A DNA stretch of 61,472 nucleotides, from NCBI GenBank assembly GCA_003221195.1, contig QHQO01000019.1, positions 1 to 61,472 on the forward strand, in the 5' to 3' direction. Position numbers and translations under genes: made by a program. The stretch's first letter is position 1. Each line of letters begins with the position of its first letter. The notes beneath the pieces are model-generated. The model was given only the letters and a program-made list of their open reading frames with translations. It made no database searches and was not told where the DNA came from. Positions 1-61,472 of the stretch are shown here, in pieces. The stretch comes from Verrucomicrobiota bacterium. Its GTDB lineage: Bacteria > Verrucomicrobiota > Verrucomicrobiia > Chthoniobacterales > UBA10450.

Positions 1-1288
1 AGACGTTGTTGCTGATAGCGTTGGCGGCGTACGCACGCGTGCCGTCCGGGGCGATCGCTACACCGAAAGGGGCACTCCCTACCGCGACGGTGGCCACCAC
101 CGTATTAGTGGAGGTGTCGATGACCGAGACGTTGTTGCTGGTAAAGTTGGCGACGTAGGCGCGGGCGCCATCCGGAGTTATCGCCACGCCGTAAGGGGCA
201 TTGCCCACCGCGACAGTGGCCACCACCGTATTAGTAGAGGTGTCGATAACCGAGACGTCGCTACTGAATTCGTTCGCGACATAGACGCGACTGCCGTTCG
301 CGTTTATCGCTACGCCGTAAGGAAAGGTCCCCACCGCAACGGTGGCCACCACGGTATTGGTGGCCGTGTCGATGACCGAGACGCTGTTTCCGGTAGGGTT
401 AGTGACATAAGCGCGGGCGTCATCCGGAGTTATTGCTACGCCGTAAGGCGAATTCGCCAGCGCGACGGTGGCTACGACCGAATTATCGGAGGTATCGATC
501 ACCGAAACGTTGTTGCTGTCAGCATTCGAAATGTAAGCGTGGACAGCGCATGGCGTCGACGTGGGAGTAGGTGTCGGAGTCGGAGTAGGTGACTGCTGGT
601 AGAAGTAGGCCGCACCCTGGTAGGCATGACCGTCGATTGTCGCATTTGGGAGACCTAGAACAGCAGTCGTCTCTGAAGTGGCTACCGCAAAGGCGGCATT
701 ATCATAGGCGACGCCGTCACTCGTAACCAGCTTTTGTTCCTGACTCCAGCCGCCGTCATCGCGGTTGAACACGTATGCTGCGCCTTGCTCCGTGTTGGCG
801 TCGATGTCGGCGAAAGGTCCGCCGAAGAGAGCAACGTTGCCTTTCAGTGCGACCTTGTAACCGAACTGGTTTCCTGACAAGCTGTCACTCCCTGCAAGCT
901 TCTGCGTCTCGTTCCAGTTACCAAGCTCGCTGTGGAAGGCATAGGCTGCCCCGGAGCCACTCGTGTCGCCGTTGGCGTATGGCGCGCCGATGACCGCGGT
1001 GGTACCGTTAACAGCGACCGAGAAGCCGAAATATTCGCTCGTTGCGCGGTCGCTGGCAGTGAGCTTTTGCGCTTCGCTCCAGGTATTCCCTGATAGGGTG
1101 AACAGGTAGGCTGCGCCCTGCTGGTATTCGCTGCCTACCGTAGCAAAGGGCGCACCAACCAGGGCCGTATTACCATCGAGTGCCACGGACCAGCCGAGAT
1201 TATCGCCAGCGGCTCCATCGCTGGCCTCAAGCTTTTGCACCTGGCTCCACGTGTTGCCGGAACCGGTGAAGACATAGACGGCGATCAA
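1..1288 (-). CDS. FG-GAP / YVTN beta-propeller exoprotein, both ends incomplete
   Basis: Read on the minus strand, the frame first encodes three to four FG-GAP-like repeats (about 1288-610; units with KLTASD and GAAYVF-type motifs). A short PT-rich linker follows (about 600-545). Then come YVTN-type beta-propeller repeats with the recurring phrase NVSVIDTSTNTVVATVAVG, which run off the left edge. Such proteins are usually secreted or surface-exposed, with propellers acting in binding or adhesion; the ligand cannot be told. The 5' end is odd: the repeats begin abruptly and no ATG lies in frame back to a TGA near 1441. No signal peptide is seen. TTG at 1286-1288 is only the nearest possible start. 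A deletion, rearrangement or frameshift upstream is likely. Confidence 0.75.
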   Translation of the reverse strand, partial: MIAVYVFTGSGNTWSQVQKLEASDGAAGDNLGWSVALDGNTALVGAPFATVGSEYQQGAAYLFTLSGNTWSEAQKLTASDRATSEYFGFSVAVNGTTAVIGAPYANGDTSGSGAAYAFHSELGNWNETQKLAGSDSLSGNQFGYKVALKGNVALFGGPFADIDANTEQGAAYVFNRDDGGWSQEQKLVTSDGVAYDNAAFAVATSETTAVLGLPNATIDGHAYQGAAYFYQQSPTPTPTPTPTSTPCAVHAYISNADSNNVSVIDTSDNSVVATVALANSPYGVAITPDDARAYVTNPTGNSVSVIDTATNTVVATVAVGTFPYGVAINANGSRVYVANEFSSDVSVIDTSTNTVVATVAVGNAPYGVAITPDGARAYVANFTSNNVSVIDTSTNTVVATVAVGSAPFGVAIAPDGTRAYAANAISNNV

Positions 1289-1564
1289 TACGAGATCGCG
1301 TTTTCGCCCTTTTTCCGACCCTTTGCCGGCCCCGAGGCGTTTAATGTCGCAAAAAACTGCCGCCGCTTTGAAGCCACGCGGCGCGCAAACTGAGCCTTCG
1401 ATTCTTTTGAAAGATTGTTGGTTAGGCTTGGGAATTCGTCAGGCTCATCTCCGCCGTTTCATTATTCTTGCTCTTTCACTTTCACTTGCTCTTCGGGGAG
1501 CCATTTCCAAACACGTGTAAGTGTAAGTCAATGTGCAGGGTGAAAGAGACTCCGTCGCATGCCC

Positions 1565-2687
1565 TCACAACAATCCCTCCGTCTCGGGATAACCGCGCAT
1601 CAAATTGAAACATTGAATGGCCTGTCCGCTGGCGCCTTTCACAATGTTGTCGATCGCGCTCATTAGGATCGCGCGGCCGGTGCGCAAATCCAGGCGCCAT
1701 GCGATGTCAATGAAGTTTGTTCCACTAACGTTTTTACTATCGGGAAAACGGTCGGTACCAAGCAGACGAACAAACGGCTCATTGCCATACGCTTTTTGGT
1801 AAATCGAAGCGAGCGACTCAGCGTCGATCTTTTCGCTTAGATCAACATAAATCGTGGTAATGATCCCGCGATTCACCGGAACCAGATGGGGCGTGAATTG
1901 AATTGTGATTTTTCCCCTGCTAACCCCGATAACTGCTCTTCGATCTCGGAAAGATGTCGGTGTTTCGGGACTCCATAGGGACGCATGCTTTCGTTACATT
2001 CGGCAAAGAGATAATCTGCTTCGACTTTGCGGCCGGCCCCGGTGACACCACTCAGGCTTGTCACCAGAATGCTTGCGAGATTGAGCACTCTTTCGCGAAT
2101 CAGGGGCAGGAGTGGAAGAAGAATACTGGTGGGATAGCAACCCGGACAGGCTACCAGCGTCGCTCCTGAAATTTCCGCGCGATAAATTTCAGGTAATCCA
2201 TAGACGGCTTCGCCTAACAAGTCGGGAGCGGGATGATCGTTACCGTAAAATTCCTTGTATACCTTTGCGTCCTTGATTCGGAAATCTGCGCTAAGATCGA
2301 CAATGCGCGCGCCGGTTTGAACCAGCGGTTTGGCAAATTCCGCAGCGAGTCCATGCGGAAGCGCGAGAAAAATAATTTGTGCCATCTGCGCTAGCTGCAC
2401 CGGATCCGACGCGCCGAAGCGGAGGTCCCCAGCTTTCTGGTGGTGCGAAACACGCGGAAAAATGTCGGCCAACCTCTTCCCCGCAAATTGTCGCGACGTA
2501 ACGGCGGCAAGCTCCGCATACGGATGTTGCAAAAGCAGCCTATAAGCTCTTCGCCAACGTAACCGGATGCGCCGATTAGAGCGACCTTGGTCTTGCTAGG
2601 GTTGGCGACAGCCGCCTTTGGAGTTTTTTCACAGCGCGCAGTGGGTATTTGGTTTCGATCAGATTGCAACCGACATTTGTGAGACAC
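1565..2687 (-). pseudogene. argC: N-acetyl-gamma-glutamyl-phosphate reductase, two frameshifts
   Basis: ArgC reduces N-acetylglutamyl phosphate to the semialdehyde in arginine synthesis. Three pieces in different frames together cover the family. The N-terminal piece has the NAD(P) motif GASGYVGEEL (near 2560-2590). The middle piece (2532-1873) has the DLSADFRI region and the catalytic-cysteine motif VACPGCYPTS. The C-terminal piece (about 1915-1565) starts with VNRGIITTIYVDL and ends normally at PETEGLL. Breaks lie near 2530, where one base seems missing before LLLQHPYAEL, and near 1905-1920, beside a GGGGAAAAA run. The start is uncertain: GTG at 2687 is the only visible candidate and gives a long N-terminal extension. 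The intact active-site regions suggest recent decay or sequence error. Confidence 0.8.
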
Positions 2688-2870
2688 TGGCCAGTCGAAC
2701 CGGGAAAGTGTCGTTTCGTTTGTCGTGGCCGCGTTGCTGAACCGAGATGCTCACGTCCTATTGCCACCTCCTCGGCTGGACGGCGACACTCGTTGCAGTG
2801 GGCCGAGCCTGCCGTAGTTACGGCGCTCCTATTTACGAGATAGCTTCGAGTGATTCGTCGAAATCAACGT

Positions 2871-3581
2871 TCAGCTCTTGTGTTTGCGTCCGATTTCTTC
2901 CAACAGCTCAATTTGGATCTGCTGGATCTCGAAGAGCCGATTGTATTGGCGGCGCAGCAGGTGATCGATTTTTTCGTGCAAATGCCGGATCTCGAGCTCG
3001 GCTTTCAGATTGACCTTGTAATCGTTCTCTGCGCGTAAACGGTCGCGCGCCTCGGCTCGATTTTGGCTCATCATGATGACCGGCGCCTGGACAGCGGCCA
3101 GACAGGAAAGAATCAGATTGAGAAGGATGAACGGATAAGGATCGAACGCTCTGGTAGCGAGCAACGCGATGTTCGCACCGATCCACACGAAGATAACAGC
3201 GCCAAATGTAATGAGGAATTTCCAACTGCCGCCGAACTCGGCGATGCGGTCCGAAAGACGTTCACCAAAGGTAAGTTTCTTTTCGAATTGCTTCTCGATG
3301 TCGCTGGAGAGAATCTCGTGCTGTTCCAGGCTTTCGATGACTTCCTGGTCGAGCGCAGAAAGTTCGCCGATCTCGTCCTGCAAAACTTCTTTTACATAAT
3401 CCTTTCGGAATTCACCGAGGTCGTCGAAGCAAATGAACCCTTTGCTGTCCAAGTCGGGTTTTTCCTTTTTGATGAATTCGAGAAGCGACGGTCGAATCAG
3501 CTCCGCCACCATTCCGCCGTGCGGTGATTTATGTTTCTTGCAGATCTGACAGATCTGCAGTGTGGTTGCACTCTGGCTCAT
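2871..3581 (-). CDS. DUF1003 family membrane protein
   Basis: About 236 residues. The N-terminal part has CQIC-type cysteines (ICQICKKHKS) and a hydrophilic region. Two adjacent membrane segments follow in the centre (FLITFGAVIFVWIGANIALL and FILLNLILSCLAAVQAPVIM). Next comes the DUF1003 signature MMSQNRAEARDR with a charged, probably coiled-coil C-terminus that should face the cytoplasm. DUF1003 proteins have no established biochemical role. ATG at 3581 was preferred over an upstream in-frame GTG at 3620 because it is a standard start that keeps the CxxC-bearing N-terminus. The gene appears monocistronic, next to a REP-like hairpin. Confidence 0.85.
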   Translation of the reverse strand: MSQSATTLQICQICKKHKSPHGGMVAELIRPSLLEFIKKEKPDLDSKGFICFDDLGEFRKDYVKEVLQDEIGELSALDQEVIESLEQHEILSSDIEKQFEKKLTFGERLSDRIAEFGGSWKFLITFGAVIFVWIGANIALLATRAFDPYPFILLNLILSCLAAVQAPVIMMSQNRAEARDRLRAENDYKVNLKAELEIRHLHEKIDHLLRRQYNRLFEIQQIQIELLEEIGRKHKS

Positions 3582-3663
3582 CGGAAATTTCGCTGCTGAA
3601 TTAAGCTGTTGTTCTGCCACTTGTCGATGCCGCCTTGCACCGACTATCTCGCGAGGCGGCGCA

Positions 3664-3758
3664 GAGCTCCGCCCTCCACTTCGCTAAATCAGCCCATCTT
3701 GTTGACGTTGCCGCTCGGAACCTTGCGAAAATGGAGGGGCGAGCTTCCGCGAGGCTCT
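3664..3758. repeat. REP-like inverted repeat pair
   Basis: Left arm GAGCTCCGCCCTCCA and right arm TGGAGGGGCGAGCTTCC are near-perfect reverse complements about 50 bases apart. The same arm sequence recurs at 15434-15515, where it reads into lipB, and in a weaker form near 29344. It lies between the divergently oriented DUF1003 and DUF4337 genes. Confidence 0.6.
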
Positions 3759-3822
3759 GTTCTCGCGCGGTTTTGTCGATTCGATCTTGAATCCACGAAT
3801 GTGGATCCTAAGCTCCTCGGCG

Positions 3823-4350
3823 ATGGAAGAAGCGGAAGTTCCTCTCGAACATTTGCACGAGCAGGTTCATCACAAAGCCGAACACAGCGGCGAAACATGG
3901 ATTTCGTGGGTGGCCTTGAGCACCGCGATTCTTGCGGTATTGGCGGCGATCGCGGCGTTGCTTTCAGGAGAGCACGCTAACGAGGCGATGATGAACCAGA
4001 TCGAAGCGTCCGATCAATGGAATTACTATCAGGCGAAAAGTATCAAGGCTTCAGTGCTTGACGCCAAGATGTCGCTCGCCGGCGCGCCTAACGAATCGGA
4101 CCAATCAAAGCGCGACCGTTACGAGAAAGAACAGGAAGAAATCAAATCGGACGCCGAGCACAAGGAAGCCGCCGCGAAATCAAACTTTCACAAGCACGAA
4201 GTGTTCGCACGTGGCGTCACAATGTTCCAAATCGCCATTGCCATCGCGGCAATCTCCGCGCTTACAAAGAGACGGCACTTTTGGTTGGTGAGTTTGCTTT
4301 TTGGGGTTGTCGGCTGCGTTTTTCTCGTGCTCGCCGTGATCGCAAGGTAG
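3823..4350 (+). CDS. DUF4337 family membrane protein
   Basis: About 175 residues. The N-terminus is short and acidic (MEEAEVPLEHLHEQVHH). A first membrane segment follows (ALSTAILAVLAAIAALLSG), then a hydrophilic helical stretch of about 90 residues rich in Lys/Glu (SDQWNYYQAKSIKASVL). Two membrane segments finish the protein, the last being LVSLLFGVVGCVFLVLAVIA. This is the DUF4337 layout; function is unknown. The ATG at 3823 was chosen because the family begins close to the EHSGE stretch. An upstream in-frame ATG at 3787 would add twelve atypical residues. No convincing Shine-Dalgarno is visible. Confidence 0.8.
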   Translation: MEEAEVPLEHLHEQVHHKAEHSGETWISWVALSTAILAVLAAIAALLSGEHANEAMMNQIEASDQWNYYQAKSIKASVLDAKMSLAGAPNESDQSKRDRYEKEQEEIKSDAEHKEAAAKSNFHKHEVFARGVTMFQIAIAIAAISALTKRRHFWLVSLLFGVVGCVFLVLAVIAR

Positions 4351-4744
4351 GGGCGATTGACTCGGAACGTTTCGCAAGTTGACGTCAAAACGTCCGATGA
4401 CCGCTCTTTTCTGCGAACTTCGCTCCGCGATTCCCGTAGAAAAGAAGAGGCGACCAGTTCTTGCTAGCCAATGGCGTACAACTATTTTCGTAAAACACGC
4501 ACATTTACGATTGCGGCAGACATCACTTTGTTAAAAGTCAGATACGCGTGAAAAAAAGCGGGACAACTCGCGCGGGCACAGCGCCACGTTGGGTTGTTGT
4601 GGAAGGGGACGGTTGTATCAGCGAACCGGCGCTGGCCATGATCCATGGTCGCAGCAATCGATGCCCTGTTCGGACTGGCGCGCCTTGTTTCACCCTCGCC
4701 TCACAGGTATTCGATAAGTTATCGCAGCCAGACGAGGGCATCCC
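4351..4744. other. Intergenic stretch without recognised content
   Basis: 394 bases between the DUF4337 gene and the sensor kinase gene. I see no long hairpin, no repeat shared with other loci and no coding potential worth calling. It presumably carries the promoter of the kinase-regulator operon, but no clear -35/-10 pair stands out. Confidence 0.4.
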
Positions 4745-6640
4745 ATGAGTTGGATTACCATCGTCTGGTCAATGAATGCGGCCGCTTGTTTGACGCTGGC
4801 AGGGATATATCTGCTGGTCTGGTGCAAGCAACGTCAAAACTGGGCACATCTCTTATTTTCGTTCACCGCTGTGGCGACGGCGGCCATCGCCGCGTTCGAG
4901 TTAGCGATGATGCATGCCGAAACGATAGGCCAATACGAAGCACTCCTGCGCTGGATACATGTGCCCGTGTGGGTGCTCGTTATCTCGTTCGTGAGTTTCG
5001 TGCGGCTCTATCTCCATGCCGGACGACGCTGGCTCGCGTGGAGTATCTGCTGTCTGCGGACACTGGTTCTGATTCTCAATTTCGTTTTTACGCCGAATCT
5101 TAACTTCCGGCACATTACAAGCCTCCGCCAGTTTTCATGGGGTGGCGGTGAGATCATCTCGGTGCCGGTAGGCGTGGCGAATCCGTGGGGCCTGCTTAGT
5201 TCGGTCAGCTTACTGTTGCTGCTTATCTTTTTCGTCGATGCGACGATTACCGTGTGGCGTCGGGGCGACCGGCGACGCGCTTTAGTTGTTGGCGGCAGTA
5301 TGATTTTCGGCGCGATTCTGGCATGGCACGTCCCACTCGTGATCTGGGGAATCATCGACATTCCGTTTTTCCTCTGTTTCACATACTCGGGAATTGTCGC
5401 GGCGATGGCCTATGAATTGAGCTACGATGTGCTCCACGCTGCACAACTCGCGCGGCAGTTGCAGGCGAGTGAAGCTGAGTTGCGCGAGACGGAGCAGCGC
5501 ATGCAGCTGGCAGCCAGCGCTGCCGAACTTGGCATGTGGATGTGGGATATTGCGCGTAATGAAATTTGGATTACGGACAAAGGCCGCGCCCTCTTTGGCT
5601 TTGCACCGTCAGAGAAGCTCGACTTCGATCGCTTCCGAAGTGCGCTGCATCCTGAGGATCGTGAGTCGGTGCACCAGGCTGTAGAGAACTCTTTGCGCAC
5701 TGGCGCAGAATATGAATCTGAGTACCGGGCGGTGTTACCGGACGGAGAGGTGCGCTGGATCGCTGGACGCGGTCACGTTGAGTTTAACGGCGACGGTCAA
5801 CCGGTTCGAATGCGCGGCGCTTCAGTCGACATCACTAAGCGCAAGCAGGCCGAAGAGCTCGCGGCGCGTCAGCGCAATGAGATGGCGCATCTCTCGCGCG
5901 TAACGATGCTGGGCGAACTGTCTGGCTCGATTGCGCACGAGCTTAACCTGCCGCTCACTGCCATCCTCTGCAACGCGCAAGCTGCGCAGCGGATCCTCGC
6001 GAACGGCCAGGTCGATCGTACCGAATTGCGCGAAATTCTTAATGAAGTCATAAGCGAGAACAAACGTGCTTGCGAAGTCATTCGCCGCTTGCGCTTGTGG
6101 TTGAAAAAAGGCGAGGCGCGACAGGATTCTGTGCGTATCAACAAAGTTGTACAGGATGTTTTGAAACTGATCCATAGCGATCTTGTGAATCAAAAGGTCA
6201 TCGTGAATTGTGAGCTCGCTCGGAATTTGCCTGCCGTCACCGGCGACCCAGTGCAACTCCAGCAGGTGTTAGTCAACCTCGTGGTCAATGCTTGTGACGC
6301 GATGGCTGATTGCAACACTCCGGAGCGCCGATTGCTCATTCGCACTGGAACCGGGAACGGAAACGGGAACGGCGCAGTACTGGTATCCGTTACAGACCGG
6401 GGCGGTAGTATTCCAGAGGAAAAAATGGAACAAATCTTCGAGCCTTTCTTTACTACGAAAGCCAAGGGAATGGGCCTCGGCCTTTCAGTCTGCCATAGCA
6501 TCATTGCCGTGCATCGAGGGAAACTCTGGGCCACAAATAATGCTGATTGCGGCGCGACGTTCCACTTCAGCCTTCCTATAGGTATTCGAGGCACCGCGGT
6601 ACCGATAAGTAGCAACGGACAACTTGATGACCACGCCTAG
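4745..6640 (+). CDS. Membrane-bound PAS sensor histidine kinase
   Basis: 631 residues. About seven hydrophobic segments fill residues 1-225, so sensing is probably in or at the membrane. A PAS/PAC domain follows (about 250-375, ending in RMRGASVDITKRKQAEE). The HisKA domain has the phospho-acceptor His near residue 398 in SIAHELNLPLTAIL. The HATPase domain has an N-box (NLVVNACDAM), FEPFFTTK and MGLGLS. The H-box has NL where the common FixL-like form has NQ. The kinase overlaps the downstream FixJ-type regulator by 17 bases, so the two are translationally coupled and very likely cognate. The array of palindromic boxes starting 122 bases after the regulator is a candidate target of the pair (inference). 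Confidence 0.9.
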   Translation: MSWITIVWSMNAAACLTLAGIYLLVWCKQRQNWAHLLFSFTAVATAAIAAFELAMMHAETIGQYEALLRWIHVPVWVLVISFVSFVRLYLHAGRRWLAWSICCLRTLVLILNFVFTPNLNFRHITSLRQFSWGGGEIISVPVGVANPWGLLSSVSLLLLLIFFVDATITVWRRGDRRRALVVGGSMIFGAILAWHVPLVIWGIIDIPFFLCFTYSGIVAAMAYELSYDVLHAAQLARQLQASEAELRETEQRMQLAASAAELGMWMWDIARNEIWITDKGRALFGFAPSEKLDFDRFRSALHPEDRESVHQAVENSLRTGAEYESEYRAVLPDGEVRWIAGRGHVEFNGDGQPVRMRGASVDITKRKQAEELAARQRNEMAHLSRVTMLGELSGSIAHELNLPLTAILCNAQAAQRILANGQVDRTELREILNEVISENKRACEVIRRLRLWLKKGEARQDSVRINKVVQDVLKLIHSDLVNQKVIVNCELARNLPAVTGDPVQLQQVLVNLVVNACDAMADCNTPERRLLIRTGTGNGNGNGAVLVSVTDRGGSIPEEKMEQIFEPFFTTKAKGMGLGLSVCHSIIAVHRGKLWATNNADCGATFHFSLPIGIRGTAVPISSNGQLDDHA

Positions 6641-7247
6641 CCCCACCGTCTTTGTTGTGGACGATTACGCGCCGGTACGAAGATCCATCTCGCGCGTCTT
6701 ACATGCGGCTGGTTTTGCTGTGGCCGCTTTTGCGTCCGCAGAGGAATTCCTGGCGCAATATGATCCGCGTACACTGGGCTGTCTCGTGCTCGATCTGGCT
6801 ATGCCGACCCTCGACGGCCTCGAACTCCAAGACATTCTCGCCAAAGCAGGCAGTGTCCTGCCCATCATTTTTCTGACCGGTACCGCTGATATTCCAAAGA
6901 GCGTCCAGGCGATGAAACACGGCGCGAGCGATTTCCTCACCAAGCCTGTGAACGATGAAGACCTGCTTTCAGCCGTTCGTGTGGCCTTTGAGAAAAACCG
7001 CAGCGTGCGACAGCAGCAGACCGAACTGTCCGAAATCCTTGCGCGCCTGGCCACGCTCACACCGCGTGAGCGAGAAGTGCTCGAATATGTCGTAACTGGC
7101 AAATTGAACAAACAAATTGCCGGCGACCTCGGTACCGTCGAGCAGACGGTAAAAGTCCATCGCGCCCGGGTGATGCAGAAGATGAGGGTGCGATCCGTGG
7201 CTGAATTGGTTCGATTGACCCAGCGTTGCGGCATCAGCGCGAGGTAA
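6624..7247 (+). CDS. FixJ/LuxR-type response regulator
   Basis: 207 residues. The receiver domain (about 1-120) has the acidic pair in FVVDDYAPVR, the phospho-acceptor Asp57 in LVLDLAMPTLDG, the Thr of FLTGTADIP and the Lys of DFLTKPV. After a linker, a LuxR-type helix-turn-helix occupies about 140-205 (LTPREREVLEYVVTGKLNKQ). The start overlaps the end of the kinase gene. FixJ-group regulators usually dimerise on phosphorylation and activate promoters carrying short palindromes. Here, palindromes of the form ATTATAC-TAAG-GTATAAT begin at 7369, just downstream. Confidence 0.93.
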   Translation: MMTTPSPTVFVVDDYAPVRRSISRVLHAAGFAVAAFASAEEFLAQYDPRTLGCLVLDLAMPTLDGLELQDILAKAGSVLPIIFLTGTADIPKSVQAMKHGASDFLTKPVNDEDLLSAVRVAFEKNRSVRQQQTELSEILARLATLTPREREVLEYVVTGKLNKQIAGDLGTVEQTVKVHRARVMQKMRVRSVAELVRLTQRCGISAR

Positions 7248-7368
7248 GGGCTTGGGGACATGACCAGGTAGGGCCACTCACCTGAATGAACCGAGCGGGT
7301 GAACTGAGAAAAGGCCCGGTAATCAGACAACAGACTCAGCATGCCGCCCTCCTTACTGGCCTTTCCGC

Positions 7369-7520
7369 ATTATACTAAGGTATAATAGACAGGCCGGCGC
7401 GCGCATCGCTACTCTCAGAGTTCTAATGCCGGACCAGAGTCATGATTTGTCGCATTTCGGACCATCTCCCAAAGCTTGGCTCGGCAAATCTGGGCCACGA
7501 GTGATGAAAGGAAACAGACA
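7369..7520 (+). promoter_or_regulatory. Promoter-leader element, copy A
   Basis: Starts with a perfect palindrome ATTATAC-TAAG-GTATAAT (7369-7386). A leader follows with TTCTAATGCCGGACCAGAG, CTTGGCTCGGCAAATC and a purine-rich ATGAAAGGAAACAG. The same ordered blocks recur at 8238 and 10521, and partly at 7822. TGCCG (near 7427) can pair with CGGCA (near 7482). No clear intact gene follows directly, so this copy may be an orphan left after gene loss. Confidence 0.7.
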
Positions 7521-7646
7521 AAGGCCGAAACAAAAACGGTCACATCCAACGACCACACCGTGGACTGGAGCGCGCTTCCGGTCACACGCCTACGCGCACA
7601 TGACAATCACGCAGCGCTACCAAGCGTTGTTTAACTGGATTGCGTC

Positions 7647-7910
7647 ATGACAGCAGAACGATGGCACACGATCATGCATGATGACGCGCGATTGACCGGG
7701 GCGGAGTGCAAGGCGGGCTGGCACTTCTGCCTCGAATACGACCTGTTCTTATGCAAGGTCGGCGAGATGCCGGCTGCGATTGCGCCAGCCTACACGTGCT
7801 CTAACGTCCACCGGCCTTCTCGTATTAAACTAAGGTTTATTAAACTATGGTCCTATATCACGGCCTGCCTTAAAGAGGCTATTCTCGGCACGATTCGAAA
7901 TACAATCTGA
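7647..7910 (+). CDS. Small hypothetical protein (GWHFC motif)
   Basis: 87 residues. The first 60 or so look protein-like, with a Trp/Cys-rich pattern (MTAERWHTIMHDDARLT, then GWHFCLEYD) that I recall from small uncharacterised bacterial proteins of about 60 residues with a GWHFC-x-EWD motif. No domain of known function is assigned and no membrane segment or signal peptide is present. The last 25 residues overlap the box element of copy B (7822 on), so the natural end may have been altered when that element was placed there. It sits between two copies of the promoter-leader element. Confidence 0.45.
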   Translation: MTAERWHTIMHDDARLTGAECKAGWHFCLEYDLFLCKVGEMPAAIAPAYTCSNVHRPSRIKLRFIKLWSYITACLKEAILGTIRNTI

Positions 7911-7930
7911 GGAAAAAACAAATGAAAACT
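7822..7930 (+). promoter_or_regulatory. Promoter-leader element, copy B (short)
   Basis: Carries two boxes: TAAAC-TAAG-GTTTA (7826-7839), then ACTATGGT fifteen bases on, centre to centre. The downstream sequence GCCTGCCTTAAAGAGGCTAT matches the equivalent part of copy D. The long leader hairpin section is missing. A good ribosome-binding site (GAGGAAAAAAC) precedes an ATG at 7922 that opens only a short frame of about 18 codons ending in TGA. The segment 7911-8237 holds no gene I can support. Confidence 0.65.
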
Positions 7931-8237
7931 TTGGCAGCAAACTGCGAGCACTCACCGGTGCGGAGAGGCGGTTATTGAAACGCCGTGCTGATTCATGTTC
8001 CACCGCGCTAGGGTCAGTCCCCGTAAACCCTAGTCCCTCGCAGTTTGTTGCCCTGTTTCTTCGCGGCAACCACGGATAAGCCAACAGCCTCAACTGCAAT
8101 CGGCTTTGCTGAGATTGTCAGCACCAGTACTTCGTGTGAGGTGGATTCTGCCTTCTTTGTTTTCTACATAGCAATCACCAATGATGTGAACAAGGGCCCA
8201 AATGACCCACGGGCTACAACGTTCATCGGCCTTGCCG

Positions 8238-8405
8238 TATTATACTAAAGTTTAATAGACCAAGGTCCCATAGACAGACTGGGCCCCCGCATTGCTATTC
8301 TTATCGGTTCCCAATGCCGCATCACATTCAGGATTTCTCCAATCCGTCGGGAGATTTCCGCAATCTTGACTCGGCAAACCCAAGAGGAAAACGAGCTTCT
8401 CGCGT
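8238..8405 (+). promoter_or_regulatory. Promoter-leader element, copy C
   Basis: TATTATACTAAAGTTTAATA then GACCAAGGTCCCATAG, nearly identical to copy D over 36 bases. The leader contains AATGCCGCATC, a hairpin GGATT-TCTCC-AATCC and CTCGGCAAAC. It lies about 290 bases before the start of the propeller-type exported gene at 8695. The stretch 8406-8694 between them has no recognised gene and ends in a ribosome-binding site (ATGAAAGGAAATAAC) like those after copies A and D. Confidence 0.7.
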
Positions 8406-8694
8406 TCCAGCTCCTGCCAACTCCACTGCCACGTCTAACAGTTCGCCCAAGGCCAATCGTGCAGCCTTAGGGAGATTGACCGGAGCCATCCCCCAAACGG
8501 TCGCCAATGAAAAGTTCGAATCCTCGGCGCTGCCTAACAGCAATGATCTGGCCGCACCAACTCAAATCGGTCCCGGTTCCTGAGCCATCCCTGTACTGGC
8601 GAAGCCGCCGGTTGATCGCGCGTCTCGCACCGCAACGCACTTCTGTCCGGGAAGCACAGCTTACTTAGAGAACAATGATGAAAGGAAATAACAG

Positions 8695-9844
8695 ATGAAA
8701 ACAAATATGAAGAAGATGACGAATCAAGCAGTAACAATAATCGGGCTGACAACAGTCTTAAGCGCACTTGCGCTAGGATCAGCGTTTGGACAATCAGCCA
8801 GCAAGGCCGGAACCAGTGCTGTTGTACGATCTGCTCCGAACAATGTCACAGTGTTTGCCACCGGATTAAACAATCCCCGCGGTCTGAAGTTTGGGCCAGA
8901 TGGCAACCTTTATGTTGCGGAAGGGGGAATTGGCGGGGCGGACTCGACTGAAGGCTGTTGCGAACAGGTCATTCCTCCGGTTGGGCCGTACACAGGTAGC
9001 GTCACTGGCTCGCGCATCTCCAAGATCGATGCCAACGGCGTCCGCACGACGGCGGTGGACAATCTTCCCTCCAGCCAGACAAGTGCGACTACAGGCAACC
9101 TGACTAGCGGCGCAGCCGACATCGCCTTTATCGGAGAGACGCTTTACATCTTGCTCGCCGGCGCTGGCTGCTCATGGTGTGTCGCAGGTGCCGGAGATGC
9201 CCAACGGCCTACTCCGGGTTAATGCAGACGGCACCACGGAACTGATTGCTAACCTAAGCGCCTTTGTGAAGGCTAATCCTGTCGCTCACCCCAACCCTGG
9301 CGATTTTGAACCCGATGGAACTTGGTATAGCATGATCGCGCTTGGTGACACTCTGTACGCCGTCGAACCAAACCACGGCGAGCTCGACAAAATTACGGCC
9401 TCGGGTCAGATCTCTCGAATCGCAGATATTTCTGCGAGCCAGGGCCACATCGTGCCGACTGCGCTCGCCTATCACGGCAACTTCTACGTAGGAAATCTTA
9501 ATACTTTCCCCGTTGTTCCGGGTTCTTCCAAAATTTTGAAGATCACCCCCTCCGGTAATGTAACGGTCGCCATCGAGGGACTCACCACCGTCCTCGGTCT
9601 TCTTTTCGATGGAAGAGATCGCATGTACGTGTTGGAGACCAGCACGGCCCCCGGTGACCCCACGCCCTTTACTGGCAAAGTGATACGAGTGGATCGATCA
9701 GGCCATCAAACGGAGATCGCCTCGGGACTCTTCTTCCCCACCGGCATGACCTTGGGTCCAGATGGCGCGCTTTATGTCTCAAACGTTGGCTTTGGTCCGC
9801 CACCGGTTCGTCTGGGGGAGATTCTGAGAATCACAGTGCCGTAG
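8695..9844 (+). pseudogene. Exported ScyD/ScyE-like beta-propeller protein, one frameshift
   Basis: The first frame (8695-9222) encodes a signal peptide (residues about 10-33, LTTVLSALALGSAFGQ) and the start of an NHL-like propeller (NPRGLKFGPDGNLYVAEGG). The second frame, reached by about 9195, continues with NGLLRVNADGTTELIANL through FDGRDRMYVLETS to LGPDGALYVSNVGFG and a normal end. The shift lies near 9170-9200, in the sequence for LAGAGCS. Joined, the protein is about 380 residues, the usual length for the ScyD/ScyE family. That family is named after scytonemin clusters but is widespread and mostly uncharacterised. A strong ribosome-binding site, AAAGGAA, precedes the ATG. It may be a real broken gene or a one-base error. 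Confidence 0.75.
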
Positions 9845-9892
9845 CATACCAAAACAAGAAAAGGAAATTAACAAAGAACAAAAACAAGATCT

Positions 9893-10405
9893 ATGAAGAC
9901 ACAATTAATAAAGACGACTGTTAGACGAGCCCCAGTGGCTCTGTTGGTTTCAGCGGGCTTGCTCCTGCTTATCGCAGGGACTCAGGGCGACCCGGGACGC
10001 CGCCTCGAGCGAGACACCCTGGTCGGGGGAAAACTAGAAGGAGCATGGAATGTGACGGTGAACGTTTGCAATAACGGTCCCACCCTGACGAGGCTTAACA
10101 CCTTCATGTTCGGAGGCACGATGCAGGAATTCGCTGCTTTTGTCTCGCCTCCGCTGGCCGCGCCACGCGGTCCCGGCCACGGAGTTTGGGAGCATTCAAC
10201 CGACGGACATTACTCTTACACTGTAAAGTTTTTCGTCTTTAATGCAGGCGGCACGCTTGCGGGATGGCGTATAGAGATGCGGGATGTGGTTGTGGACGTT
10301 TCAGGAAGCAGTTATACCGCCACCGGGACGTCTCAACTCTACGATGTCAATGGCAACCCGGTAGGGCCTCCCATCTGCGCCACTGAAACAGCGACGCGTT
10401 TTTGA
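9893..10405 (+). CDS. Exported protein of unknown function
   Basis: 170 residues. It starts with a basic n-region and a hydrophobic signal segment (ALLVSAGLLLLIAGTQG). The mature part is rich in aromatic and small residues, with short beta-strand-like stretches (GAWNVTVNVCNNGPTL, HYSYTVKFFVFNAGG, EMRDVVVDVSGSSYTATGT). This suggests an all-beta, possibly lipocalin-like fold; that is a structural guess only. Two cysteines, near residues 58 and 164, could form a disulfide. It follows the propeller gene by 48 bases with an AAGGAAA ribosome-binding site and is probably co-transcribed with it. Copy D of the promoter-leader element lies downstream, so the next unit is transcribed separately. Confidence 0.7.
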   Translation: MKTQLIKTTVRRAPVALLVSAGLLLLIAGTQGDPGRRLERDTLVGGKLEGAWNVTVNVCNNGPTLTRLNTFMFGGTMQEFAAFVSPPLAAPRGPGHGVWEHSTDGHYSYTVKFFVFNAGGTLAGWRIEMRDVVVDVSGSSYTATGTSQLYDVNGNPVGPPICATETATRF

Positions 10406-10520
10406 TAGAACCGGCGTGTTTCCCGCCTGACAAAACAGGTTTGGTCCGCCATCCCTTCAAACATTCCGCTCTTTTAAGCCCATCAACTCTCAACTATCAA
10501 CCCTCAACTCGCACCCTCCA

Positions 10521-10690
10521 TATTATACTAAAGTTTAATAGACCAAGGTCCCATAGCGCGACCTGCCTCAAGCAGACTATTCTCGCGGTTCTAATGCCGG
10601 ACCAGAGTTCAGAATTTTTCCGATTCTGGAAAGATTTTTTCCAAACTTGGGCCGGCAAATTCTGGAGAAGGACGATGAAAGGAAGAAACA
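10521..10690 (+). promoter_or_regulatory. Promoter-leader element, copy D
   Basis: The most complete copy. Boxes TATTATACTAAAGTTTAATA and GACCAAGGTCCCATAG are followed by CTATTCTCGCGGTTCTAATG. The leader has TGCCGG (near 10575) complementary to CCGGCA (near 10652). Inside it is a hairpin CAGAAT-TTTTCCG-ATTCTG. A second complementarity, CCAGA with TCTGG just 3' of CCGGCA, cannot form as a nested stem, so it would be a pseudoknot or an alternative fold. A ribosome-binding site (ATGAAAGGAAGAAACAC) precedes the ATG at 10692. Confidence 0.75.
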
Positions 10691-10691
10691 C

Positions 10692-10869
10692 ATGAAAACA
10701 AGAACGAAATTTAATTATCCTCGGTTTCGTCACAGGCGGCATCCTTCAAATGAGACAAGGCTCACCTGCACCTGCCGGATTCAGTAAAATAGGAACCACT
10801 CAGTTTCAATACAGAGACCTGAATGGAAGGAATCAGGCTATTACCTTGGACGTTTATGAGAAGACCTAG
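10692..10869 (+). pseudogene. Small exported-protein remnant after copy D
   Basis: The ATG at 10692 opens MKTRTK, after which the plausible coding frame shifts by one base. It continues with LIILGFVTGGILQMRQGS (a signal-peptide-like stretch) and then FSKIGTTQFQYRDLNGRNQ, up to a TAG at 10867-10869. Beyond that stop, fifteen more sense codons follow in the same frame before a TGA. The good ribosome-binding site and the signal-like segment argue that this was a gene. The frame break and early stop argue that it is no longer intact. No family is recognised. The rest of 10406-10998 holds only copy D. Confidence 0.45.
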
Positions 10870-10998
10870 CTGGATGCCTGGGTAAATTCGACCGCAAAAA
10901 TCAAATGAAATGAGAACCCCGGCGCCTAGCCGCGTGTACGACTAAAGTCCCACGTCCTCCAAGCTTCAATCCAACCTACCTTCAGAACCAAAATAACT

Positions 10999-11745
10999 AT
11001 GAAGTCACTAACAAGTATCATCGCCATCACATTAATTAGCCTATTGCCGCTTACAGTTGTTCACGCGCAGGGAACAACGAAGCCCTCTGAAAAGAGTGCC
11101 GCACCCGCCGGCGCCGGCAAACGCACCGACGTTTATCATGTCCATTTCACCAAGGCCGCTCTCGGCAAAGCGGCTCAATTGGGCGATTGGCTAAAGACGC
11201 CTGATTCCAACAATCCGATGCCTAATCACTTTATTGTTTTGCGTCATCAGGATGGCGACGCCTGGGATTATGTGGTCATCACGCATCTGGGCCCAAAAGC
11301 GACCGTAGAGGCTGCTGGTACCGCTGTGCCTCCAGACAAACGTGACCTCAGCGCGTGGCATAACGATACGTTTGTGAACGGTCCCTCCTGGGAAGAGTTC
11401 ACTAAGGCCATGGGTATTGATGGTGACTCAGCGTCGAAGAGCTCGGGCTCGGTTTATTCTGTCTCTTACTATCGCCCTGCCCCCGGGCATCGTGAGCAAT
11501 TGGAAAAAGCGCTCAGCGAAGCCCCCGGAGCAAATGACACCAGTGCGGGCAACGTGTTGATGCAGCACTTGGAAGGCGGCCCCTGGACGTTCCTAACCAT
11601 TGCTCGCTACAATTCATGGGACGACTTTGCCACTGGGGAAAAAAATAGCGTGGCGCAGACCACCAAAAAGGACAGTCCCTGGTCGCGCATGCGTGAGCAC
11701 ACCGATTATCATACGGACACGCTCACGGACCGTATTTCGCCCTAA
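10999..11745 (+). CDS. Exported protein with two ferredoxin-like repeats
   Basis: 248 residues. A signal peptide occupies residues 1-23 (SIIAITLISLLPLTVVHAQ). Two similar segments follow a Pro/Ala-rich linker: residues 45-100 (DVYHVHFTKAALGKAAQLGD, then HFIVLRHQDG) and about 150-210 (VYSVSYYRPAPGHREQLEKA, then NVLMQHLEGGPW). Each has the strand-helix-strand pattern of the dimeric alpha/beta-barrel superfamily, as in NIPSNAP or EthD-like proteins. No catalytic residues can be assigned. The role is probably periplasmic but unknown. It stands alone, downstream of the remnant at 10692. Confidence 0.7.
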   Translation: MKSLTSIIAITLISLLPLTVVHAQGTTKPSEKSAAPAGAGKRTDVYHVHFTKAALGKAAQLGDWLKTPDSNNPMPNHFIVLRHQDGDAWDYVVITHLGPKATVEAAGTAVPPDKRDLSAWHNDTFVNGPSWEEFTKAMGIDGDSASKSSGSVYSVSYYRPAPGHREQLEKALSEAPGANDTSAGNVLMQHLEGGPWTFLTIARYNSWDDFATGEKNSVAQTTKKDSPWSRMREHTDYHTDTLTDRISP

Positions 11746-11861
11746 TTGCTGCTGGTTGGAAATCGGTAAAGCTGTCGGGCCGGTAGGCTGGTCAATCGAC
11801 TCTCATTTTCGTCACGGGATTGAGTTTGCCAGGTCACCACACAGCAGGCGCGTGCAAACGG

Positions 11862-12038
11862 TCATTTCCGGACGGTGGCCGGCTTGTTGGCGCGTCGGCG
11901 AATTGCCGCGCGTTTTCTTTGCCCTGCTCTGATCCGCGGGTGGGCAGCGCGCCATTCCCGCTGTTTCCGCGTGTAATACTCACGCCAGTATTCAGCGGTG
12001 CGTATTCGGGGTCGGCCACGCTTCTTAATCCTGTTCAT
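11862..12038 (-). CDS. Small basic protein with AT-hook-like motif
   Basis: 58 residues from ATG at 12038. It begins MNRIKKRGRPRIRTAEYWRE, in which KRGRPR is an AT-hook core. It continues with a very basic helical stretch (YYTRKQREWRAAHPRI) ending in RRANKPATVRK. The composition suggests nucleic-acid binding. I recognise no family, and the Shine-Dalgarno is weak, so this may be a chance frame. It lies between two genes pointing away from it. Confidence 0.35.
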   Translation of the reverse strand: MNRIKKRGRPRIRTAEYWREYYTRKQREWRAAHPRIRAGQRKRAAIRRRANKPATVRK

Positions 12039-12394
12039 TAGATCAAATAATCGACCGGGTGAAACCACAGATGGCCGAGGCCAATTGGGGGCGCCTCTAA
12101 TTTCTAACCCGCTTAATCAAGTGCGTTGCAGATTGCGTCCGCCTCGCCATGACCAAATGGTCCAGGACCACTGCGATCGTAAACCGGCGTTTTTCGCAAA
12201 AGTATTTGTCCTATCATGTTTCTACGGAAGTGGCGGAGCGAAGTTCTGGGAAACGTTGCAAAGAACAGAAGTATTAAGGTTCTAGCACGTGGCAAAACTG
12301 CTGACGAGAATTCTATGGGATTGACTCCGAAAGCTTTCGCGAGTTGAGAGCCTGCCTGAGCGAAGTCGACGGGTCAATCGCCCTACCTGCGTTG
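12039..12394. other. Intergenic stretch without recognised content
   Basis: About 356 bases between the small basic gene and the end of the LOG-family gene. It holds only a short palindrome (TGGTCC-A-GGACCA near 12159). No repeat shared with other loci and no convincing gene is seen. Confidence 0.35.
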
Positions 12395-13159
12395 TCACCC
12401 CTCGCCCAACAACGGAATGGGGCGTCGTCGGTGCATCACCCGTTTGAGACCGAATGGTTCGATCGCTTTGTTACGGATGTGCGCGATCGCTTCATCGACC
12501 GAATCGGTCGCGTAGATCAGTTTGAGATCGGAGGCAGCAATCATTCCTCGCTGCGCCATGGTTTCGATGAAATGTAGCAGCTCCTTCCAATAATCGGTTC
12601 CCATAATCACGATAGGAAAATTTTTGATCTTTCCGGTTTGAATCAAAGTGAGCGCTTCGAACAACTCATCGAGAGTGCCTGCGCCGCCGGGCATGACAAC
12701 AAAGGCGTAGGAATATTTAACCAGGAGCGTTTTGCGGGCGAAAAAGTAATGCATCCGCACACAGCGGTCGAGATAAGCGTTTGTCGGCTGCTCAGACGGC
12801 AATTCGATAGTGCAGCCAACAGAACGGCCGCCAGCGTCCCTGGCGCCCCGGTTTGCAGCTTCCATTATGCCGGGGCCGCCGCCGGTTATGACTGTGAAGC
12901 CGAGCCGCGCAATGGCAGCACCCATTTTTCTGGTCAGCTCGTAATGCGGATCGTCGCGGTTGATCCGGGCCGAGCCAAAAACAGTCACGCATGGACCAAC
13001 GAAATGAAGCGTGCGAAATCCGCGCAAGAAATCGCGCATCACTCGCAAGAGAGTGAAGAATTCAGCGAAACGCGAACGCGGTCCTTCCAAGAAAATTTCA
13101 TCCTCAGGTTCCGAAGGATCCGTGGTTAGCGTCGAGTGAGAGACCTCCGGCATTGCCAT
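12395..13159 (-). CDS. LOG family protein (cytokinin riboside monophosphate phosphoribohydrolase-like)
   Basis: About 254 residues from ATG at 13159. A Rossmann-like fold begins at PCVTVFGSARI. The family motifs are GGGPGIMEAANRGA and PGGAGTLDELFEALTLIQ, the second being the PGGxGTxxE signature of LOG/TIGR00730 proteins. Studied members release free bases from nucleoside monophosphates. Bacterial paralogs of this longer type are often annotated as AMP nucleosidase or lysine decarboxylase-like without proof. The upstream frame extends 52 codons further but is rich in Arg/Cys and unlike the family, so it was excluded. It is followed on the same strand, upstream, by the PGPGW-type gene. Confidence 0.85.
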   Translation of the reverse strand: MAMPEVSHSTLTTDPSEPEDEIFLEGPRSRFAEFFTLLRVMRDFLRGFRTLHFVGPCVTVFGSARINRDDPHYELTRKMGAAIARLGFTVITGGGPGIMEAANRGARDAGGRSVGCTIELPSEQPTNAYLDRCVRMHYFFARKTLLVKYSYAFVVMPGGAGTLDELFEALTLIQTGKIKNFPIVIMGTDYWKELLHFIETMAQRGMIAASDLKLIYATDSVDEAIAHIRNKAIEPFGLKRVMHRRRPIPLLGEG

Positions 13160-13221
13160 GGCCGAGTCGTCGTTAGTTTGTACGAAGAATTTGATTAATC
13201 TTACAGGCGAAAGACGTAAAG

Positions 13222-13536
13222 CTAAACGGCAGAATCGCGCGGCGCAGTGCGGCCGCGGCTGCCAACAACGTCGCTCGCCATTCGACGAACTTTTTTTAGC
13301 CAACGCCGCGCCCACGCGTACTCAGTGGCAAGAATAGCCAGTCCGACAGGAATGACGATGAACGCTGGTCCTGGTAAAACCAAGAGCGCAATGCCGATTA
13401 GGAGAACGGTCACTCCGACTACCGAGACGATCACGCGTCGGACAATCTTGATATTCTCGGTGCTCCAAATACTGGATAAACGTTTCATCCACGATGGCGA
13501 GCCGATTGACTGTTTATTGCGAGCGAGAGGCGTCAT
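13222..13536 (-). CDS. PGPGW-type small transmembrane protein
   Basis: 104 residues from ATG at 13536. A basic N-terminus leads to one long or two close hydrophobic segments (VIVSVVGVTVLLIGIALLVL, then FIVIPVGLAILATEYAWA). Between them lies the LPGPAF motif typical of the putative transmembrane protein PGPGW family. A positively charged C-terminal tail follows (ARRWLKKVRRMASD). Function is unknown; it is expected in the inner membrane. The same-strand LOG gene starts about 60 bases downstream, so the two may share a transcript. Confidence 0.75.
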   Translation of the reverse strand: MTPLARNKQSIGSPSWMKRLSSIWSTENIKIVRRVIVSVVGVTVLLIGIALLVLPGPAFIVIPVGLAILATEYAWARRWLKKVRRMASDVVGSRGRTAPRDSAV

Positions 13537-13622
13537 ATAGTAAAATCGTTCCTCACACCGGATTCGACCGGTGTTTGGGAAGGCAAGGTCTGCTTCAAAC
13601 GCCAAATCAATTTTTCTACTGA

Positions 13623-14114
13623 TTAGCCTTTGATAGCGGCGCGCAACCGGTCAAGAAGAGGTACCTGCGCCTGCTTAAGTTTTCGTCTGGCGACTTCTTC
13701 CGAAAAGAAGCACGCCTGATCGACTTCTGGAAATTTTTGGTATTTGCCCGAGTGTGCTGGCCATTCCAGTTCGAACAGATTTGACCTGCACTCGAACGAT
13801 TCTGGTAAATCGCCTTCGAACGCCCAGGCATGCACAGTTTTGCCGCCCTTTTGTATAATTGAGCCGAGCTCAATCCAACCGTGAGAGCTTTCGGGACGAA
13901 ATCCGACCTCTTCTTCAAATTCGATCTGGGCACGCGTCAGGAGATCTTCTTCCGGAGCCGCTTCACCCTTTGGGATCGTCCACGCACCGTCGTCTTTGTG
14001 GACGTGGAAGGGTCCACCGGGATGCGCCAGCAGAACTTCCAGTTTGTTTTTCCTGTGCCGGAACATGAGCAGGCCTGCGCTGATGCGGCTTCGGCGAGAT
14101 TTTGAGCTTCCCAT
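13623..14114 (-). CDS. NUDIX hydrolase
   Basis: 163 residues. The Nudix box is visible as GEAAPEEDLLTRAQIEFEEE followed by VGF, giving G-x5-E and EEE-VG. The usual Arg before the first catalytic Glu is replaced (IE instead of RE), while the metal-binding EExxE part remains. The protein begins with SAGLLMFRHRKNKLEVLLAH, and HPGGPF and WTIPKGE are typical of the diadenosine polyphosphate or nucleotide-cleaning subgroup. Substrate cannot be assigned. It lies four bases from the end of the downstream outer-membrane-type gene on the same strand, so the two are probably co-transcribed. Confidence 0.85.
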   Translation of the reverse strand: MGSSKSRRSRISAGLLMFRHRKNKLEVLLAHPGGPFHVHKDDGAWTIPKGEAAPEEDLLTRAQIEFEEEVGFRPESSHGWIELGSIIQKGGKTVHAWAFEGDLPESFECRSNLFELEWPAHSGKYQKFPEVDQACFFSEEVARRKLKQAQVPLLDRLRAAIKG

Positions 14115-14118
14115 GACA

Positions 14119-14847
14119 TCATTTTACGTCACCAACGCGCTCGCCGCCTTTTGTAAGAACGGCGTGGTTTTCTTTTTTATCGCCCCAAAGATGGAAAGTG
14201 TAGGTGAAAACTATGTAGCCGAACAGATCGTGCTTTGAACCATTGTTGACGTAGAGCGCGGGATTGAACTGAAAGTCTGGTGTGACGTTGCAGGTGAAAC
14301 CGATCGTCGATGAGTTTTCAGAGCCGCTTTGGAAATCGACCTGCAAGCGCCATCTCTCATTAAAGTCATAGGCATAGCCAAGAATTGCTTCGTTTTTGTA
14401 TCCAGCATGAATGGCTCCGGCGATGATCTTGTGATGCTCGGTGTAGTAGCCGGCTTCGATGAAGGGCTGGGGATCTACATTCAAGTGAGGCGACCAATTC
14501 ACAAATCCAACGGAAAGAAGAAAAGGCTCCTTCCTTAACAATCCGATCTCCGTTCCGAAGATCCACTCGTCCGGTTGAAATCCGCGAAAGACCGCTACCT
14601 CCGCCCGTTTCGTCAGGCCCAGCTCGGCTTGCAATTGATACGGATTCGCAATCCGCTTGTCTTGAATTTGCAGACTTAGAGAGAGATCCCCTTCTCCTTG
14701 CAAATCCGGCGTTACGATTTGACTCAAACCTTTTGTCGTGGCGAATGACGAAGGCGCGGTGGAAAGAGCAACGATGATGATCACGATGATCGTAAGGGGC
14801 CTGATTAACTCTTTGTTCGCCGTTCGTGTATGCAATGCGTTCCACAT
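14119..14847 (-). CDS. Predicted outer-membrane beta-barrel protein
   Basis: 242 residues. A signal peptide lies at residues about 15-37 (PLTIIVIIIVALSTAPSSFA). The remainder alternates short amphipathic strands with turns (LSLSLQIQDKRIANPYQLQA, AEVAVFRGFQPDEWIFGTEI, AILGYAYDFNERWRLQVDFQ). Near the end is an aromatic stretch, FGYIVFTYTFHLWGDKK, although the polypeptide continues about fifteen residues further. This pattern suggests a barrel of the transporter or OmpW-like kind. No specific family is recognised. It is divergent from ruvC, with 81 bases between start codons. Confidence 0.6.
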   Translation of the reverse strand: MWNALHTRTANKELIRPLTIIVIIIVALSTAPSSFATTKGLSQIVTPDLQGEGDLSLSLQIQDKRIANPYQLQAELGLTKRAEVAVFRGFQPDEWIFGTEIGLLRKEPFLLSVGFVNWSPHLNVDPQPFIEAGYYTEHHKIIAGAIHAGYKNEAILGYAYDFNERWRLQVDFQSGSENSSTIGFTCNVTPDFQFNPALYVNNGSKHDLFGYIVFTYTFHLWGDKKENHAVLTKGGERVGDVK

Positions 14848-14928
14848 TTTGCCGGCAGTAAAACGGTTGCCGAGGAACTTGTCGATTCCATGTTGAACCC
14901 GGACCGGGTGATTTTAAGATTAACGGTA

Positions 14929-15432
14929 ATGCGCGTGCTCGCCATTGACGCTTCTCTGCGCAACACCGGTGTTGCGATTGTCGATGCAAATAATGGCAAA
15001 CCGCGCTCCATCTATTTCGGAACGATTCACAATGCCAGCTCGATGCGGTCTTCATCCTGTCTGGTTGCGATTCGAGATCGGTTGGTTGAACTGATTCGGG
15101 AACACCAACCGGACTGTTGCGCGCTCGAATCGGTCATTTATGTACAAAGCCATAAGACCGCGATTCTTCTTGGAGCCGCGCGAGGCGCCGCCATCCTGGC
15201 GGCCGCAGAAAACGGATTGCCAGTTTTTGAATATTCTCCGAAACGAATCAAACAATCCGCCGTTGGGCGCGGCGCTGCCGGAAAAGATCAGGTATCGTTC
15301 ATGGTGCGCGCTCTTCTCGGTTTAACGGAAACGCCAGGCGCTGACGCTGCCGATGCGCTTGCGATTGGGTTGACGCATCTGCGCTCGCAGGAAGCAGTCG
15401 CCGTTGGCCTTCCAGGGGGGATGCAAATATGA
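14929..15432 (+). CDS. ruvC: Crossover junction endodeoxyribonuclease RuvC
   Basis: 167 residues. RuvC cuts Holliday junctions with RuvAB. Catalytic acidic residues are seen in LAIDASLRNTG (first Asp), CALESVIYVQ (Glu) and GADAADALAIGL (two Asp). The DNA-binding stretch KRIKQSAVGRGAAGKDQVS is also present. The ATG at 14929 fits the family start MRVLAIDASL; earlier in-frame ATGs add residues with no homology. The stop overlaps the lipB start (ATGA), so the two are translationally coupled. Confidence 0.95.
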   Translation: MRVLAIDASLRNTGVAIVDANNGKPRSIYFGTIHNASSMRSSSCLVAIRDRLVELIREHQPDCCALESVIYVQSHKTAILLGAARGAAILAAAENGLPVFEYSPKRIKQSAVGRGAAGKDQVSFMVRALLGLTETPGADAADALAIGLTHLRSQEAVAVGLPGGMQI

Positions 15433-16202
15433 ATGGAGGGGCGAGCTCCTGCGAGGCTGGCACCCGAGCGGAGTTGTACTCAGCAAAGACAGCGTCGCAG
15501 GAGCTCCGCCCTCCAGATCTTCACGTGCGCTGGCTTGGTCGGATGGAGTTCATACGCGCACTCGCGTTCCAGGAAGAAATTGTGTTGAAGAAGCGTGACG
15601 ATTCGTCAGTAGAAGATCAATTGCTTTTACTCGAGCATGAACCGGTTTACACCATTGGACGGACTCCAGATCACTCGAGTTTGTCCGCCCCGGGACGGAT
15701 TCGCCGTGGCGAACTGGGCGCTGCGCATTTGCCGCATCCCGTTTTCGCCATCAATCGCGGCGGCCAGGCCACTTATCACGGGCCGGGACAGCTCATGGGA
15801 TATCCGATTATCGATTTGCGCGGATGCGGTCAGGATTTGCATAAATATTTGCGCTGGCTCGAGCAACTGCTCATTGATCTTCTCGCGGCCTATGGGATTG
15901 CTTCTTCCCGGCGTGAATCGCTTACCGGAGTTTGGGTCGGCGACCGCAAGATCGCTTCCATCGGCGTAGGCATTCGTCATTGGATCACCATGCACGGCTT
16001 TGCATTGAATGTTTCAGGCGATCTTTCGCCTTTTGATCACATCGTTCCGTGCGGCATCAATAACGTTGCAATGACTTCCATGGAAAAAGAAACGGGCGCG
16101 GCATTTTCCGTTATCCGCGTTGCCGCTTCGATTGAGAAATTAGCACTTAATCAGATTGGTGATTTGCGCGTTATTCGAGAGGCACAATCGATTAACGTTT
16201 AA
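15429..16202 (+). CDS. lipB: Octanoyl-[acyl carrier protein] transferase
   Basis: LipB moves octanoate from ACP to lipoyl domains. The family core is complete: EHEPVYTIGR, INRGGQATYHGPGQLMGYPI, GVWVGDRKIASIGVGIRHW with the catalytic Lys, and HIVPCGINNVAMTS with the catalytic Cys. The start is unusual. The ATG overlaps the ruvC stop as ATGA, and the next 27 or so codons are the two arms of a REP-like hairpin (15434-15515), so the first 30 residues have no counterpart in the family. The normal N-terminus begins around LHVRWLGRMEF. The coupling supports use of this ATG, but a downstream start cannot be excluded. Confidence 0.93.
   Translation: MNGGASSCEAGTRAELYSAKTASQELRPPDLHVRWLGRMEFIRALAFQEEIVLKKRDDSSVEDQLLLLEHEPVYTIGRTPDHSSLSAPGRIRRGELGAAHLPHPVFAINRGGQATYHGPGQLMGYPIIDLRGCGQDLHKYLRWLEQLLIDLLAAYGIASSRRESLTGVWVGDRKIASIGVGIRHWITMHGFALNVSGDLSPFDHIVPCGINNVAMTSMEKETGAAFSVIRVAASIEKLALNQIGDLRVIREAQSINV
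15434..15515. repeat. REP-like hairpin inside the lipB 5' coding region
   Basis: Left arm GGAGGGGCGAGCTCCTGCGA and right arm TCGCAGGAGCTCCGCCCTCC are reverse complements except for two neighbouring bases, with about 40 bases between. Same arm family as 3664-3758. Confidence 0.75.
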
Positions 16203-16221
16203 GCAATAGAATCCACAGAAT

Positions 16222-17040
16222 ATGATCTCTCTCGAAGACAACGTTGGTGATATCATCGGAAAAGCGCAACGCGGTTTGGGCATTTCTGACTCCGAACTGG
16301 AAAAAAAAGCGGGCGTCGACTTGCAAACAATCCGCAAACTGCGCGAAGGCAATGTCAATGAGCAAGCCCTGCAGCGCATCGCGCCGGTCCTGGGTCTTTC
16401 CGCGGGGCCGCTTTGCGAGCTAGCGAAGGGAGAATGGCGTCCCGAAAGAATCGATGAGCGCGACGGTTTCGCGCAATTCAACACGCGTTATCACGATATG
16501 ACCGTGAACGCCTATTTCGTTTGGGATCCGACAAGCAGCGTTGCTGCGGCCTTCGATACAGGCGCCGATTGCAGCGAAATGCTGCGATTTGCCAACCGCC
16601 ACAAATTGAACGTGCAATTGATTCTTCTTACCCATGCGCATCCGGATCATGTCGCGGACCTGCCGCGTTTGCGCGAGGAAACCGGCGCGGATGTTTTTGC
16701 GCCTGCCCGCGAACCTGTTGCCGGCGCGCAGGCCATCGACGAAGGAAAGCACTTCCATCTCGGAAATCTGGAAATTGATACACGGCTGACCTGGGGTCAT
16801 TCCCAAGGCGGTATGACATATGTGGTGACTGGGCTCGCACGCCCCATCGCGATAGTGGGCGATTCGCTTTTTGCGGGATCGATGGGCGGCGGAAACGTTT
16901 CCTATCGGGACGCACTACGCACTAACCTCGAGAAAATCCTCACATTGCCGGATCAAACGATCATTTGTCCGGGACACGGCCCCATGACAACAGTGGGCGA
17001 AGAGAAAGAGCACAATCCATTTTTCGCGGAACGGATTTAA
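16222..17040 (+). CDS. HTH-metallo-beta-lactamase fold fusion protein
   Basis: 272 residues. Residues about 5-65 look like an XRE/Cro-type helix-turn-helix (RGLGISDSELEKKAGVDLQT, IRKLREGNVNEQALQRIAPV). After a linker, a metallo-beta-lactamase fold follows with THAHPDHVADL (the HxHxDH metal site), WGHSQGGMTYV, IVGDSLFAGSMGG and IICPGHGPMTTVG. This resembles glyoxalase II/thioesterase-like hydrolases. The join of a repressor-like domain to a hydrolase is uncommon and may mean substrate-responsive regulation or simply a stabilising helical domain. It lies 19 bases after lipB and is probably in the ruvC-lipB transcript. Confidence 0.85.
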   Translation: MISLEDNVGDIIGKAQRGLGISDSELEKKAGVDLQTIRKLREGNVNEQALQRIAPVLGLSAGPLCELAKGEWRPERIDERDGFAQFNTRYHDMTVNAYFVWDPTSSVAAAFDTGADCSEMLRFANRHKLNVQLILLTHAHPDHVADLPRLREETGADVFAPAREPVAGAQAIDEGKHFHLGNLEIDTRLTWGHSQGGMTYVVTGLARPIAIVGDSLFAGSMGGGNVSYRDALRTNLEKILTLPDQTIICPGHGPMTTVGEEKEHNPFFAERI

Positions 17041-17277
17041 TAATAATTCGGTGCCGCCTGTTCGGGGCACAGGTGGCTGACCAGAGGATCAGGTGTGTGC
17101 AAGAATGCTCAACAGTGGGTAGCATCCTGCGATCCTCTCGAATGGGCGGGTGACGTTAATCTTACTGCCATCAGCGCAGTTGTTTTGCCCTGATTAGCTT
17201 TGGCATTCAAGCTTCGACCGGAGCTTTCTCACTCCACTCGGGGTGACAAGGCCTCAAGATTGGGGTTACGTTTCGTC

Positions 17278-18174
17278 ATGAACATCGGTTTTGTTGGAGT
17301 GGGCCGGATGGGCGCAAACATGGCGCGCAGATTGAAGGATCGACAGTTTCACATCACGGCTGTTTACGACACCAATCGCGCGACTGCTACGTCGCTTGCC
17401 GCGGAGCTTGGCTGTGCCGCCGCTCAAGACTTGTCGGATGTAACGGCCGAATCTGACGTGATCTTCACTGTCGTGACCGATGACAACGCGATGCGAAACA
17501 TCTTCGCGGGAAGCGGCGACAATCTGCTAGTGAACGCCCGCGGCAAGCTGTTCATTAATTGCGCGACGATTTCACCTCAGGTGCATGTCGAGATTGAAAA
17601 GCTGGCGCATCAAGCAGGGGCACAAACGCTCGAAACCTGCATGGCGTCGAGTATTCCCCAGGCGCGTGAAGGGAGGCTTTATTTGATGTGTGGAGGAACG
17701 GAAGATGCCTTCCGCAAAGCCGAACCGATTTTGAAGGAGCTTGGTTCCGATGTGCGTTTTATCGGTAAGGCTGGCGAAGCCGCAAAGGTGAAGGCGCTCG
17801 TCAACATGGTAATGAACATCAACACCGCGGGGCTGGCGGAGGGACTTGCTCTCGGCGCGGCGCTCGACCTCGATTTGGAAATGTTGAGGAAGGTTTTTTC
17901 CCAGACAGGCGCAGCCTCCCGCGTACTGGAAACCGATGGCGAAGATATGCAAAATCGCGAGCACAGCTGCTTTTTCTCTGCTGCGCATGCGGCCAAAGAT
18001 AGCGGGATAGCTCTTGAGCTCGGGCGGAGTCTCGGCCTCGATTTACCGCTCGCGCGCGAGACCAAGGAACAATACGACCGGATGGTGGCGGAAGGCTTGG
18101 GCGAACTCGATAAATCAGGGATCGCGGAGCTTACCTTCAAAGATCGACACAAACACTCCGGCAATCACGTTTAA
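17278..18174 (+). CDS. NAD(P)-dependent beta-hydroxyacid dehydrogenase
   Basis: 298 residues from ATG at 17278. The N-terminal Rossmann motif is IGFVGVGRMGANMARRLKD. The substrate-binding segment is near CMASSIPQAREGRLYLMCGG, close to the family's DAPVSGG region but with altered residues. The catalytic Lys lies in GEAAKVKALVNMVMNINTAG. The C-terminal helices include SCFFSAAHAAKDSGIALELG. This places it with 3-hydroxyisobutyrate dehydrogenase/tartronate semialdehyde reductase enzymes; the exact substrate is unclear. Upstream in-frame codons (from 17200) are not family-like and were left out. Confidence 0.87.
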   Translation: MNIGFVGVGRMGANMARRLKDRQFHITAVYDTNRATATSLAAELGCAAAQDLSDVTAESDVIFTVVTDDNAMRNIFAGSGDNLLVNARGKLFINCATISPQVHVEIEKLAHQAGAQTLETCMASSIPQAREGRLYLMCGGTEDAFRKAEPILKELGSDVRFIGKAGEAAKVKALVNMVMNINTAGLAEGLALGAALDLDLEMLRKVFSQTGAASRVLETDGEDMQNREHSCFFSAAHAAKDSGIALELGRSLGLDLPLARETKEQYDRMVAEGLGELDKSGIAELTFKDRHKHSGNHV

Positions 18175-18348
18175 GCCAAGGTCCTCGAGCGTCATCTCGC
18201 GCCTACCGGTTTGGTTCAGCATCGCTATCCAAAGTTTCGGGGCCGATCCAACAGGCCCGCGAGGGTGAAAAGATTCTCCCTCGGCATACGATAGCGATAA
18301 GAGAGGCCGCCGAACGCGTTTCTCGCACAAGGTTCTGCCGTCCGTGAA

Positions 18349-18463
18349 ACGGCGGTTTCTGGAAAACTTTACACTTTCCAGGAACTCTACCTCGCCTTTT
18401 CCGGAGAAGGAGGTGACAAGATACTAACGAGGCAGGGACAAATCCTTGGTTCCTGCCTAACAA
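18349..18463 (+). promoter_or_regulatory. Structured leader before the exported protein gene at 18548
   Basis: The 373-base gap 18175-18547 contains two clear hairpins: TTTCTGGAAA paired with TTTCCAGGAA (about 18352-18381), and AGGCAGG paired with CCTGCCT (about 18431-18461). Between them lies a TTTTCCGGAGAAGG block that recurs before other genes of the window. A third, weaker stem (TTCCCCCGCCT with AGGTGGGAGGAA) lies close to the start codon. No known riboswitch class fits what I can see. Confidence 0.5.
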
Positions 18464-18547
18464 ATCAAGCGCGCCGGCTAAGTCCCGGTGAAAAAAGTTC
18501 CCCCGCCTGAGGTGGGAGGAACAGCCTTGAGCAACCTCGGGAAAAAA

Positions 18548-19522
18548 ATGAAAACTAACAACATAATGATATTAACGATACTAACGCTTGGCGGCTTGGT
18601 GATGAACCCAGCTGCTTTTTCGGCACAACTGCCTCATCGGCCTCTTCCGGTGCCTGCAGTCAGGTCAACGCCAGTGCCGCGTCCGGTCGTGACGCCTACT
18701 CCCGCGCCAGTGCCACCGGCTGTTGCTTCGCTGGTCATTTCCTATGAAACATCAGCATCATCGAATATCGCCATCACCGTCAGCGCAGGACAAGCCGGGG
18801 CCCCAGCCGGATTCTCAATCCAGTGGATGACCCTCGCCGATTACATCGCCTTGGGAAACCGGTGGCCTCTAACTTCAGAGGTTCCCAACCCCCAAGCTTC
18901 GAGCTTCTGCAAAGCCACCTTCGGCGTCCCCGTGACACCGAACTGCGCAGGCTACAACCTGCGCCCATGGCAAAGCGTCGCTCTCAGCATCGGCGACGAT
19001 AGCTTGTATGACAACTGCGCCGCATCCAGCCCTTGTTCCGGGGCTCCGCTACTGTGCAACACGGCATACGTATTTCGTGCCTCCGCACTTGATGCCACGG
19101 GCCACCTCAGGATTAGTGACACCATTACGTGTGCGACCTTGCCGTGTGTTGGACCAGGCTCATGCACCTATTCGCAAGGTTACTGGCGTAACCATCCAGA
19201 CGCGTGGCCGGTAACCAGCCTCACTCTGGGAACAGTGACCTATCAGGCTGCGGAACTCATGGCGATCCTGGATGACCCCGCGCGGGGCAACGGCCTTGTG
19301 ATTTTAGTTCACCAATTGATCGCCGCGAAGCTAAACATCGCCAACGGAGCGGATCCGTCAGCTGTTCAGCAAGCCATCACTGATGCCGACAACATGATCG
19401 GAGCCCTGGTAGTCCCGCCGATTGGCAACGGCTACCTGGCACCGGGACAGACAGGCGATCTGGTTGAAACCCTTACTCAATATAACGAGGGAACCATTGG
19501 TCCTGGTCACTGTAATGATTAA
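18548..19522 (+). CDS. Exported protein with C-terminal GYWRNHP domain
   Basis: 324 residues from ATG at 18548. The signal peptide is at about 1-27 (MILTILTLGGLVMNPAAFSA). A Pro/Thr/Val-rich linker follows (PVPRPVVTPTPAPVPPAVAS), then a Cys-containing beta domain (about 70-215). The C-terminal domain starts CTYSQGYWRNHPDAWP and continues [20 protein letters not shown], ending EGTIGPGHC. The same last two domains occur in the next gene (20116-21954), so they are paralogs. Even numbers of Cys suggest disulfides after export. The domain is often found at the ends of bacterial surface proteins; its function is unknown. A strong terminator follows. Confidence 0.8.
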   Translation: MKTNNIMILTILTLGGLVMNPAAFSAQLPHRPLPVPAVRSTPVPRPVVTPTPAPVPPAVASLVISYETSASSNIAITVSAGQAGAPAGFSIQWMTLADYIALGNRWPLTSEVPNPQASSFCKATFGVPVTPNCAGYNLRPWQSVALSIGDDSLYDNCAASSPCSGAPLLCNTAYVFRASALDATGHLRISDTITCATLPCVGPGSCTYSQGYWRNHPDAWPVTSLTLGTVTYQAAELMAILDDPARGNGLVILVHQLIAAKLNIANGADPSAVQQAITDADNMIGALVVPPIGNGYLAPGQTGDLVETLTQYNEGTIGPGHCND

Positions 19523-19556
19523 GATAGCCTGATAATACAAGGCACAGTCTAATAAG

Positions 19557-19590
19557 AAGGCGACTGGTGGAATACCAGTCGCCTTTTTTA
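19557..19590 (+). terminator. Rho-independent terminator
   Basis: AAGGCGACTGGT, loop GGAAT, ACCAGTCGCCTT, then a T-run. It is a perfect 12-bp stem 35 bases after the stop of the exported protein gene. Confidence 0.92.
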
Positions 19591-19694
19591 TCTACTGGAT
19601 CAGGCGGATCCCATCAACACCTGGCAGGTCAGGTGCCTCACGCAACACGACCATCCCTCCTAAACGAGGCCGAAACATCTCGCTGCATCCTCGA

Positions 19695-19746
19695 AAGTAA
19701 ATCTTTCTCGGGAACTTCTTCCTGCTGTTTCCGGATAAAGACCTAG
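19695..19746 (+). repeat. Leader repeat, first copy
   Basis: GTAAATCTTTCTCGGGAAC, then about 13 variable bases, then GTTTCCGGATAAAGACCTA. The ends are complementary (TCTTT with AAAGA, CGGGAAC with GTTTCCG allowing G-T), so it folds as a hairpin. A second copy is at 20004-20056. Confidence 0.6.
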
Positions 19747-19779
19747 GACGTGGTCCAACTGCGGCATCGGACTTTCTAA

Positions 19780-19990
19780 GTCTGCGCAGTAGGCCTATGC
19801 CTATAAGCATAGCCTGGACGCGTATAACATTTGAGTGACTGCCTAGTGTCACCGCGGCGAGTAGTGGTGAAATGCCAAGCTCGTAGCACCGCGTAAACAA
19901 GAACTGGGAATGGAAGCCGACTGCGTGGAAGGCACGCAGTGTGGCCTCTCGTAGAAATGGCTTAGCTAGTAACGCGACACATGAGCTAGA
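19780..19990. ncRNA. Candidate structured RNA between leader repeats
   Basis: In 200 bases there are several hairpins in a row: AGGCCTATGC with GCATAGCCT (19791-19815), GTGAC with GTCAC (about 19834-19851), an interrupted GCGG...CCGC stem (about 19853-19892), and ACTGCGTG with CACGCAGT (about 19919-19940). The density of stems, the lack of a plausible gene on either strand and the position between two leader repeats suggest an RNA. It might instead be a decayed leader-gene unit. No known RNA family is recognised. Confidence 0.35.
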
Positions 19991-20003
19991 TAACAAGGCG
20001 CCA

Positions 20004-20056
20004 CCTGTAAATCTTTTTCGGGAACCCGGTTGCGCCGTTTCCGGATAAAGACCTAA
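20004..20056 (+). repeat. Leader repeat, second copy
   Basis: GTAAATCTTTTTCGGGAAC, variable centre, then GTTTCCGGATAAAGACCTA, as in the first copy. It lies 60 bases before the ATG of the PT-repeat exported protein, so it would be in its leader. Confidence 0.6.
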
Positions 20057-20115
20057 GCGAGGATAAACATCACATGCCTTTGTGTGACGCAGTAAGGCTT
20101 TTCCAAGACAAGAAT

Positions 20116-21954
20116 ATGAAGACCAATTTCCTAAAGCAGGTGTCAGCCGTATTAGCCATGCTGATGGCTTTGGCGCCACTCGCACCGCTCGAAGCAGCAA
20201 AACATGATAAGAGAAAGAAACACCGCAGCCATCGTTCGAAGGAGCTTCTGGGGGCCAGAAATATACAAAAAAAGGCGGCACAATATGCTCACGACGTCCT
20301 TTCGGAGTTGCCACCGGGGACGCTTGGCAGTGTGTCCATCACAGAAGGAACGGACTTTGACGCTGCAATTCAAAAGAATGTCCGCGACCTGAAAGGCGCA
20401 ATAGCTAACTCATCATGGCCGCAAGCTGCTAAAAGGGCCGCATTCTGGCATTTTCCTGCTGGATTGACTGGCGGCGGAGGAGGAAGTGGAAATTGGTCAG
20501 GAGAAACCTCCGTTGGCGGCTACTGCTTTTGCTGGACACGTACCACGATCTTTTTCAAAGACCCGTGGTACGTGATTCGATTCACAGTGAAAATATGTTG
20601 TACGCCAACACCTACCCCGACGCCGAGTCCGACTCCACCTCTGCCAACGCCGACGCCGCCTCCGCCAACGCCGACTCCACCTCTGCCAACGCCGACCCCA
20701 ATTCCGCACCCACGGAAACCGACTCCTTCGCCAAGACCAGATCCAACTCCCGTTCCAACAGCCACAGCGACTCCAACAGCTACCGTTACACCTACGCCGA
20801 CGACGACACCCACAGCTTCTCCTACCGCAACACCGACGGCGACTCCTACGGTGACTCCTACACCTATACCAACTCCGGATCCAACCCCGACACCTACTCC
20901 GACCCCGACGGTTACACCAACTGCAACGCCCACTCCGACGGCGACAGCGACGCCAACAGCTACTGCTACGCCGACAGCGACCGTGACTCCAACGGCTACG
21001 GCAACACCGACAGCGACTCCGACAGCAACGCCAACAGGTACTGCTACGCCGACAGCAACCGTGACTCCAACGGCTACGGCAACATCGACAGTGACTCCGA
21101 CGGCGACAGCGACGCCAACAGCTACTGCTACACCAACAGCGACCCCATCTGCGACTCCGACGCCGACGGCAACACCTACTCCTACGCCATGTCAGTTAGA
21201 CCAGCCATCAATCGCGTGTAGCACGTCTGCATCTTCAAACATATCCATCGATGTCACCGCTGGCTTGTCCGGCGCCCCAAATGGATTCGTCATCGAATGG
21301 ATGACGGTGGCGGACTTTATCGCTAATGGGAATCAATGGCCTGATAATCCAGACGAAGTTTGCCAGGCCAGTTTTCCCAACAGTCTGGCGCCAAACCAAA
21401 CCTTCGAGGTGATCATCGGCGATGATCGATTGTTCGACTCATTTGGTGTGCAAAGCGATTGCTCCGGCGAGCCACTCTTGTGCGATACCGCGTACGTGTT
21501 CCGTTGCCGCGCGAACGAAACACCGTCTTGCGACACAAGTCAGTGGAGCAACACCATTGCCTGCGCAACGCTGCCCTGCAATCCGGGACAAAATTGCACG
21601 TATACGCAAGGTTATTGGAAGAATAATCCTGACGTTTGGCCGTTGCAAAGTCTGACGCTGGGCGCGGTCAGCTACGATGCATCAGAATTACTTCAAATCT
21701 TGAATCGACCCGCGCAGGGCAACGGGCTCGTAATACTGGCGCATCAACTCATTGCCGCAAAATTGAATATAGCCAATGGAGCGGACCCAACAGCGGTTCA
21801 GCAAAGCGTAATTGACGCCGACAACGTGATAGGAGGGTTGATCGTACCTCCGATCGGCAACGGTTATTTGGCACCAGGGCAGACCAGCACCCTCACTGAA
21901 ACCCTCACAGAGTACAACGAGGGAACGATTGGCCCTGGACACTGCGACGACTGA
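20116..21954 (+). CDS. Exported protein with long (PT)n linker and GYWKNNP domain
   Basis: 612 residues from ATG at 20116. The signal peptide is at about 1-27 ([17 protein letters not shown]). A basic stretch and a Gly-rich, Cys-containing N-terminal domain follow (to about 165). A linker of about 195 residues is almost only Pro, Thr and Ala ([10 protein letters not shown]-type repeats). A Cys-containing beta domain and the C-terminal domain ([20 protein letters not shown]) match the protein at 18548. The protein is probably on the cell surface, with the linker as a spacer and possibly glycosylated on Thr (inference). The start was chosen for its signal peptide; the upstream in-frame ATG at 20074 lies in the leader. 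No ribosome-binding site stronger than AAGA is seen. Confidence 0.8.
20605..21190 (+). repeat. Low-complexity ACN/CCN repeat encoding the PT linker
   Basis: Nearly 600 bases of short tandem variants of CCGACGGCAACA-type units. All forward frames are open here because of the composition; only the frame giving Pro/Thr/Ala is continuous with the folded domains on both sides. Longer blocks are locally duplicated (for example around 20990 and 21065), a sign of slippage. Confidence 0.85.
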
Positions 21955-22252
21955 CGAGATGGCGCGGTGTCTACTATAAAATCGAAATACTGGCTGTAGA
22001 ACTGCGCGGGGAAGCTGAAAGCTTTTCCGCAGTGTCAGCAACTTGATGCCGCAGGGAATTCTGCCCGGGAATCTCTGTGCCAATTTCCAGAGCCGCGTTT
22101 TTTGTTACGATATCCGACGTCAGACCTGCACCGTCGTTTCTGTCGGAACCCCCTCCAGCGCAGATCGATCCACTAGAACGCGCAATATTCCAGTAACGGG
22201 CGGAAAATTCGGAGCTTGCCTAACAATCGTACAAATGAGATGATCCGCGGCT

Positions 22253-23023
22253 GTGAAACCCGAAGCATCTCAGGCCGGCGCACGCCGCCCCGACCGCTTC
22301 ATGACGACTCGTTGGAGCATCGTCTTGTCGTGCACCGATTCTGACGGTGACGAACAGAAGGCGCACGCCGCCCTGGCCGAACTTTGCAAAATCTATTGGC
22401 GGCCAGTCTTCGCGTTCATCTGCCGGCAGGGTCACTCCGTCCCAGACGCTCAGGACCTGACACAGGATTTTTTCGCGATGGTGCTGAAGGGTCGGCTTTT
22501 GCAACGGGCAGATCGGAGCCGGGGAAGGTTCCGTTCGCTGGTGCTGAAGGCATTGCAGAATTTCTTACACGACGCTGTGGACAAACGTCACGCCCGGAAG
22601 CGCGGCGGAGACGTGCAATTCGTTTCCTGGGACGATTGGATGGCTGAGGCGCCATCGCACTTGTCGATCCCGGAGCAGGACTCGGACAAATGGTCGCCAG
22701 AAAGAATCTTCGATGTGCGCTGGGCGGCGACGGTGGTCGAGCGCGCGTTGCGGCGATTGGGCGATGAATGCGAAAAGCGTGGTCGTCGACGTGTTTTTGA
22801 TGTGTTGAACAATTGCCTCGCGGCTGAGCGGGAAGATGTTTCCTATGCGAAGTACGCAAAAACGCTGGGTTTGCAGGAGGCGGCAGTGAAACGCCTTGTG
22901 CACAGGTTACGCGAACGCTATCGCGCGCTGCTCCGCGAAGAAGTTGCTCAAACCGTCGAAGGACCGAACGAGATCGATGACGAACTCCGTTATCTCTGTG
23001 CGGCGTTAAGCGCGGCAGAATAG
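22253..23023 (+). CDS. ECF-type RNA polymerase sigma factor, kinase-associated
   Basis: 256 residues. It has the MTTRWSIVL opening, the sigma-2-like segment WRPVFAFICRQGHSVPDAQD (about 65-85), and LTQDFFAMVLKGRLLQRADR. A sigma-4-like C-terminal helix-turn-helix is in YAKYAKTLGLQEAAVKRLVH. This longer ECF type is common in Planctomycetes and Verrucomicrobia next to Ser/Thr kinases, as here: two large kinase genes follow on the same strand. GTG at 22253 gives a 16-residue extension before MTTRW; ATG at 22301 is the alternative. The upstream gap 21955-22252 shows no strong signal. Confidence 0.85.
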   Translation: MKPEASQAGARRPDRFMTTRWSIVLSCTDSDGDEQKAHAALAELCKIYWRPVFAFICRQGHSVPDAQDLTQDFFAMVLKGRLLQRADRSRGRFRSLVLKALQNFLHDAVDKRHARKRGGDVQFVSWDDWMAEAPSHLSIPEQDSDKWSPERIFDVRWAATVVERALRRLGDECEKRGRRRVFDVLNNCLAAEREDVSYAKYAKTLGLQEAAVKRLVHRLRERYRALLREEVAQTVEGPNEIDDELRYLCAALSAAE

Positions 23024-23203
23024 TCAGAAAAATTCGAGATCAGAGCTCGGAAGATCGAGCACCGTGTAGACGCGGCGAATTTCTGACGCATTTTCGCAAA
23101 GATCCTCGAGCACTAAATCTGTTTCGTTCTACGACAATTCGGTGGGACGTTTGATTTAGATTTTGGATATTGTCGATCCTGATCGACGAGTCACTTCGCG
23201 ATT

Positions 23204-23248
23204 ACATTTTTTTTCGAGAACTCCGCTCGGCCAATTCCGGAGAATGCA
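23204..23248 (+). promoter_or_regulatory. Leader-like motif before the first kinase gene
   Basis: TTTTTTCGAGAACTCCGCTC followed by GGCCAATTCCGGAGAATGC. The order and spacing match motifs before the exported proteins (18378, 19704, 20013) and at 29549. The 311-base gap 23024-23334 has no other recognisable content. Confidence 0.4.
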
Positions 23249-23334
23249 TAGAGGAGGCGTCGGAGCCGACAGCCGATACTCGACTCTCGCCCTGGCTCCC
23301 TCCCGTTTGCAGCCTTTTAAATTTTCAGAATCCG

Positions 23335-26175
23335 ATGAGCGGCATTCCTGTTTCAATTCGTCTGCAAAAGGAACCGCTCACCTGCCCGCAGTGTGGATCG
23401 GCATCGCGCATAGGACGCAGTCTTTGCCTGAGCTGTTTGCTTGCTCAGGGCCTGCGCACTCAAGTCTCGCCGCCGCAGTCAGAAGAAACGCTTGAGGATG
23501 TGCTTGGGGAACTCGATATGCGGGACGCCGAGTGGCGAGTAGGCGATTACCAAATTCTCGAAGAACTCGGATGCGGCGGCATAGGCGTGGTTTATCGGGC
23601 GCGACACAGGCGCCACATCGTGGCGCTTAAAAGAATTTTGCCTTATCATGCCGAATCACGAGAGACGATGCTGCGTTTTCGGCGCGAGGCGGAGACTGCA
23701 GCGGGCCTCGTTCATCCGAACATTCTGCCAATCTCTGAGGTGAGCGAGGGTGACGATGGGCTGCCGTTTTTCAGCATGAAGTTTGCCGGCGGGGGCAGTT
23801 TGCTGGACGCGGCCCCGGCATTGCGAAGCGAACCGCGACGAGCGGTGGCGTTGATGGCGAAGGTGGCGCAGGCGGTGCAATACGCGCACGGGCAAGGGAT
23901 CCTGCATCGGGATTTAAAACCGGGGAACATTTTGCTGGATGCGCGGGGCGAACCGTTGGTCAGCGACTTCGGTCTCGCCAAATGCCTGGAACCCACGAGC
24001 AATCTCACGCGCACGCTCACCGTCTTTGGCGCGCCTGAGTATGTTGCACCGGAACAAGTTGATCCAGCGGGCGCCGGGTCGGGCAAACTTGGTCCTGCGG
24101 CCGATGTTTATAGTTTAGGTGCGATTTTGTTCGATGTGCTGACGGGTCGTCCGCCATTTTTGGGTGAGCATGCGCTTAAGGTGATCCAGCAAGCGAGCGA
24201 GAAGCCGGCGCCGAAACTGCGCACATTGGTGCCGGGGCTGGATCGGGATCTGGAAACAATTTGCGCGAAGTGTTTGGAGCGGGAACCCGGTGCGCGTTAT
24301 CGCTCTGCGGGTGCTCTTGCCGAAGACCTCGAACGCTGGCTGGAAGGACAGCCTATTGCCGCACGGCCCCTTTCGGCGCCCGCACTGATCTGGCGCTGGA
24401 CCGGGCGCAAATCGGTTGTTGCGGGAATCGCAGCGCTGCTAATGGCATTGGGATTGGTTGCAGGGGCGATGATGTTGAAAGGTGGCGCGACAACCCCCCC
24501 GGCAACAACCGGCGTTGCTGTTCTGCCCTTCGAAAGTTTGAGCGACGATAAAGAGGACGCCGTTTTTGCCGATGGTGTTCAGGATGACATTTTGACCAAA
24601 CTCGCCAGCATCCGCGATCTTAGGGTGATCAGTCACACCAGTGTGATGAAGTATCGCGGAAAGCGAAGTATTCGTGAAATTGGCAAAGCCCTGGGAGTTT
24701 CTCACATCCTGGAGGGTGCTGTGTCCCGCAGTCGCGGCAGCGCACGTTTCCATCTCAAGGCGCGATTGATGGACGCTCGTACGGGGGCGCTCGTCTGGGA
24801 GGAGGAATACGATCGCGATTTGAATGATGTGTTTGCCGTCCAAAGCGAGCTTGCGCGAAAAGTGGTTCAGCGGCTTCGCGCAAAGATTTCGAGTGCCGAG
24901 AAACTGGCCGTTGAACAGCCGCCAACAACCGATTTCATCGCTTTCGACCTCTACAATAGGGCCAAGAATCTCCTCGCGCTGCGTCTTAGCAGCGGTCTGA
25001 AAGCAAATTTGCTTCAGGCGGTCGAGTTGCTGAACCAAGCTGTCGCACGCGATTCCTCTTTTCTTCAGGCCTACTGTCAGCTCGCCTATGCTCACGACCA
25101 GCTTTATTTCCTTGGCTTCGACCATACCCCTGCGCGCCTCGCATTGGCGGAGGCGGCCATCGAGCGGGCGTTTCGCCTTCGTCCAGATGCGGGTGAAACG
25201 CATTTGGCGCATGCGCGAAATCTTTATCATGGCCAGCTCGATTATGGTGGCGCTCTGGCTGAGCTGGAGGTTGCTCAACAGACCTTGCCTAATGACGCGC
25301 GGATATTCCGGATGATGGGATATATCCAGAGGCGGCAGGGACGCTGGCAGGAGTCTACCCAAAACCTGGAACGCGCCAGTGATCTCGACCCGCGAAACAC
25401 TGAGACGCTTCAGCAGATTGCGCTCAGTTACGGAGTTCTCTATCGCTATGCTGACGAAAAGTCCGTGTTGGAACGCGCGTTGGCGATCGAGCCAAATGAC
25501 CTCGATACGAAAATCGCGCTTGCCGCTCTTCAATTTCACTGGAACGCCGATACCCGGTCAATGCATCAAACAATTGACTTAATTCGAACCGCAAATTCCG
25601 GCGCCATTGGCGGATGCGCAGATGAATGGCTCAATTGCGCGCTCGCCGAACGCGATGTTGCCGCGGCAAAGGACGTGCTGAACACGATCGACGACACACC
25701 GTTAACGGACTATTCAGTTCATCCGACTCGTCTGGTAATTGAAGGCGTTCTTGCTCGCATGACAAAAAATGATGGCGACGCCCGCGCTTTGTTCATGGCG
25801 GCCCGCACGCAGCAGGAGAAAACGGTACAAGCGGAACCAAATTACGGGCCGGCACTGTGCGTACTTGGTCTAATCGATGCAGGCCTCGGCCGGAGAGAAG
25901 AAGCGCTGCGTGAAGGCCGGCGTGCGGTCGAGCTCGTTCCAGTGGAAAAAGATGCACTGGTTGGTCCGACCATGATCAAGTATCTGGCGATGATTGCTGC
26001 GTGGACCGGAGATAAAGATTTGGCTTGCGAACAGCTGGCCATCGCCGTTCGTCCGCCAAGCACGGTCAGTTATGGGCAATTAAAACTCCTGCCGTTTTGG
26101 GATCCACTCCGGGGCGATCCGCGCTTTGAAAAAATCGTGGCTTCAGTCGCGCCGAAAGAGGAAGCAAACAAATGA
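23335..26175 (+). CDS. Ser/Thr protein kinase with TolB-like and TPR domains
   Basis: 946 residues from ATG at 23335. A zinc-ribbon-like CPQCGSASRIGRSLCLSCLL lies at about 17-37. The kinase domain (about 71-340) has GCGGIGVVYRAR, the Lys of IVALKRIL, HRDLKPGNILLD, DFGLAK and APEQ. One membrane segment is at about 361-382 (VVAGIAALLMALGLVAGAMM). Outside lies a TolB/FlgO-like domain (VAVLPFESLSDDKEDAVFAD to LVWEEEYDRDL) and then TPR-like repeats to the end (DPLRGDPRFEKIVAS). This is a membrane kinase with a large presumed periplasmic sensor. In-frame codons before 23335 start at TTG and are not family-like. Paralog of the next gene; probably controlled with the ECF factor upstream. Confidence 0.92.
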   Translation: MSGIPVSIRLQKEPLTCPQCGSASRIGRSLCLSCLLAQGLRTQVSPPQSEETLEDVLGELDMRDAEWRVGDYQILEELGCGGIGVVYRARHRRHIVALKRILPYHAESRETMLRFRREAETAAGLVHPNILPISEVSEGDDGLPFFSMKFAGGGSLLDAAPALRSEPRRAVALMAKVAQAVQYAHGQGILHRDLKPGNILLDARGEPLVSDFGLAKCLEPTSNLTRTLTVFGAPEYVAPEQVDPAGAGSGKLGPAADVYSLGAILFDVLTGRPPFLGEHALKVIQQASEKPAPKLRTLVPGLDRDLETICAKCLEREPGARYRSAGALAEDLERWLEGQPIAARPLSAPALIWRWTGRKSVVAGIAALLMALGLVAGAMMLKGGATTPPATTGVAVLPFESLSDDKEDAVFADGVQDDILTKLASIRDLRVISHTSVMKYRGKRSIREIGKALGVSHILEGAVSRSRGSARFHLKARLMDARTGALVWEEEYDRDLNDVFAVQSELARKVVQRLRAKISSAEKLAVEQPPTTDFIAFDLYNRAKNLLALRLSSGLKANLLQAVELLNQAVARDSSFLQAYCQLAYAHDQLYFLGFDHTPARLALAEAAIERAFRLRPDAGETHLAHARNLYHGQLDYGGALAELEVAQQTLPNDARIFRMMGYIQRRQGRWQESTQNLERASDLDPRNTETLQQIALSYGVLYRYADEKSVLERALAIEPNDLDTKIALAALQFHWNADTRSMHQTIDLIRTANSGAIGGCADEWLNCALAERDVAAAKDVLNTIDDTPLTDYSVHPTRLVIEGVLARMTKNDGDARALFMAARTQQEKTVQAEPNYGPALCVLGLIDAGLGRREEALREGRRAVELVPVEKDALVGPTMIKYLAMIAAWTGDKDLACEQLAIAVRPPSTVSYGQLKLLPFWDPLRGDPRFEKIVASVAPKEEANK

Positions 26176-26229
26176 AAAGAGATGCACGCGTTCGCATGGA
26201 AAGAAACCTTCAAATCGTGTGAGTCACCT

Positions 26230-26273
26230 GGCCAAAAATTTTCCAATTTTTAGTTGGCAACGCACTAAAGTTC
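26230..26273 (+). promoter_or_regulatory. Hairpin and leader-like motif between the two kinases
   Basis: AAAAATT-TTCC-AATTTTT forms a 7-bp AT-rich stem extended by CC and GG across a short bulge. TTTTCCAATTTTTAGTTGGCAA resembles the 3' end of the leader elements (TTTTCCAAACTTGGGCCGGC at copy D). ACTAAAGT follows 20 bases before the next ATG. It may act as a terminator, a leader or both. Confidence 0.4.
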
Positions 26274-26293
26274 ATTTACCATCCTGACTTTCG

Positions 26294-29149
26294 ATGCGCG
26301 TGCCCCCCAGTTCTGACCCGGTGGACCTCCAAAAGGAGCCGGGAGTCTGCCCCCAGTGCGGATCGGCATCGCGCGTCGGACGGAGTCTTTGTCTTAGCTG
26401 TATGCTCTCCGCAGGCATGGGCGCCAATGGGCGTAATGGCGACTCGGCCGATGAGACCTCGGCGAAGGCGGAAACGCTTGATGACCTGCTTGGTGAACTA
26501 GATGTGTGTGACGCCGATTGGCGCATAGGCAACTATCAAATCCTTGAAGAAATCGGGCGCGGTGGGATGGGCGTGATTTATCGGGCGCGGCAGCGGCATT
26601 CGCGCCGCATCGTGGCACTGAAACGAATTTTGTCTTATCACGCCGATTCGCAGGAGACGCTGGCGCGTTTCCGACGTGAAGCCCAGGCTGCGGCGAGCCT
26701 CGATCATCCGAACATTCTGCCAATCTATGAAGTGAGCGAATGCGACGATGGGCTGCCGTTTTTCAGCATGAAATTTGCCGGCGGGGGCAGTTTGCTGGAG
26801 GCGGCTCCGGCATTGCGTGGCGAGCCGCGAAGAGCGGTCGCGTTGATGGCGAAGGTGGTGCGGGCGGTGCAACATGCGCATGCGCAAGGAATCCTGCATC
26901 GAGATTTAAAACCTGGGAACGTTTTGCTGGATGGGCGGGGCGAACCGCTGGTAAGCGATTTCGGCCTCGCCAAATGGCTGGACACTAGTAGTCACTTGAC
27001 GCGCACACTTACTATTTTTGGCACGCCCGGATATATTGCACCCGAGCAGGTGAACGGATCGGCGGGCAAACTTGCTCCGACGTCGGATGTTTATAGTTTA
27101 GGTGCGATTTTGTTCGATTTGCTGACGGGTCGTCCGCCATTTTTGGGTGAGCATGCGCTTAAGGTGATCCAGCAAGCGAGCGAGAAGCCGGCGCCGAAGC
27201 TGCGCACATTGGTGCCGGGGCTGGATCGGGATCTGGAAACAATTTGCGCGAAATGTTTGGAGCGGGAACCCGGTGCGCGTTATCGCTCTGCAGGTGCTCT
27301 TGCCGAAGATCTCGAACGCTGGCTGGAAGGCCGCCACATTGTCGCGCGTCCTGTTTCACCGGCTGCGCGCGCGTGTCGTTGGACGCAGCGGAATCCAGTT
27401 GTCGCGGGAATGGCAGCGCTTCTGATGGTTTTGGGATCGACAGTTGGTGTGATGATTTGGAACGGTGAGATGGCGACCCCACCAGCGGCAAGTGGCATTG
27501 CGGTTCTGCCTTTCGAAAGTTTGAGTGCAGATAAAGAAAATGCATTTTTCGCCGACGGCGTTTACGACGGTGTTTCCACCAAGTTGGCGAAGGTGGCCAA
27601 CCTAAAGGTGATCAGCCACAACAGCGTGGCAAAATATCGTGGCGCGCGGAACACACAGGATATTGGTCGTGCGTTGAATGTCGCGTACGTGCTCGAGGGA
27701 AGCGTGCGCAGGGAAGCAGGCAGAATCCATCTAAATGCTCAGTTGATTGATACGCGCACGGACGCTCACGTCTGGGCGCAAGAATACGATCGGGATTTGA
27801 GTGACGTGTTCACACTCCAAAGCGAGATCGCGCAAAGAATCGCGGACCAGCTCGGGACCGAAGTCTCAGCTGCCGAGAAGGCCGCAATTCAGGAGCCACC
27901 AACAACTGATCTTGTTGCCTATGATTCCTATCTGCGAGCCAAGGACCTGATCAATGGGATTTCATGGAGTACACGGGCGAAAGAAGATCTGACGCAGGCG
28001 GTGAAACTGCTTGATCAGGCCGTCACGCGGGATCCGTTGTTCTTTTTAGCCCATGGTGAACTCGCGGGCGCACATGACCGAATTTATTTCCTCGGTTTCG
28101 ATCACACGGATGCGCGCCTAAAATTATCCGAAACGGCCATTCAATCGGTTCGACGTCTGCGCCCGGAATCTGGAGAAACACATTTGGCCCTCGCTCAGCA
28201 TTTTTACTGGGCCTATGCGGATTACGATCGGGCACAGAGTGAGTTGGTTATCGCCGGACGTACGCTGCCTAACGAATCGCGAATTCCTCTTCTGTCTGGC
28301 TACATCGACCGGCGGCAGAGTCGTTGGGAAAAATCGCTTGAGGAAATGAAGCGGGCATTGGAATTGGATCCGCGCAATTTTTCCATACTGCAACAGATCT
28401 CTCTTACTTACGAAGCGTTGCGTCGCTACAAAGAAATGGCTGCGACTTTGGATGGCGCCTTGGCCATATCTCCTAAAGATGTTCCCAGCCGGGTGCGGCG
28501 CGCTTGGGTTGATCTGGAGTGGCGCGCAGACCCTAAACCGATGCATGCGACAATTGACACGATCCTGGCCGAAGATCCGAACGCCGCGCCTGTTCTCGTT
28601 AACCAATGGCTCGATCTTGCTCTTTGGGAGCGCGATCCCGCCGCAGCCGAGCGCGCCCTCGCCGGGATGCCGGCTGATGGTGGCGGATGCTACGCCGAAA
28701 ACATTCCATTCCCTAACAGTTGGTGTGAGGGTCTCGCCGCCCGATTCCGCGGCGATGAGTCGGCCGCCCGGGCCAAATTTAGCAACGCGCGGAAGGAATT
28801 AGAACAAACGGTGCGCGACCAACCCGATTATGCACCGGCTCTCTGCGCGCTTGGGGTAATCGATGCCGCGTTGGGGAATAGGGAGGACGCCATTCGCCAA
28901 GGTTTGCGCGCTGTCGAACTGGTGCCTGTCAGCAAAAGCGCCGTTGAGGGGGCGATGTTAGTCCAATACCTTGCGGTGATTTATGCCTGGACGGGCGACA
29001 AGGATCGCGCAATCGATGGATTGACGGAAGCAGCGAAGCTGCCCGGCGGAGTTATCAGCTACGGCGATCTGCGGCTAAATCCGTTTTGGGACCCCCTGCG
29101 GGGCGACCCGCGTTTTGAAGCGATCGTCGCTTCGCTCGCGCCAAAGTAG
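26294..29149 (+). CDS. Ser/Thr protein kinase with TolB-like and TPR domains, paralog
   Basis: 951 residues. Same order as the previous gene: zinc-ribbon-like CPQCGSASRVGRSLCLSC, and a kinase domain with GRGGMGVIYRAR, IVALKRIL, HRDLKPGNVLLD, DFGLAK and the APEQ loop. The membrane segment is at about 368-389 (VVAGMAALLMVLGSTVGVMI). A TolB/FlgO-like domain (IAVLPFESLSADKENAFFAD) and TPR-like repeats end in DPLRGDPRFEAIVASLAPK. The kinase part is almost identical to the first copy at DNA level around 24110-24340 and 27090-27340, while the sensor parts differ more. This points to tandem duplication with divergence of ligand sensing, or to gene conversion of the kinase half. Confidence 0.92.
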   Translation: MRVPPSSDPVDLQKEPGVCPQCGSASRVGRSLCLSCMLSAGMGANGRNGDSADETSAKAETLDDLLGELDVCDADWRIGNYQILEEIGRGGMGVIYRARQRHSRRIVALKRILSYHADSQETLARFRREAQAAASLDHPNILPIYEVSECDDGLPFFSMKFAGGGSLLEAAPALRGEPRRAVALMAKVVRAVQHAHAQGILHRDLKPGNVLLDGRGEPLVSDFGLAKWLDTSSHLTRTLTIFGTPGYIAPEQVNGSAGKLAPTSDVYSLGAILFDLLTGRPPFLGEHALKVIQQASEKPAPKLRTLVPGLDRDLETICAKCLEREPGARYRSAGALAEDLERWLEGRHIVARPVSPAARACRWTQRNPVVAGMAALLMVLGSTVGVMIWNGEMATPPAASGIAVLPFESLSADKENAFFADGVYDGVSTKLAKVANLKVISHNSVAKYRGARNTQDIGRALNVAYVLEGSVRREAGRIHLNAQLIDTRTDAHVWAQEYDRDLSDVFTLQSEIAQRIADQLGTEVSAAEKAAIQEPPTTDLVAYDSYLRAKDLINGISWSTRAKEDLTQAVKLLDQAVTRDPLFFLAHGELAGAHDRIYFLGFDHTDARLKLSETAIQSVRRLRPESGETHLALAQHFYWAYADYDRAQSELVIAGRTLPNESRIPLLSGYIDRRQSRWEKSLEEMKRALELDPRNFSILQQISLTYEALRRYKEMAATLDGALAISPKDVPSRVRRAWVDLEWRADPKPMHATIDTILAEDPNAAPVLVNQWLDLALWERDPAAAERALAGMPADGGGCYAENIPFPNSWCEGLAARFRGDESAARAKFSNARKELEQTVRDQPDYAPALCALGVIDAALGNREDAIRQGLRAVELVPVSKSAVEGAMLVQYLAVIYAWTGDKDRAIDGLTEAAKLPGGVISYGDLRLNPFWDPLRGDPRFEAIVASLAPK

Positions 29150-29150
29150 T

Positions 29151-29207
29151 TCTCTTTCTTTTAAACAGAAAGAGACGAAGGCAGGGAAGTGTTTCCAAAA
29201 AGGAAAC
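29151..29207 (+). terminator. Tandem hairpins after the second kinase gene
   Basis: TCTCTTTCT, 7-base loop, AGAAAGAGA is a perfect 9-bp stem starting two bases after the stop. GTTTCC-AAAAA-GGAAAC follows. There is no long T-run, so factor-independent termination is uncertain. Confidence 0.5.
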
Positions 29208-29751
29208 TATTACCTTCTCTAAAGATTTACTGGGATCACCGTTCCTTTCTTTTTTTGGATCTCTCTCTGTGCGGCGAAGATGTTGGGTGAAGTAATCATC
29301 GTTTCGCAGGCTCCCCAACATGCCGGCTAATTGAAACGAGTAAATGGAGGGCCGAGTTTCGGCGAGCCCCGCGCCAAGGCGCGCTCTCAGAGGACGCCTG
29401 CTCGCGAACGCTTTTGAAGTTCGTTTAGGCGATCGCCGGGCTCAGCTCCCGATATCTTAGCTTTTTTGCCTGTGCCTTGATTCCGTGCTGCCCACGGAAC
29501 CTGGCACGCCGTGGCCCGTCAGAACCGGACTCGCGGTTCCTCTTGGATTTTCGGAACTTCGCTTCGCTTTTCCCGGAGAACTACCAAATCACTAACGCAC
29601 GAATCCACGAATCCACAGGTTCGTATATCAAAAGTCAGAGACAGGAATTTCGCACGGAAACGTAGAGAAGACCTCAGAGATCTTTAAGACGCACGAACAA
29701 CTTGACCCACCCTGTCTTAAATGCCACTATAAACTTTTTTTGATTTTCTAG
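29208..29751. other. Intergenic region with REP-like and leader-like segments
   Basis: Near 29344 a TGGAGGGCCGAGTTTCGGCG block resembles the REP arms at 3664 and 15434. Around 29520 a GAACCG-GACTCG-CGGTTC stem is followed by GGATTTTCGGAACTTCGCTT and TTTTCCCGGAGAAC, which is the leader-like motif. No gene is supported in this stretch. Confidence 0.5.
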
Positions 29752-29780
29752 TTGACACTTATAAACATCCCCTGTAAATG
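29752..29780 (+). promoter_or_regulatory. Sigma-70-type promoter
   Basis: TTGACA (29752-29757), 17-base spacer, TAAATG (29775-29780). The predicted start site falls at about 29786-29789, which is the ATG of the next gene, so its message would be leaderless. Confidence 0.55.
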
Positions 29781-29788
29781 CCCGGCCT

Positions 29789-30064
29789 ATGAAAAAGCTC
29801 CAAGCTCAAATAACTACGCGCTTGGTCGCGGCAATGCTGGTTGCTATGGCTGTTATCGGCCTTAGTGGCATCGCAATGCATGCGCCCACCCAGAACCAAA
29901 ACCCGCTGGCGCGGTCCCTGAAGAGTATTCAAACTGATAAAGCGACACTGTTTTATGCAGACAACAGGCAGGATCGATGTCATTTCGTGGAGATGGTCCT
30001 GCCGGGAACTGGCGAGAGTAAAGCCGCGGCTGAGAACCTGAAACTGGCAGCAGCGACACTTTAA
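29789..30064 (+). CDS. Small exported protein of unknown function
   Basis: 91 residues. Signal-peptide-like N-terminus (TRLVAAMLVAMAVIGLSGIA), then a short polar mature part (KATLFYADNRQDRCHFVEMV) with one Cys. No family is recognised. There is no Shine-Dalgarno before the ATG, which agrees with the promoter placed immediately upstream. A strong hairpin lies 30 bases after the stop. These framing signals make it a credible gene in spite of its size. Confidence 0.5.
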   Translation: MKKLQAQITTRLVAAMLVAMAVIGLSGIAMHAPTQNQNPLARSLKSIQTDKATLFYADNRQDRCHFVEMVLPGTGESKAAAENLKLAAATL

Positions 30065-30094
30065 GTCGCTCGCCGGTTTAGCTAACGAATCAAT

Positions 30095-30124
30095 GGGCCA
30101 GTCCCGAAGGCTTCGGGGCTGGCC
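30095..30124 (+). terminator. Hairpin after the small exported gene
   Basis: GGCCAGTCCCGAAG and CTTCGGGGCTGGCC form a long GC-rich stem with a minimal loop. No T-run follows; it may be a terminator hairpin or a palindromic repeat. Confidence 0.5.
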
Positions 30125-30257
30125 GTGCTGTATACCGGCCCAAGTCGCAAAGAGGTTCTAGGCGCCCGACTCGCCTGTAGCGCACTTGCATCTCAGGGAC
30201 GTGAGAAACTCCACCGCTTTGGTCTTAGTTGTTCGTGCAAGTGAAAACCAATCGCCG

Positions 30258-30274
30258 AAGGTGTAAAACACCTT
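30258..30274 (+). promoter_or_regulatory. Hairpin close to the start of the gene at 30288
   Basis: AAGGTGT-AAA-ACACCTT, a 7-bp stem ending 13 bases before the ATG and just before the TTTAGGA ribosome-binding site. It could influence translation or end upstream transcription. Confidence 0.4.
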
Positions 30275-30287
30275 TAGGATTAGTGCG

Positions 30288-30884
30288 ATGCTTTCCAAGC
30301 GCGTCTACGTGGCCTGGTTCGTCGTGCATTTCTGCCTCATAACGGCAGTTTGTTTTGCCGGCATATTCTCATTGGTCGCGGAGGGCACAACCATGCTGCC
30401 ATCAGCGCTTCAAAAGCGCGCGCGCAAGGCCGAACTGATTGCGGCTCTTGTCCTGGGAAAAGAAGCCGCTGCATCCAGTCCCGTGCGGCAAGGGATCGCC
30501 ACCTACTTGCATGCTGCTGGCATCCAGGCTGGCTATACTTTTTTTGCCCCGAACATCCCGGGCTATCACAGGTTAACCTTTGAACTGTACTACGAGGATG
30601 GACGTGTTGAATACGCGTCCGCGCACGTGATGGGCAGGGGGGCTGCTCTTCGTTTGGACAGCTTGTTAGACCGCCTAGCCGACCAACGTTACGAGCCGAT
30701 ACGGGAAGTAGTTGTCAAGATGCTCGCCTTCTCTGTCTGGCGAGAGCGCCCTGACGTGAAGAAAATTCGAGCCACGTTCGGGGCGGTTAGCCAGCCTGAC
30801 ATTAGTGACTTTGAGAATGGAAAAGATGAATCGTTCCAGCTCATGTTCAGTTACGATTTCAGCCTGCATGAAGAGGAGCAATAG
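30288..30884 (+). CDS. Membrane-anchored protein of unknown function
   Basis: 198 residues. One N-terminal hydrophobic segment (AWFVVHFCLITAVCFAGIFS, about residues 9-30) leads to a soluble part with regular alpha/beta character (RLTFELYYEDGRVEYASAHV, VVVKMLAFSVWRERPDVKKI) ending in an acidic tail. The topology is probably N-terminus in, with the domain outside. I recognise no family, but it precedes an HTTM gene by about 150 bases, and such short partner genes next to HTTM genes recur in bacteria (recollection, not checked). The two may work together. Confidence 0.6.
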   Translation: MLSKRVYVAWFVVHFCLITAVCFAGIFSLVAEGTTMLPSALQKRARKAELIAALVLGKEAAASSPVRQGIATYLHAAGIQAGYTFFAPNIPGYHRLTFELYYEDGRVEYASAHVMGRGAALRLDSLLDRLADQRYEPIREVVVKMLAFSVWRERPDVKKIRATFGAVSQPDISDFENGKDESFQLMFSYDFSLHEEEQ

Positions 30885-31031
30885 AGGAACCACAGATTGC
30901 ATCGGATAGCACAAATAAGGAGGCCTTTTTATTTCGAAGAGTCGCAAGATACGATCCTACTTCGTCATTGCGTTTTGGGTTTCCTAATTCGCTGCCGTGC
31001 TGCGTTTTGATCCGTTTCTGAGTTACACATC

Positions 31032-32018
31032 ATGAAAGAACATGATGCAACAAACCTACCGCGGCGGTGGTCGGAAAATCTCATGGGATTTCTGTTCCCC
31101 TCAGAAACGGACAAGTGGCTTGGCATTTTGCGAATTGGTCTGGGACTGCAAGTAGCCGTTTATGCGCTGTTCTTAAGAAGTGATTGGCACTACTTGTTTG
31201 CCAGTACCGGCAAAGGTCTTGTCAGCCGCAAACTGGGAGAGGCCATTACGTCCTTCGACAGCCCACTCATTCCAAAGCTTGGCTGGCTTATTACTCTTGG
31301 CGGTTACGCTCACATCGGCGAGGACTCTGTGCTTTCCATTGCCTGGGCCTGTTTGCTTTGTATGGGACTGTTGTTATTACTCGGCCTTTTCTCTCGCCCG
31401 GCTGCGATCACCGCCTGGTTTCTTCACCTCTGCGCAGCGGAAAGCGGTGGGCTATTCGCATACGGCGCCGATAACTTCATGACCACCGGCCTCTTCTATT
31501 TGATGTTATCGCCGTTGCCAGATCGATACTCACTCGATCACTGGCTGCTGAAAGTAGAACTAAGAGATCCACAACTTTTAGGTTTCTGGCGGCGCGTTTT
31601 ACAGGTGCACATGTGCTTCGTTTACTTGATCGGCGGCTTGGCGAAATGTCTGGGCAACGGTTGGTGGGATGGCTCCAATCTTTGGCGATCGCTGACCCGG
31701 CCGCCTTTCAACCTTGTTTCCCCGGACATTCTTGTTCGGTTCAAATACGCGCTACCGATCCTCGGTATTTCCATCTGTCTAATCGAACTTGGTTACCCAT
31801 TTTTCATTTGGATAAAGAAGACCCGCTTGTTTTGGTTGGTGTGCATCCTGGCAATACATGGGGTGATTGGACTGGCAATGGGAATGTATCTTTTTGCGTT
31901 GGTCATGATCGTGCTCAACGTCGCCGCATTCGGGGTTGGTTCCGCTGGTCCGTTCCTTAGGTATCGTTCAGAAAATGACGAAATCCGAATGTCGAATGTC
32001 GAAGGAATGATCAAATGA
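31032..32018 (+). CDS. HTTM domain membrane protein
   Basis: 328 residues with about seven to eight membrane segments. The horizontally transferred transmembrane (HTTM) domain, related to vitamin K-dependent gamma-carboxylase, is suggested by the opening GILRIGLGLQVAVYALFLRS, the central LLLLLGLFSRPAAITAWFLH, and the conserved GGLAKCLGNGWWDGSNLW. Enzymatic activity of bacterial members is mostly unproven. The last 13 or so residues (ENDEIRMSNVEG) are encoded by a GAATGACGAA-type repeat (31972-32012), so the original C-terminus was probably replaced or extended by the repeat. Confidence 0.8.
   Translation: MKEHDATNLPRRWSENLMGFLFPSETDKWLGILRIGLGLQVAVYALFLRSDWHYLFASTGKGLVSRKLGEAITSFDSPLIPKLGWLITLGGYAHIGEDSVLSIAWACLLCMGLLLLLGLFSRPAAITAWFLHLCAAESGGLFAYGADNFMTTGLFYLMLSPLPDRYSLDHWLLKVELRDPQLLGFWRRVLQVHMCFVYLIGGLAKCLGNGWWDGSNLWRSLTRPPFNLVSPDILVRFKYALPILGISICLIELGYPFFIWIKKTRLFWLVCILAIHGVIGLAMGMYLFALVMIVLNVAAFGVGSAGPFLRYRSENDEIRMSNVEGMIK
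31972..32012. repeat. GAATGACGAA-type repeat forming the HTTM C-terminus
   Basis: AAAATGACGAAATCCGAATG continues as TCGAATGTCGAAGGAATG. The same phrase occurs at 44590-44655, 45115-45165 (inverse) and 58065-58150. Confidence 0.7.
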
Positions 32019-32103
32019 CAAGGGCCAACAGATGTTCGTCATTATGCTTCAAAGTTAGTTCAACTTACCCATTCGTTTCGATTGGTGTCCATTCGTGGTT
32101 GAA

Positions 32104-32463
32104 TTAACCGACGCGAAAGCGGACATCGCGAATCGTCCTGCCGCCGAAACGCTGTTTAAGTTTTCGCAAAATTTCGGACTTGGAAATCTGTTCCAGTTCG
32201 TAATGCAAGGCGGGCTGGAGCACGCGAACGTAGAGAACGCCTTCGCGCAATGCTACCGGCGCCGAGTGCGTAGCGATAAATTCACCGACGATTTTTCCCC
32301 ACGCGTCCATCACCTCCGTCTCATGCAAACGCTCGCGTAACCCGAGGCGCTGCATCAATTTTGGAACCAACTCCGCCGGCGACTGCCAGCGGTCGCCTCG
32401 CATTTTTCTCTCAGGAAGACCTCGCCATTCGGCGATCACAGCGGCGCGAAGAGAAGGGTTCAT
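32104..32463 (-). CDS. DciA-like DUF721 protein
   Basis: 119 residues. The DUF721 core is visible: MDAWGKIVGEFIATHSAPVA, GVLYVRVLQPALHYELEQIS and ILRKLKQRFGGRTIRDVRFR. DciA proteins with this domain load the replicative helicase DnaB in bacteria lacking DnaC. This protein has only the core and an N-terminal extension, so the role is by family. It lies downstream of rpoN on the same strand, separated by a 110-base repeat-containing gap. Confidence 0.8.
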   Translation of the reverse strand: MNPSLRAAVIAEWRGLPERKMRGDRWQSPAELVPKLMQRLGLRERLHETEVMDAWGKIVGEFIATHSAPVALREGVLYVRVLQPALHYELEQISKSEILRKLKQRFGGRTIRDVRFRVG

Positions 32464-32464
32464 G

Positions 32465-32572
32465 ACGGACGTTGAAGAGTTGAACCGTTGAAGCGTTAAA
32501 GCCTTGGAGCGATAAAATCCGTAATCCGCATCTCAGTTCAACCCTTCAACGCTTTAACGCGACGCGAAAGCA
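32465..32572. repeat. GTTGAA-type short repeat array
   Basis: GTTGAAGAGTTGAACCGTTG, AAGCGTTAAAGC and, further on in inverse orientation, TTCAACCCTTCAACGCTTTA. It fills the gap between rpoN and the DUF721 gene as an imperfect inverted pair. A related array is at 37432-37490. Confidence 0.6.
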
Positions 32573-34006
32573 TCAATATTTCCGCCGCATGTGACTTGGC
32601 AGAATATTCAGCTCGCTGCGGTATTTGGCGACGGTGCGTCGCGCGATCGGGATACCGCGCTCGCTCAGAATCTCGACGATCTCGTTGTCGCTCAACGGTT
32701 GATTGCCATCCTCACGCTTCACCAGGTCTAGAATAGCTTCTTTCACGCTGGTGTTGCTCAGCGATTCACCACTGGCAGTCTGATAGCCGGGCGTAAAAAA
32801 ATATTTCATCTCGAAAATGCCCTGTGGCGTGGCCATATACTTGCCGGAGACGGCGCGACTGACCGTAGTCTCATGCACGCCGACCGCGTCGGCGACTTCT
32901 GCCATGGTCATCGGTTTCAGATGCGATCGCCCATGCTCGAGAAAATCGCCCTGCCTCGAAACGATTTGCTTCGCGATGTTGGAAATCGTTTGCTGGCGCT
33001 GATGGATCGAGCGGATCAGGAATTTCCCGCTCCGGATTTTATCGCGGATATAATCTTTGACTTCGCCGCTCTGGGTGTTGCCCGACGCAATGATATCTTT
33101 GTATAGATTGCTAATCCGCAGATGCGGAATCTGTTCGTCGTTCAAAGTGATTTGGTACTCGCCATCCACTTTTTCCACCGTCACATCCGGCAACACATAG
33201 TTTTGCGGCGCAGCCGCAAAGACCTGGCCGGGACGCGGATTCAGCCGCCCAATGTTGTCGGCCGCCTTTTGCACGTCCTCTACGCTGATCCCCATCCGAC
33301 GGGCGATTTCGGGAAAGCGCCGCCTGCCTAAATCCTCCATGTGTTCGGACACGATTTTGTACTCCAGGCTGTTTTCTTTTCCTTCTCGCCTTAGTTGAAT
33401 CAGCAAACACTCGCGCAAATCGCGCGCGCCAACTCCTGGCGGATGAAAACCCTGTATCAACGCCAGCATTTTCTCGAAATCTTCCTCGGGGATTCCCGAG
33501 TTCAGCGCCATTTCTTCCGGTGCGCTTTGGAGAGATCCGTTGTCATCGATGTTGCCAATAATCAGTTCCGCGGCTTTGCGGTCGCTGGCGTTGAGAGCGG
33601 TCTGATTCAGTTGTCCCAGTAGATTTTGCTGAAGCGTTTCCTGCACGGGAATAGAATCGAAAAAGAACTCGCGCTTATCTTTCGCTTCCCGTGAACTACG
33701 GAAGCCGTCCGCGCCGGAACTGGCCGACTGTGCCATGTAATCGCGCCATTCTTCATCCAGGCTCGCGAGCTTCTCGAATTCGTCCTTGAAATTATCGTCA
33801 TCGGAAGATTCGCTTTCGGAGCCGGGCTCATCCGGCAATTCCTCGAGAACGGGATTTGTTTCCATCTCCTGCTGAACCAGGTTGCGCAGCTCAAGCAGCG
33901 GCGTCTGGAGGACGAGCAGGCTCTGCTGGAGTTGGGGCGAGAGAACCTGCTGCAAGGCAAGGCTCTGCCCGGGAAGCAGTCGGGTCTGCATTCCTTGTCC
34001 GGGCAT
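32573..34006 (-). CDS. rpoN: RNA polymerase sigma-54 factor
   Basis: 477 residues. Region I is Gln/Leu-rich (LQQVLSPQLQQSLLVLQTPL). An acidic region II (SESESSDDDNFKDEFEKL) follows. The core-binding region includes GFHPPGVGARDLRECLLIQL, then the helix-turn-helix (VADAVGVHETTVSRAVSGKY), and the RpoN box is ARRTVAKYR near the C-terminus. Sigma-54 needs AAA+ activators; none is encoded in this window. ATG at 34006 fits; ATG at 33991 is a close alternative. It follows the amidohydrolase gene by 62 bases on the same strand. Confidence 0.95.
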   Translation of the reverse strand: MPGQGMQTRLLPGQSLALQQVLSPQLQQSLLVLQTPLLELRNLVQQEMETNPVLEELPDEPGSESESSDDDNFKDEFEKLASLDEEWRDYMAQSASSGADGFRSSREAKDKREFFFDSIPVQETLQQNLLGQLNQTALNASDRKAAELIIGNIDDNGSLQSAPEEMALNSGIPEEDFEKMLALIQGFHPPGVGARDLRECLLIQLRREGKENSLEYKIVSEHMEDLGRRRFPEIARRMGISVEDVQKAADNIGRLNPRPGQVFAAAPQNYVLPDVTVEKVDGEYQITLNDEQIPHLRISNLYKDIIASGNTQSGEVKDYIRDKIRSGKFLIRSIHQRQQTISNIAKQIVSRQGDFLEHGRSHLKPMTMAEVADAVGVHETTVSRAVSGKYMATPQGIFEMKYFFTPGYQTASGESLSNTSVKEAILDLVKREDGNQPLSDNEIVEILSERGIPIARRTVAKYRSELNILPSHMRRKY

Positions 34007-34068
34007 ACGCCGAGTTTACCGGCGTCGCAGACCACGAGCAAGCAGATCAGGGGAGAACCATTTCGGAT

Positions 34069-35376
34069 TCAAACAGAACCAGCCGCAGGTGACTGGATAC
34101 TCTGCGTCCGTCCGTTTGCCATGATCCAATCAACTTCCCCATCAAACGCCACGATTTCTCCGAATAGGTCTCGGCCTTCACGGCAGGGAATGGCTATGAG
34201 ATCGGCTCGAAATCCGGGCCGAATCCGGCCAAGCGTGTTCTGCTGGCGTAGCGCCGACGCCGGATTCACTGTCACCATCTCAAAAATCTTCTCGGGTGAG
34301 CTCTCAGGTTCACTGCGCTGAAAGGCACGCATCTCTGCAAACAAACTCAGACTCTCATTGCTGGCGAGGCTATCAGTCCCCAGGCAAATGTTGAACCCAA
34401 GGCGACGCAATCGTTCGGATTGAAATGGGCTGTGACCAAAATAGTCATGGCTGCGCGGTGAATGCGCGACATGAAATTTTGTCCTTATTTTTTCCAGCAA
34501 TTCGAAGTCGCTTTCGGTCAATTCGTTTAAGTGCGCAACGACCCAGCGTTTCGGTAGGACGTGACCGCCGTGCGCGCCAAGGAACAACGCCAGTGGGGTT
34601 TCATGCCCACAGTCGCGCATGTCACGTCCAATATTTTTCATGAATTCGTAAAGCGGACCTGACGCATCTCGAAACATCTCCATTTCCTCTCGCGATTCCG
34701 CCAGATGCGTTGTGAGCAGGACGTCTTTGCCGGCTTCTTGACATCGTTGATACAGATTTTTGGATGCCGTAAACAGCGCATGTGGTGCTAATCCGTAGTT
34801 TTGCGCAGACTTCAGTGACTCGATTGCGAACGCGACAAATTCCTTTGCGCGATCGGGTGAGCGCACATCGATCAACTCTGCGAACCACCACATGCGAATT
34901 GGTGCATCTGGGAACTGACGGATCAGATCGGGGAACGCGGTTAGATTTGCGATCGTTGTCGTGCCGAATTGTTTTGCCTCCACGAATCCTTCATTGATCG
35001 AGACGATGTAATCCTCCGGCGAAAGTTTCGATTTCTCCGCGTTAATGGCCCGGATCCAATCAGTGAACGATTTTTCTCGGGGAATCTTCCGGCGCAAGCA
35101 GGTGTAGTCGAGATGACAATGCGCGTTAATCAAACCCGGCAAGAGAGCCTGCTCGCCAAGATCGATAATCTTCTCGCCCGAATGTCGCGCGGAGACTTCG
35201 GAAAATTTTCCAACATCGACAATCGAGCCGGCGGAAGCCGAGCGAGATAGACGGGCAGCCCGGGAGGGTGATGAGCCGGGAGGCGAATCATCAATTCGAT
35301 CTCCGGAAATTGCGATGGCGCCATTCTTAATAGGCGCTCCATCCATTGTCGCTACAACGCGAGCGCGAACGATCAT
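34069..35376 (-). CDS. Amidohydrolase (MTA/SAH deaminase-like)
   Basis: About 435 residues. The metal sites of the superfamily are present: LPGLINAHCHLDY (HxH), TTHLAESREE (His), WVVAHLNELTE (His) and CLGTDSLASNESLSLFAEMR (Asp). The C-terminal composite domain ends with GRIRPGFRADLIAIPC and WIMANGRT. The closest family type is TRZ/ATZ or 5'-methylthioadenosine/S-adenosylhomocysteine deaminase; the substrate is not certain. ATG at 35374-35376 overlaps the TGA of the upstream gene (ATGA), indicating coupling. Residues about 26-51 (DSPPGSSPSRAARLSRSASA region) are an insertion encoded by a palindromic repeat and absent from typical members. Confidence 0.87.
   Translation of the reverse strand: MIVRARVVATMDGAPIKNGAIAISGDRIDDSPPGSSPSRAARLSRSASAGSIVDVGKFSEVSARHSGEKIIDLGEQALLPGLINAHCHLDYTCLRRKIPREKSFTDWIRAINAEKSKLSPEDYIVSINEGFVEAKQFGTTTIANLTAFPDLIRQFPDAPIRMWWFAELIDVRSPDRAKEFVAFAIESLKSAQNYGLAPHALFTASKNLYQRCQEAGKDVLLTTHLAESREEMEMFRDASGPLYEFMKNIGRDMRDCGHETPLALFLGAHGGHVLPKRWVVAHLNELTESDFELLEKIRTKFHVAHSPRSHDYFGHSPFQSERLRRLGFNICLGTDSLASNESLSLFAEMRAFQRSEPESSPEKIFEMVTVNPASALRQQNTLGRIRPGFRADLIAIPCREGRDLFGEIVAFDGEVDWIMANGRTQSIQSPAAGSV
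35224..35299. repeat. Palindromic repeat inserted in frame in the amidohydrolase
   Basis: About 75 bases (25 codons) rich in GCCGGCGGAAGCCGAGCGAG and CGGGCAGCCCGGGAGGG. They are bounded by AATCGA/AATTCGA-like ends, which could be a target duplication. It sits between ISGDRI and VDVGKFSE, a surface-strand region of the composite domain. Confidence 0.55.
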
Positions 35377-36053
35377 TCGCTTTTCACCACTTTCCGACAT
35401 GCGGCGACCAAAAGATTGCACGGCTCCTGGCAGAGCAGCGGAATCGTAGCAAGAATCGCTCGGTCCGTCGTAGCGTTAGCGAATGTGGATGCGCCTGGCT
35501 CTGCCGGCGCTTGAACCTGATCCCAAGTCGGATCAAACTTTTCCTTTGGCAACCTTGTTGATGCAATCGCCCCGCGCTGGTCGCGGTCCCACAAAATCGT
35601 TCGCAAACAACCGTCTTTAGATCGGCAAAAATCTGCGACCAGATTGTCGATCTGTGAATCCGAAATCCTGGCGGCTATCCGATACATCCCCGATTGCCGA
35701 CCCAACGTTTCGCGAAGCGGCGTAGTGCGCAGCCGACCAGTCTTCCACGCAATGAAGATGGCCAGTCTACCTGGATAAAAATGATCAAGCGCGCGTTTCA
35801 ATCCATCCGATGTCCGAAGCTCGATGCGCCAGCCGTGCCGCAGATTGGGCGCCGTCTTTAGTGCACGGAAATTCCCCGCGTCGTCATACCTTGCGATCTC
35901 GATCGCGTCTTCCGGGCCTTGAAAGATTTCCAAATCATCGTGTGCTTCGTCGTTGCGATGGCAAAGAACAAAATCGTCACCGGTTTTTCGCACCAAGATT
36001 TGCCCGAAACAAAAAGGAACAGTTTCGATGACCTGCTCGACGGAATGTTCCAT
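35373..36053 (-). CDS. DR2241-like Fe-S protein of the CbiX cluster
   Basis: 226 residues from ATG at 36053. It begins MEHSVEQVIETVPFCFGQIL. The C-terminal half has cysteines in the order CRSKDGC and CQEPCNLLVAACRK, compatible with a 4Fe-4S site as described for Deinococcus DR2241, where such a domain is linked to a CbiX chelatase. Here the two parts are separate genes of one operon, with the GAF gene between them. The frame continues upstream into the GAF gene but is out of phase with it and Arg-rich, so the ATG was preferred. The stop overlaps the amidohydrolase start. Family placement is fairly confident; the function (chelatase stabilisation or redox) is inference. Confidence 0.65.
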   Translation of the reverse strand: MEHSVEQVIETVPFCFGQILVRKTGDDFVLCHRNDEAHDDLEIFQGPEDAIEIARYDDAGNFRALKTAPNLRHGWRIELRTSDGLKRALDHFYPGRLAIFIAWKTGRLRTTPLRETLGRQSGMYRIAARISDSQIDNLVADFCRSKDGCLRTILWDRDQRGAIASTRLPKEKFDPTWDQVQAPAEPGASTFANATTDRAILATIPLLCQEPCNLLVAACRKVVKSE

Positions 36054-36082
36054 CGGTTGGGCGCGACCACGGGCGCGCCGTG

Positions 36083-36544
36083 CTAGTGCAAACAATGCGC
36101 AATTAAGCCGCCGGCACGCTCCAGAAATTCCCGATCCTCTTCGCCGAACGCATTCAACTTGTCGCTTTCTACATCCATCATTCCGAGAATGCGCCGGTGC
36201 TCGTTGTTCCTCATCGGGACAACGATCTCCGAACGAGTGGTATGAAACGCGGGCAGATGCCGCGGATCCTTGTGCACGTCGCCGACGATGATCGGCTTTC
36301 CCGACTCTAGCGCAGCGCCGCACAGCCCCTGCGTAGTAGGAAACTGGGGGTAGGCGGGCGGCTCGTTGCCTGTGCCGGCGAGAATCACGAATTCATCTTT
36401 GACGATTTTGTAAACCGCCAGCCATCGATAGTCACGCGCCGAACGAATCATTTCCACCAATTGCTTCATTCGTTTTTTCGTGCAGCCGCCAGCCAGCGCA
36501 AACGCCCCGATCTCCTGCAGCTTCTTGCAAGTGGTTTCCTTCAT
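36083..36544 (-). CDS. GAF domain protein
   Basis: 153 residues from ATG at 36544. A single GAF domain: YRWLAVYKIVKDEFVILAGT, TQGLCGAALESGKPIIVGDV, HKDPRHLPAFHTTRSEIVVP and GMMDVESDKLNAFGEEDREF. The Cys in GLCGAA and the VPMR stretch resemble free-methionine-R-sulfoxide reductase type GAF proteins, but the full catalytic Cys set is not evident. It may instead bind a small ligand. It lies inside the CbiX-DR2241-amidohydrolase operon, 29 bases before the DR2241-like gene. Confidence 0.8.
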   Translation of the reverse strand: MKETTCKKLQEIGAFALAGGCTKKRMKQLVEMIRSARDYRWLAVYKIVKDEFVILAGTGNEPPAYPQFPTTQGLCGAALESGKPIIVGDVHKDPRHLPAFHTTRSEIVVPMRNNEHRRILGMMDVESDKLNAFGEEDREFLERAGGLIAHCLH

Positions 36545-36593
36545 TCGCGGGACAGCAATCTTGCGCAAAAAGAAACGACGCGCGAGCGCGATT

Positions 36594-37430
36594 TTAACTT
36601 TTTATGATACCTGTTTGCTCGATGATGATATCGGCAAAACCGGGATCTGTGCCAATGGAGGGCGCGTAGAACACGGAGCGACCGTTGATGCGGTACGGAT
36701 TGGCCCGGAAAATCTTACCACGCACTGTAGCCGGGGCCGCCGACCACGGCCGGCCGCGATCAACGCCTGCGGCTACAATGATCCCGATCAATCGCGGTAT
36801 GTCCTCGTAACTATGGAGTCCATCGGAAATAAAGAAGGGAACCACGATTACGTTCGGAGTTTTCGTCAATTTCCGCCACTCGGATACCAACGGCGGCTCT
36901 TCCATATACACGTTTAGCACCGTCCTATATTTCCCGAGGCAACGAATCTTTTCAGCCTCTCGCTTCGCAGCGACAGCGCTGTTTTCATTCAAATCCGTTC
37001 CATGCGCGACGATCAGCAAGCTTGTCTCAGTAGGATCGACATTGGGAGCGACCTCGCCTGCGCGCTTGAGCAGCAGCTCCGTCATCAGCGGGTGATTTCC
37101 AACTGGGTCGCAATATTTCCATACCTGGCCGTTCGATCGTCTTGTGATGCGGCCGCTCAATTCAAGCTCGCGCGGCACTACGGTCTGCGTGAAATAGCCT
37201 TCACTGATGAAATTCGGGACGACACAAACTTCTCGAATCGATTCCGGATCGAACAAAAAAGTCGCATCGCGCAAACTCGGTTCCTCCTTCCAAAAGGCGC
37301 ATTCCACATCAACAAAAATTTTCCGACGCCGAATCTCGACCGCATGCGCGAAGGTCGGCGCACTCGAATCCGGGTTCACTGTCGAGCCGTGTGCGACAAT
37401 GAGGAGGGCTACCTTTGTTTTTCCGGTCAC
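36594..37430 (-). CDS. CbiX/sirohydrochlorin chelatase family protein
   Basis: 278 residues from GTG at 37430. It has two chelatase-like halves: LLIVAHGSTVNPDSSAPTFA with VCVVPNFISEGYFTQTVVPR, and LLIVAHGTDLNENSAVAAKR with VIVVPFFISDGLHSYEDIPR. The His of each AHG motif is the expected metal/tetrapyrrole ligand. An upstream in-frame TTG lies in a GTTGAA-type repeat array (37432-37490), so it was not used. About 17 residues (VDRGRPWSAAPATVRG) near the C-terminus come from a palindromic repeat (36726-36778). Cobalt or iron insertion into sirohydrochlorin is the family role; no other tetrapyrrole gene is in the window. Confidence 0.85.
   Translation of the reverse strand: MTGKTKVALLIVAHGSTVNPDSSAPTFAHAVEIRRRKIFVDVECAFWKEEPSLRDATFLFDPESIREVCVVPNFISEGYFTQTVVPRELELSGRITRRSNGQVWKYCDPVGNHPLMTELLLKRAGEVAPNVDPTETSLLIVAHGTDLNENSAVAAKREAEKIRCLGKYRTVLNVYMEEPPLVSEWRKLTKTPNVIVVPFFISDGLHSYEDIPRLIGIIVAAGVDRGRPWSAAPATVRGKIFRANPYRINGRSVFYAPSIGTDPGFADIIIEQTGIIKS
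36726..36778. repeat. Palindromic repeat inserted in frame in the CbiX-like gene
   Basis: TGTAGCCGGGGCCGCCGACC at one end and CGCCTGCGGCTACA at the other. The ends TGTAGCCG and CGGCTACA are perfect inverted repeats. Confidence 0.65.
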
Positions 37431-37431
37431 A

Positions 37432-37490
37432 GCTAAACGCTCAACGCCCAACGCCCAACGTTCAACGTCCAATTTTATTGAGCGTTGAGC
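37432..37490. repeat. CAACGCCCAACG-type array at the CbiX start
   Basis: CTCAACGCCCAACGCCCAAC then GTTCAACGTCCAATTTTATT. It reads on the minus strand as GTTGGGCGTTGGGCGTTGAG just upstream of the GTG start, and it also lies in front of the divergent Uma2 gene. Confidence 0.6.
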
Positions 37491-37540
37491 CCATTCGACT
37501 TGCGCTCAGGGCAAGCTGTCGGACGTTTAGAATATCCACC

Positions 37541-38101
37541 ATGGTCGCCGCACAAACACGCCCATTCACCGCTGAGGATTACCGGCAGTTGCCACCGGAC
37601 GACTGGCGGTATCAACTCATCGAAGGAGAACTGGTCAACATGGCTCCAGCGCCAAATTTGGTTCATCAAACAATTGTCTCGAATCTCATTGAGATTATCG
37701 CAGCGTATCTCTCAAGCCATCCGATCGGCCGAATGTATGTTGCGCCGACGGATGTTTACCTGACCGACACAAATGTTTTTCAGCCAGACGTGCTTTTCGT
37801 TGGCAGTGCGCGTAAGTCGATCCTGAAGGAAGACGGTCTGCATGGGGCGCCGGATTTTTTGGTCGAAATTCTCTCACCGCACACCGCCCGTTACGACATC
37901 AACGCCAAACGCGAAGTGTACGCCCGCTGCGGCACGGAGGAATTGTGGTTCGTTTACCCAATAGCCAATCGGATTGATGTTTACCTGCTGCAACGCGACC
38001 CCGGAAGGCCGGCGCATTCGCATCAAGCCGGGGCGAAGTTTACATCTGAGATCTTTCCTGGACTGGAATTTAGTGTGGACGAAATTTTCCGCGCCCCGTG
38101 A
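37541..38101 (+). CDS. Uma2 family (PD-(D/E)XK) protein
   Basis: 186 residues from ATG at 37541. Typical Uma2 layout: FTAEDYRQLPPDDWRYQLIE, GELVNMAPAPNLVHQTIVSN, FQPDVLFVG, PDFLVEILSPHTARYDINAK with the catalytic Asp/Glu/Lys pattern, and EELWFVYP. These nuclease-fold proteins are very abundant in some phyla and of unknown role. Upstream in-frame codons run through repeats and were rejected. The gene is divergent from the CbiX-like gene and is followed by a remnant of a second cbiX. Confidence 0.87.
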   Translation: MVAAQTRPFTAEDYRQLPPDDWRYQLIEGELVNMAPAPNLVHQTIVSNLIEIIAAYLSSHPIGRMYVAPTDVYLTDTNVFQPDVLFVGSARKSILKEDGLHGAPDFLVEILSPHTARYDINAKREVYARCGTEELWFVYPIANRIDVYLLQRDPGRPAHSHQAGAKFTSEIFPGLEFSVDEIFRAP

Positions 38102-38164
38102 AATTTCGTACATCCAGGAATATTGACCTGGCTGTCAGCGAAGTGGGCCGCTCGCGCGTTTCTT

Positions 38165-38277
38165 GACGCGCCCATTTAGTTCTAGCTCACGGGGGATCAC
38201 CGTCTGAGTAAAATAGCCTTCACTGATAAAATTCGGCACCACGCAGACGTTTGCGACTGGGAATTCAGCGTCACGAC
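38165..38277 (-). pseudogene. Remnant of a second cbiX-like gene
   Basis: Minus-strand reading gives VCVVPNFISEGYFTQTVIPR followed by ELELNGRV, almost identical to the first half of the CbiX-like protein at 36594-37430 (VCVVPNFISEGYFTQTVVPR). Only about 37 codons remain, with no start or second half. It lies four bases from the end of the giant kinase gene. It is a duplicated and decayed fragment. Confidence 0.8.
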
Positions 38278-38280
38278 GGA

Positions 38281-41200
38281 CTATCTGCTGGCAGCCTTGG
38301 CTGCGGCGACGATTTTGTGGAAGCGCGAATCCCCGCGCAAATCATCCCAGCACGGATTCAAGAGGAGATCGCCATATGTCGGCGATCCGGGAGACCCTGG
38401 GATCGTCGCAATTTTTTCGAGTTGCTCGAGCGCGCGATCGCGCTCGCCGGTCCACGCGTAAACGAGCGCCAGATTGGCAACCATATCTGGACCGTTGAGC
38501 GAGTCCTTGGTAATCGGCAGGAGCTCGACCGCGCGCTGTGCTTCGCGAATCGCCTCTTCTTTCCGGTCAAGCCCGGCATCAAGCTGCGCGACTTCTCTGT
38601 AGTAGGCCTCGTCTCTGGGCTTATCCCCCAATCTTGCATCCAATTTCTTGCGCGCGGCTGCAAACACCGCCAGCGTTTTGTCCTTATTCCCGTGCGCACG
38701 CGCAACCTCTCCATCAGCCCGACTTTCCGGTCGTCCCTCGAAAAAGTCATCGGTGATGTTTGCGGGAATGCTAGCAATCACCCGGCTGGCCGCGTCATAA
38801 TTCCGTAGGTAAAGAGCTGCAGCGAATCGAGTCTCCCAGATCTGTTCAGTCGGACTGAAGTCCAGCGGCACTTGGTCCAGAAGAGATTGAGCCGCGTCTG
38901 GATTACCCTGCGCCAGCTTGATATCGGCGACCAGCGTCTGAAACCAGGTGTCCTCCATTGTGCCGCTCGCAACGCGCTTTTTTAGAACTTGTTCGTAATC
39001 GTAATAGCGGCGCATATAGCGATAAGTATCCCCAAGCCAGAATGCGACCTGGCGGTTCTGTGGGTCGAGGTCGTTTGCCTTTCGAAGATTGGCTACCGCA
39101 GAGTCCCAGCGATTCTGGCGTCTATCAATCCTTGCTTCGATAAAAAAGCGCTTCAGAATTGTTCGGCAACTTGCGTTGAGCGATGGCTAATTCCTCACGT
39201 GCCTGGTCGAAACTATCAGTGTTCACTCCTCCTTGTACGCCGCGACCTGCCGACAAAAAACCAGCGCGAAAGTAATAGTAAGCCAGCGCCAGATGAGCCT
39301 CGCCCAAGTCGGGTCGCAGTCGCAATGCAGTATCCGCAGCCTCCTTTGCTAACTCGAGGTGCTTGGAATCCAAGCTCAGCTCATAGAGATCGGCCTGCGT
39401 CCCCGCGAGCGCGCAATAGGCAAGGGCAAACTTCGGATCGCGCTGCGTGGCCTTTTCAAGGAGTTCAATCGCTCGATTGCCGCTTTTTTCCCAGCCCTCC
39501 CAATCGAGTCTGTCGCCGATCGCCTTTGCCTCTGTATAATAGGCATAGGCCACGGGATCGGCGGTCGGCCGATCTTCGATCGCAGCTTTTTCCGCCACTG
39601 AAAGCGTGGCGCGAAGTTGATTGGCGATTCGCTCAGCGATTTCGCTCTGGACGGCAAAGACATCGGCGAAGTCGCGATCGTAATGCTCAGCCCAAAGATG
39701 CGCATCGTTGCGCGCGTCGATCAGCTGCACGTTCAGCCGGACTCGTCTACCCGCGCGTTGGACACTGCCTTCGACCACATGCGAAACACCCAAAGTTTTT
39801 GCGATTTCGCGAAGGTTGCGTTCCAAACCGCTTTTGTATTTCATCACACTGGTTCGGCTGATGACTTTCAGGTCGGCAACCTTGGCGAGATCATTGAGGA
39901 TTTCGTCCTGCACACCTCCTGCGAAAAATGCGTTTTCTTCGTCTTTGCTGAGATTTTCAAACGGGAGCACAGCGATGCTTTTCTGCGGTGGTAAGGTCGT
40001 CGTCAGCGTGACCGGGTTCTTCGACTCCTCCAAGATTTTCTCAAAACGCGGGTCGCCGCGCAGCGGATCCCAGAATGGCATCAGTTTCAGATCGCCATAG
40101 CTTAGACTGTCTGGGAGGCGGATGATGCTATTCAACTGTTCGAATGCGAGATCTTTTTCGCCCACCGAGGCAGCGATCATCGCCAAATACTTGCGCATGC
40201 CGATGCCATCCAGTGCATCCTTTTCCACGGGAAGAAGCTCGACCGCACGCCGCCCTTCGTGGAGTGCTTCCTGCTTCTGGCCGAGACTAGCATCGATTAC
40301 GCCAAGCACGCTCAGCGCCTTGGCGTAATTTGGTTGAGCCTGGATGATTTTCTCCTGCTCCGCGCGTGCGGCGAGGAAAGCCTCGCGCGCTTTTTCATCG
40401 TCTTTTGTCATCCGAGCGATAACGCCTTCTGCAAATGGACGAGTGAAGTAAACATCGTAACCGAAGTCGATTGGATTTTCGCCTAGTGCGGTTAAGGCAT
40501 TTTTTGCGGCTGCGGCGTCGCGCTCGGCCAGTGCGCAAAAGAGCCAATCATTGGCGATGGTCGGCATCGCAGCGGGATTTGTGGTCCGAATAGAATCGAT
40601 GGTTTGATGCAACGGCCGGGTATCCGCTTTCCAGTCGAATTCCACGAACGCGCGCGCAACCTTCGCAGCGGCATCGTTCGGTTCGATGGCTAATAAGCGA
40701 TCCCCCACCGATTTTGCTTCGGCGTAACGTCGGACACGTGCATAATTTCCAGCGATCGACGCCAGCGCTCGAACACTGCGCGGGTCGAGTTCAATGGCGT
40801 GCGCGAGGTTTCGAGTGGATTCTTCCCAGCGCGCCTGACGCCTCTGGATGTAAGCCGTCAACTCGAATACCTCCGAGTTATTGGGCAAACTCTGGCGGGC
40901 AATTTCCAACTCAGCCAGAGCACTATCGTAATCGAGGTAGCCATGATAAAGATTCCATGCTCGCGCGAGATGCGCTTCGCCAGCATCTGGACGAAGGCGA
41001 AATGCAGCCTGAATGGCTGCTTCTGCTGAGGCCAGCCGCGCAGGAGTATGGTCAAAGCCAAAGAAGTAAAGGTCGTCGTGAAACCAGGCGAGTAGGCAAT
41101 ACGCATCGAAAAACGATGGATCACGCGCCACAGCCTGGTTCAGCAGCTCGATCGCCTGCAGCCGATCTGCTTTCCTCCCGACGCTGCTCGTCGCGAGCGT

Positions 41201-44200
41201 CGCGATAAGATTTTTGGCGCGCGTGTAGAGATCGAACCCGCTGATGTCGCTTGTGGGCGGTCGTTCGATCGCGGCCTCTTCGCTTGGTGAAAGTTTAGCC
41301 TGCAACTGATCGGCGATCGCTTTGGCGATCTCGCTTTGAATAGCGAACACGTCCGCGAGATCGCGATCGTACGTCTGGCCCCATAGACGCCGATCGGTGC
41401 GCGCATCGACCAATTGCGCATTGACCCGCACGCGATTGGCAGAGCGCTGAACACTTCCTTCTAGCATATGCGCTACTCCGAGTTCCCGGCCGATCTTGCG
41501 TAGATTGCGCGCGACCCCGGCCTTGTATTGCATCACAGATGTGCGGCCGATCACTTTCAGATCGGCGATCCTAGCCAAGTCGGTTAGAAGTTCATCCTGC
41601 ACGCCCCCGGCGAAAAATGCGTTTTCTTCGTCGTTGCTCAAATTTTCAAATGGCAACACAGCAATCGACTTTTCTGAAACCGGCACCTCTTCTAGCGTCA
41701 GTTCTTGAAAACGCGGATCGTTGCGAATTTTGTCCCAGAGCGGATCGAATCGGAGCGTTGCCGGAGTAAGAAACGTCGCACTGCCAAATCGTGTATGCAG
41801 CAGCCGCTTCAGCATGGGAATCGCGTGATCGGCACCACCGAGCTGCGCGTAAATGCGTGCCATGTCGTCCTCTGAATTCGTTCCGAATCCCGGATGTTTG
41901 GAACTTCGGAGCAGGGCCATGGCTTTTTCTCCTTCGGCGATAGCGGAAGCTGCGTCGCCCAAACCTGCGTAGGCCTCGGCCAACCGAATGTGAGTGTCTG
42001 CCTCCACACCTGAACCCGTTGCGAGCTCGCGGCGAAAACTTTCTATCGCTTTTTTGTACGTTGCGCTCGCCGCGGCTATGTCGCCAGCGAGTTGCTGGCT
42101 GAAAGCGAGCGAAAGAATATCCAGCGGGTCGCGTTGCCGGCGATCAACGGCTAAATCCTTTGAGAGTATCTCGACGGCCGCAGCATAATTGCGCTGAAAC
42201 AGCGCATACATAGCGCGCCGGTTCGCCGGGAGCTCCGGATTTGCAAGCAGTGGTTCGGCCGCTTGCAGATCGCCAATCGCTATAAGCGCATCGGCTTTTG
42301 TCAGAAGGGCACGGGCATTGGTCGGATCCCACGCGAGTATGCGGTCCAGTGTGGCCAGAGCTTCGGGGAAACGGCGCATCGCGCAGTAGGTCAGCGCCAG
42401 GTTGTTAGAGGCAGTGATGTTACGAGGATCGAGCTCGATGGCGCGTCGTAGTTCCGCAACAGCCTCGTCCCAATGCCCGCGTAATCGTTGCTTCAGGGCG
42501 ATCGCCTCTATAACATCAGCGCTATTCGGAAGACCCTGTTCGGCTTGCCTGAATTCCCCGAGCGCGCGCGTGTCGTCCTGCTCGTTATATCCGCGAGCGA
42601 GATGGACTTCCGGCAGGTTCGGATCGAGCGCGAGTGCGTGATTGAGGGAGTCCTTGGCCGCCGCCCGCCGCGCCCAGCTTGGCTCGAATCCTTTCCAGAT
42701 ACTCCGCATCTGTGCGATCGAGAGATATGCCCAGGCCAACGTGAAATTGGGATCCAACTTTACTGCTTCCTGGTACAAGCGAATTGCACCCTCAACATCA
42801 CCTTCCGCGTGAAAACCCCAGCCGACCGGAATCGCTCGCGCACGCAAATATGCATCGTAAGCAGCAGGATTGTTCGTGGGCTTGGCCACAACTCGCGCTT
42901 TCTCCTGCGGACTGAGCGTGGCACCCACCGCGTTGGCAATGTCTCTCGCCAGTTCGCCCTGCAAAGAAAGCGAGTCCGCCAGAGTGCGATCATAGTTCTC
43001 ACCCCAAAGATGACGGTCCATTTGCGCATCAATCAATTGGACAGAAACGCGCACACGATCTCCTGATCGACGGACGCTGCCTTCCACCACGTTGTTAACA
43101 CCCAGTTGCTGCGCGATCTCTTTAAGATTGCGTTTGGTGCCGCTCTTGTACTGCATCACGGAAGTGCGGCTGATCACTTTCAGCTCCTTGATCTTGGAAA
43201 GGTTCGAGAGCAACTCGTCTTGTACGCCATCGGCGAAAAACGCGTTCTGCTTGTCTTCGCTCAGGTTTTGCAGAGGCAGCACGGCGATGCTTTTGTCCGG
43301 CGGTAAGCTCGTTGTCAGGTTGCGTTGGCGAAAGAATGGAAACGTCAGCGCTAGCGCAGCTGCTAACAGCATCACCACGAGAGCAACCGGCGATCGTGCC
43401 CAGCGCAGCCATAAAGGAGCAGCGGCGCGTTGCAATTTGAATTCCAGTCTCCGCCGCAGCTCTTTGAGCGCGTGAAGTATCTCGTGCGCGCTGTGATACC
43501 GTTCTTCGCGATCTTTGCGCAGCGTTTTGCTGATGATCTGCTGAAGCTCGGCAGACGGGTGCGCGAGATAACGCGTGAGCGACGGCGGCTCTTTATCAAG
43601 AATCGCAGACATCACCTTTTGTGGCCCCGCCTGCAACGCCCCGCCTGCATCGCTTGCATTGCGGGCAGGTGTAGCACTGCGGGCAGGTGTGTCACCGGTG
43701 AATGGCGTATGCCCGGTTACCATTTCATAAAGCACCACCCCGAGACTCCAGATGTCGGTCCTTTTATCAATCTGCTCGCCGCACGCCTGCTCAGGTGACA
43801 TGTAGCGAACAGTTCCCAAGATCGACCCCAGATTGGTTTCAACCAGCAACAGCGCTTCGTTTTTCGGCATCGATGTTGGCAGCTCCTGCTCGGCAAGCTT
43901 TGCGATCCCAAAATCGAGCACTTTCGCGTAGCCATCCGGCCGAAGCATGATGTTCTCCGGCTTAATGTCGCGATGGACAATTCCTGCTTGATGCGCCGCC
44001 GCGAGCGCACTCGCCACCTGGATCGCGACATCAAGCGCTTCACTCAAATGCATTGGCCCGCGCTGTAAACGTTCGCGCAGCGTCTCGCCTTCGATCAGTT
44101 CGCTGGCGATGTAATGAATTGAGTGATCCTCCCCGATCTCGTAAACGGTCAAGATATTTGGATGATTGAGCGCAACTACGGCGCGCGCTTCTTGTTGAAA

Positions 44201-44584
44201 TCGCTTCAGGCGCTCCGGCTCGCCGGTAAAACGCATCGGCAGAAGTTTGAGCGCGGCCTTGCGGCCCGCTGTAATATCGATGGCCAGATAGACTTCACCC
44301 ATCCCGCCGGTGCCGATCGATTCAGAAATTTTGTAGTGGCCGATCGTTTGGCCGACGAGCGAATCAGCTTGGCCGTTTTGAATAATCTTGGTCGCGAGAC
44401 CAACAGCTGACGTTTCGATGAAGCTGGCTGCTCGTTGACGTGAAGCCAGAAGGGCTTCAACTCTGCGCCGCAAAACCTCATCGCCTCCACACGCCGTGTC
44501 CAGGAATGTGCTAATCTGGTCCGGCTGGTGATCTAGCGCTGCGCGAAAAATTTCCTCAATCGCTTGGAACCGCGCCGGCGTCAT
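38281..44584 (-). CDS. Giant Ser/Thr kinase with three TolB-TPR modules, one frameshift
   Basis: About 2,100 codons from ATG at 44584. The kinase domain (about 90-350) has GTGGMGEVYLAID, AALKLLPM, HRDIKPENIMLRP near residue 203, DFGIAK and SPEQ. One membrane segment lies near 405 (VALVVMLLAAALALTFPFF). Then come three successive units, each a TolB/FlgO-like domain plus TPR-like repeats, starting near 425 (SIAVLPLQNLSEDKQNAFFA), 971 (SIAVLPFENLSNDEENAFFA) and 1533 (SIAVLPFENLSKDEENAFFA). The reading frame breaks at a six-base homopolymer at 39142-39147; removing one base joins it smoothly to the last 240 codons (ARIDRRQNRWDSAV onwards). Typical relatives carry one module. A GAATGACGAA repeat precedes the start and an ECF factor lies upstream. 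Confidence 0.88.
43629..43692. repeat. Short repeat inserted in frame in the giant kinase
   Basis: Two copies of GCGGGCAGGTGT with related CGCCTGCA units encode about 20 residues (TPARSATPARNASDAGG). They sit between GHTPFTGD and QKVMSAILDKEPP, an exposed loop after subdomain IX of the kinase. Confidence 0.55.
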
Positions 44585-44589
44585 AAACG

Positions 44590-45170
44590 GGAAAATGACG
44601 AAATCCGAATGTCGAATGACGAAAGAATGACGAAGCTCGAATGACGAAAGCATTCGGCTTCGCAGGGTTTGGATGTTCGCATCGCGTTAGTCTTTTGCCT
44701 TGTTTCTCCAAATTCTGGAGAAGATTAGATGTAGCTCCTTTGCTTCAAGCCAGAGCACTCGAGCTTGTGGTTTCAATTCCGGCACGGCCCGAACGGCCAT
44801 TCGAAGGAAATGCTTGCTTTCGCGCGCTTCCTTCCGGCAAATGCCAATGCTTTTCAAAAAATCCTTTTTGGAGACTGCGTCGTCGGCTTCGACGTAGTTA
44901 GCACCCACGCTCGTGCCGGCCCCAACAAGTTGACCGATAATTCGATTGGTTACCGGATTTTGTGGAATCGTCTTCGCAAAATCGATGATCGCTTCGCCAA
45001 ATCGGGCCGTTCGTTCTTCCAAATCGTAATCGCGTTTTGTCTCTGGTTCTTCACGAACGAGGCCTGCCCCATCGTCCCAAAACGCATCGTCAGCGCCCGC
45101 CTCCAGGCCTTTTGATTTCGTCATTCCTTCGTCATTCGTCATTCGAACTTCGTCATTTCTATCAGGTCGC
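44590..45170. mobile_element. Four-helix-bundle gene flanked by inverted GAATGACGAA arrays
   Basis: Left flank (44600-44660) has AATGACGAAATCCGAATGTC and GAATGACGAAGCTCGAATGA. Right flank (45115-45165) has the same phrases in inverse orientation (TCGTCATTCCTTCGTCATTC, CGAACTTCGTCATTT). They enclose one small gene and separate the ECF sigma gene from its expected kinase partner. This looks like an inserted mobile unit of about 580 bases. No transposase is seen, so movement would need help in trans. The inference rests on flank symmetry. Confidence 0.5.
44687..45124 (-). CDS. Four-helix bundle (S23/IVP-like) protein
   Basis: About 145 residues. The core has the family features: YDLEERTARFGEAIIDFAKT, NRIIGQLVGAGTSVGANYVE, ADDAVSKKDFLKSIGICRKE and SKHFLRMAV. 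Such proteins were first noticed in 23S rRNA intervening sequences, and related folds include the Avd accessory proteins of retroelements; most are of unknown function. ATG at 45124 lies within the flanking GAATGACGAA repeat, so the true start may be further in, near the DYDLEERT stretch. It is placed between an ECF sigma gene and a kinase gene, apparently by insertion. Confidence 0.85.
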   Translation of the reverse strand: MTKSKGLEAGADDAFWDDGAGLVREEPETKRDYDLEERTARFGEAIIDFAKTIPQNPVTNRIIGQLVGAGTSVGANYVEADDAVSKKDFLKSIGICRKEARESKHFLRMAVRAVPELKPQARVLWLEAKELHLIFSRIWRNKAKD

Positions 45171-45740
45171 GTTATGCAATTCCGTGTACAGCCACACCTT
45201 GGCAAATTCCCAGTCACGCCTAGCGGTGATCCGTGAAATCTTGAGCACTTCGGCTATCTCGTCGTAGTTCAGCCCGCCAAAATATTTCAGCTCGACTACC
45301 TGAGCTTTTCTCGAGTCGAGTGTGGCCAGCGTTTCCAATGCCTCGTGCAGATCGACAATCTCCTTTGATTCCTCCGGAGAGACGAGCGCCGCTTCGTCGA
45401 GATCGATTTTGAGCGCGCCGCCGCCGCGCTTTTGGGCCTGCTGACTTCTTGCGTAGCTAACCAGGATTTGGCGCATCGCGCGTGCGGCAACAGCAAAGAA
45501 GTGCGCGCGGTTCTGCCAGCGCGGATTGGTTTGATCGGCCAGGCGCAGATAAGCCTCATTAACCAGGGCCGTCGTTTGCAGTGTGTAATCGCGGCGTTGT
45601 CCACTCAAATGATGATGGGCAACCCGTCGGAGTTCTTCATAAACTAGCGGGGTCAATTCCGCGAGAGCAGCATCATCCCCGTGACTCCATTGTACTAGGA
45701 GCTCGGTCACTCTCTGCTGAGAGACCGACGGCGCATCCAT
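45162..45740 (-). CDS. ECF RNA polymerase sigma factor
   Basis: 192 residues. Sigma-2 region: LTPLVYEELRRVAHHHLSGQ, TTALVNEAYLRLADQTNPRW and NRAHFFAVAARAMRQILVSY. Sigma-4 region: QVVELKYFGGLNYDEIAEVL then KISRITARRDWEFAKVWLYT. This is the TIGR02999-type ECF factor normally found next to Ser/Thr kinases with TPR domains. Here the giant kinase gene lies downstream on the same strand, separated by the four-helix-bundle unit. No anti-sigma gene is seen; the kinase may regulate it (inference). The last codons lie beside the repeat flank. Confidence 0.93.
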   Translation of the reverse strand: MDAPSVSQQRVTELLVQWSHGDDAALAELTPLVYEELRRVAHHHLSGQRRDYTLQTTALVNEAYLRLADQTNPRWQNRAHFFAVAARAMRQILVSYARSQQAQKRGGGALKIDLDEAALVSPEESKEIVDLHEALETLATLDSRKAQVVELKYFGGLNYDEIAEVLKISRITARRDWEFAKVWLYTELHNAT

Positions 45741-45890
45741 AACCGGTTTTCACAGACTATCAGCCCAAGAAATCTCTGCACGCCGAAATCGTGGTCAAAA
45801 AAATCTCAATTCAGATGATCACTTTGATCGCTCTTTTGCGTTTTCTCGCAATGAAAGGCAAACCTCAAAACCAAAAGAAAGGAACAAACA

Positions 45891-46451
45891 ATGAATCCAC
45901 TGACTCAGTTCAAAAAGATCCGAATCCTCCCACTCCTCATCGCACCTGCGCTCGTCACGTTGACGGCCGCGCCAGCCCTGGCAACGCCCAACTGCGGAGT
46001 TGTCACCGACAACCTTTTATACCCTGGACAACCTGTAGACACCGCGCACGCCGCTCACTTCCCGTCCGGCTCGCTGAACTTGATGTGTAGAAGCAACCTG
46101 CCGGATTGGCTTCTCCACACAAGAGTAAGAGGCGATTCGGACCTCTATGTCACCAAGCACACGTTCCCAGTGGGGGCTCACACTGGGTGGCACACGCATC
46201 CTGGTCCGAGCCTTATCACAGTCGTAGCTGGAGAGCTTACAGTGTACGAGTCTGACAGTCCGAACTGCACGCCAACCGTCTACCACACAGGCGAGAGCTT
46301 CACTGATGTAGGCTGCGGCGACGTACATCTGGTGCGCAACGAGGGTACCGTCCAGGCGATGGACGTCGCGGTCCAGATTGTTCCGGCGGGCGCACCGAGA
46401 AGGATCGATGCTGATCAGCCAGCTAGTTGTCCAGTCATTAGCTGCCCGTAA
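45891..46451 (+). CDS. Exported cupin-domain protein
   Basis: 186 residues. Signal peptide about 1-31 (LLIAPALVTLTAAPALA). A single cupin barrel has the first metal motif as TGWHTHPGPSLITVVAGELT and the second in GDVHLVRNEG. Four or more cysteines (for example in SDSPNCTPT and CGDVH) may form disulfides outside the cytoplasm. Substrate is unknown. The ribosome-binding site AAAGGAA lies 7 bases before the ATG, and a strong terminator follows, so this is a single-gene unit. Confidence 0.85.
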   Translation: MNPLTQFKKIRILPLLIAPALVTLTAAPALATPNCGVVTDNLLYPGQPVDTAHAAHFPSGSLNLMCRSNLPDWLLHTRVRGDSDLYVTKHTFPVGAHTGWHTHPGPSLITVVAGELTVYESDSPNCTPTVYHTGESFTDVGCGDVHLVRNEGTVQAMDVAVQIVPAGAPRRIDADQPASCPVISCP

Positions 46452-46486
46452 TTGGCCATACTGAGATCGAGAAAGATTCGCAACTA

Positions 46487-46521
46487 GTCGCCACGCTCCC
46501 TCAGCGTGGCGACTTTGTTTT
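46487..46521 (+). terminator. Rho-independent terminator
   Basis: GTCGCCACGCT, loop CCCTC, AGCGTGGCGAC, then TTTGTTTT. An 11-bp perfect stem 35 bases after the cupin gene. Confidence 0.88.
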
Positions 46522-46615
46522 GGGGAACGGTGCGAAGATCGGCCGCGGCTTAAATCGGAAGGGATGCGGCGTTGAAGGTTGGACGTTTGGCTCTCGATTA
46601 GTAAATTGACGAGCC

Positions 46616-47656
46616 ATGCGATTCCGGAGTTACAAAAACACCGACCTGACGGTTAGCGAAGTCGGCTTTGGTCTGTGGACAATTTCCACCGGGTGGTGGG
46701 GGAATTTTACCGAGGGTGAAGCGATCTCTCTCATGCATAGGGCATTCGACCTCGGTGTCACGTTATTCGACGCGGCCGATACCTACGGGAATGGTTTGAG
46801 CGAGGAGCTGATTGCCAAGGCGTTCCCAAATCAACGGGACGAAATCGTGATCGCCACCAAAGTCGGTTACGACTTTGTGCATTACGGTGAGGGGCGCGGA
46901 CGGGGGCAGCGGGAAATTCCGCAGGACTTTTCACTGGAAGCAGTAATGCGCGCAACAGATGCAGCCCTGAAGCGGCTAAAAACAGACCGGATCGATCTCC
47001 TGCAACTGCACAATATTCGAATGGAGCAGGTTTATGACAATGCGCTCTGGACCACTCTCGAGGAACTAAAATCGGCTGGGAAAGTTCGCTATTATGGCAT
47101 CGCGCTGGGACCGGCGATTGGCTGGCTTTACGAAGGCCTGAATTGTATTCGCGAACGGGACATCACCAGCGTGCAGCACATTTACAACATGCTCGAGCAA
47201 CATCCCGGGCGCAGTATTCACGACGCGGCCACCGACGCTGACAAAGACACAATGTTCCTAATTCGCGTGACGCATTCATCCGGAATGCTCGAAGGGAACT
47301 ACACTGCGGAAACAACCTTCCCGCCCACCGATCATCGCAGTCATCGACCGCGCAGTTGGTTGCTCAACGGCGTCAAGAAGGTTGAGAAATTGCGTTTCCT
47401 TGAAAATTCCGAGCGCACGCTCGGACAAGCGGCATTGCAATGGTTGCTCGCCGACAATCGTGTGGCTTCGACGCTGCCGAATATTTACAACGAAGAACAG
47501 CTCGTTGAATTCGCCAAAGCACCGGAATGCCCGTCGCTTACTGCCGACGACATGACGAAGATCGAGCAACTTTATTCTGAGAATTTCGGAATCGAGGAGG
47601 CACCACCGAAGTTCAAGGGCACGATGGAGCTGCCGAAGGAAACTGCGGCCGCGTAG
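46616..47656 (+). CDS. Aldo/keto reductase
   Basis: 346 residues. The catalytic tetrad of the superfamily is visible: Asp and Tyr in FDAADTYGNGLSEEL, Lys in IVIATKVGYDF and His in LLQLHNIRME. NADPH-binding elements occur near the C-terminus (LGQAALQWLLADNRVASTLP). The enzyme probably reduces a small aldehyde or acts on a sugar; substrate unknown. It stands alone between a terminator and a repeat element. Confidence 0.9.
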   Translation: MRFRSYKNTDLTVSEVGFGLWTISTGWWGNFTEGEAISLMHRAFDLGVTLFDAADTYGNGLSEELIAKAFPNQRDEIVIATKVGYDFVHYGEGRGRGQREIPQDFSLEAVMRATDAALKRLKTDRIDLLQLHNIRMEQVYDNALWTTLEELKSAGKVRYYGIALGPAIGWLYEGLNCIRERDITSVQHIYNMLEQHPGRSIHDAATDADKDTMFLIRVTHSSGMLEGNYTAETTFPPTDHRSHRPRSWLLNGVKKVEKLRFLENSERTLGQAALQWLLADNRVASTLPNIYNEEQLVEFAKAPECPSLTADDMTKIEQLYSENFGIEEAPPKFKGTMELPKETAAA

Positions 47657-47663
47657 CACGTCA

Positions 47664-47770
47664 TCCTGAGCGCAAGCGAAGGATCTCGCACACATAGCTT
47701 AATCACCCAAGGTCTGAGAGACCGTGCACTGTGATTGTGAGGTCCCTCACTTTGTTCGGGATCACAGGCG
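47664..47770. repeat. CGTCATCCTGAGCG-type repeat
   Basis: CGTCATCCTGAGCGCAAGCG and AAGGATCTC on the left; GGTCCCTCACTTTG and GATCACAGGC on the right. It is the same family as the insertion in uvrC and the repeat at 54150-54190. Confidence 0.55.
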
Positions 47771-47783
47771 TTCTGTAAGACGA

Positions 47784-49709
47784 TTAGTCTGATTCGTCTT
47801 CTTCCTCTACTGGCTCGGCGCGGCGGACTTCCGGCTGCTCGCGCTCGCGACGCTGTCGCTGGCCGACTACCTTTTCGCTCTTGTAAATTTCTTTGAAAAC
47901 ATCGGCAATCATTGGGGCAGCTGCAGAGCCGCCGTGGACTTTGCTGCCGACGTCGCCTTCGTAGAGTGCTGCGAATGCATATCGCGGTTGATCAGCTGGC
48001 ATAAACCCCGCGAACCATGCCGCAGTGCGCTCTTTGTTTTTGGGTCCCCATTGTGCCGTGCCAGTTTTTCCGGCGACCTCAGCATTATCGAGGCTGGCCT
48101 GATGCGCGGTGCCGCCCGCGCTATTCACAACGTCGATCATTCCCGTGTGCAATTCGTCCAGCGTCTCGGACGACAGGTTTAACGTTCTCTTCGCTCGCAC
48201 CGAATAGGCAGTAACTATTTGGTTATCGAATGTCTGCACCTGTTGAACCAGCCGTGTTTGATAGAATGTCCCGCCGTTTGCTACGACACCCATGGCCTGG
48301 GCCATTTGTAACGGAGTGACTTGTATGTCCCCCTGGCCAATCGACATATTTGCGATGTCCCCATTGAGCAGCCTGCGACCGTGCGTTGCCTTCATGTATT
48401 CATCGTTGGGAACACGGCCTTCCGCCTCGCCGCGCAAGGGGATCCCACACTTTGCGCCGAAGCCCAATGCTAATGCCCAATCGATGATGGGTTGCGCGCC
48501 GGTCCTGATCCCAACCTGGTAAAACCATGTGTCGCACGATTCGGTGAGCGCTTGCACGAAATTTAATGCGCCGCGATTGCCCTTTTTCCAATTATGGAAA
48601 GTGACATTGCCAATCTGAATTGACGGAACGCATTGATATTCGTCGTCCGGCTGAATGGCACGGCTTTCGAGCGCGGCGATTCCGACGGCAATTTTGAAGG
48701 TCGACCCAGGCGGATAAGACGAACGATACGCTCGCGGCAAAAGCGGAATATCCTTGTCATCTTGCAACAACTTGAGTTGTTCGACTGATATCGAAGGAAC
48801 AAACAAATTTGGATCATAGGTAGGCCAGGAGGCCAACGCCAGAATGTCGCCGTTGTTTGGATCGATAATCACAATTGCGCCGCGTTTTGCTTTCGCTTCC
48901 AGCGCCTTTTCAGCAAGCTGCTGGAGACGCAGGTCAATCGTGGTGACCACATTGTACCCGGGGTCGGGCGGAGTAATCAGTTTCTCGGAGGTCTTCCGAC
49001 CGTCCTTGTCAAAGGTGAGTTTGTATTCGCCGTGCTTGCCGGTGAGCATTTCGTTAAACGTTTGCTCCAGTCCTTCGCGTCCTTCGGTTTCAGGCCATAA
49101 GGTCTCGTGATTATCAACAATCCCATCCGGATTTCGCCCGGTCTTGCCGGTGTAACCGATAATTTGGCCGGCGACTTTTCCATTCGGATAAACGCGCACG
49201 TAGATCGGCCGCACAATCACGCCAGGCGGCGGATTATTTTTAATCTGTTCGTACTCCAACTGGCTAAGATTCTGCGCGATCTCCATCGGCATGACACCCC
49301 TGTTGCGGTAATGGCGAAGAATCGCTTCGTCAGAAATCTTAAGTCTGCGACCAATGAGCCTGGCGGTTCTGTCGATCTTTTCTCTCGCAAAGCTAAGTGC
49401 TTGCGCATCGGAAAAATCAAGGGGCGTAGGGAAATTGATAGCGAGATTGTAGCTGAGCCGATTTTGCGCGAGCGATTCGCCATTGCGGTCTGTGATCTGG
49501 CCGCGCGGCGCTGGAACATCAAGGATGTAAGTGCGCGCGAGTTTTTGTGTTTCAAACGTCGGCACAATTGTTTCCTCTTCGGTTTGTGGAGGTGTGGTTG
49601 TGCTCGGCACAGCAGACGGAGCCAGCGCCTGGGCACATAATGCGGTCGACATTGCCAGGATCGAGAACGCGATCCACAAACCGCCCAAAGTTCCCCAGAG
49701 TGACCTCAT
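47784..49709 (-). CDS. mrdA: Penicillin-binding protein 2 (peptidoglycan transpeptidase)
   Basis: 641 residues. N-terminal membrane anchor (LWIAFSILAMSTALCAQALA), dimerisation domain with APRGQITDRNG, and transpeptidase domain with the active Ser in PPGSTFK (near residue 340), the second motif SCDTWFYQ and the third GKTGTAQWG. PBP2 builds the lateral wall with RodA. No rodA or mreB is in the window. The C-terminus is a charged tail (QRREREQPEVRR). It lies downstream of uvrC on the same strand, after an 82-base tandem duplication. Confidence 0.9.
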   Translation of the reverse strand: MRSLWGTLGGLWIAFSILAMSTALCAQALAPSAVPSTTTPPQTEEETIVPTFETQKLARTYILDVPAPRGQITDRNGESLAQNRLSYNLAINFPTPLDFSDAQALSFAREKIDRTARLIGRRLKISDEAILRHYRNRGVMPMEIAQNLSQLEYEQIKNNPPPGVIVRPIYVRVYPNGKVAGQIIGYTGKTGRNPDGIVDNHETLWPETEGREGLEQTFNEMLTGKHGEYKLTFDKDGRKTSEKLITPPDPGYNVVTTIDLRLQQLAEKALEAKAKRGAIVIIDPNNGDILALASWPTYDPNLFVPSISVEQLKLLQDDKDIPLLPRAYRSSYPPGSTFKIAVGIAALESRAIQPDDEYQCVPSIQIGNVTFHNWKKGNRGALNFVQALTESCDTWFYQVGIRTGAQPIIDWALALGFGAKCGIPLRGEAEGRVPNDEYMKATHGRRLLNGDIANMSIGQGDIQVTPLQMAQAMGVVANGGTFYQTRLVQQVQTFDNQIVTAYSVRAKRTLNLSSETLDELHTGMIDVVNSAGGTAHQASLDNAEVAGKTGTAQWGPKNKERTAAWFAGFMPADQPRYAFAALYEGDVGSKVHGGSAAAPMIADVFKEIYKSEKVVGQRQRREREQPEVRRAEPVEEEDESD

Positions 49710-49735
49710 TCGAAAAGAGTCTGCGTTAATCTGCG

Positions 49736-49899
49736 AATGGAGCTGATGGGATCAAGCGACATAGAAGGCAAAGCCGCGATGGGTAGCGGCGAGCGAGCTG
49801 GGAAGCGAGCGAGTTTCAATGGAGCTGATGGGATCAAGCGACATAGAAGGCAAAGCCGCGATGGGTAGCGGCGAGCGAGCTGGGAAGCGAGCGAGTTTC
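49736..49899. repeat. Tandem duplication of an 82-base unit
   Basis: Two copies of the sequence beginning AATGGAGCTGATGGGATCAA and ending GGGAAGCGAGCGAGTTTC. The copies appear identical, so the duplication is recent. It lies in the gap between uvrC and the PBP2 gene, with GCGAGCGAGC-type content. Confidence 0.95.
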
Positions 49900-49914
49900 A
49901 AATCTACGGATAAA

Positions 49915-51585
49915 TCAATGTCTTTGCAGGAATTGATGCACTTCTTCGGCCAACTTTCGGCCAATCCCTTCCGTGGAAGCGATTTCGTCCACCGTCGCTC
50001 TGCGCAGGCGATTCACCGAGCCGAACTTCCGCAACAGCAAATTCTTGCGGTTCTGACTCACACCGGGGCAATCATCAAGAATGCTTTCGCCGACTCGCTT
50101 TTTCATGAGCAATTGATGATACGCGTTGGCGAAGCGATGCGCCTCGTCGCGAATACGTTGAAGCAACCGCAAGGCGCCGGAGTCCATCGGAAGTTGCAGC
50201 GGCAACGCCCGGCCCGGCCGATAAATTTCCTCCCGTTCCTTGGCCAGGCCGATGATGGGAAGATCGTGAAGGCCTAATCGCTGCAATTCGCGGCACGCGG
50301 CGGAAAGCTGGCCCTTTCCACCATCGACAATGATCAGGTCTGGCAAGCGGACGGCAACAAAACCTCCGTCATTCTGAGCCGCGAGAGCTTTCGGGGTCGA
50401 GGAGTCCGGCGAAGTTACCTCTGGGTTTTGCAGTGGGATCCCTTCACCCATTCGACTATCGCTCAGGGCAGGCTTTTGGTCGGGATGACGGGAAATTCGC
50501 GCCAGCGCGTCGGCTGCATTCTCCTGCGAAAACTCCGCGATATCGGAGTTCGCCTTACGCGCCTCCAGCAGGACACGCGAATACCTGCGCCGGACAACCT
50601 CAGCCATGCTGGCGAAATCGTCCTGTCCTTCCACTGTTCGCACTCGATATCGGCGGTAATTGTCCTTATCCGGTACGCCATCCCGGAAACAAACCATCGA
50701 AGCGACGACATGCGTCGTGGAAATGTTTGAGATATCGAAGCATTCCATCACGCCCGGCACCTGCGGCAGTTGCAACGCATCAGCCAACGCGTGCACGTCA
50801 GCCATCGGATCGATCGAGCCCGGCAGACTGCCACGTGTAAAACGACGCATTGGCCTCGTCGTGCTGCGCAAGTCATCAATCATATTGCGCAACTCGGCAG
50901 CTTTCTCGAAATCCATTTTCTTGGCCGCCTTGCGCATTTCGTCTTCCAATATCGCGACCATTTCTCTCGATTTTCCTTCCAGGAACTCACAGGCTTGTAG
51001 GACGCGCTCGCGGTATTGCTCTGCCCTAATTTCGCTCAAACGCACTGGCACCTGATACGTCGCTGATTTTAATTCGCGCTCCGTAGGCGAGCCTCGTCCA
51101 AATGTGAGCACGCCAAATTTCTTGCGCATGAAATTCAATGTCTGCCGCAGCGCCCCGGCATGCGCATACGGACCGAAGTATCGGCTGCCGTCGTCCTTTT
51201 TGAACCGGGCCAGGCGAAAACGAGGCCACTCTTCCGAAAGATCGACCCGGACCAGCAGGAACCGCTTATCGTCCCGGAAGGAAACGTTGTAACGAGGCCG
51301 GTATTCCTTGATTAATTTGCCTTCCAGCAAAACTGATTCTGCTTCGCTGCGAACCGTATGCGTCTCGAAATTCCAGGTCGCCTCCAGCATGGCGCGCGTC
51401 TTCAAATCGGCTTGCGCCAGCTTGGACGGCAAAAAATATGAACCCACTCGTTTCCGGAGGTCCCGCGCTTTGCCCACGTAAATCACGCGGTTAAACCGGT
51501 CCCGCATCAGGTATACACCGGGCTTGTGCGGCACTTCGTGCACCTTTTTTTGCAGATCCGGCTTTTCTTTTTTTGACGAAGCCAT
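49915..51585 (-). CDS. uvrC: Excinuclease ABC subunit C
   Basis: 556 residues. The GIY-YIG domain is at the N-terminus (KPGVYLMRDRFNRVIYVGKA). The UVR motif is in AAKKMDFEKAAELRNMIDDL. The RNase H-like endonuclease domain has MECFDISNISTTHVVASMVC and PDLIIVDGGKGQLSAACREL, and helix-hairpin-helix motifs close the protein (NRLRRATVDEIASTEGIGRK). Two oddities. The region that usually holds four cysteines after the GIY-YIG domain has none here (GVLTFGRGSPTERELKSATY). An insertion of about 40 residues before FVAVRLPDLI is encoded by a palindromic repeat. UvrC makes both incisions in nucleotide excision repair. Confidence 0.93.
   Translation of the reverse strand: MASSKKEKPDLQKKVHEVPHKPGVYLMRDRFNRVIYVGKARDLRKRVGSYFLPSKLAQADLKTRAMLEATWNFETHTVRSEAESVLLEGKLIKEYRPRYNVSFRDDKRFLLVRVDLSEEWPRFRLARFKKDDGSRYFGPYAHAGALRQTLNFMRKKFGVLTFGRGSPTERELKSATYQVPVRLSEIRAEQYRERVLQACEFLEGKSREMVAILEDEMRKAAKKMDFEKAAELRNMIDDLRSTTRPMRRFTRGSLPGSIDPMADVHALADALQLPQVPGVMECFDISNISTTHVVASMVCFRDGVPDKDNYRRYRVRTVEGQDDFASMAEVVRRRYSRVLLEARKANSDIAEFSQENAADALARISRHPDQKPALSDSRMGEGIPLQNPEVTSPDSSTPKALAAQNDGGFVAVRLPDLIIVDGGKGQLSAACRELQRLGLHDLPIIGLAKEREEIYRPGRALPLQLPMDSGALRLLQRIRDEAHRFANAYHQLLMKKRVGESILDDCPGVSQNRKNLLLRKFGSVNRLRRATVDEIASTEGIGRKLAEEVHQFLQRH
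50367..50491. repeat. CGTCATYCYGA-ended repeat inserted in frame in uvrC
   Basis: About 125 bases with imperfect terminal inverted repeats: CGTCATTCTGAGCCGCGAG at one end, and CAGGCTTTTGGTCGGGATG with ACG at the other. It encodes HPDQKPALSDSRMGEG and PDSSTPKALAAQNDGG in uvrC. It matches the intergenic family at 47664 and 54150. Confidence 0.7.
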
Positions 51586-51723
51586 CCGGCTGCGAATTTA
51601 CGCACGAAGCAGCGGCTGGAAACCTTCGTTCCGCTTCGCTGGCCGCAAGGTCGCAATCGCGATGCAAAACTGAAGAGCGCTCCTTAGCCGAGCTCGCGGA
51701 CCCCGGCCCCGTGCTGCAGGTGC

Positions 51724-51758
51724 AAAAAAAGGCGCGCGATCGATGTGACCGCGCGCCA
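51724..51758 (-). terminator. Rho-independent terminator
   Basis: On the minus strand, GGCGCGCG and CGCGCGCC form the stem and a run of seven T follows. It lies 18 bases after the stop of the exported Thr-rich gene at 51776. Confidence 0.88.
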
Positions 51759-51775
51759 ATGTTACTTCGTTTTGG

Positions 51776-52204
51776 CTAAGGTCTTGTCGTCGTCGTAGTA
51801 GTTGTTTCCTCGTGCTTAATTACCGCGGGTGGCTGGCTCAACACGACTTTGCGCACGAGCACCCGGTCACCAACTGTCGTATAATAGATTGTTGCAGGCA
51901 TATCTGGCCGAATGGCCGACCAAGTGACGGTGCGACCTTCGGGATCTAGAATGGCCGTGTCTCTCGTGTAGTAATAACGCGCCGGCGCCGCACTCGGCGC
52001 GGTTCGGAACATAAAGTAATCCGAATCCGGAGTGTATGTTACGATCGTGCCAGCCGTGCTGGTCGTTGTCGCCTGAGTTGTCGTCGTACCGGTTACGGGG
52101 TCAGTCGTCGTAGTAGTTGTGGTCTCCTGGCCGAGCGCTATCCCCAGGGCTGCTGCGCAAGCCACTCCGGCCGCTAATATTTTCACTAATCTCGTTTGTT
52201 TCAT
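51776..52204 (-). CDS. Exported Thr-rich protein, copy 1
   Basis: 142 residues. Signal peptide about 1-25 (VKILAAGVACAAALGIALGQ). Then Thr runs (ETTTTTTTDPVTGTTTTQAT) and a small folded part (ARYYYTRDTAILDPEGRTVT, ATIYYTTVGDRVLVRKVVLS), ending in a second Thr run. No family is recognised. The first 12 residues and the central block match the neighbour at 52241-52684, so they arose by tandem duplication. The role may be in the envelope. A strong terminator follows. Confidence 0.75.
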   Translation of the reverse strand: MKQTRLVKILAAGVACAAALGIALGQETTTTTTTDPVTGTTTTQATTTSTAGTIVTYTPDSDYFMFRTAPSAAPARYYYTRDTAILDPEGRTVTWSAIRPDMPATIYYTTVGDRVLVRKVVLSQPPAVIKHEETTTTTTTRP

Positions 52205-52240
52205 ATTTAAGGGATCACCTCCATAGAATTGGGCGTTGAG

Positions 52241-52684
52241 TTAGGGCTTTGGTTTGGTCGCTGTTTTCGCCCCTTTTTTCTCGGAACCAACTGATTCGTT
52301 CACGACAATTTTCTGAACAATCATCCGATCACCTGACGTGGTGTAATAGATTGTTGCCCCAACACCTGGCCGAACTGCCGACTGATCTACGGCGTGACCT
52401 TCTGCATCAACAATAGCCGTATTCTTGGTTTGATAATAGCGAACAGCCGTCGCGTTTGGCGACGGGCGGAACGTAAAATCGGTCGCACCCGGCGCGTAAG
52501 TCGCAAACGTCCCTGTGGCCGCTGCCATTGTCGCTGTGCTTGTTGCGGGGTTGGCCGATGTGCCCGTTGTCTGCTGCTGCCGCAATCTTTCCTGGGCCGG
52601 GGGTTGCTGCGCGATGGCAGTTCCAAGTGCTGTTGCGCAAACAGCTCCCGCTGTCAATATTTTCACTAATCTCGTTTGTTTCAT
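52241..52684 (-). CDS. Exported protein, copy 2
   Basis: 147 residues from ATG at 52684. Same design as the gene downstream: signal peptide (VKILTAGAVCATALGTAIAQ), Gln/Thr/Ala-rich linker, then the shared block VRYYQTKNTAIVDAEGHAVD and ATIYYTTSGDRMIVQKIVVN, and a Lys-rich tail (KKGAKTATKPKP). The linker is less Thr-rich than in copy 1. The frame extends upstream to 52810, but those residues are not conserved. The 36-base gap between copies has AAGGGATCACC as ribosome-binding site for copy 1. Divergent from hisS. Confidence 0.75.
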   Translation of the reverse strand: MKQTRLVKILTAGAVCATALGTAIAQQPPAQERLRQQQTTGTSANPATSTATMAAATGTFATYAPGATDFTFRPSPNATAVRYYQTKNTAIVDAEGHAVDQSAVRPGVGATIYYTTSGDRMIVQKIVVNESVGSEKKGAKTATKPKP

Positions 52685-52841
52685 ATTTGTCCCTCTGCTT
52701 TGATTGAAGGGATGCGCTCCCTCGTGCATGTATTCGATTGTTCCATGCTGGAACTCACCCCTTGCATCCTTGTTTCGCATGCCCTGTCGCACGCGGTCGC
52801 CCCGAAACACCCAATTCCCAATCTTGCGTTGTAGCTATGTG

Positions 52842-54089
52842 ATGTTTATGCAGCCCTTACCTGGTTTTCGTGATTTCCTTCCCGACGATTGTGCGGTGCG
52901 CAATTTAATCTTTGCGCGTTGGCGCGAAGTCGCGCGGCGCTACGCTTTTGTCGAATGGGACGGTCCCCCGCTCGAGGCGACCGAGTTATACAGAAAGAAG
53001 AGCGGGACGGAAATTGTCGATCAACTCTTCAATTTCACTGACAAGGGCGAACGCGAAGTCGCGATGCGCCCGGAGCTAACGCCCACGCTTGCACGCGTAG
53101 TCGCCGCGCATGAGCGCGAATTTAAGAAACCGCTCAAATGGTTTTCTATCGGCCAATTTTTCCGTTACGAAAAACAACAGCGCGGAAGATTACGCGAACA
53201 TTTTCAGCTCAACTGCGACGTTATCGGAGAAGCAAACCTTGCCGCTGATATCGAGCTGGTGGCGCTTTGCATCGATATCCTGCGCGCCTTCGGGTTCACC
53301 GACAAAGATTTTGTGGTACGAGTAAGCGACCGCGATTTCTGGACCAATTTTCTCCGCGAAAAAGATATCTCAGGGGACCGATGGGACGAATTACTACAGG
53401 CAATCGATAAATTCGGACGCGAGCCGCGTGAGAAAACAGTCGAGAAACTTGGCAAGCTCGCCGATCCGGTCTTTGCGATTCTAAAGAGCGGCGGAAAAAG
53501 TGAGAGGCTCGATAGACTTGTCGATGGCCTTCGTGCGCGAGGATTGGCGGACTTCGTCTCCATTGATGTGGGTATCGTGCGCGGTCTGGCCTATTACACG
53601 GGCATGGTGTTCGAAGTGTTCGATCGTGCCGCGAAATTTCGTGCCATTGCTGGCGGGGGCCGTTACGACAATCTGATTGGAGTGCTGAGTGACGGCGCCG
53701 TTTCGATGCCAGCACTCGGCTTCGCCATGGGCGACGTAGTCCTAGGCGAGTTAATCAATGAAACAGCTCATGTGCGTGAGAAATTGGAGAATTCAATCGC
53801 GAACAGTCGAAAGATCGACATTTACGTTGTTATCGCAAAGGAACAGTGCCGCGCTGATGCGCTTGGGCAAATTCAACAACTTCGCGACCGCGGCTATCTC
53901 GTGGATTATCCGCTCACCAGCGAAAAGGTCGGCAAACAATTCCAACTCGCTGAGCAACTCGGAGCGCGCGTTGCGGTCTTGTTCGGAGATGAATGGCCGC
54001 AACTCAAACTAAAAGACATGAGCTCCGGCGAACAGCAGCTCGTCTCAAAAGACGATTTTATGTCGCATGTGGAAACTATCCTGCGCTAG
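52842..54089 (+). CDS. hisS: Histidyl-tRNA synthetase
   Basis: 415 residues from ATG at 52842 (ATG at 52848 is equally possible). Class II motifs: LPGFRDFLPDD, motif 2 in FFRYEKQQRGRLREHFQLNC, the His-specific GLAYYTGMVFEVFD, and motif 3 in ALGFAMGDVVLGEL. The C-terminal anticodon-binding domain starts at IDIYVVIAKEQCRADAL. It is slightly short against the usual 420-450 residues. Followed after 114 bases by aspS on the same strand, an arrangement found in many bacteria. The upstream in-frame region to 52704 overlaps the promoter region and is not conserved. Confidence 0.95.
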   Translation: MFMQPLPGFRDFLPDDCAVRNLIFARWREVARRYAFVEWDGPPLEATELYRKKSGTEIVDQLFNFTDKGEREVAMRPELTPTLARVVAAHEREFKKPLKWFSIGQFFRYEKQQRGRLREHFQLNCDVIGEANLAADIELVALCIDILRAFGFTDKDFVVRVSDRDFWTNFLREKDISGDRWDELLQAIDKFGREPREKTVEKLGKLADPVFAILKSGGKSERLDRLVDGLRARGLADFVSIDVGIVRGLAYYTGMVFEVFDRAAKFRAIAGGGRYDNLIGVLSDGAVSMPALGFAMGDVVLGELINETAHVREKLENSIANSRKIDIYVVIAKEQCRADALGQIQQLRDRGYLVDYPLTSEKVGKQFQLAEQLGARVAVLFGDEWPQLKLKDMSSGEQQLVSKDDFMSHVETILR

Positions 54090-54149
54090 ATCGCGCAGTT
54101 CTGGGGCCACAGGCTGCCAGCCTGCGCTTCCCAAATCCAATTGTCGCTA

Positions 54150-54190
54150 ATCGCTTGCGAGATTCTTCGCTTCGCTCAGAATGACGCGTA
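54150..54190. repeat. GATTCTTCGCTTCGCTCAGAATGACG repeat end
   Basis: TTCTTCGCTTCGCTCAGAAT then GACG. This is the conserved end of the CGTCATTCTGAGCG family; the opposite end near 54105 has a CAGGCTGCCAGCCTG palindrome. It fills most of the hisS-aspS gap. Confidence 0.6.
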
Positions 54191-54203
54191 CTTTTGGCAT
54201 CGC

Positions 54204-55991
54204 ATGTATCGCACGCACGATTGCAATTCTCTTCGCAAGAGCGACATCGGCAGGCAAGTCGCGCTGGCCGGTTGGGTAAATGTCACCCGCGATCATGGCG
54301 GAGTCATTTTCATTGATCTCCGCGATCGCGAAGGCCTGACGCAAATCGTGTTTCGGCCGGAGGAAAACGCGGAGCTTGCGAAGCAGGCGCATACATTGCG
54401 CAATGAAGACGTCCTTCAGGTTTCCGGTCACGTCGCTGCGCGCCTGCCAGGCACAGAAAATCCAAACCTTGCTACGGGCGACATCGAAATCATTCCGAGC
54501 GGACTGAAGATTCTGAATCGGGCTGACGATCTGCCGTTCCCAATCGACGCCAACCCGCACAACGAAGATTTGCGGATGACCCATCGGTATTATGACCTGC
54601 GCCGTCCCCGCTTTGCGCGCAACCTGCGGCTGCGACACCTCGCGGCGAAGGCGACGCGTGATTATCTCGACAGCCAGGGTTATCTCGAGGTTGAGACTCC
54701 AATCCTTTCCAAAAGCACACCGGAAGGGGCGCGCGATTTTTTAGTGCCAAGTCGAATGACGCCTGGAAAATTTTATGCGCTGCCGCAGGCGCCTCAGCAA
54801 TACAAACAACTCCTGATGGTCGCCGGCGTGGAAAAATATTTTCAGATCGCCAGATGTTTTCGCGACGAAGATTTGCGCGCCGACCGGCAACCTGAATTTA
54901 CCCAGATTGATATCGAGGCATCGTTCGTTACGCCAGAGGACATTTTCGCGGTTACCGAGGGAATGCTCGCTGCAATCTTCAAGGCTGCGCGCAACGTCGA
55001 GATCAAGATCCCGTTTGACCGACTTACTTACCGCGAAGCCGTTGATCGCTATGGGAGCGACAAACCCGATCGCCGTTTTGGGATGGAACTCGTCGACCTT
55101 GGAGAAAGTTTTCGCGAGAGTAGTTTCAAAGTCTTTCGCAGTGCGCTGGAATCTGGCGGCGTCGTGAAAGCAATTAACGCGAAGGGTTTTGCCGGAATCA
55201 CCATTGGGCAGGCAGACGAATTAACGGAAATTGCGAAGTTGTACCGCGCCAAAGGGCTCGCATTTATCAAGATTGAGAACGGCGAATGGAAATCGCCGAT
55301 TGTGAAGTTTTTTTCTGAGACTGAAAAGGCAGCGCTACGATCGAAACTAAAAATCGAGGAGGGGGACTGCGTCTTTTTCGGCGCAGACAAATGGGAAATC
55401 GCTTGTGAAGTTCTTGGGCGGTTGCGGTTGCGCATCGCAGAGATTCAGGATTTGCATGGTAGGGCGCGACCGCCGGGCGCGCCGGAATGGGATTTCCTCT
55501 GGGTCACAGATTTTCCGCTGTTTGAATGGAGCCCGGAAGAAAATAAATGGAACGCCATGCATCATCCTTTTACACGGCCGAAAGCGGAGGATATGTCGCT
55601 GTTTAATGAAAAGAAATTTCCCGATGTTCGAGCCGAAGCGTACGACGTCGTTTTGAATGGTGTCGAAATCGGTGGCGGCAGTATCCGAATTTACGAGTCG
55701 GAGTTGCAGGACAAAATGTTCGAAACTCTCGGCATTAGCCCTGAAAACCGGCAAGCGCAGTTCGGTCATTTGCTGCGTGCGCTGCGTCTTGGCGCGCCGC
55801 CACACGGTGGAATCGCGTTCGGGCTCGATCGGCTAGTGATGCTCATCGCCGGCGAACAAAATATTCGCGACGTAATAGCATTCCCAAAAAACAATCGGGG
55901 CATGGACCTGATGTCGAATTCACCCGCAGGAGTGGATGCCCGGCAGTTGCGGGATTTGTCGCTCAAACTAGCAAAAGATAAAGAACTGTAG
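54204..55991 (+). CDS. aspS: Aspartyl-tRNA synthetase
   Basis: 595 residues from ATG at 54204. Anticodon-binding OB fold (GWVNVTRDHGGVIFIDLRDR), class II motif 2 (ARCFRDEDLRADRQPEFTQI), the bacterial GAD insertion domain (VVKAINAKGFAGITIGQADE), and motif 3 (FGLDRLVMLIAGEQNIRDVI). The start at MYRTHDCNSLRK matches the family N-terminus; earlier in-frame codons read through a repeat. About nine residues (HGRARPPGA before PEWDFLWVTDFP) are encoded by a GC-rich palindrome. Whether it also charges tRNA-Asn cannot be judged here. Confidence 0.95.
   Translation: MYRTHDCNSLRKSDIGRQVALAGWVNVTRDHGGVIFIDLRDREGLTQIVFRPEENAELAKQAHTLRNEDVLQVSGHVAARLPGTENPNLATGDIEIIPSGLKILNRADDLPFPIDANPHNEDLRMTHRYYDLRRPRFARNLRLRHLAAKATRDYLDSQGYLEVETPILSKSTPEGARDFLVPSRMTPGKFYALPQAPQQYKQLLMVAGVEKYFQIARCFRDEDLRADRQPEFTQIDIEASFVTPEDIFAVTEGMLAAIFKAARNVEIKIPFDRLTYREAVDRYGSDKPDRRFGMELVDLGESFRESSFKVFRSALESGGVVKAINAKGFAGITIGQADELTEIAKLYRAKGLAFIKIENGEWKSPIVKFFSETEKAALRSKLKIEEGDCVFFGADKWEIACEVLGRLRLRIAEIQDLHGRARPPGAPEWDFLWVTDFPLFEWSPEENKWNAMHHPFTRPKAEDMSLFNEKKFPDVRAEAYDVVLNGVEIGGGSIRIYESELQDKMFETLGISPENRQAQFGHLLRALRLGAPPHGGIAFGLDRLVMLIAGEQNIRDVIAFPKNNRGMDLMSNSPAGVDARQLRDLSLKLAKDKEL
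55455..55487. repeat. Short palindrome in frame within aspS
   Basis: GGTAGGGCGCGACCGCCGGG then CGCGCC: GGCGCG and CGCGCC pair around an ACCGCCGGG loop. It encodes GRARPPGA, residues not expected at this position in AspRS. Confidence 0.5.
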
Positions 55992-55994
55992 TGG

Positions 55995-56011
55995 CGGCTG
56001 TGTCAGCCGCA
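55995..56011. terminator. Hairpin between convergent aspS and ferredoxin genes
   Basis: GCGGCTG-TGT-CAGCCGC, a 7-bp stem four bases after the aspS stop. Symmetric, so it could serve both strands; no T-run. Confidence 0.4.
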
Positions 56012-56031
56012 TTGCGTAACGAAATGCGGAT

Positions 56032-56352
56032 TCAATAACCCAGTGCCTTCTTTCGCTCGTTCGCGCCGGGCAACGCGTCCTTTTTCACTGTGATTGCCTC
56101 CGTGCCTGAGTCCTTCAGCTGATGAGCCTGAGTCGCGTTGAACTCAATATCCTTCGTGAATTCAGCGGGAAGGTCCGCCTCAGCATAGATCGCATGCACT
56201 GGGCATACATCCACACAGGCCATGCAATCAATGCAGTCCTCCGGGTGAATGACCACCTGGTTTTCCATTTCGTAGAAGCAGGCGACAGGGCACACTTCTA
56301 CACAGTCGGTGAACTTGCATCCGTTACATTTGTCGGTGACGACGTGAGGCAT
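56032..56352 (-). CDS. fdxA: Seven-iron ferredoxin
   Basis: 106 residues. Cys pattern of the FdxA family: CNGCKFTDCVEVCPVACF for the first part and CIDCMACVDVCPVHAIY for the second, giving 3Fe-4S and 4Fe-4S clusters. The C-terminal extension (DLPAEFTKDIEFNATQAHQL) is typical. It transfers electrons in the cytoplasm; the partner enzyme is not evident nearby. It is 97 bases downstream of the symporter gene on the same strand. Confidence 0.93.
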   Translation of the reverse strand: MPHVVTDKCNGCKFTDCVEVCPVACFYEMENQVVIHPEDCIDCMACVDVCPVHAIYAEADLPAEFTKDIEFNATQAHQLKDSGTEAITVKKDALPGANERKKALGY

Positions 56353-56449
56353 GGGATTTCAGCGGTTGATGTTGCGTGGAAAGGGCTGTCGTTAACGCTT
56401 GAAGTATTCCAGTGATGCCCGTCCGGTCAATCCCTGTTTCAATACCGCG

Positions 56450-58051
56450 CTAAGCCTCGGGCGGGTGATGTTCGCGGCCGGTCCGGAAAAGAATCGCCAC
56501 AAAAAACGTGACGATGGTGCCGAAACAGATCCACCATGGAAATGCCAATACCGGAAGCCAACCCGGCTGCTTGTAGAGCTGCGTGCTGAAAATACTGGCG
56601 ACGCCATTGGGCAATCCGCTCAAGATGGCGACGACGGCAAAGCCAACGATCATGGCAATGATGTTGCCGCGATCGTTCCCGCGCGTCCTGGTTAGCATTC
56701 CCGCAAAAAACACACCGAGCAGTGAGCCATAAGTATAGCCGAAAACGCTGAGGACAATTGGAATGATTCGGACATTAGGATGCACGATGACAAGATAGGA
56801 AGTAGTCGATGCCACGACGATCATCAGAACCGAGAACCAAACTGTGGCCCAGCGCACAGCGCGAAGACTTTGTTCACTTGTTGATGCAGGATTGATGTAA
56901 GGTTCATACCAATCACGTGTGAAACTGGTGGCGAGCGCGTTCAACGCGGTGCTGAGCGATCCCATGGCGGTGGCGAAGATCCCGGCGAGCAGCAATCCGC
57001 GAAGACCCACTGGCATTTGATAAAGAATGAAGTGGCAGAATGTTTCGTTCGGAGTCTTCGACAGCGTCGGATCGGGATGGGCCTGATAATAAACCCACAG
57101 CAATAAGCCGATGCTGAGAAACGTGAACGCGAGCGGGATGTCGGCGAGCCCGGAGCAAATAAGAGAGAGACGGCTCCGGCGTATGTCGGGCGCAGTCAAC
57201 ATTCGCTGCACCATGTCCTGATCCGTGCCGTGCGTGCCCATCGTGATGAATACTGCCCCGATCACGGCAAAAATTGTGTACTCGGTCTCGAACATGCTCT
57301 TCACTTTGTCCCAGCCATGTTTGGCCGGGTCGAGACCGGTTGTGATGAGATCCGAGACCTGAAACGCGCCGTGGCGTTGCACGATCTCGTGCCAGCCTCC
57401 TGGAATTGCGAAGTAAAGCAACCCAAGGGCAATTAACGCGCTCCCAATCATGATAGTGGCTTGAATTAAATCGGTCCAGATGACGGCCTTGATACCGCCG
57501 AACGTGGTATAAATGGCCGTGAGAATGACGATGGCAATCGTGGCACCGAGGTAAATCCAGAGAGTTTGAGTTTGATTTGGTCGAGTGCCGCTGATCATTT
57601 CGTAGGCAAGCGCGAGTGCAATGGCTGCCACATATAACCGCGCTCCGGAAGCAAGCAGACGGGTGATCATGAAAACAGCGGAAGCCGCGTTCTTGCTCGC
57701 AACCCCGAAGCGCGTGGTCAGGTACTCGTAGATCGAAAAAACTTTGTAGTCGTAATACGGCTTGATGAAAATATAGCTGACGAGAATGCGTCCGACGATC
57801 GTGCCGAAGGCGAGCTGTAAATAGGTATAATCGCGGTGGCTGAAGCCTTCCCCGGGCGTCCCGAAAAAAGTACCGGCACTTGTTTCAGCCGCCACGAGCG
57901 AGGCGAGCACGGCCCACCACGGAATTCTGCGACCGCCGAGCGCGAAGTCCTTGAGATTTTCCTCCTTCCGGCCCATGTAAAGGCCGATGGAAATGATTAG
58001 GATGAAATAGAGGAGTAGGACGCCACAATCAATAATCAGCCGAGCGTTCAT
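56450..58051 (-). CDS. Sodium:solute symporter (SSS family)
   Basis: 533 residues from ATG at 58051, with about thirteen membrane segments. SSS features include GRRIPWWAVLASLVAAETSA near the N-terminus, YLTTRFG, and the central YTTFGGIKAVIWTDLIQATI, a well-known family signature region. LSTALNALATSFTRDWYEPY follows further on. Substrate cannot be told from sequence; sugar or amino-acid uptake with Na+ is likely. An in-frame TTG 18 bases upstream lies at the edge of a repeat and was not used. Confidence 0.9.
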   Translation of the reverse strand: MNARLIIDCGVLLLYFILIISIGLYMGRKEENLKDFALGGRRIPWWAVLASLVAAETSAGTFFGTPGEGFSHRDYTYLQLAFGTIVGRILVSYIFIKPYYDYKVFSIYEYLTTRFGVASKNAASAVFMITRLLASGARLYVAAIALALAYEMISGTRPNQTQTLWIYLGATIAIVILTAIYTTFGGIKAVIWTDLIQATIMIGSALIALGLLYFAIPGGWHEIVQRHGAFQVSDLITTGLDPAKHGWDKVKSMFETEYTIFAVIGAVFITMGTHGTDQDMVQRMLTAPDIRRSRLSLICSGLADIPLAFTFLSIGLLLWVYYQAHPDPTLSKTPNETFCHFILYQMPVGLRGLLLAGIFATAMGSLSTALNALATSFTRDWYEPYINPASTSEQSLRAVRWATVWFSVLMIVVASTTSYLVIVHPNVRIIPIVLSVFGYTYGSLLGVFFAGMLTRTRGNDRGNIIAMIVGFAVVAILSGLPNGVASIFSTQLYKQPGWLPVLAFPWWICFGTIVTFFVAILFRTGREHHPPEA

Positions 58052-58069
58052 ATCGGCCTTATTTATCAA

Positions 58070-58150
58070 TGACGAATGACGAATGTCGAATGACGAAAGG
58101 AATCCGAATGAAGAATGACGAAACAGATCCGAATGTTTAAATGACGAAGC
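58070..58150. repeat. GAATGACGAA array
   Basis: AATGACGAATGACGAATGTC, GAATGACGAAAGGAATCCGA and AAATGACGAAGCATTTG. It lies in the divergent gap between the symporter and the ogg-like gene, in the same orientation as the arrays at 31972 and 44590. Confidence 0.75.
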
Positions 58151-58167
58151 ATTTGATCTTCATTGAA

Positions 58168-58260
58168 AAGGTGGATCGGCTTTTCCTCAAGACGATACTA
58201 AAATAACTGCACCTTCGGCGCCTGGATTGACATCGCGTTGAGGACAACGCGATCCACCTT
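58168..58260. repeat. 93-base inverted repeat abutting the ogg-like start codon
   Basis: The left end AAGGTGGATCGGCTTTTCCT and the right end, whose reverse complement is AAGGTGGATCGCGTTGTCCT, match at about 20 of 23 positions. The ATG of the glycosylase follows without a gap, so the right arm occupies the place of the ribosome-binding site. Confidence 0.75.
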
Positions 58261-59277
58261 ATGAAGTTCATCGAAATTCCCGCATCCGACTTCGATCTCG
58301 CAATGACACTGGACTCCGGCCAGGTGTTTCATTGGGAAAAGGCCGACAATGGATTCGTGGGAACGATCGGCGATTGCGCCGTTTACATCGAGGAGTGTGG
58401 GGAGCTCTTGCGCGCAAGCGTGGCATCGGCTTCCAGCCGATTGATTTCAGATGATGGGCAGGATGCCCATGCCGCGATTTGCCGTTACTTCGCGCTTGAT
58501 CACCCACTGGCAGAAATCTGCGCGTCATTCCCGGACGATCCGGCAATGAACGCGGCGCGGCACTTTTGTCGCGGTTTACGAATCATTCGCCAGCCGAAAT
58601 GGGAATGTCTGGCCACGTTCATCTGTTCGTCGATGAAACAGGTGGCACATATTCGTCAGATCTCGCTCGCGCTCCGTCGACGCCTTGGTGAGAGACGAAA
58701 AGTCGGTGATCATGCGGTTTACACGTTTCCGCCAGCGCAACGAATTGCCCGCGCTACTGAGAATGATTTGCGCGAATGCGCGCTAGGTTATCGCGCCAAA
58801 AATCTACTCGCGACTGCCCGGCTTATCAGTTCAGGTGAATGTGATCTGGAATCATGGTCGGCTCTTTCTGATCCCGATCTTAGAGAGAAGTTGTGCTCCT
58901 TGCCCGGCGTGGGAGCGAAGATAGCCAACTGCGTACTGCTGTTTGCCTATGAGCGCCTGCGCGCATTTCCGATCGACGTCTGGATCGAGAGAGTTTTGAA
59001 ACAAAAATATTTCCCGCGGAAGAAAAAAGTCACGGAACCCCGGCTGCGCGAATTTTCGGAAACATATTTTGGCGAACATGGCGGTTACGCGCAGCAATAC
59101 TTATTTCACCATGCGCGAATGATCTCGCGGAAGTCAGGAACACCAAGGGATTCCTCGACTACGCTTCGCTCCGCTCGGAATGACAAAAGGGAGGACGCGC
59201 GAATCGCTTCTCGGAAGCCATCACCTCAGGCGAGCCGGGAAGCGCACCTGGCCAAGTTGTCAGCACCCTTGGGCTGA
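58261..59277 (+). CDS. ogg: 8-oxoguanine DNA glycosylase (OGG1-like)
   Basis: 338 residues. The N-terminal beta part (FDLAMTLDSGQVFHWEKADN) is OGG-like. The helix-hairpin-helix/GPD segment is LCSLPGVGAKIANCVLLFAY, with the catalytic Lys in GAKIANC, and the Asp is in FPIDVWIERV. It removes 8-oxoguanine from DNA and can nick by beta-elimination. Two parts are repeat-derived: about 18 residues (VASASSRLISDDGQDAHA) after ELLRAS, and the last 45 or so residues, which read through an ATTCCTCGACTACGCTTCGC-type repeat. Translation would start directly after an inverted repeat with no clear Shine-Dalgarno. Confidence 0.87.
   Translation: MKFIEIPASDFDLAMTLDSGQVFHWEKADNGFVGTIGDCAVYIEECGELLRASVASASSRLISDDGQDAHAAICRYFALDHPLAEICASFPDDPAMNAARHFCRGLRIIRQPKWECLATFICSSMKQVAHIRQISLALRRRLGERRKVGDHAVYTFPPAQRIARATENDLRECALGYRAKNLLATARLISSGECDLESWSALSDPDLREKLCSLPGVGAKIANCVLLFAYERLRAFPIDVWIERVLKQKYFPRKKKVTEPRLREFSETYFGEHGGYAQQYLFHHARMISRKSGTPRDSSTTLRSARNDKREDARIASRKPSPQASREAHLAKLSAPLG
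58421..58474. repeat. Palindromic repeat inserted in frame in the ogg-like gene
   Basis: 54 bases (18 codons). ATCGGC-TTCCA-GCCGAT and GGGCA-GGA-TGCCC are two hairpins, and GGCAT occurs near both ends. The surrounding protein sequence reads on normally (AAICRYFALDHPL). Confidence 0.65.
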
Positions 59278-59346
59278 GATAATGTTCAGCCTTAAGCTGA
59301 GAAAGCCCTAAGCCTAATTTTTTCTGACCACTGAGAAACTGCTCTC

Positions 59347-60312
59347 ATGACGACGGCTGACATCATGTTCGCCCAGCCGGGCAACTCCGAAACTTTTCGG
59401 GAGCACGAACATGAGACACGAACGGTTTTGTTCGCGCTGCTCGCGGCAATTCTTATTCATCTGCTGGTGGCGCTCCTCCTCGCTGCCTATGGCGGCGTTT
59501 TCTCGCCGCCGATTCCAGTGGAGGAAAAGCCCGTTGAATTGACACTCGTCGACCTTTCGCCGGCCTCGAAGAATTCCGCGTTCGTAGAAACGGACGAATC
59601 GAAAAAAGCGCCCGAACCGAAAGAGAAAACATTTGAATCTAACGCCAATTCGATTGGAGCAAGCGAGTTAGCTGCCACTGGGGAATTGCCGTTGCCATCG
59701 CAGACCGGCAAAGATCGACCGTTTATGGATTTGGAAACGCATCAACACTCTCTGGAAACAAAAGGAGCGCAGCCGCAACCGAGCGCAGCGCCACAGGAAC
59801 ATCCGAAGCCGTCAACGGCGCCCCAGGCGCAACCGGCTCCTGTTACTGCTGCAGAGCAATTTGCGATGCTAACTCAAAGACCCACTCCGGCAGCCGAACC
59901 ATCAGCCGCGTCACAGCAAGCCCGATCCGCGTACCGGGCTCAGAAAGAGAGGACGCGGATCTCCGGTCGGATTACGAACCACGGCGTCTCTTCCGTGAAT
60001 GCGCTGGGAACCCCGCTTGGTCGTTATCAGAAGTTTCTTTTGGACGCGATTGGCTCTCGATGGTACGCCTTTGTCGAGCAAAAGAGGGACTTGATCAACA
60101 TCGGCACTACTCGTGTTGTTTTTGTAGTTGATCGAGATGGACACGTGAAGAATCTCAAGATCATCGAAAACACATCAAACGAGACTTTGGCAAACGTTTG
60201 CATTCAAGCGGTTCAAGACGCGCAATTGCCTCCCATGCCAGATGACTTAGCGACCACGCTACCTGCCGATGGGTTCCCGATGGACATTCCGTTCACCGTT
60301 TTTCGAAACTGA
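59347..60312 (+). CDS. TonB/TolA-like energy transducer
   Basis: 321 residues. One N-terminal membrane segment (VLFALLAAILIHLLVALLLA, about 28-48). A Pro/Ala/Gln-rich periplasmic spacer of about 150 residues follows. The C-terminal TonB/TolA-type domain is in RVVFVVDRDGHVKNLKIIEN and CIQAVQDAQLPPMPDDLATT. It would connect the proton-driven ExbB/ExbD complex to outer-membrane receptors or to envelope constriction. The stop overlaps the next start (TGATG), so it is coupled to the ExbB-like gene. TonB or TolA cannot be decided without receptors or tolB/pal nearby. Confidence 0.85.
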   Translation: MTTADIMFAQPGNSETFREHEHETRTVLFALLAAILIHLLVALLLAAYGGVFSPPIPVEEKPVELTLVDLSPASKNSAFVETDESKKAPEPKEKTFESNANSIGASELAATGELPLPSQTGKDRPFMDLETHQHSLETKGAQPQPSAAPQEHPKPSTAPQAQPAPVTAAEQFAMLTQRPTPAAEPSAASQQARSAYRAQKERTRISGRITNHGVSSVNALGTPLGRYQKFLLDAIGSRWYAFVEQKRDLINIGTTRVVFVVDRDGHVKNLKIIENTSNETLANVCIQAVQDAQLPPMPDDLATTLPADGFPMDIPFTVFRN

Positions 60313-61034
60313 TGATCCTTGCTGCGATAACTATCGAAACTCCGGAAACTGTGAATACTGTGCTTGGATTCTTCTCTAAGGGCGGCCTTTTCATGTGGCC
60401 TTTGCTGGCCTGCTCGATTGTCTCGGTGACAATGATGATTTTGCGCGGCTTGGCTTTGCGGCGCACCAAGGTCCTGCCGCCTTTGATCGAGAGCGAAATA
60501 GAGCGTTTGGCTCCGGGTGAAAGCCCGGAACGGCTATCGCGTATTGTGCACCACGATGGTTCGTCACTGGCGCGGATCGCCCGCGTGGCGTTGCAATATT
60601 TACGCAGTCCACGCTCCGAAAACGTGGAAGCGGTTCAAACACGTGCGCGTCACGAGATGGTGCGGCTGGAAAAAGGTCTTATCATTCTCGAAGTCATTGT
60701 GGGCATTGCGCCGCTACTCGGCCTGATCGGGGCGGTCTCAGGACTGGTGCATGTCTTTTCTCAGCTGGGATTGAGCTCGGGCGCATCGGACACGCGTCAG
60801 ATCTCGCGCGGCATCGCCGAAGCGTTGAATGCAACCGTCTTCGGGCTTTCGATCGCCGTGCCGACGCTGATCGGCTTCACCTATTTTTCGAGAAAAGTTG
60901 AAGTGATGTCAGTGGAGATGGAAACCCTCGTCGTCGAATTGATTAACAAATGCTATTACGGGCGTTCTTCGCGCGAATTCGCGCCGGCAAAAGCATCTGC
61001 CGGCACGATGCCGATTTCGACGCCGGTAGTGTAA
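60312..61034 (+). CDS. MotA/TolQ/ExbB proton channel protein
   Basis: 240 residues with three membrane segments: about 22-45 (GGLFMWPLLACSIVSVTMMI), 113-140 (GLIILEVIVGIAPLLGLIGA) and 168-195 (ALNATVFGLSIAVPTLIGFT). The family region after the second segment is LLGLIGAVSGLVHVFSQLGL and the Thr-containing third segment is present. It works as a pentamer with ExbD. The start overlaps the preceding stop by one base. The next gene follows after 22 bases. Confidence 0.92.
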   Translation: MILAAITIETPETVNTVLGFFSKGGLFMWPLLACSIVSVTMMILRGLALRRTKVLPPLIESEIERLAPGESPERLSRIVHHDGSSLARIARVALQYLRSPRSENVEAVQTRARHEMVRLEKGLIILEVIVGIAPLLGLIGAVSGLVHVFSQLGLSSGASDTRQISRGIAEALNATVFGLSIAVPTLIGFTYFSRKVEVMSVEMETLVVELINKCYYGRSSREFAPAKASAGTMPISTPVV

Positions 61035-61056
61035 GAGGCGCGGCGCATTTCACGCG

Positions 61057-61464
61057 ATGAAGTTTGCAGTACGAAAACGACGGGCGCCCGTCATAATCAT
61101 CGTTTCGCTCGTCGATATTCTGATCATCCTGCTGATCTTTTTTGTCGTTTCTACAACTTTTAAGAAAGACCAGCCGGAAGTTCAGATTAATCTGCCGGAA
61201 TCCAAAACAGCAAAGAAACAGCCTGCGGAGCTTGAACACGCTATCGTCAGCATCGATCAAAATGACGAAATCAAACTGGACGGGCGAGCTATTGGCGCGG
61301 ATGAACTGGAGGGCGCGGTCCGGAACCTACCGGAGACCCGCAAATCCACGCTTGCACTCCAAGCGGACAAAAAAGCTTCCTTCGGCACGATCATAAAGGT
61401 GATGGACGCGTTGAAGCTGGCGGGCGTGAGAAATTTGCCGGCGTTTACCCGGGAAGAGAAGTGA
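61057..61464 (+). CDS. ExbD/TolR biopolymer transport protein
   Basis: 135 residues, complete and ending eight bases before the window edge. The N-terminal membrane segment has the essential Asp in VSLVDILIILLIFFVVST. The periplasmic domain includes QPEVQINLPESKTAK and STLALQADKKASFGTIIKVM. It forms the ion-conducting pore with the ExbB-like protein. The operon may continue beyond the window. Confidence 0.92.
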   Translation: MKFAVRKRRAPVIIIVSLVDILIILLIFFVVSTTFKKDQPEVQINLPESKTAKKQPAELEHAIVSIDQNDEIKLDGRAIGADELEGAVRNLPETRKSTLALQADKKASFGTIIKVMDALKLAGVRNLPAFTREEK

Positions 61465-61472
61465 TCCTGCAG

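Follow-up and report, generated by a model that had tools for sequence, protein, structure and literature searches.

Palindromic repeats and REP-associated tyrosine transposases lie in frame within core genes of an uncultured Chthoniobacterales bacterium

How do palindromic repeats come to lie in frame within at least six protein-coding genes of one short piece of a bacterial genome? The question is raised by a stretch of 61,472 nucleotides (the window) from a MAG of an uncultured member of the Chthoniobacterales, akin to Candidatus Udaeobacter. All data compared here are MAGs. A sequence-only reading of the window had reported six such insertions. In the window sequence, all six were found where that reading had placed them and all six keep the reading frame. 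Each is an insert or a replacement in a variable loop and is missing from part of the relatives, Table 1.

Table 1. Repeats and inserts of the window, with their coordinates and the genes that contain them.
Feature	Position	Strand	Gene and context
Amidohydrolase insert, 24 aa	35224..35299	-	gene 34069-35421; Pfam Amidohydro_1
CbiX-like gene insert, in frame	36726..36778	-	gene 36594-37472; Pfam CbiX
Kinase insert, in frame	43629..43692	-	protein kinase domain part of 1842-aa protein (39125-44653); Pfam Pkinase
uvrC insert, in frame	50367..50491	-	gene 49915-51585; precedes conserved RLPDLIIVDGGKG part
aspS repeat, family H, GTAG-tagged, GGTAGGGCGCGACC..., in frame	55455..55487	+	gene 54198-55991; tRNA-synt_2
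ogg-like DNA glycosylase repeat, family J, GTGG-tagged, GTGGCATCGGC..., in frame	58421..58474	+	gene 58261-59277; OGG_N + HhH-GPD
Family-A repeat, codes part of ogg C-terminal tail	59133..59187	+	29-aa difference versus G006 in indel scan
Family-A repeat, 5' extension of aspS frame	54158..54185	+	weak coding score ahead of repeat
Family-E repeat, start of frame 15429-16202	15435..15516	+	weak coding score

The tags at the ends of the inserts were read from the sequence. Besides the aspS insert, GTAG is seen in cbiX and, less clearly, in the kinase, and the uvrC insert has CGTC ends (CGTCAT...ATGACG). No GTAG, GTGG or CGTC tag was recognised in the sequence of the amidohydrolase insert. The cbiX insert is arranged head to head (TGTAGCC...GGCTACA), both of its ends bearing a GTAG tag, and the kinase insert contains nested inverted repeats. 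The palindromic or repeat character claimed for all six has strong support from folding for four of them: the number of shuffles with an equally stable hairpin, out of 300, is one for the amidohydrolase, four for cbiX, five for ogg and nine for the kinase. The inserts of uvrC and aspS are unexceptional by folding alone, because 23 and 41 of the 300 shuffles, respectively, are equally stable. As a proof of palindromy, folding energy is weak for these two. The inserts had also been assigned to likely surface loops. In uvrC the insert corresponds to residues about 365-406, and residues 365-410 are predicted to be disordered (pLDDT <50). For the other inserts we infer a surface position; the one in aspS falls at a loop of the Thermus thermophilus AspRS (6hhv).

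When the proteins were aligned with their relatives, the inserts proved to be variable and patchy among the rows that cover each site. The amidohydrolase insert is present in 4 out of 28 covering rows (the genome itself, G016, G003 and G010). The kinase insert is found in the genome itself and, as a variant, in G014; G030 has a different short insert, and 14 of the 17 covering rows, some of them paralogs, have none. In uvrC, cbiX, aspS and ogg the site is a loop whose length varies, and the inserts there differ between species or are missing. In the cbiX loop other species have three other insert types, or none, and the uvrC site is a variable linker with several kinds of repeat among the relatives. 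Over five genes at least 37 state changes were counted on a tree of 30 taxa, with the insert states labelled by eye, the tree built from the same five insert-bearing genes after leaving out variable columns, and several kinds lumped in both the class "other" of ogg and the heptamer class of uvrC. A single origin of each insert is not upheld by the states labelled in this way. Inspected by eye, the borders of the amidohydrolase and kinase inserts show possible short direct repeats, ambiguous as target-site duplications, and no target-site rule was established for the inserts.

Whole-allele recombination between related species, after few original insertions, might be the main cause of such a patchy distribution. 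The conflict of this distribution with the tree is what allele exchange would give, and the recG genes of G007 and G023 are nearly identical in species that are not sisters. However, different families at one loop require separate insertions, however these have spread. The cbiX loop has four insert types, the uvrC linker at least three kinds, and the repeat family in the ogg loop of G000 differs from that of its nearest relative, G016. Recombination as the main cause is unlikely in our opinion.

The window was also scanned for indels. Among its 48 called genes 22 could be tested (at least two orthologs in the fetched relatives), and three of the six sites were flagged (amidohydrolase, cbiX and uvrC). 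In ogg the scan flagged another place, the family-A repeat near the C-terminus; the reported site was missed because the five compared orthologs carry their own inserts there. No indel of at least 8 aa came up in aspS, and for the big kinase there were not enough orthologs. Indels were also seen in kinase-repeat proteins and in fragmentary orthologs. The family-A repeat in the 5' extension of aspS probably precedes the real start (54198), and the family-E repeat may be untranslated.

In a sample covering 21% of the genome, thirteen repeat families have 155 copies, 20 of them inside 16 genes, and the same repeat models have no match on the reversed sequence. In this sample the aspS and ogg inserts belong to multi-copy families, H with one internal and four intergenic non-overlapping copies. 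For the amidohydrolase insert the sole further copy (L192:314-377, an 86% match across 64 nt) is within another ogg-like gene, and the uvrC insert has partial copies. For the inserts of cbiX and the kinase the 21% sample contains no second copy, so their membership in a repeat family rests on their form and on the relatives. The proposal that several families spread in frame, and at a high rate, fits the family counts, the ortholog comparison and the state changes.

These counts bear on the idea that the window inserts are ordinary variation in loop length or local duplications. Loop lengths do vary even where no repeat is recognisable, and the heptamer arrays at the uvrC loop of relatives resemble slippage products. 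However, the repeats form dispersed multi-copy families with shared borders, occur both inside and outside genes, and are paired with REP-associated tyrosine transposases (RAYTs, see below). We find this idea very improbable for the window as a whole, and it is disfavoured for aspS and ogg.

The genes that carry repeats include several for repair and polymerases (uvrC, ogg, recG, mfd, and an IMS-type and a family-B DNA polymerase). This would agree with inserts kept for the benefit of the host, for instance by tuning repair enzymes, as has been speculated for REPs in repair genes (PMC3733652). However, carB, metH, tRNA ligases, a permease and a glycosyltransferase are carriers as well, and the repeats at one loop vary by species and are sometimes missing. 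Retention for host benefit is hardly to be expected.

Palindromic repeats in frame in many proteins are known from Rickettsia, and the Rickettsia palindromic elements had been proposed as the precedent for the inserts. By their description these elements belong to another lineage and have other repeat sequences. They were rejected as the family of the inserts, as the GTAG/CGTC-tagged REP elements are closer by description (PMC3733652). Intragenic REPs, with the highest GTAG count in the verrucomicrobium Opitutus terrae, have already been reported, also in excinuclease and tRNA-synthetase genes (Di Nocera et al. 2013, PMC3733652). Much like several of the repeats found here, they are short palindromes with GTAG, GTGG or CGTC ends, form dimers, and occur as several families per genome, mostly intergenic and some in frame. 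The CGTC type, which the uvrC insert resembles, is described there as having no known transposase. Unlike in that work, orthologs from across a genus show turnover at the same loops here, and RAYTs are found in frame in core genes, of which the passages of PMC3733652 make no mention. Bare intragenic REPs are accordingly known, also in this phylum; the step beyond them would be the RAYTs in frame within core genes.

By the usual model, REP repeats travel as single-stranded hairpins, mobilised in trans by RAYT transposases (HUH, Y1). In this genome inverted REPs flank the transposases of carB (family B), tsaC (J), alaS, C168 (D), and C218b and C1 (both K). Two inverted copies of family B flank the carB RAYT, and these flanks match 13 places of that family. 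The flanks of the tsaC RAYT match seven places of family J, five of them inside genes, the ogg of the window included. Over 23 of 23 bases the window ogg insert is identical to the 3' flank of this embedded RAYT (L323, same genome). For C168 there are nine matching places, mostly of family D, and for C218b and C1 six and five, of family K. Among the GTAG families, J is thus associated with a RAYT through tsaC, and B, D and K through other transposases. Not all repeat families could be paired with a RAYT: the alaS RAYT is flanked by a three-copy family and its flanks match just one other place, the flanks of C6 match nothing elsewhere in the sample of the genome, and a RAYT for family H was not found. 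HUH-Y1 transposase genes with inverted REP flanks and matching dispersed repeats are also known as RAYT or TnpA-REP systems and REPtrons (PMC3733652, PMC8266576, PMC6006769). They are usually described as separate genes, whereas many of those found here form domains within housekeeping proteins.

Outside the window, RAYTs were found in frame within carB, alaS, tsaC, recG, metH, valS, clpB and rarA. Pfam Y1_Tnp is above its cut-off in the same frames as the full host families. The NCBIfam model for the REP-associated tyrosine transposase (NF047646) matches five chimeric frames with E-values from 1e-18 to 1e-22, at scores of 67-77 bits, just below the curated cut-off of 80. The HUH motif is kept in 45 of 46 embedded RAYTs and the tyrosine motif in 43 of 46. 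The dN/dS is 0.05-0.24 in the RAYT part and 0.06-0.17 in the host part (18 usable pairs), with synonymous sites near saturation and many pairs unscorable. The same sites recur across many MAGs, some of which belong to other families of the order (G038, G045, G050 and G051), and the frames are free of stops. In the open-access literature we found no report of RAYTs in frame within core genes.

The chimeric frames might be functionless gene fusions, pseudogenes or assembly errors; an earlier survey dropped family members of unexpected length, which it took for fusions or faulty annotation (PMC6006769). Some carB copies are indeed broken, in G014 and G032 elsewhere in the gene, and in G001 and G013 within the RAYT. 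However, the same sites are found in many MAGs and several families, with stop-free frames, low dN/dS and motifs preserved, and in the genome itself one carB and one alaS were seen. We judge such an origin to be improbable. In L352 (G037) a RAYT lies in a 916-aa frame that has runs of unknown bases.

The embedding differs between the RAYT subfamilies. For the alaS type embedding is common, as 26 of the 31 matches outside alaS itself are in recG, metH or carB frames. For the carB type, long frames hold six of the 17 matches outside carB and the other 11 are not in such frames, so this subfamily is not embedded as a rule. In the RAYT tree the carB rows group together (90/92, not starred), four changes are required for recG and two for alaS, and the carB of G004 carries a RAYT of the alaS type. 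Vertical descent and repeated arrival therefore both occur, or are indistinguishable. Among 13 named genomes, seven have Y1_Tnp matches in frames longer than 500 aa; for Chthoniobacter flavus there is none in such frames among the matches listed. In a sample of the phylum 78 of 145 genomes have a match, and at least 11 matches are in frames longer than 500 aa, one of them from the genome itself. Embedding thus looks less common outside this group of bacteria.

Taken together, we consider it likely that RAYT-mobilised repeats of several families are tolerated in permissive loops, and that the RAYTs themselves are resident in housekeeping proteins. The six inserts would be copies, some of them decayed, of REP-type palindromic repeats from several families. 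These repeats have presumably moved, and the RAYTs are the probable movers. A copy in a coding region would survive only if it is in frame and in a permissive loop, so the loops of core proteins would gather repeats again and again, probably being tolerated rather than chosen. In the same manner, complete RAYT genes would sit in housekeeping genes together with the repeats that flank them, and purifying selection would keep them there as internal domains that are expressed; the chimeric proteins are probably made and working. An in-frame loss of the RAYT can then leave the repeats alone, as in the carB of G016, where the flanking repeats are kept and the RAYT is absent.

Inteins and homing endonucleases are mobile genes that reside in frame at fixed sites of conserved, often essential proteins. 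The embedded RAYTs resemble inteins in being probably mobile genes resident in frame at fixed sites of conserved proteins. Unlike inteins, they have no splicing domain among the families that Pfam and NCBIfam list for these frames, and the RAYT would remain in the mature protein. We lean slightly towards regarding them as intein-like elements that reside in essential proteins without splicing. By landing in permissive loops they would gain constant expression, they could be lost only by a precise in-frame deletion, and their flanking repeats would spread in frame to further genes, including those of the window.

This abundant soil lineage offers a testable system in which core proteins are landing sites for mobile repeats and carriers of transposases. 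It bears on how RAYTs persist despite seldom being multi-copy, on the ways in which new sequence enters protein loops, and on annotation, where a fused frame may be taken for an error and discarded. In addition, it amounts to a natural catalogue of the sites at which essential enzymes tolerate insertions.

Every one of the six inserts in the window lies in a stop-free frame of a gene that could be identified. In alignments with up to 30 loci for each gene, part of the relatives carry other material or none, and the sequence-only reading was right that these segments are in-frame inserts. The amidohydrolase insert is a clean addition of 24 aa, found in 4 of the 28 rows covering the site. The kinase insert is also an addition, present in the own genome (G000) and in a variant form in one relative, G014. 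In uvrC, cbiX, aspS and ogg the site is a loop whose content differs from species to species. The cbiX loop is empty or holds one of four kinds of insert (GTAGCC...GGCTAC, GTCAT...ATGAC, CGCCTTCGGTCGGC and GACGGCTTCCCAGCC); the uvrC loop holds palindromes with GTCAT ends, heptamer arrays, GTAG-type repeats or no insert. With states labelled by eye on a 30-taxon tree, the minimum number of insert-state changes is 8 for uvrC, 6 for aspS, 11 for cbiX, 3 for the amidohydrolase and 9 for ogg. By the same labels, G016, the nearest relative in this tree, differs from G000 in its cbiX state and in the family in its ogg loop.

The genome behind the window (3.10 Mb, 276 contigs, 86.8% completeness, 4.3% contamination) contains the window as one entire contig, C237. 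Its closest named UvrC relatives are MAGs of soil Verrucomicrobia, Spartobacteria and Chthoniobacterales, including the uncultured Candidatus Udaeobacter. Repeat families were found by de novo comparison of 60 stretches plus the window (661,547 bases, 21% of the genome), and models were then built for 13 families. The models gave 155 non-overlapping copies in this sample and no matches in the reversed sequence. According to codon-model gene calls, 94 copies are intergenic, 26 lie across a gene end, 11 are N-terminal, 4 are C-terminal or in a weak frame, and 20 are internal, i.e. with coding sequence on either side of the repeat. The internal copies are in 16 genes, including window aspS and ogg, carB, UbiD, an SMC protein, a family-B DNA polymerase, a tRNA methyl transferase, a class II tRNA synthetase and the transcription-repair coupling factor, which has copies from two families. 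Of the window inserts, those of aspS and ogg belong to the multi-copy families H and J. In the 21% sample the amidohydrolase insert has one other copy, inside a second ogg-like gene, the uvrC insert has partial copies only, and a second copy of the cbiX and kinase inserts was sought and not found. The second ogg-like gene could be a paralog or bin contamination.

Positions of inserts and other repeats, and host genes with an in-frame REP-associated tyrosine transposase (RAYT)
Feature	Position	Description
Amidohydrolase insert	window 35224-35299	
cbiX insert	window 36726-36778	
Kinase insert	window 43629-43692	
uvrC insert	window 50367-50491	
aspS insert	window 55455-55487	
ogg insert	window 58421-58474	
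Second ogg-like gene (L192)	C111 1-837, short contig	amidohydrolase-type repeat separates its halves
Family G repeat	window 49736-49899	82-base unit in exact tandem duplication, between PBP2-like gene and uvrC; also elsewhere in genome
Family C arrays	window 31973-32029, 44593-44649, 45108-45158, 58043-58148	AATGACGA / CGAATGTC heptamer-like units near gene starts and ends, distinct from palindromic families
Large kinase and repeat proteins	window 23170-29149, 39125-44653	modules duplicated internally: ~3 kb spacing between two adjacent genes, three modules within 1842-aa protein
Tandem coding repeats	window 1-504	126-base units, at window start
Tandem coding repeats	window 20621-21103	short Thr/Pro-rich units, gene 20074-21954
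In-frame RAYT, recG		18 genomes, including G035 (another genus), G038 and G051 (other families)
In-frame RAYT, metH		two sites; two RAYTs in G007
In-frame RAYT, carB		own genome and 12 others
In-frame RAYT, alaS		G000, G024, G031, G050
In-frame RAYT, tsaC		G000, G024
In-frame RAYT, valS		G042
In-frame RAYT, clpB		G050
In-frame RAYT, rarA		G015

The Pfam transposase domain Y1_Tnp is matched 11 times in the own genome and also in 50 of 58 relatives. Several of the own-genome transposase genes are flanked by dispersed repeats. Using Pfam, the domain is found inside the carB frame, bracketed by two inverted family-B repeats; the alaS frame also contains one, and in the tsaC/sua5 frame it is bracketed by J repeats. 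By NCBIfam the three embedded domains are RAYTs at 67-77 bits, below the cut-off of 80, and the host models (carB, alaS, L-threonylcarbamoyladenylate synthase) exceed their cut-offs in the same frames. A single carB and a single alaS were matched in the own genome. A second, non-embedded kind is seen at L345 and L181 (contigs C218 and C1), where transposase genes stand alone between inverted repeats of family K, TTTAGCGCC...GCGCGATTCA.

For each host gene, one or two members were tested for identity with Pfam or NCBIfam; the remaining members are assigned from alignment and motifs. Of the carB carriers, those of G012 and G020 are truncated by the end of a contig, and the frame is interrupted elsewhere in G014 and G032. 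The RAYT site lies between residues 475 and 489 of the E. coli structure 1bxr in carB, and between residues 419 and 422 of the human structure 4xem in alaS. Outside alaS there are 31 alaS-type RAYT matches, 26 embedded (recG 18, metH 7, carB 1) and five in short frames; for the carB type, 6 of 17 matches outside carB are within long frames. The carB site has taken two kinds of RAYT, since that of G004 (L388, contig C99) is alaS-type, not carB-type. In the metH frame of G007 (L365, contig C150) the first RAYT is at the contig start and the second further inside. At L406 (G002, contig C236) and L424 (G039, contig C24) the alaS site is filled by long inserts that are not RAYT-like, with 72-89 aa between anchors.

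For 18 pairs, drawn from the nearest nine per host with saturated pairs giving no value, dN/dS is 0.05-0.24 in the RAYT part and 0.06-0.17 in the host part. Of the 46 embedded RAYTs, 45 have the HUH motif and 43 the Tyr motif. Together, these values argue that embedded RAYTs are preserved at the protein level rather than in the course of decay. Between G000 and G031 the alaS RAYTs diverge far more than their hosts (pN 0.31 and 0.105), so the two RAYTs probably reached this site independently. The carB of G016 keeps the flanking repeats without the RAYT, with 73 residues instead of 273 between the same anchors; this case shows another way for bare in-frame repeats to come about.

Over 23 bases the ogg insert is identical to the flanking repeat of the RAYT embedded in tsaC. 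Beyond tsaC, these flanks match seven places, five of them inside genes, ogg included. Among the window inserts, that of ogg is the one most directly linked to a candidate mobilising enzyme; no comparable tie to RAYT flanks was found for the amidohydrolase, cbiX, kinase, uvrC and aspS inserts.

Tagged REPs inside genes, and their RAYTs, are already described, with the largest numbers in Opitutus terrae (PMC3733652), and an earlier survey set long family members aside as fusions or annotation errors (PMC6006769). Searches of the open-access literature found no paper on in-frame RAYTs inside host genes. The sequence-only reading, palindromic repeats of several families, was roughly right on the kind of element: the bare window inserts fit as REP-type repeats and are further examples of a kind already known. 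The new element here is the RAYT resident in frame in host genes.
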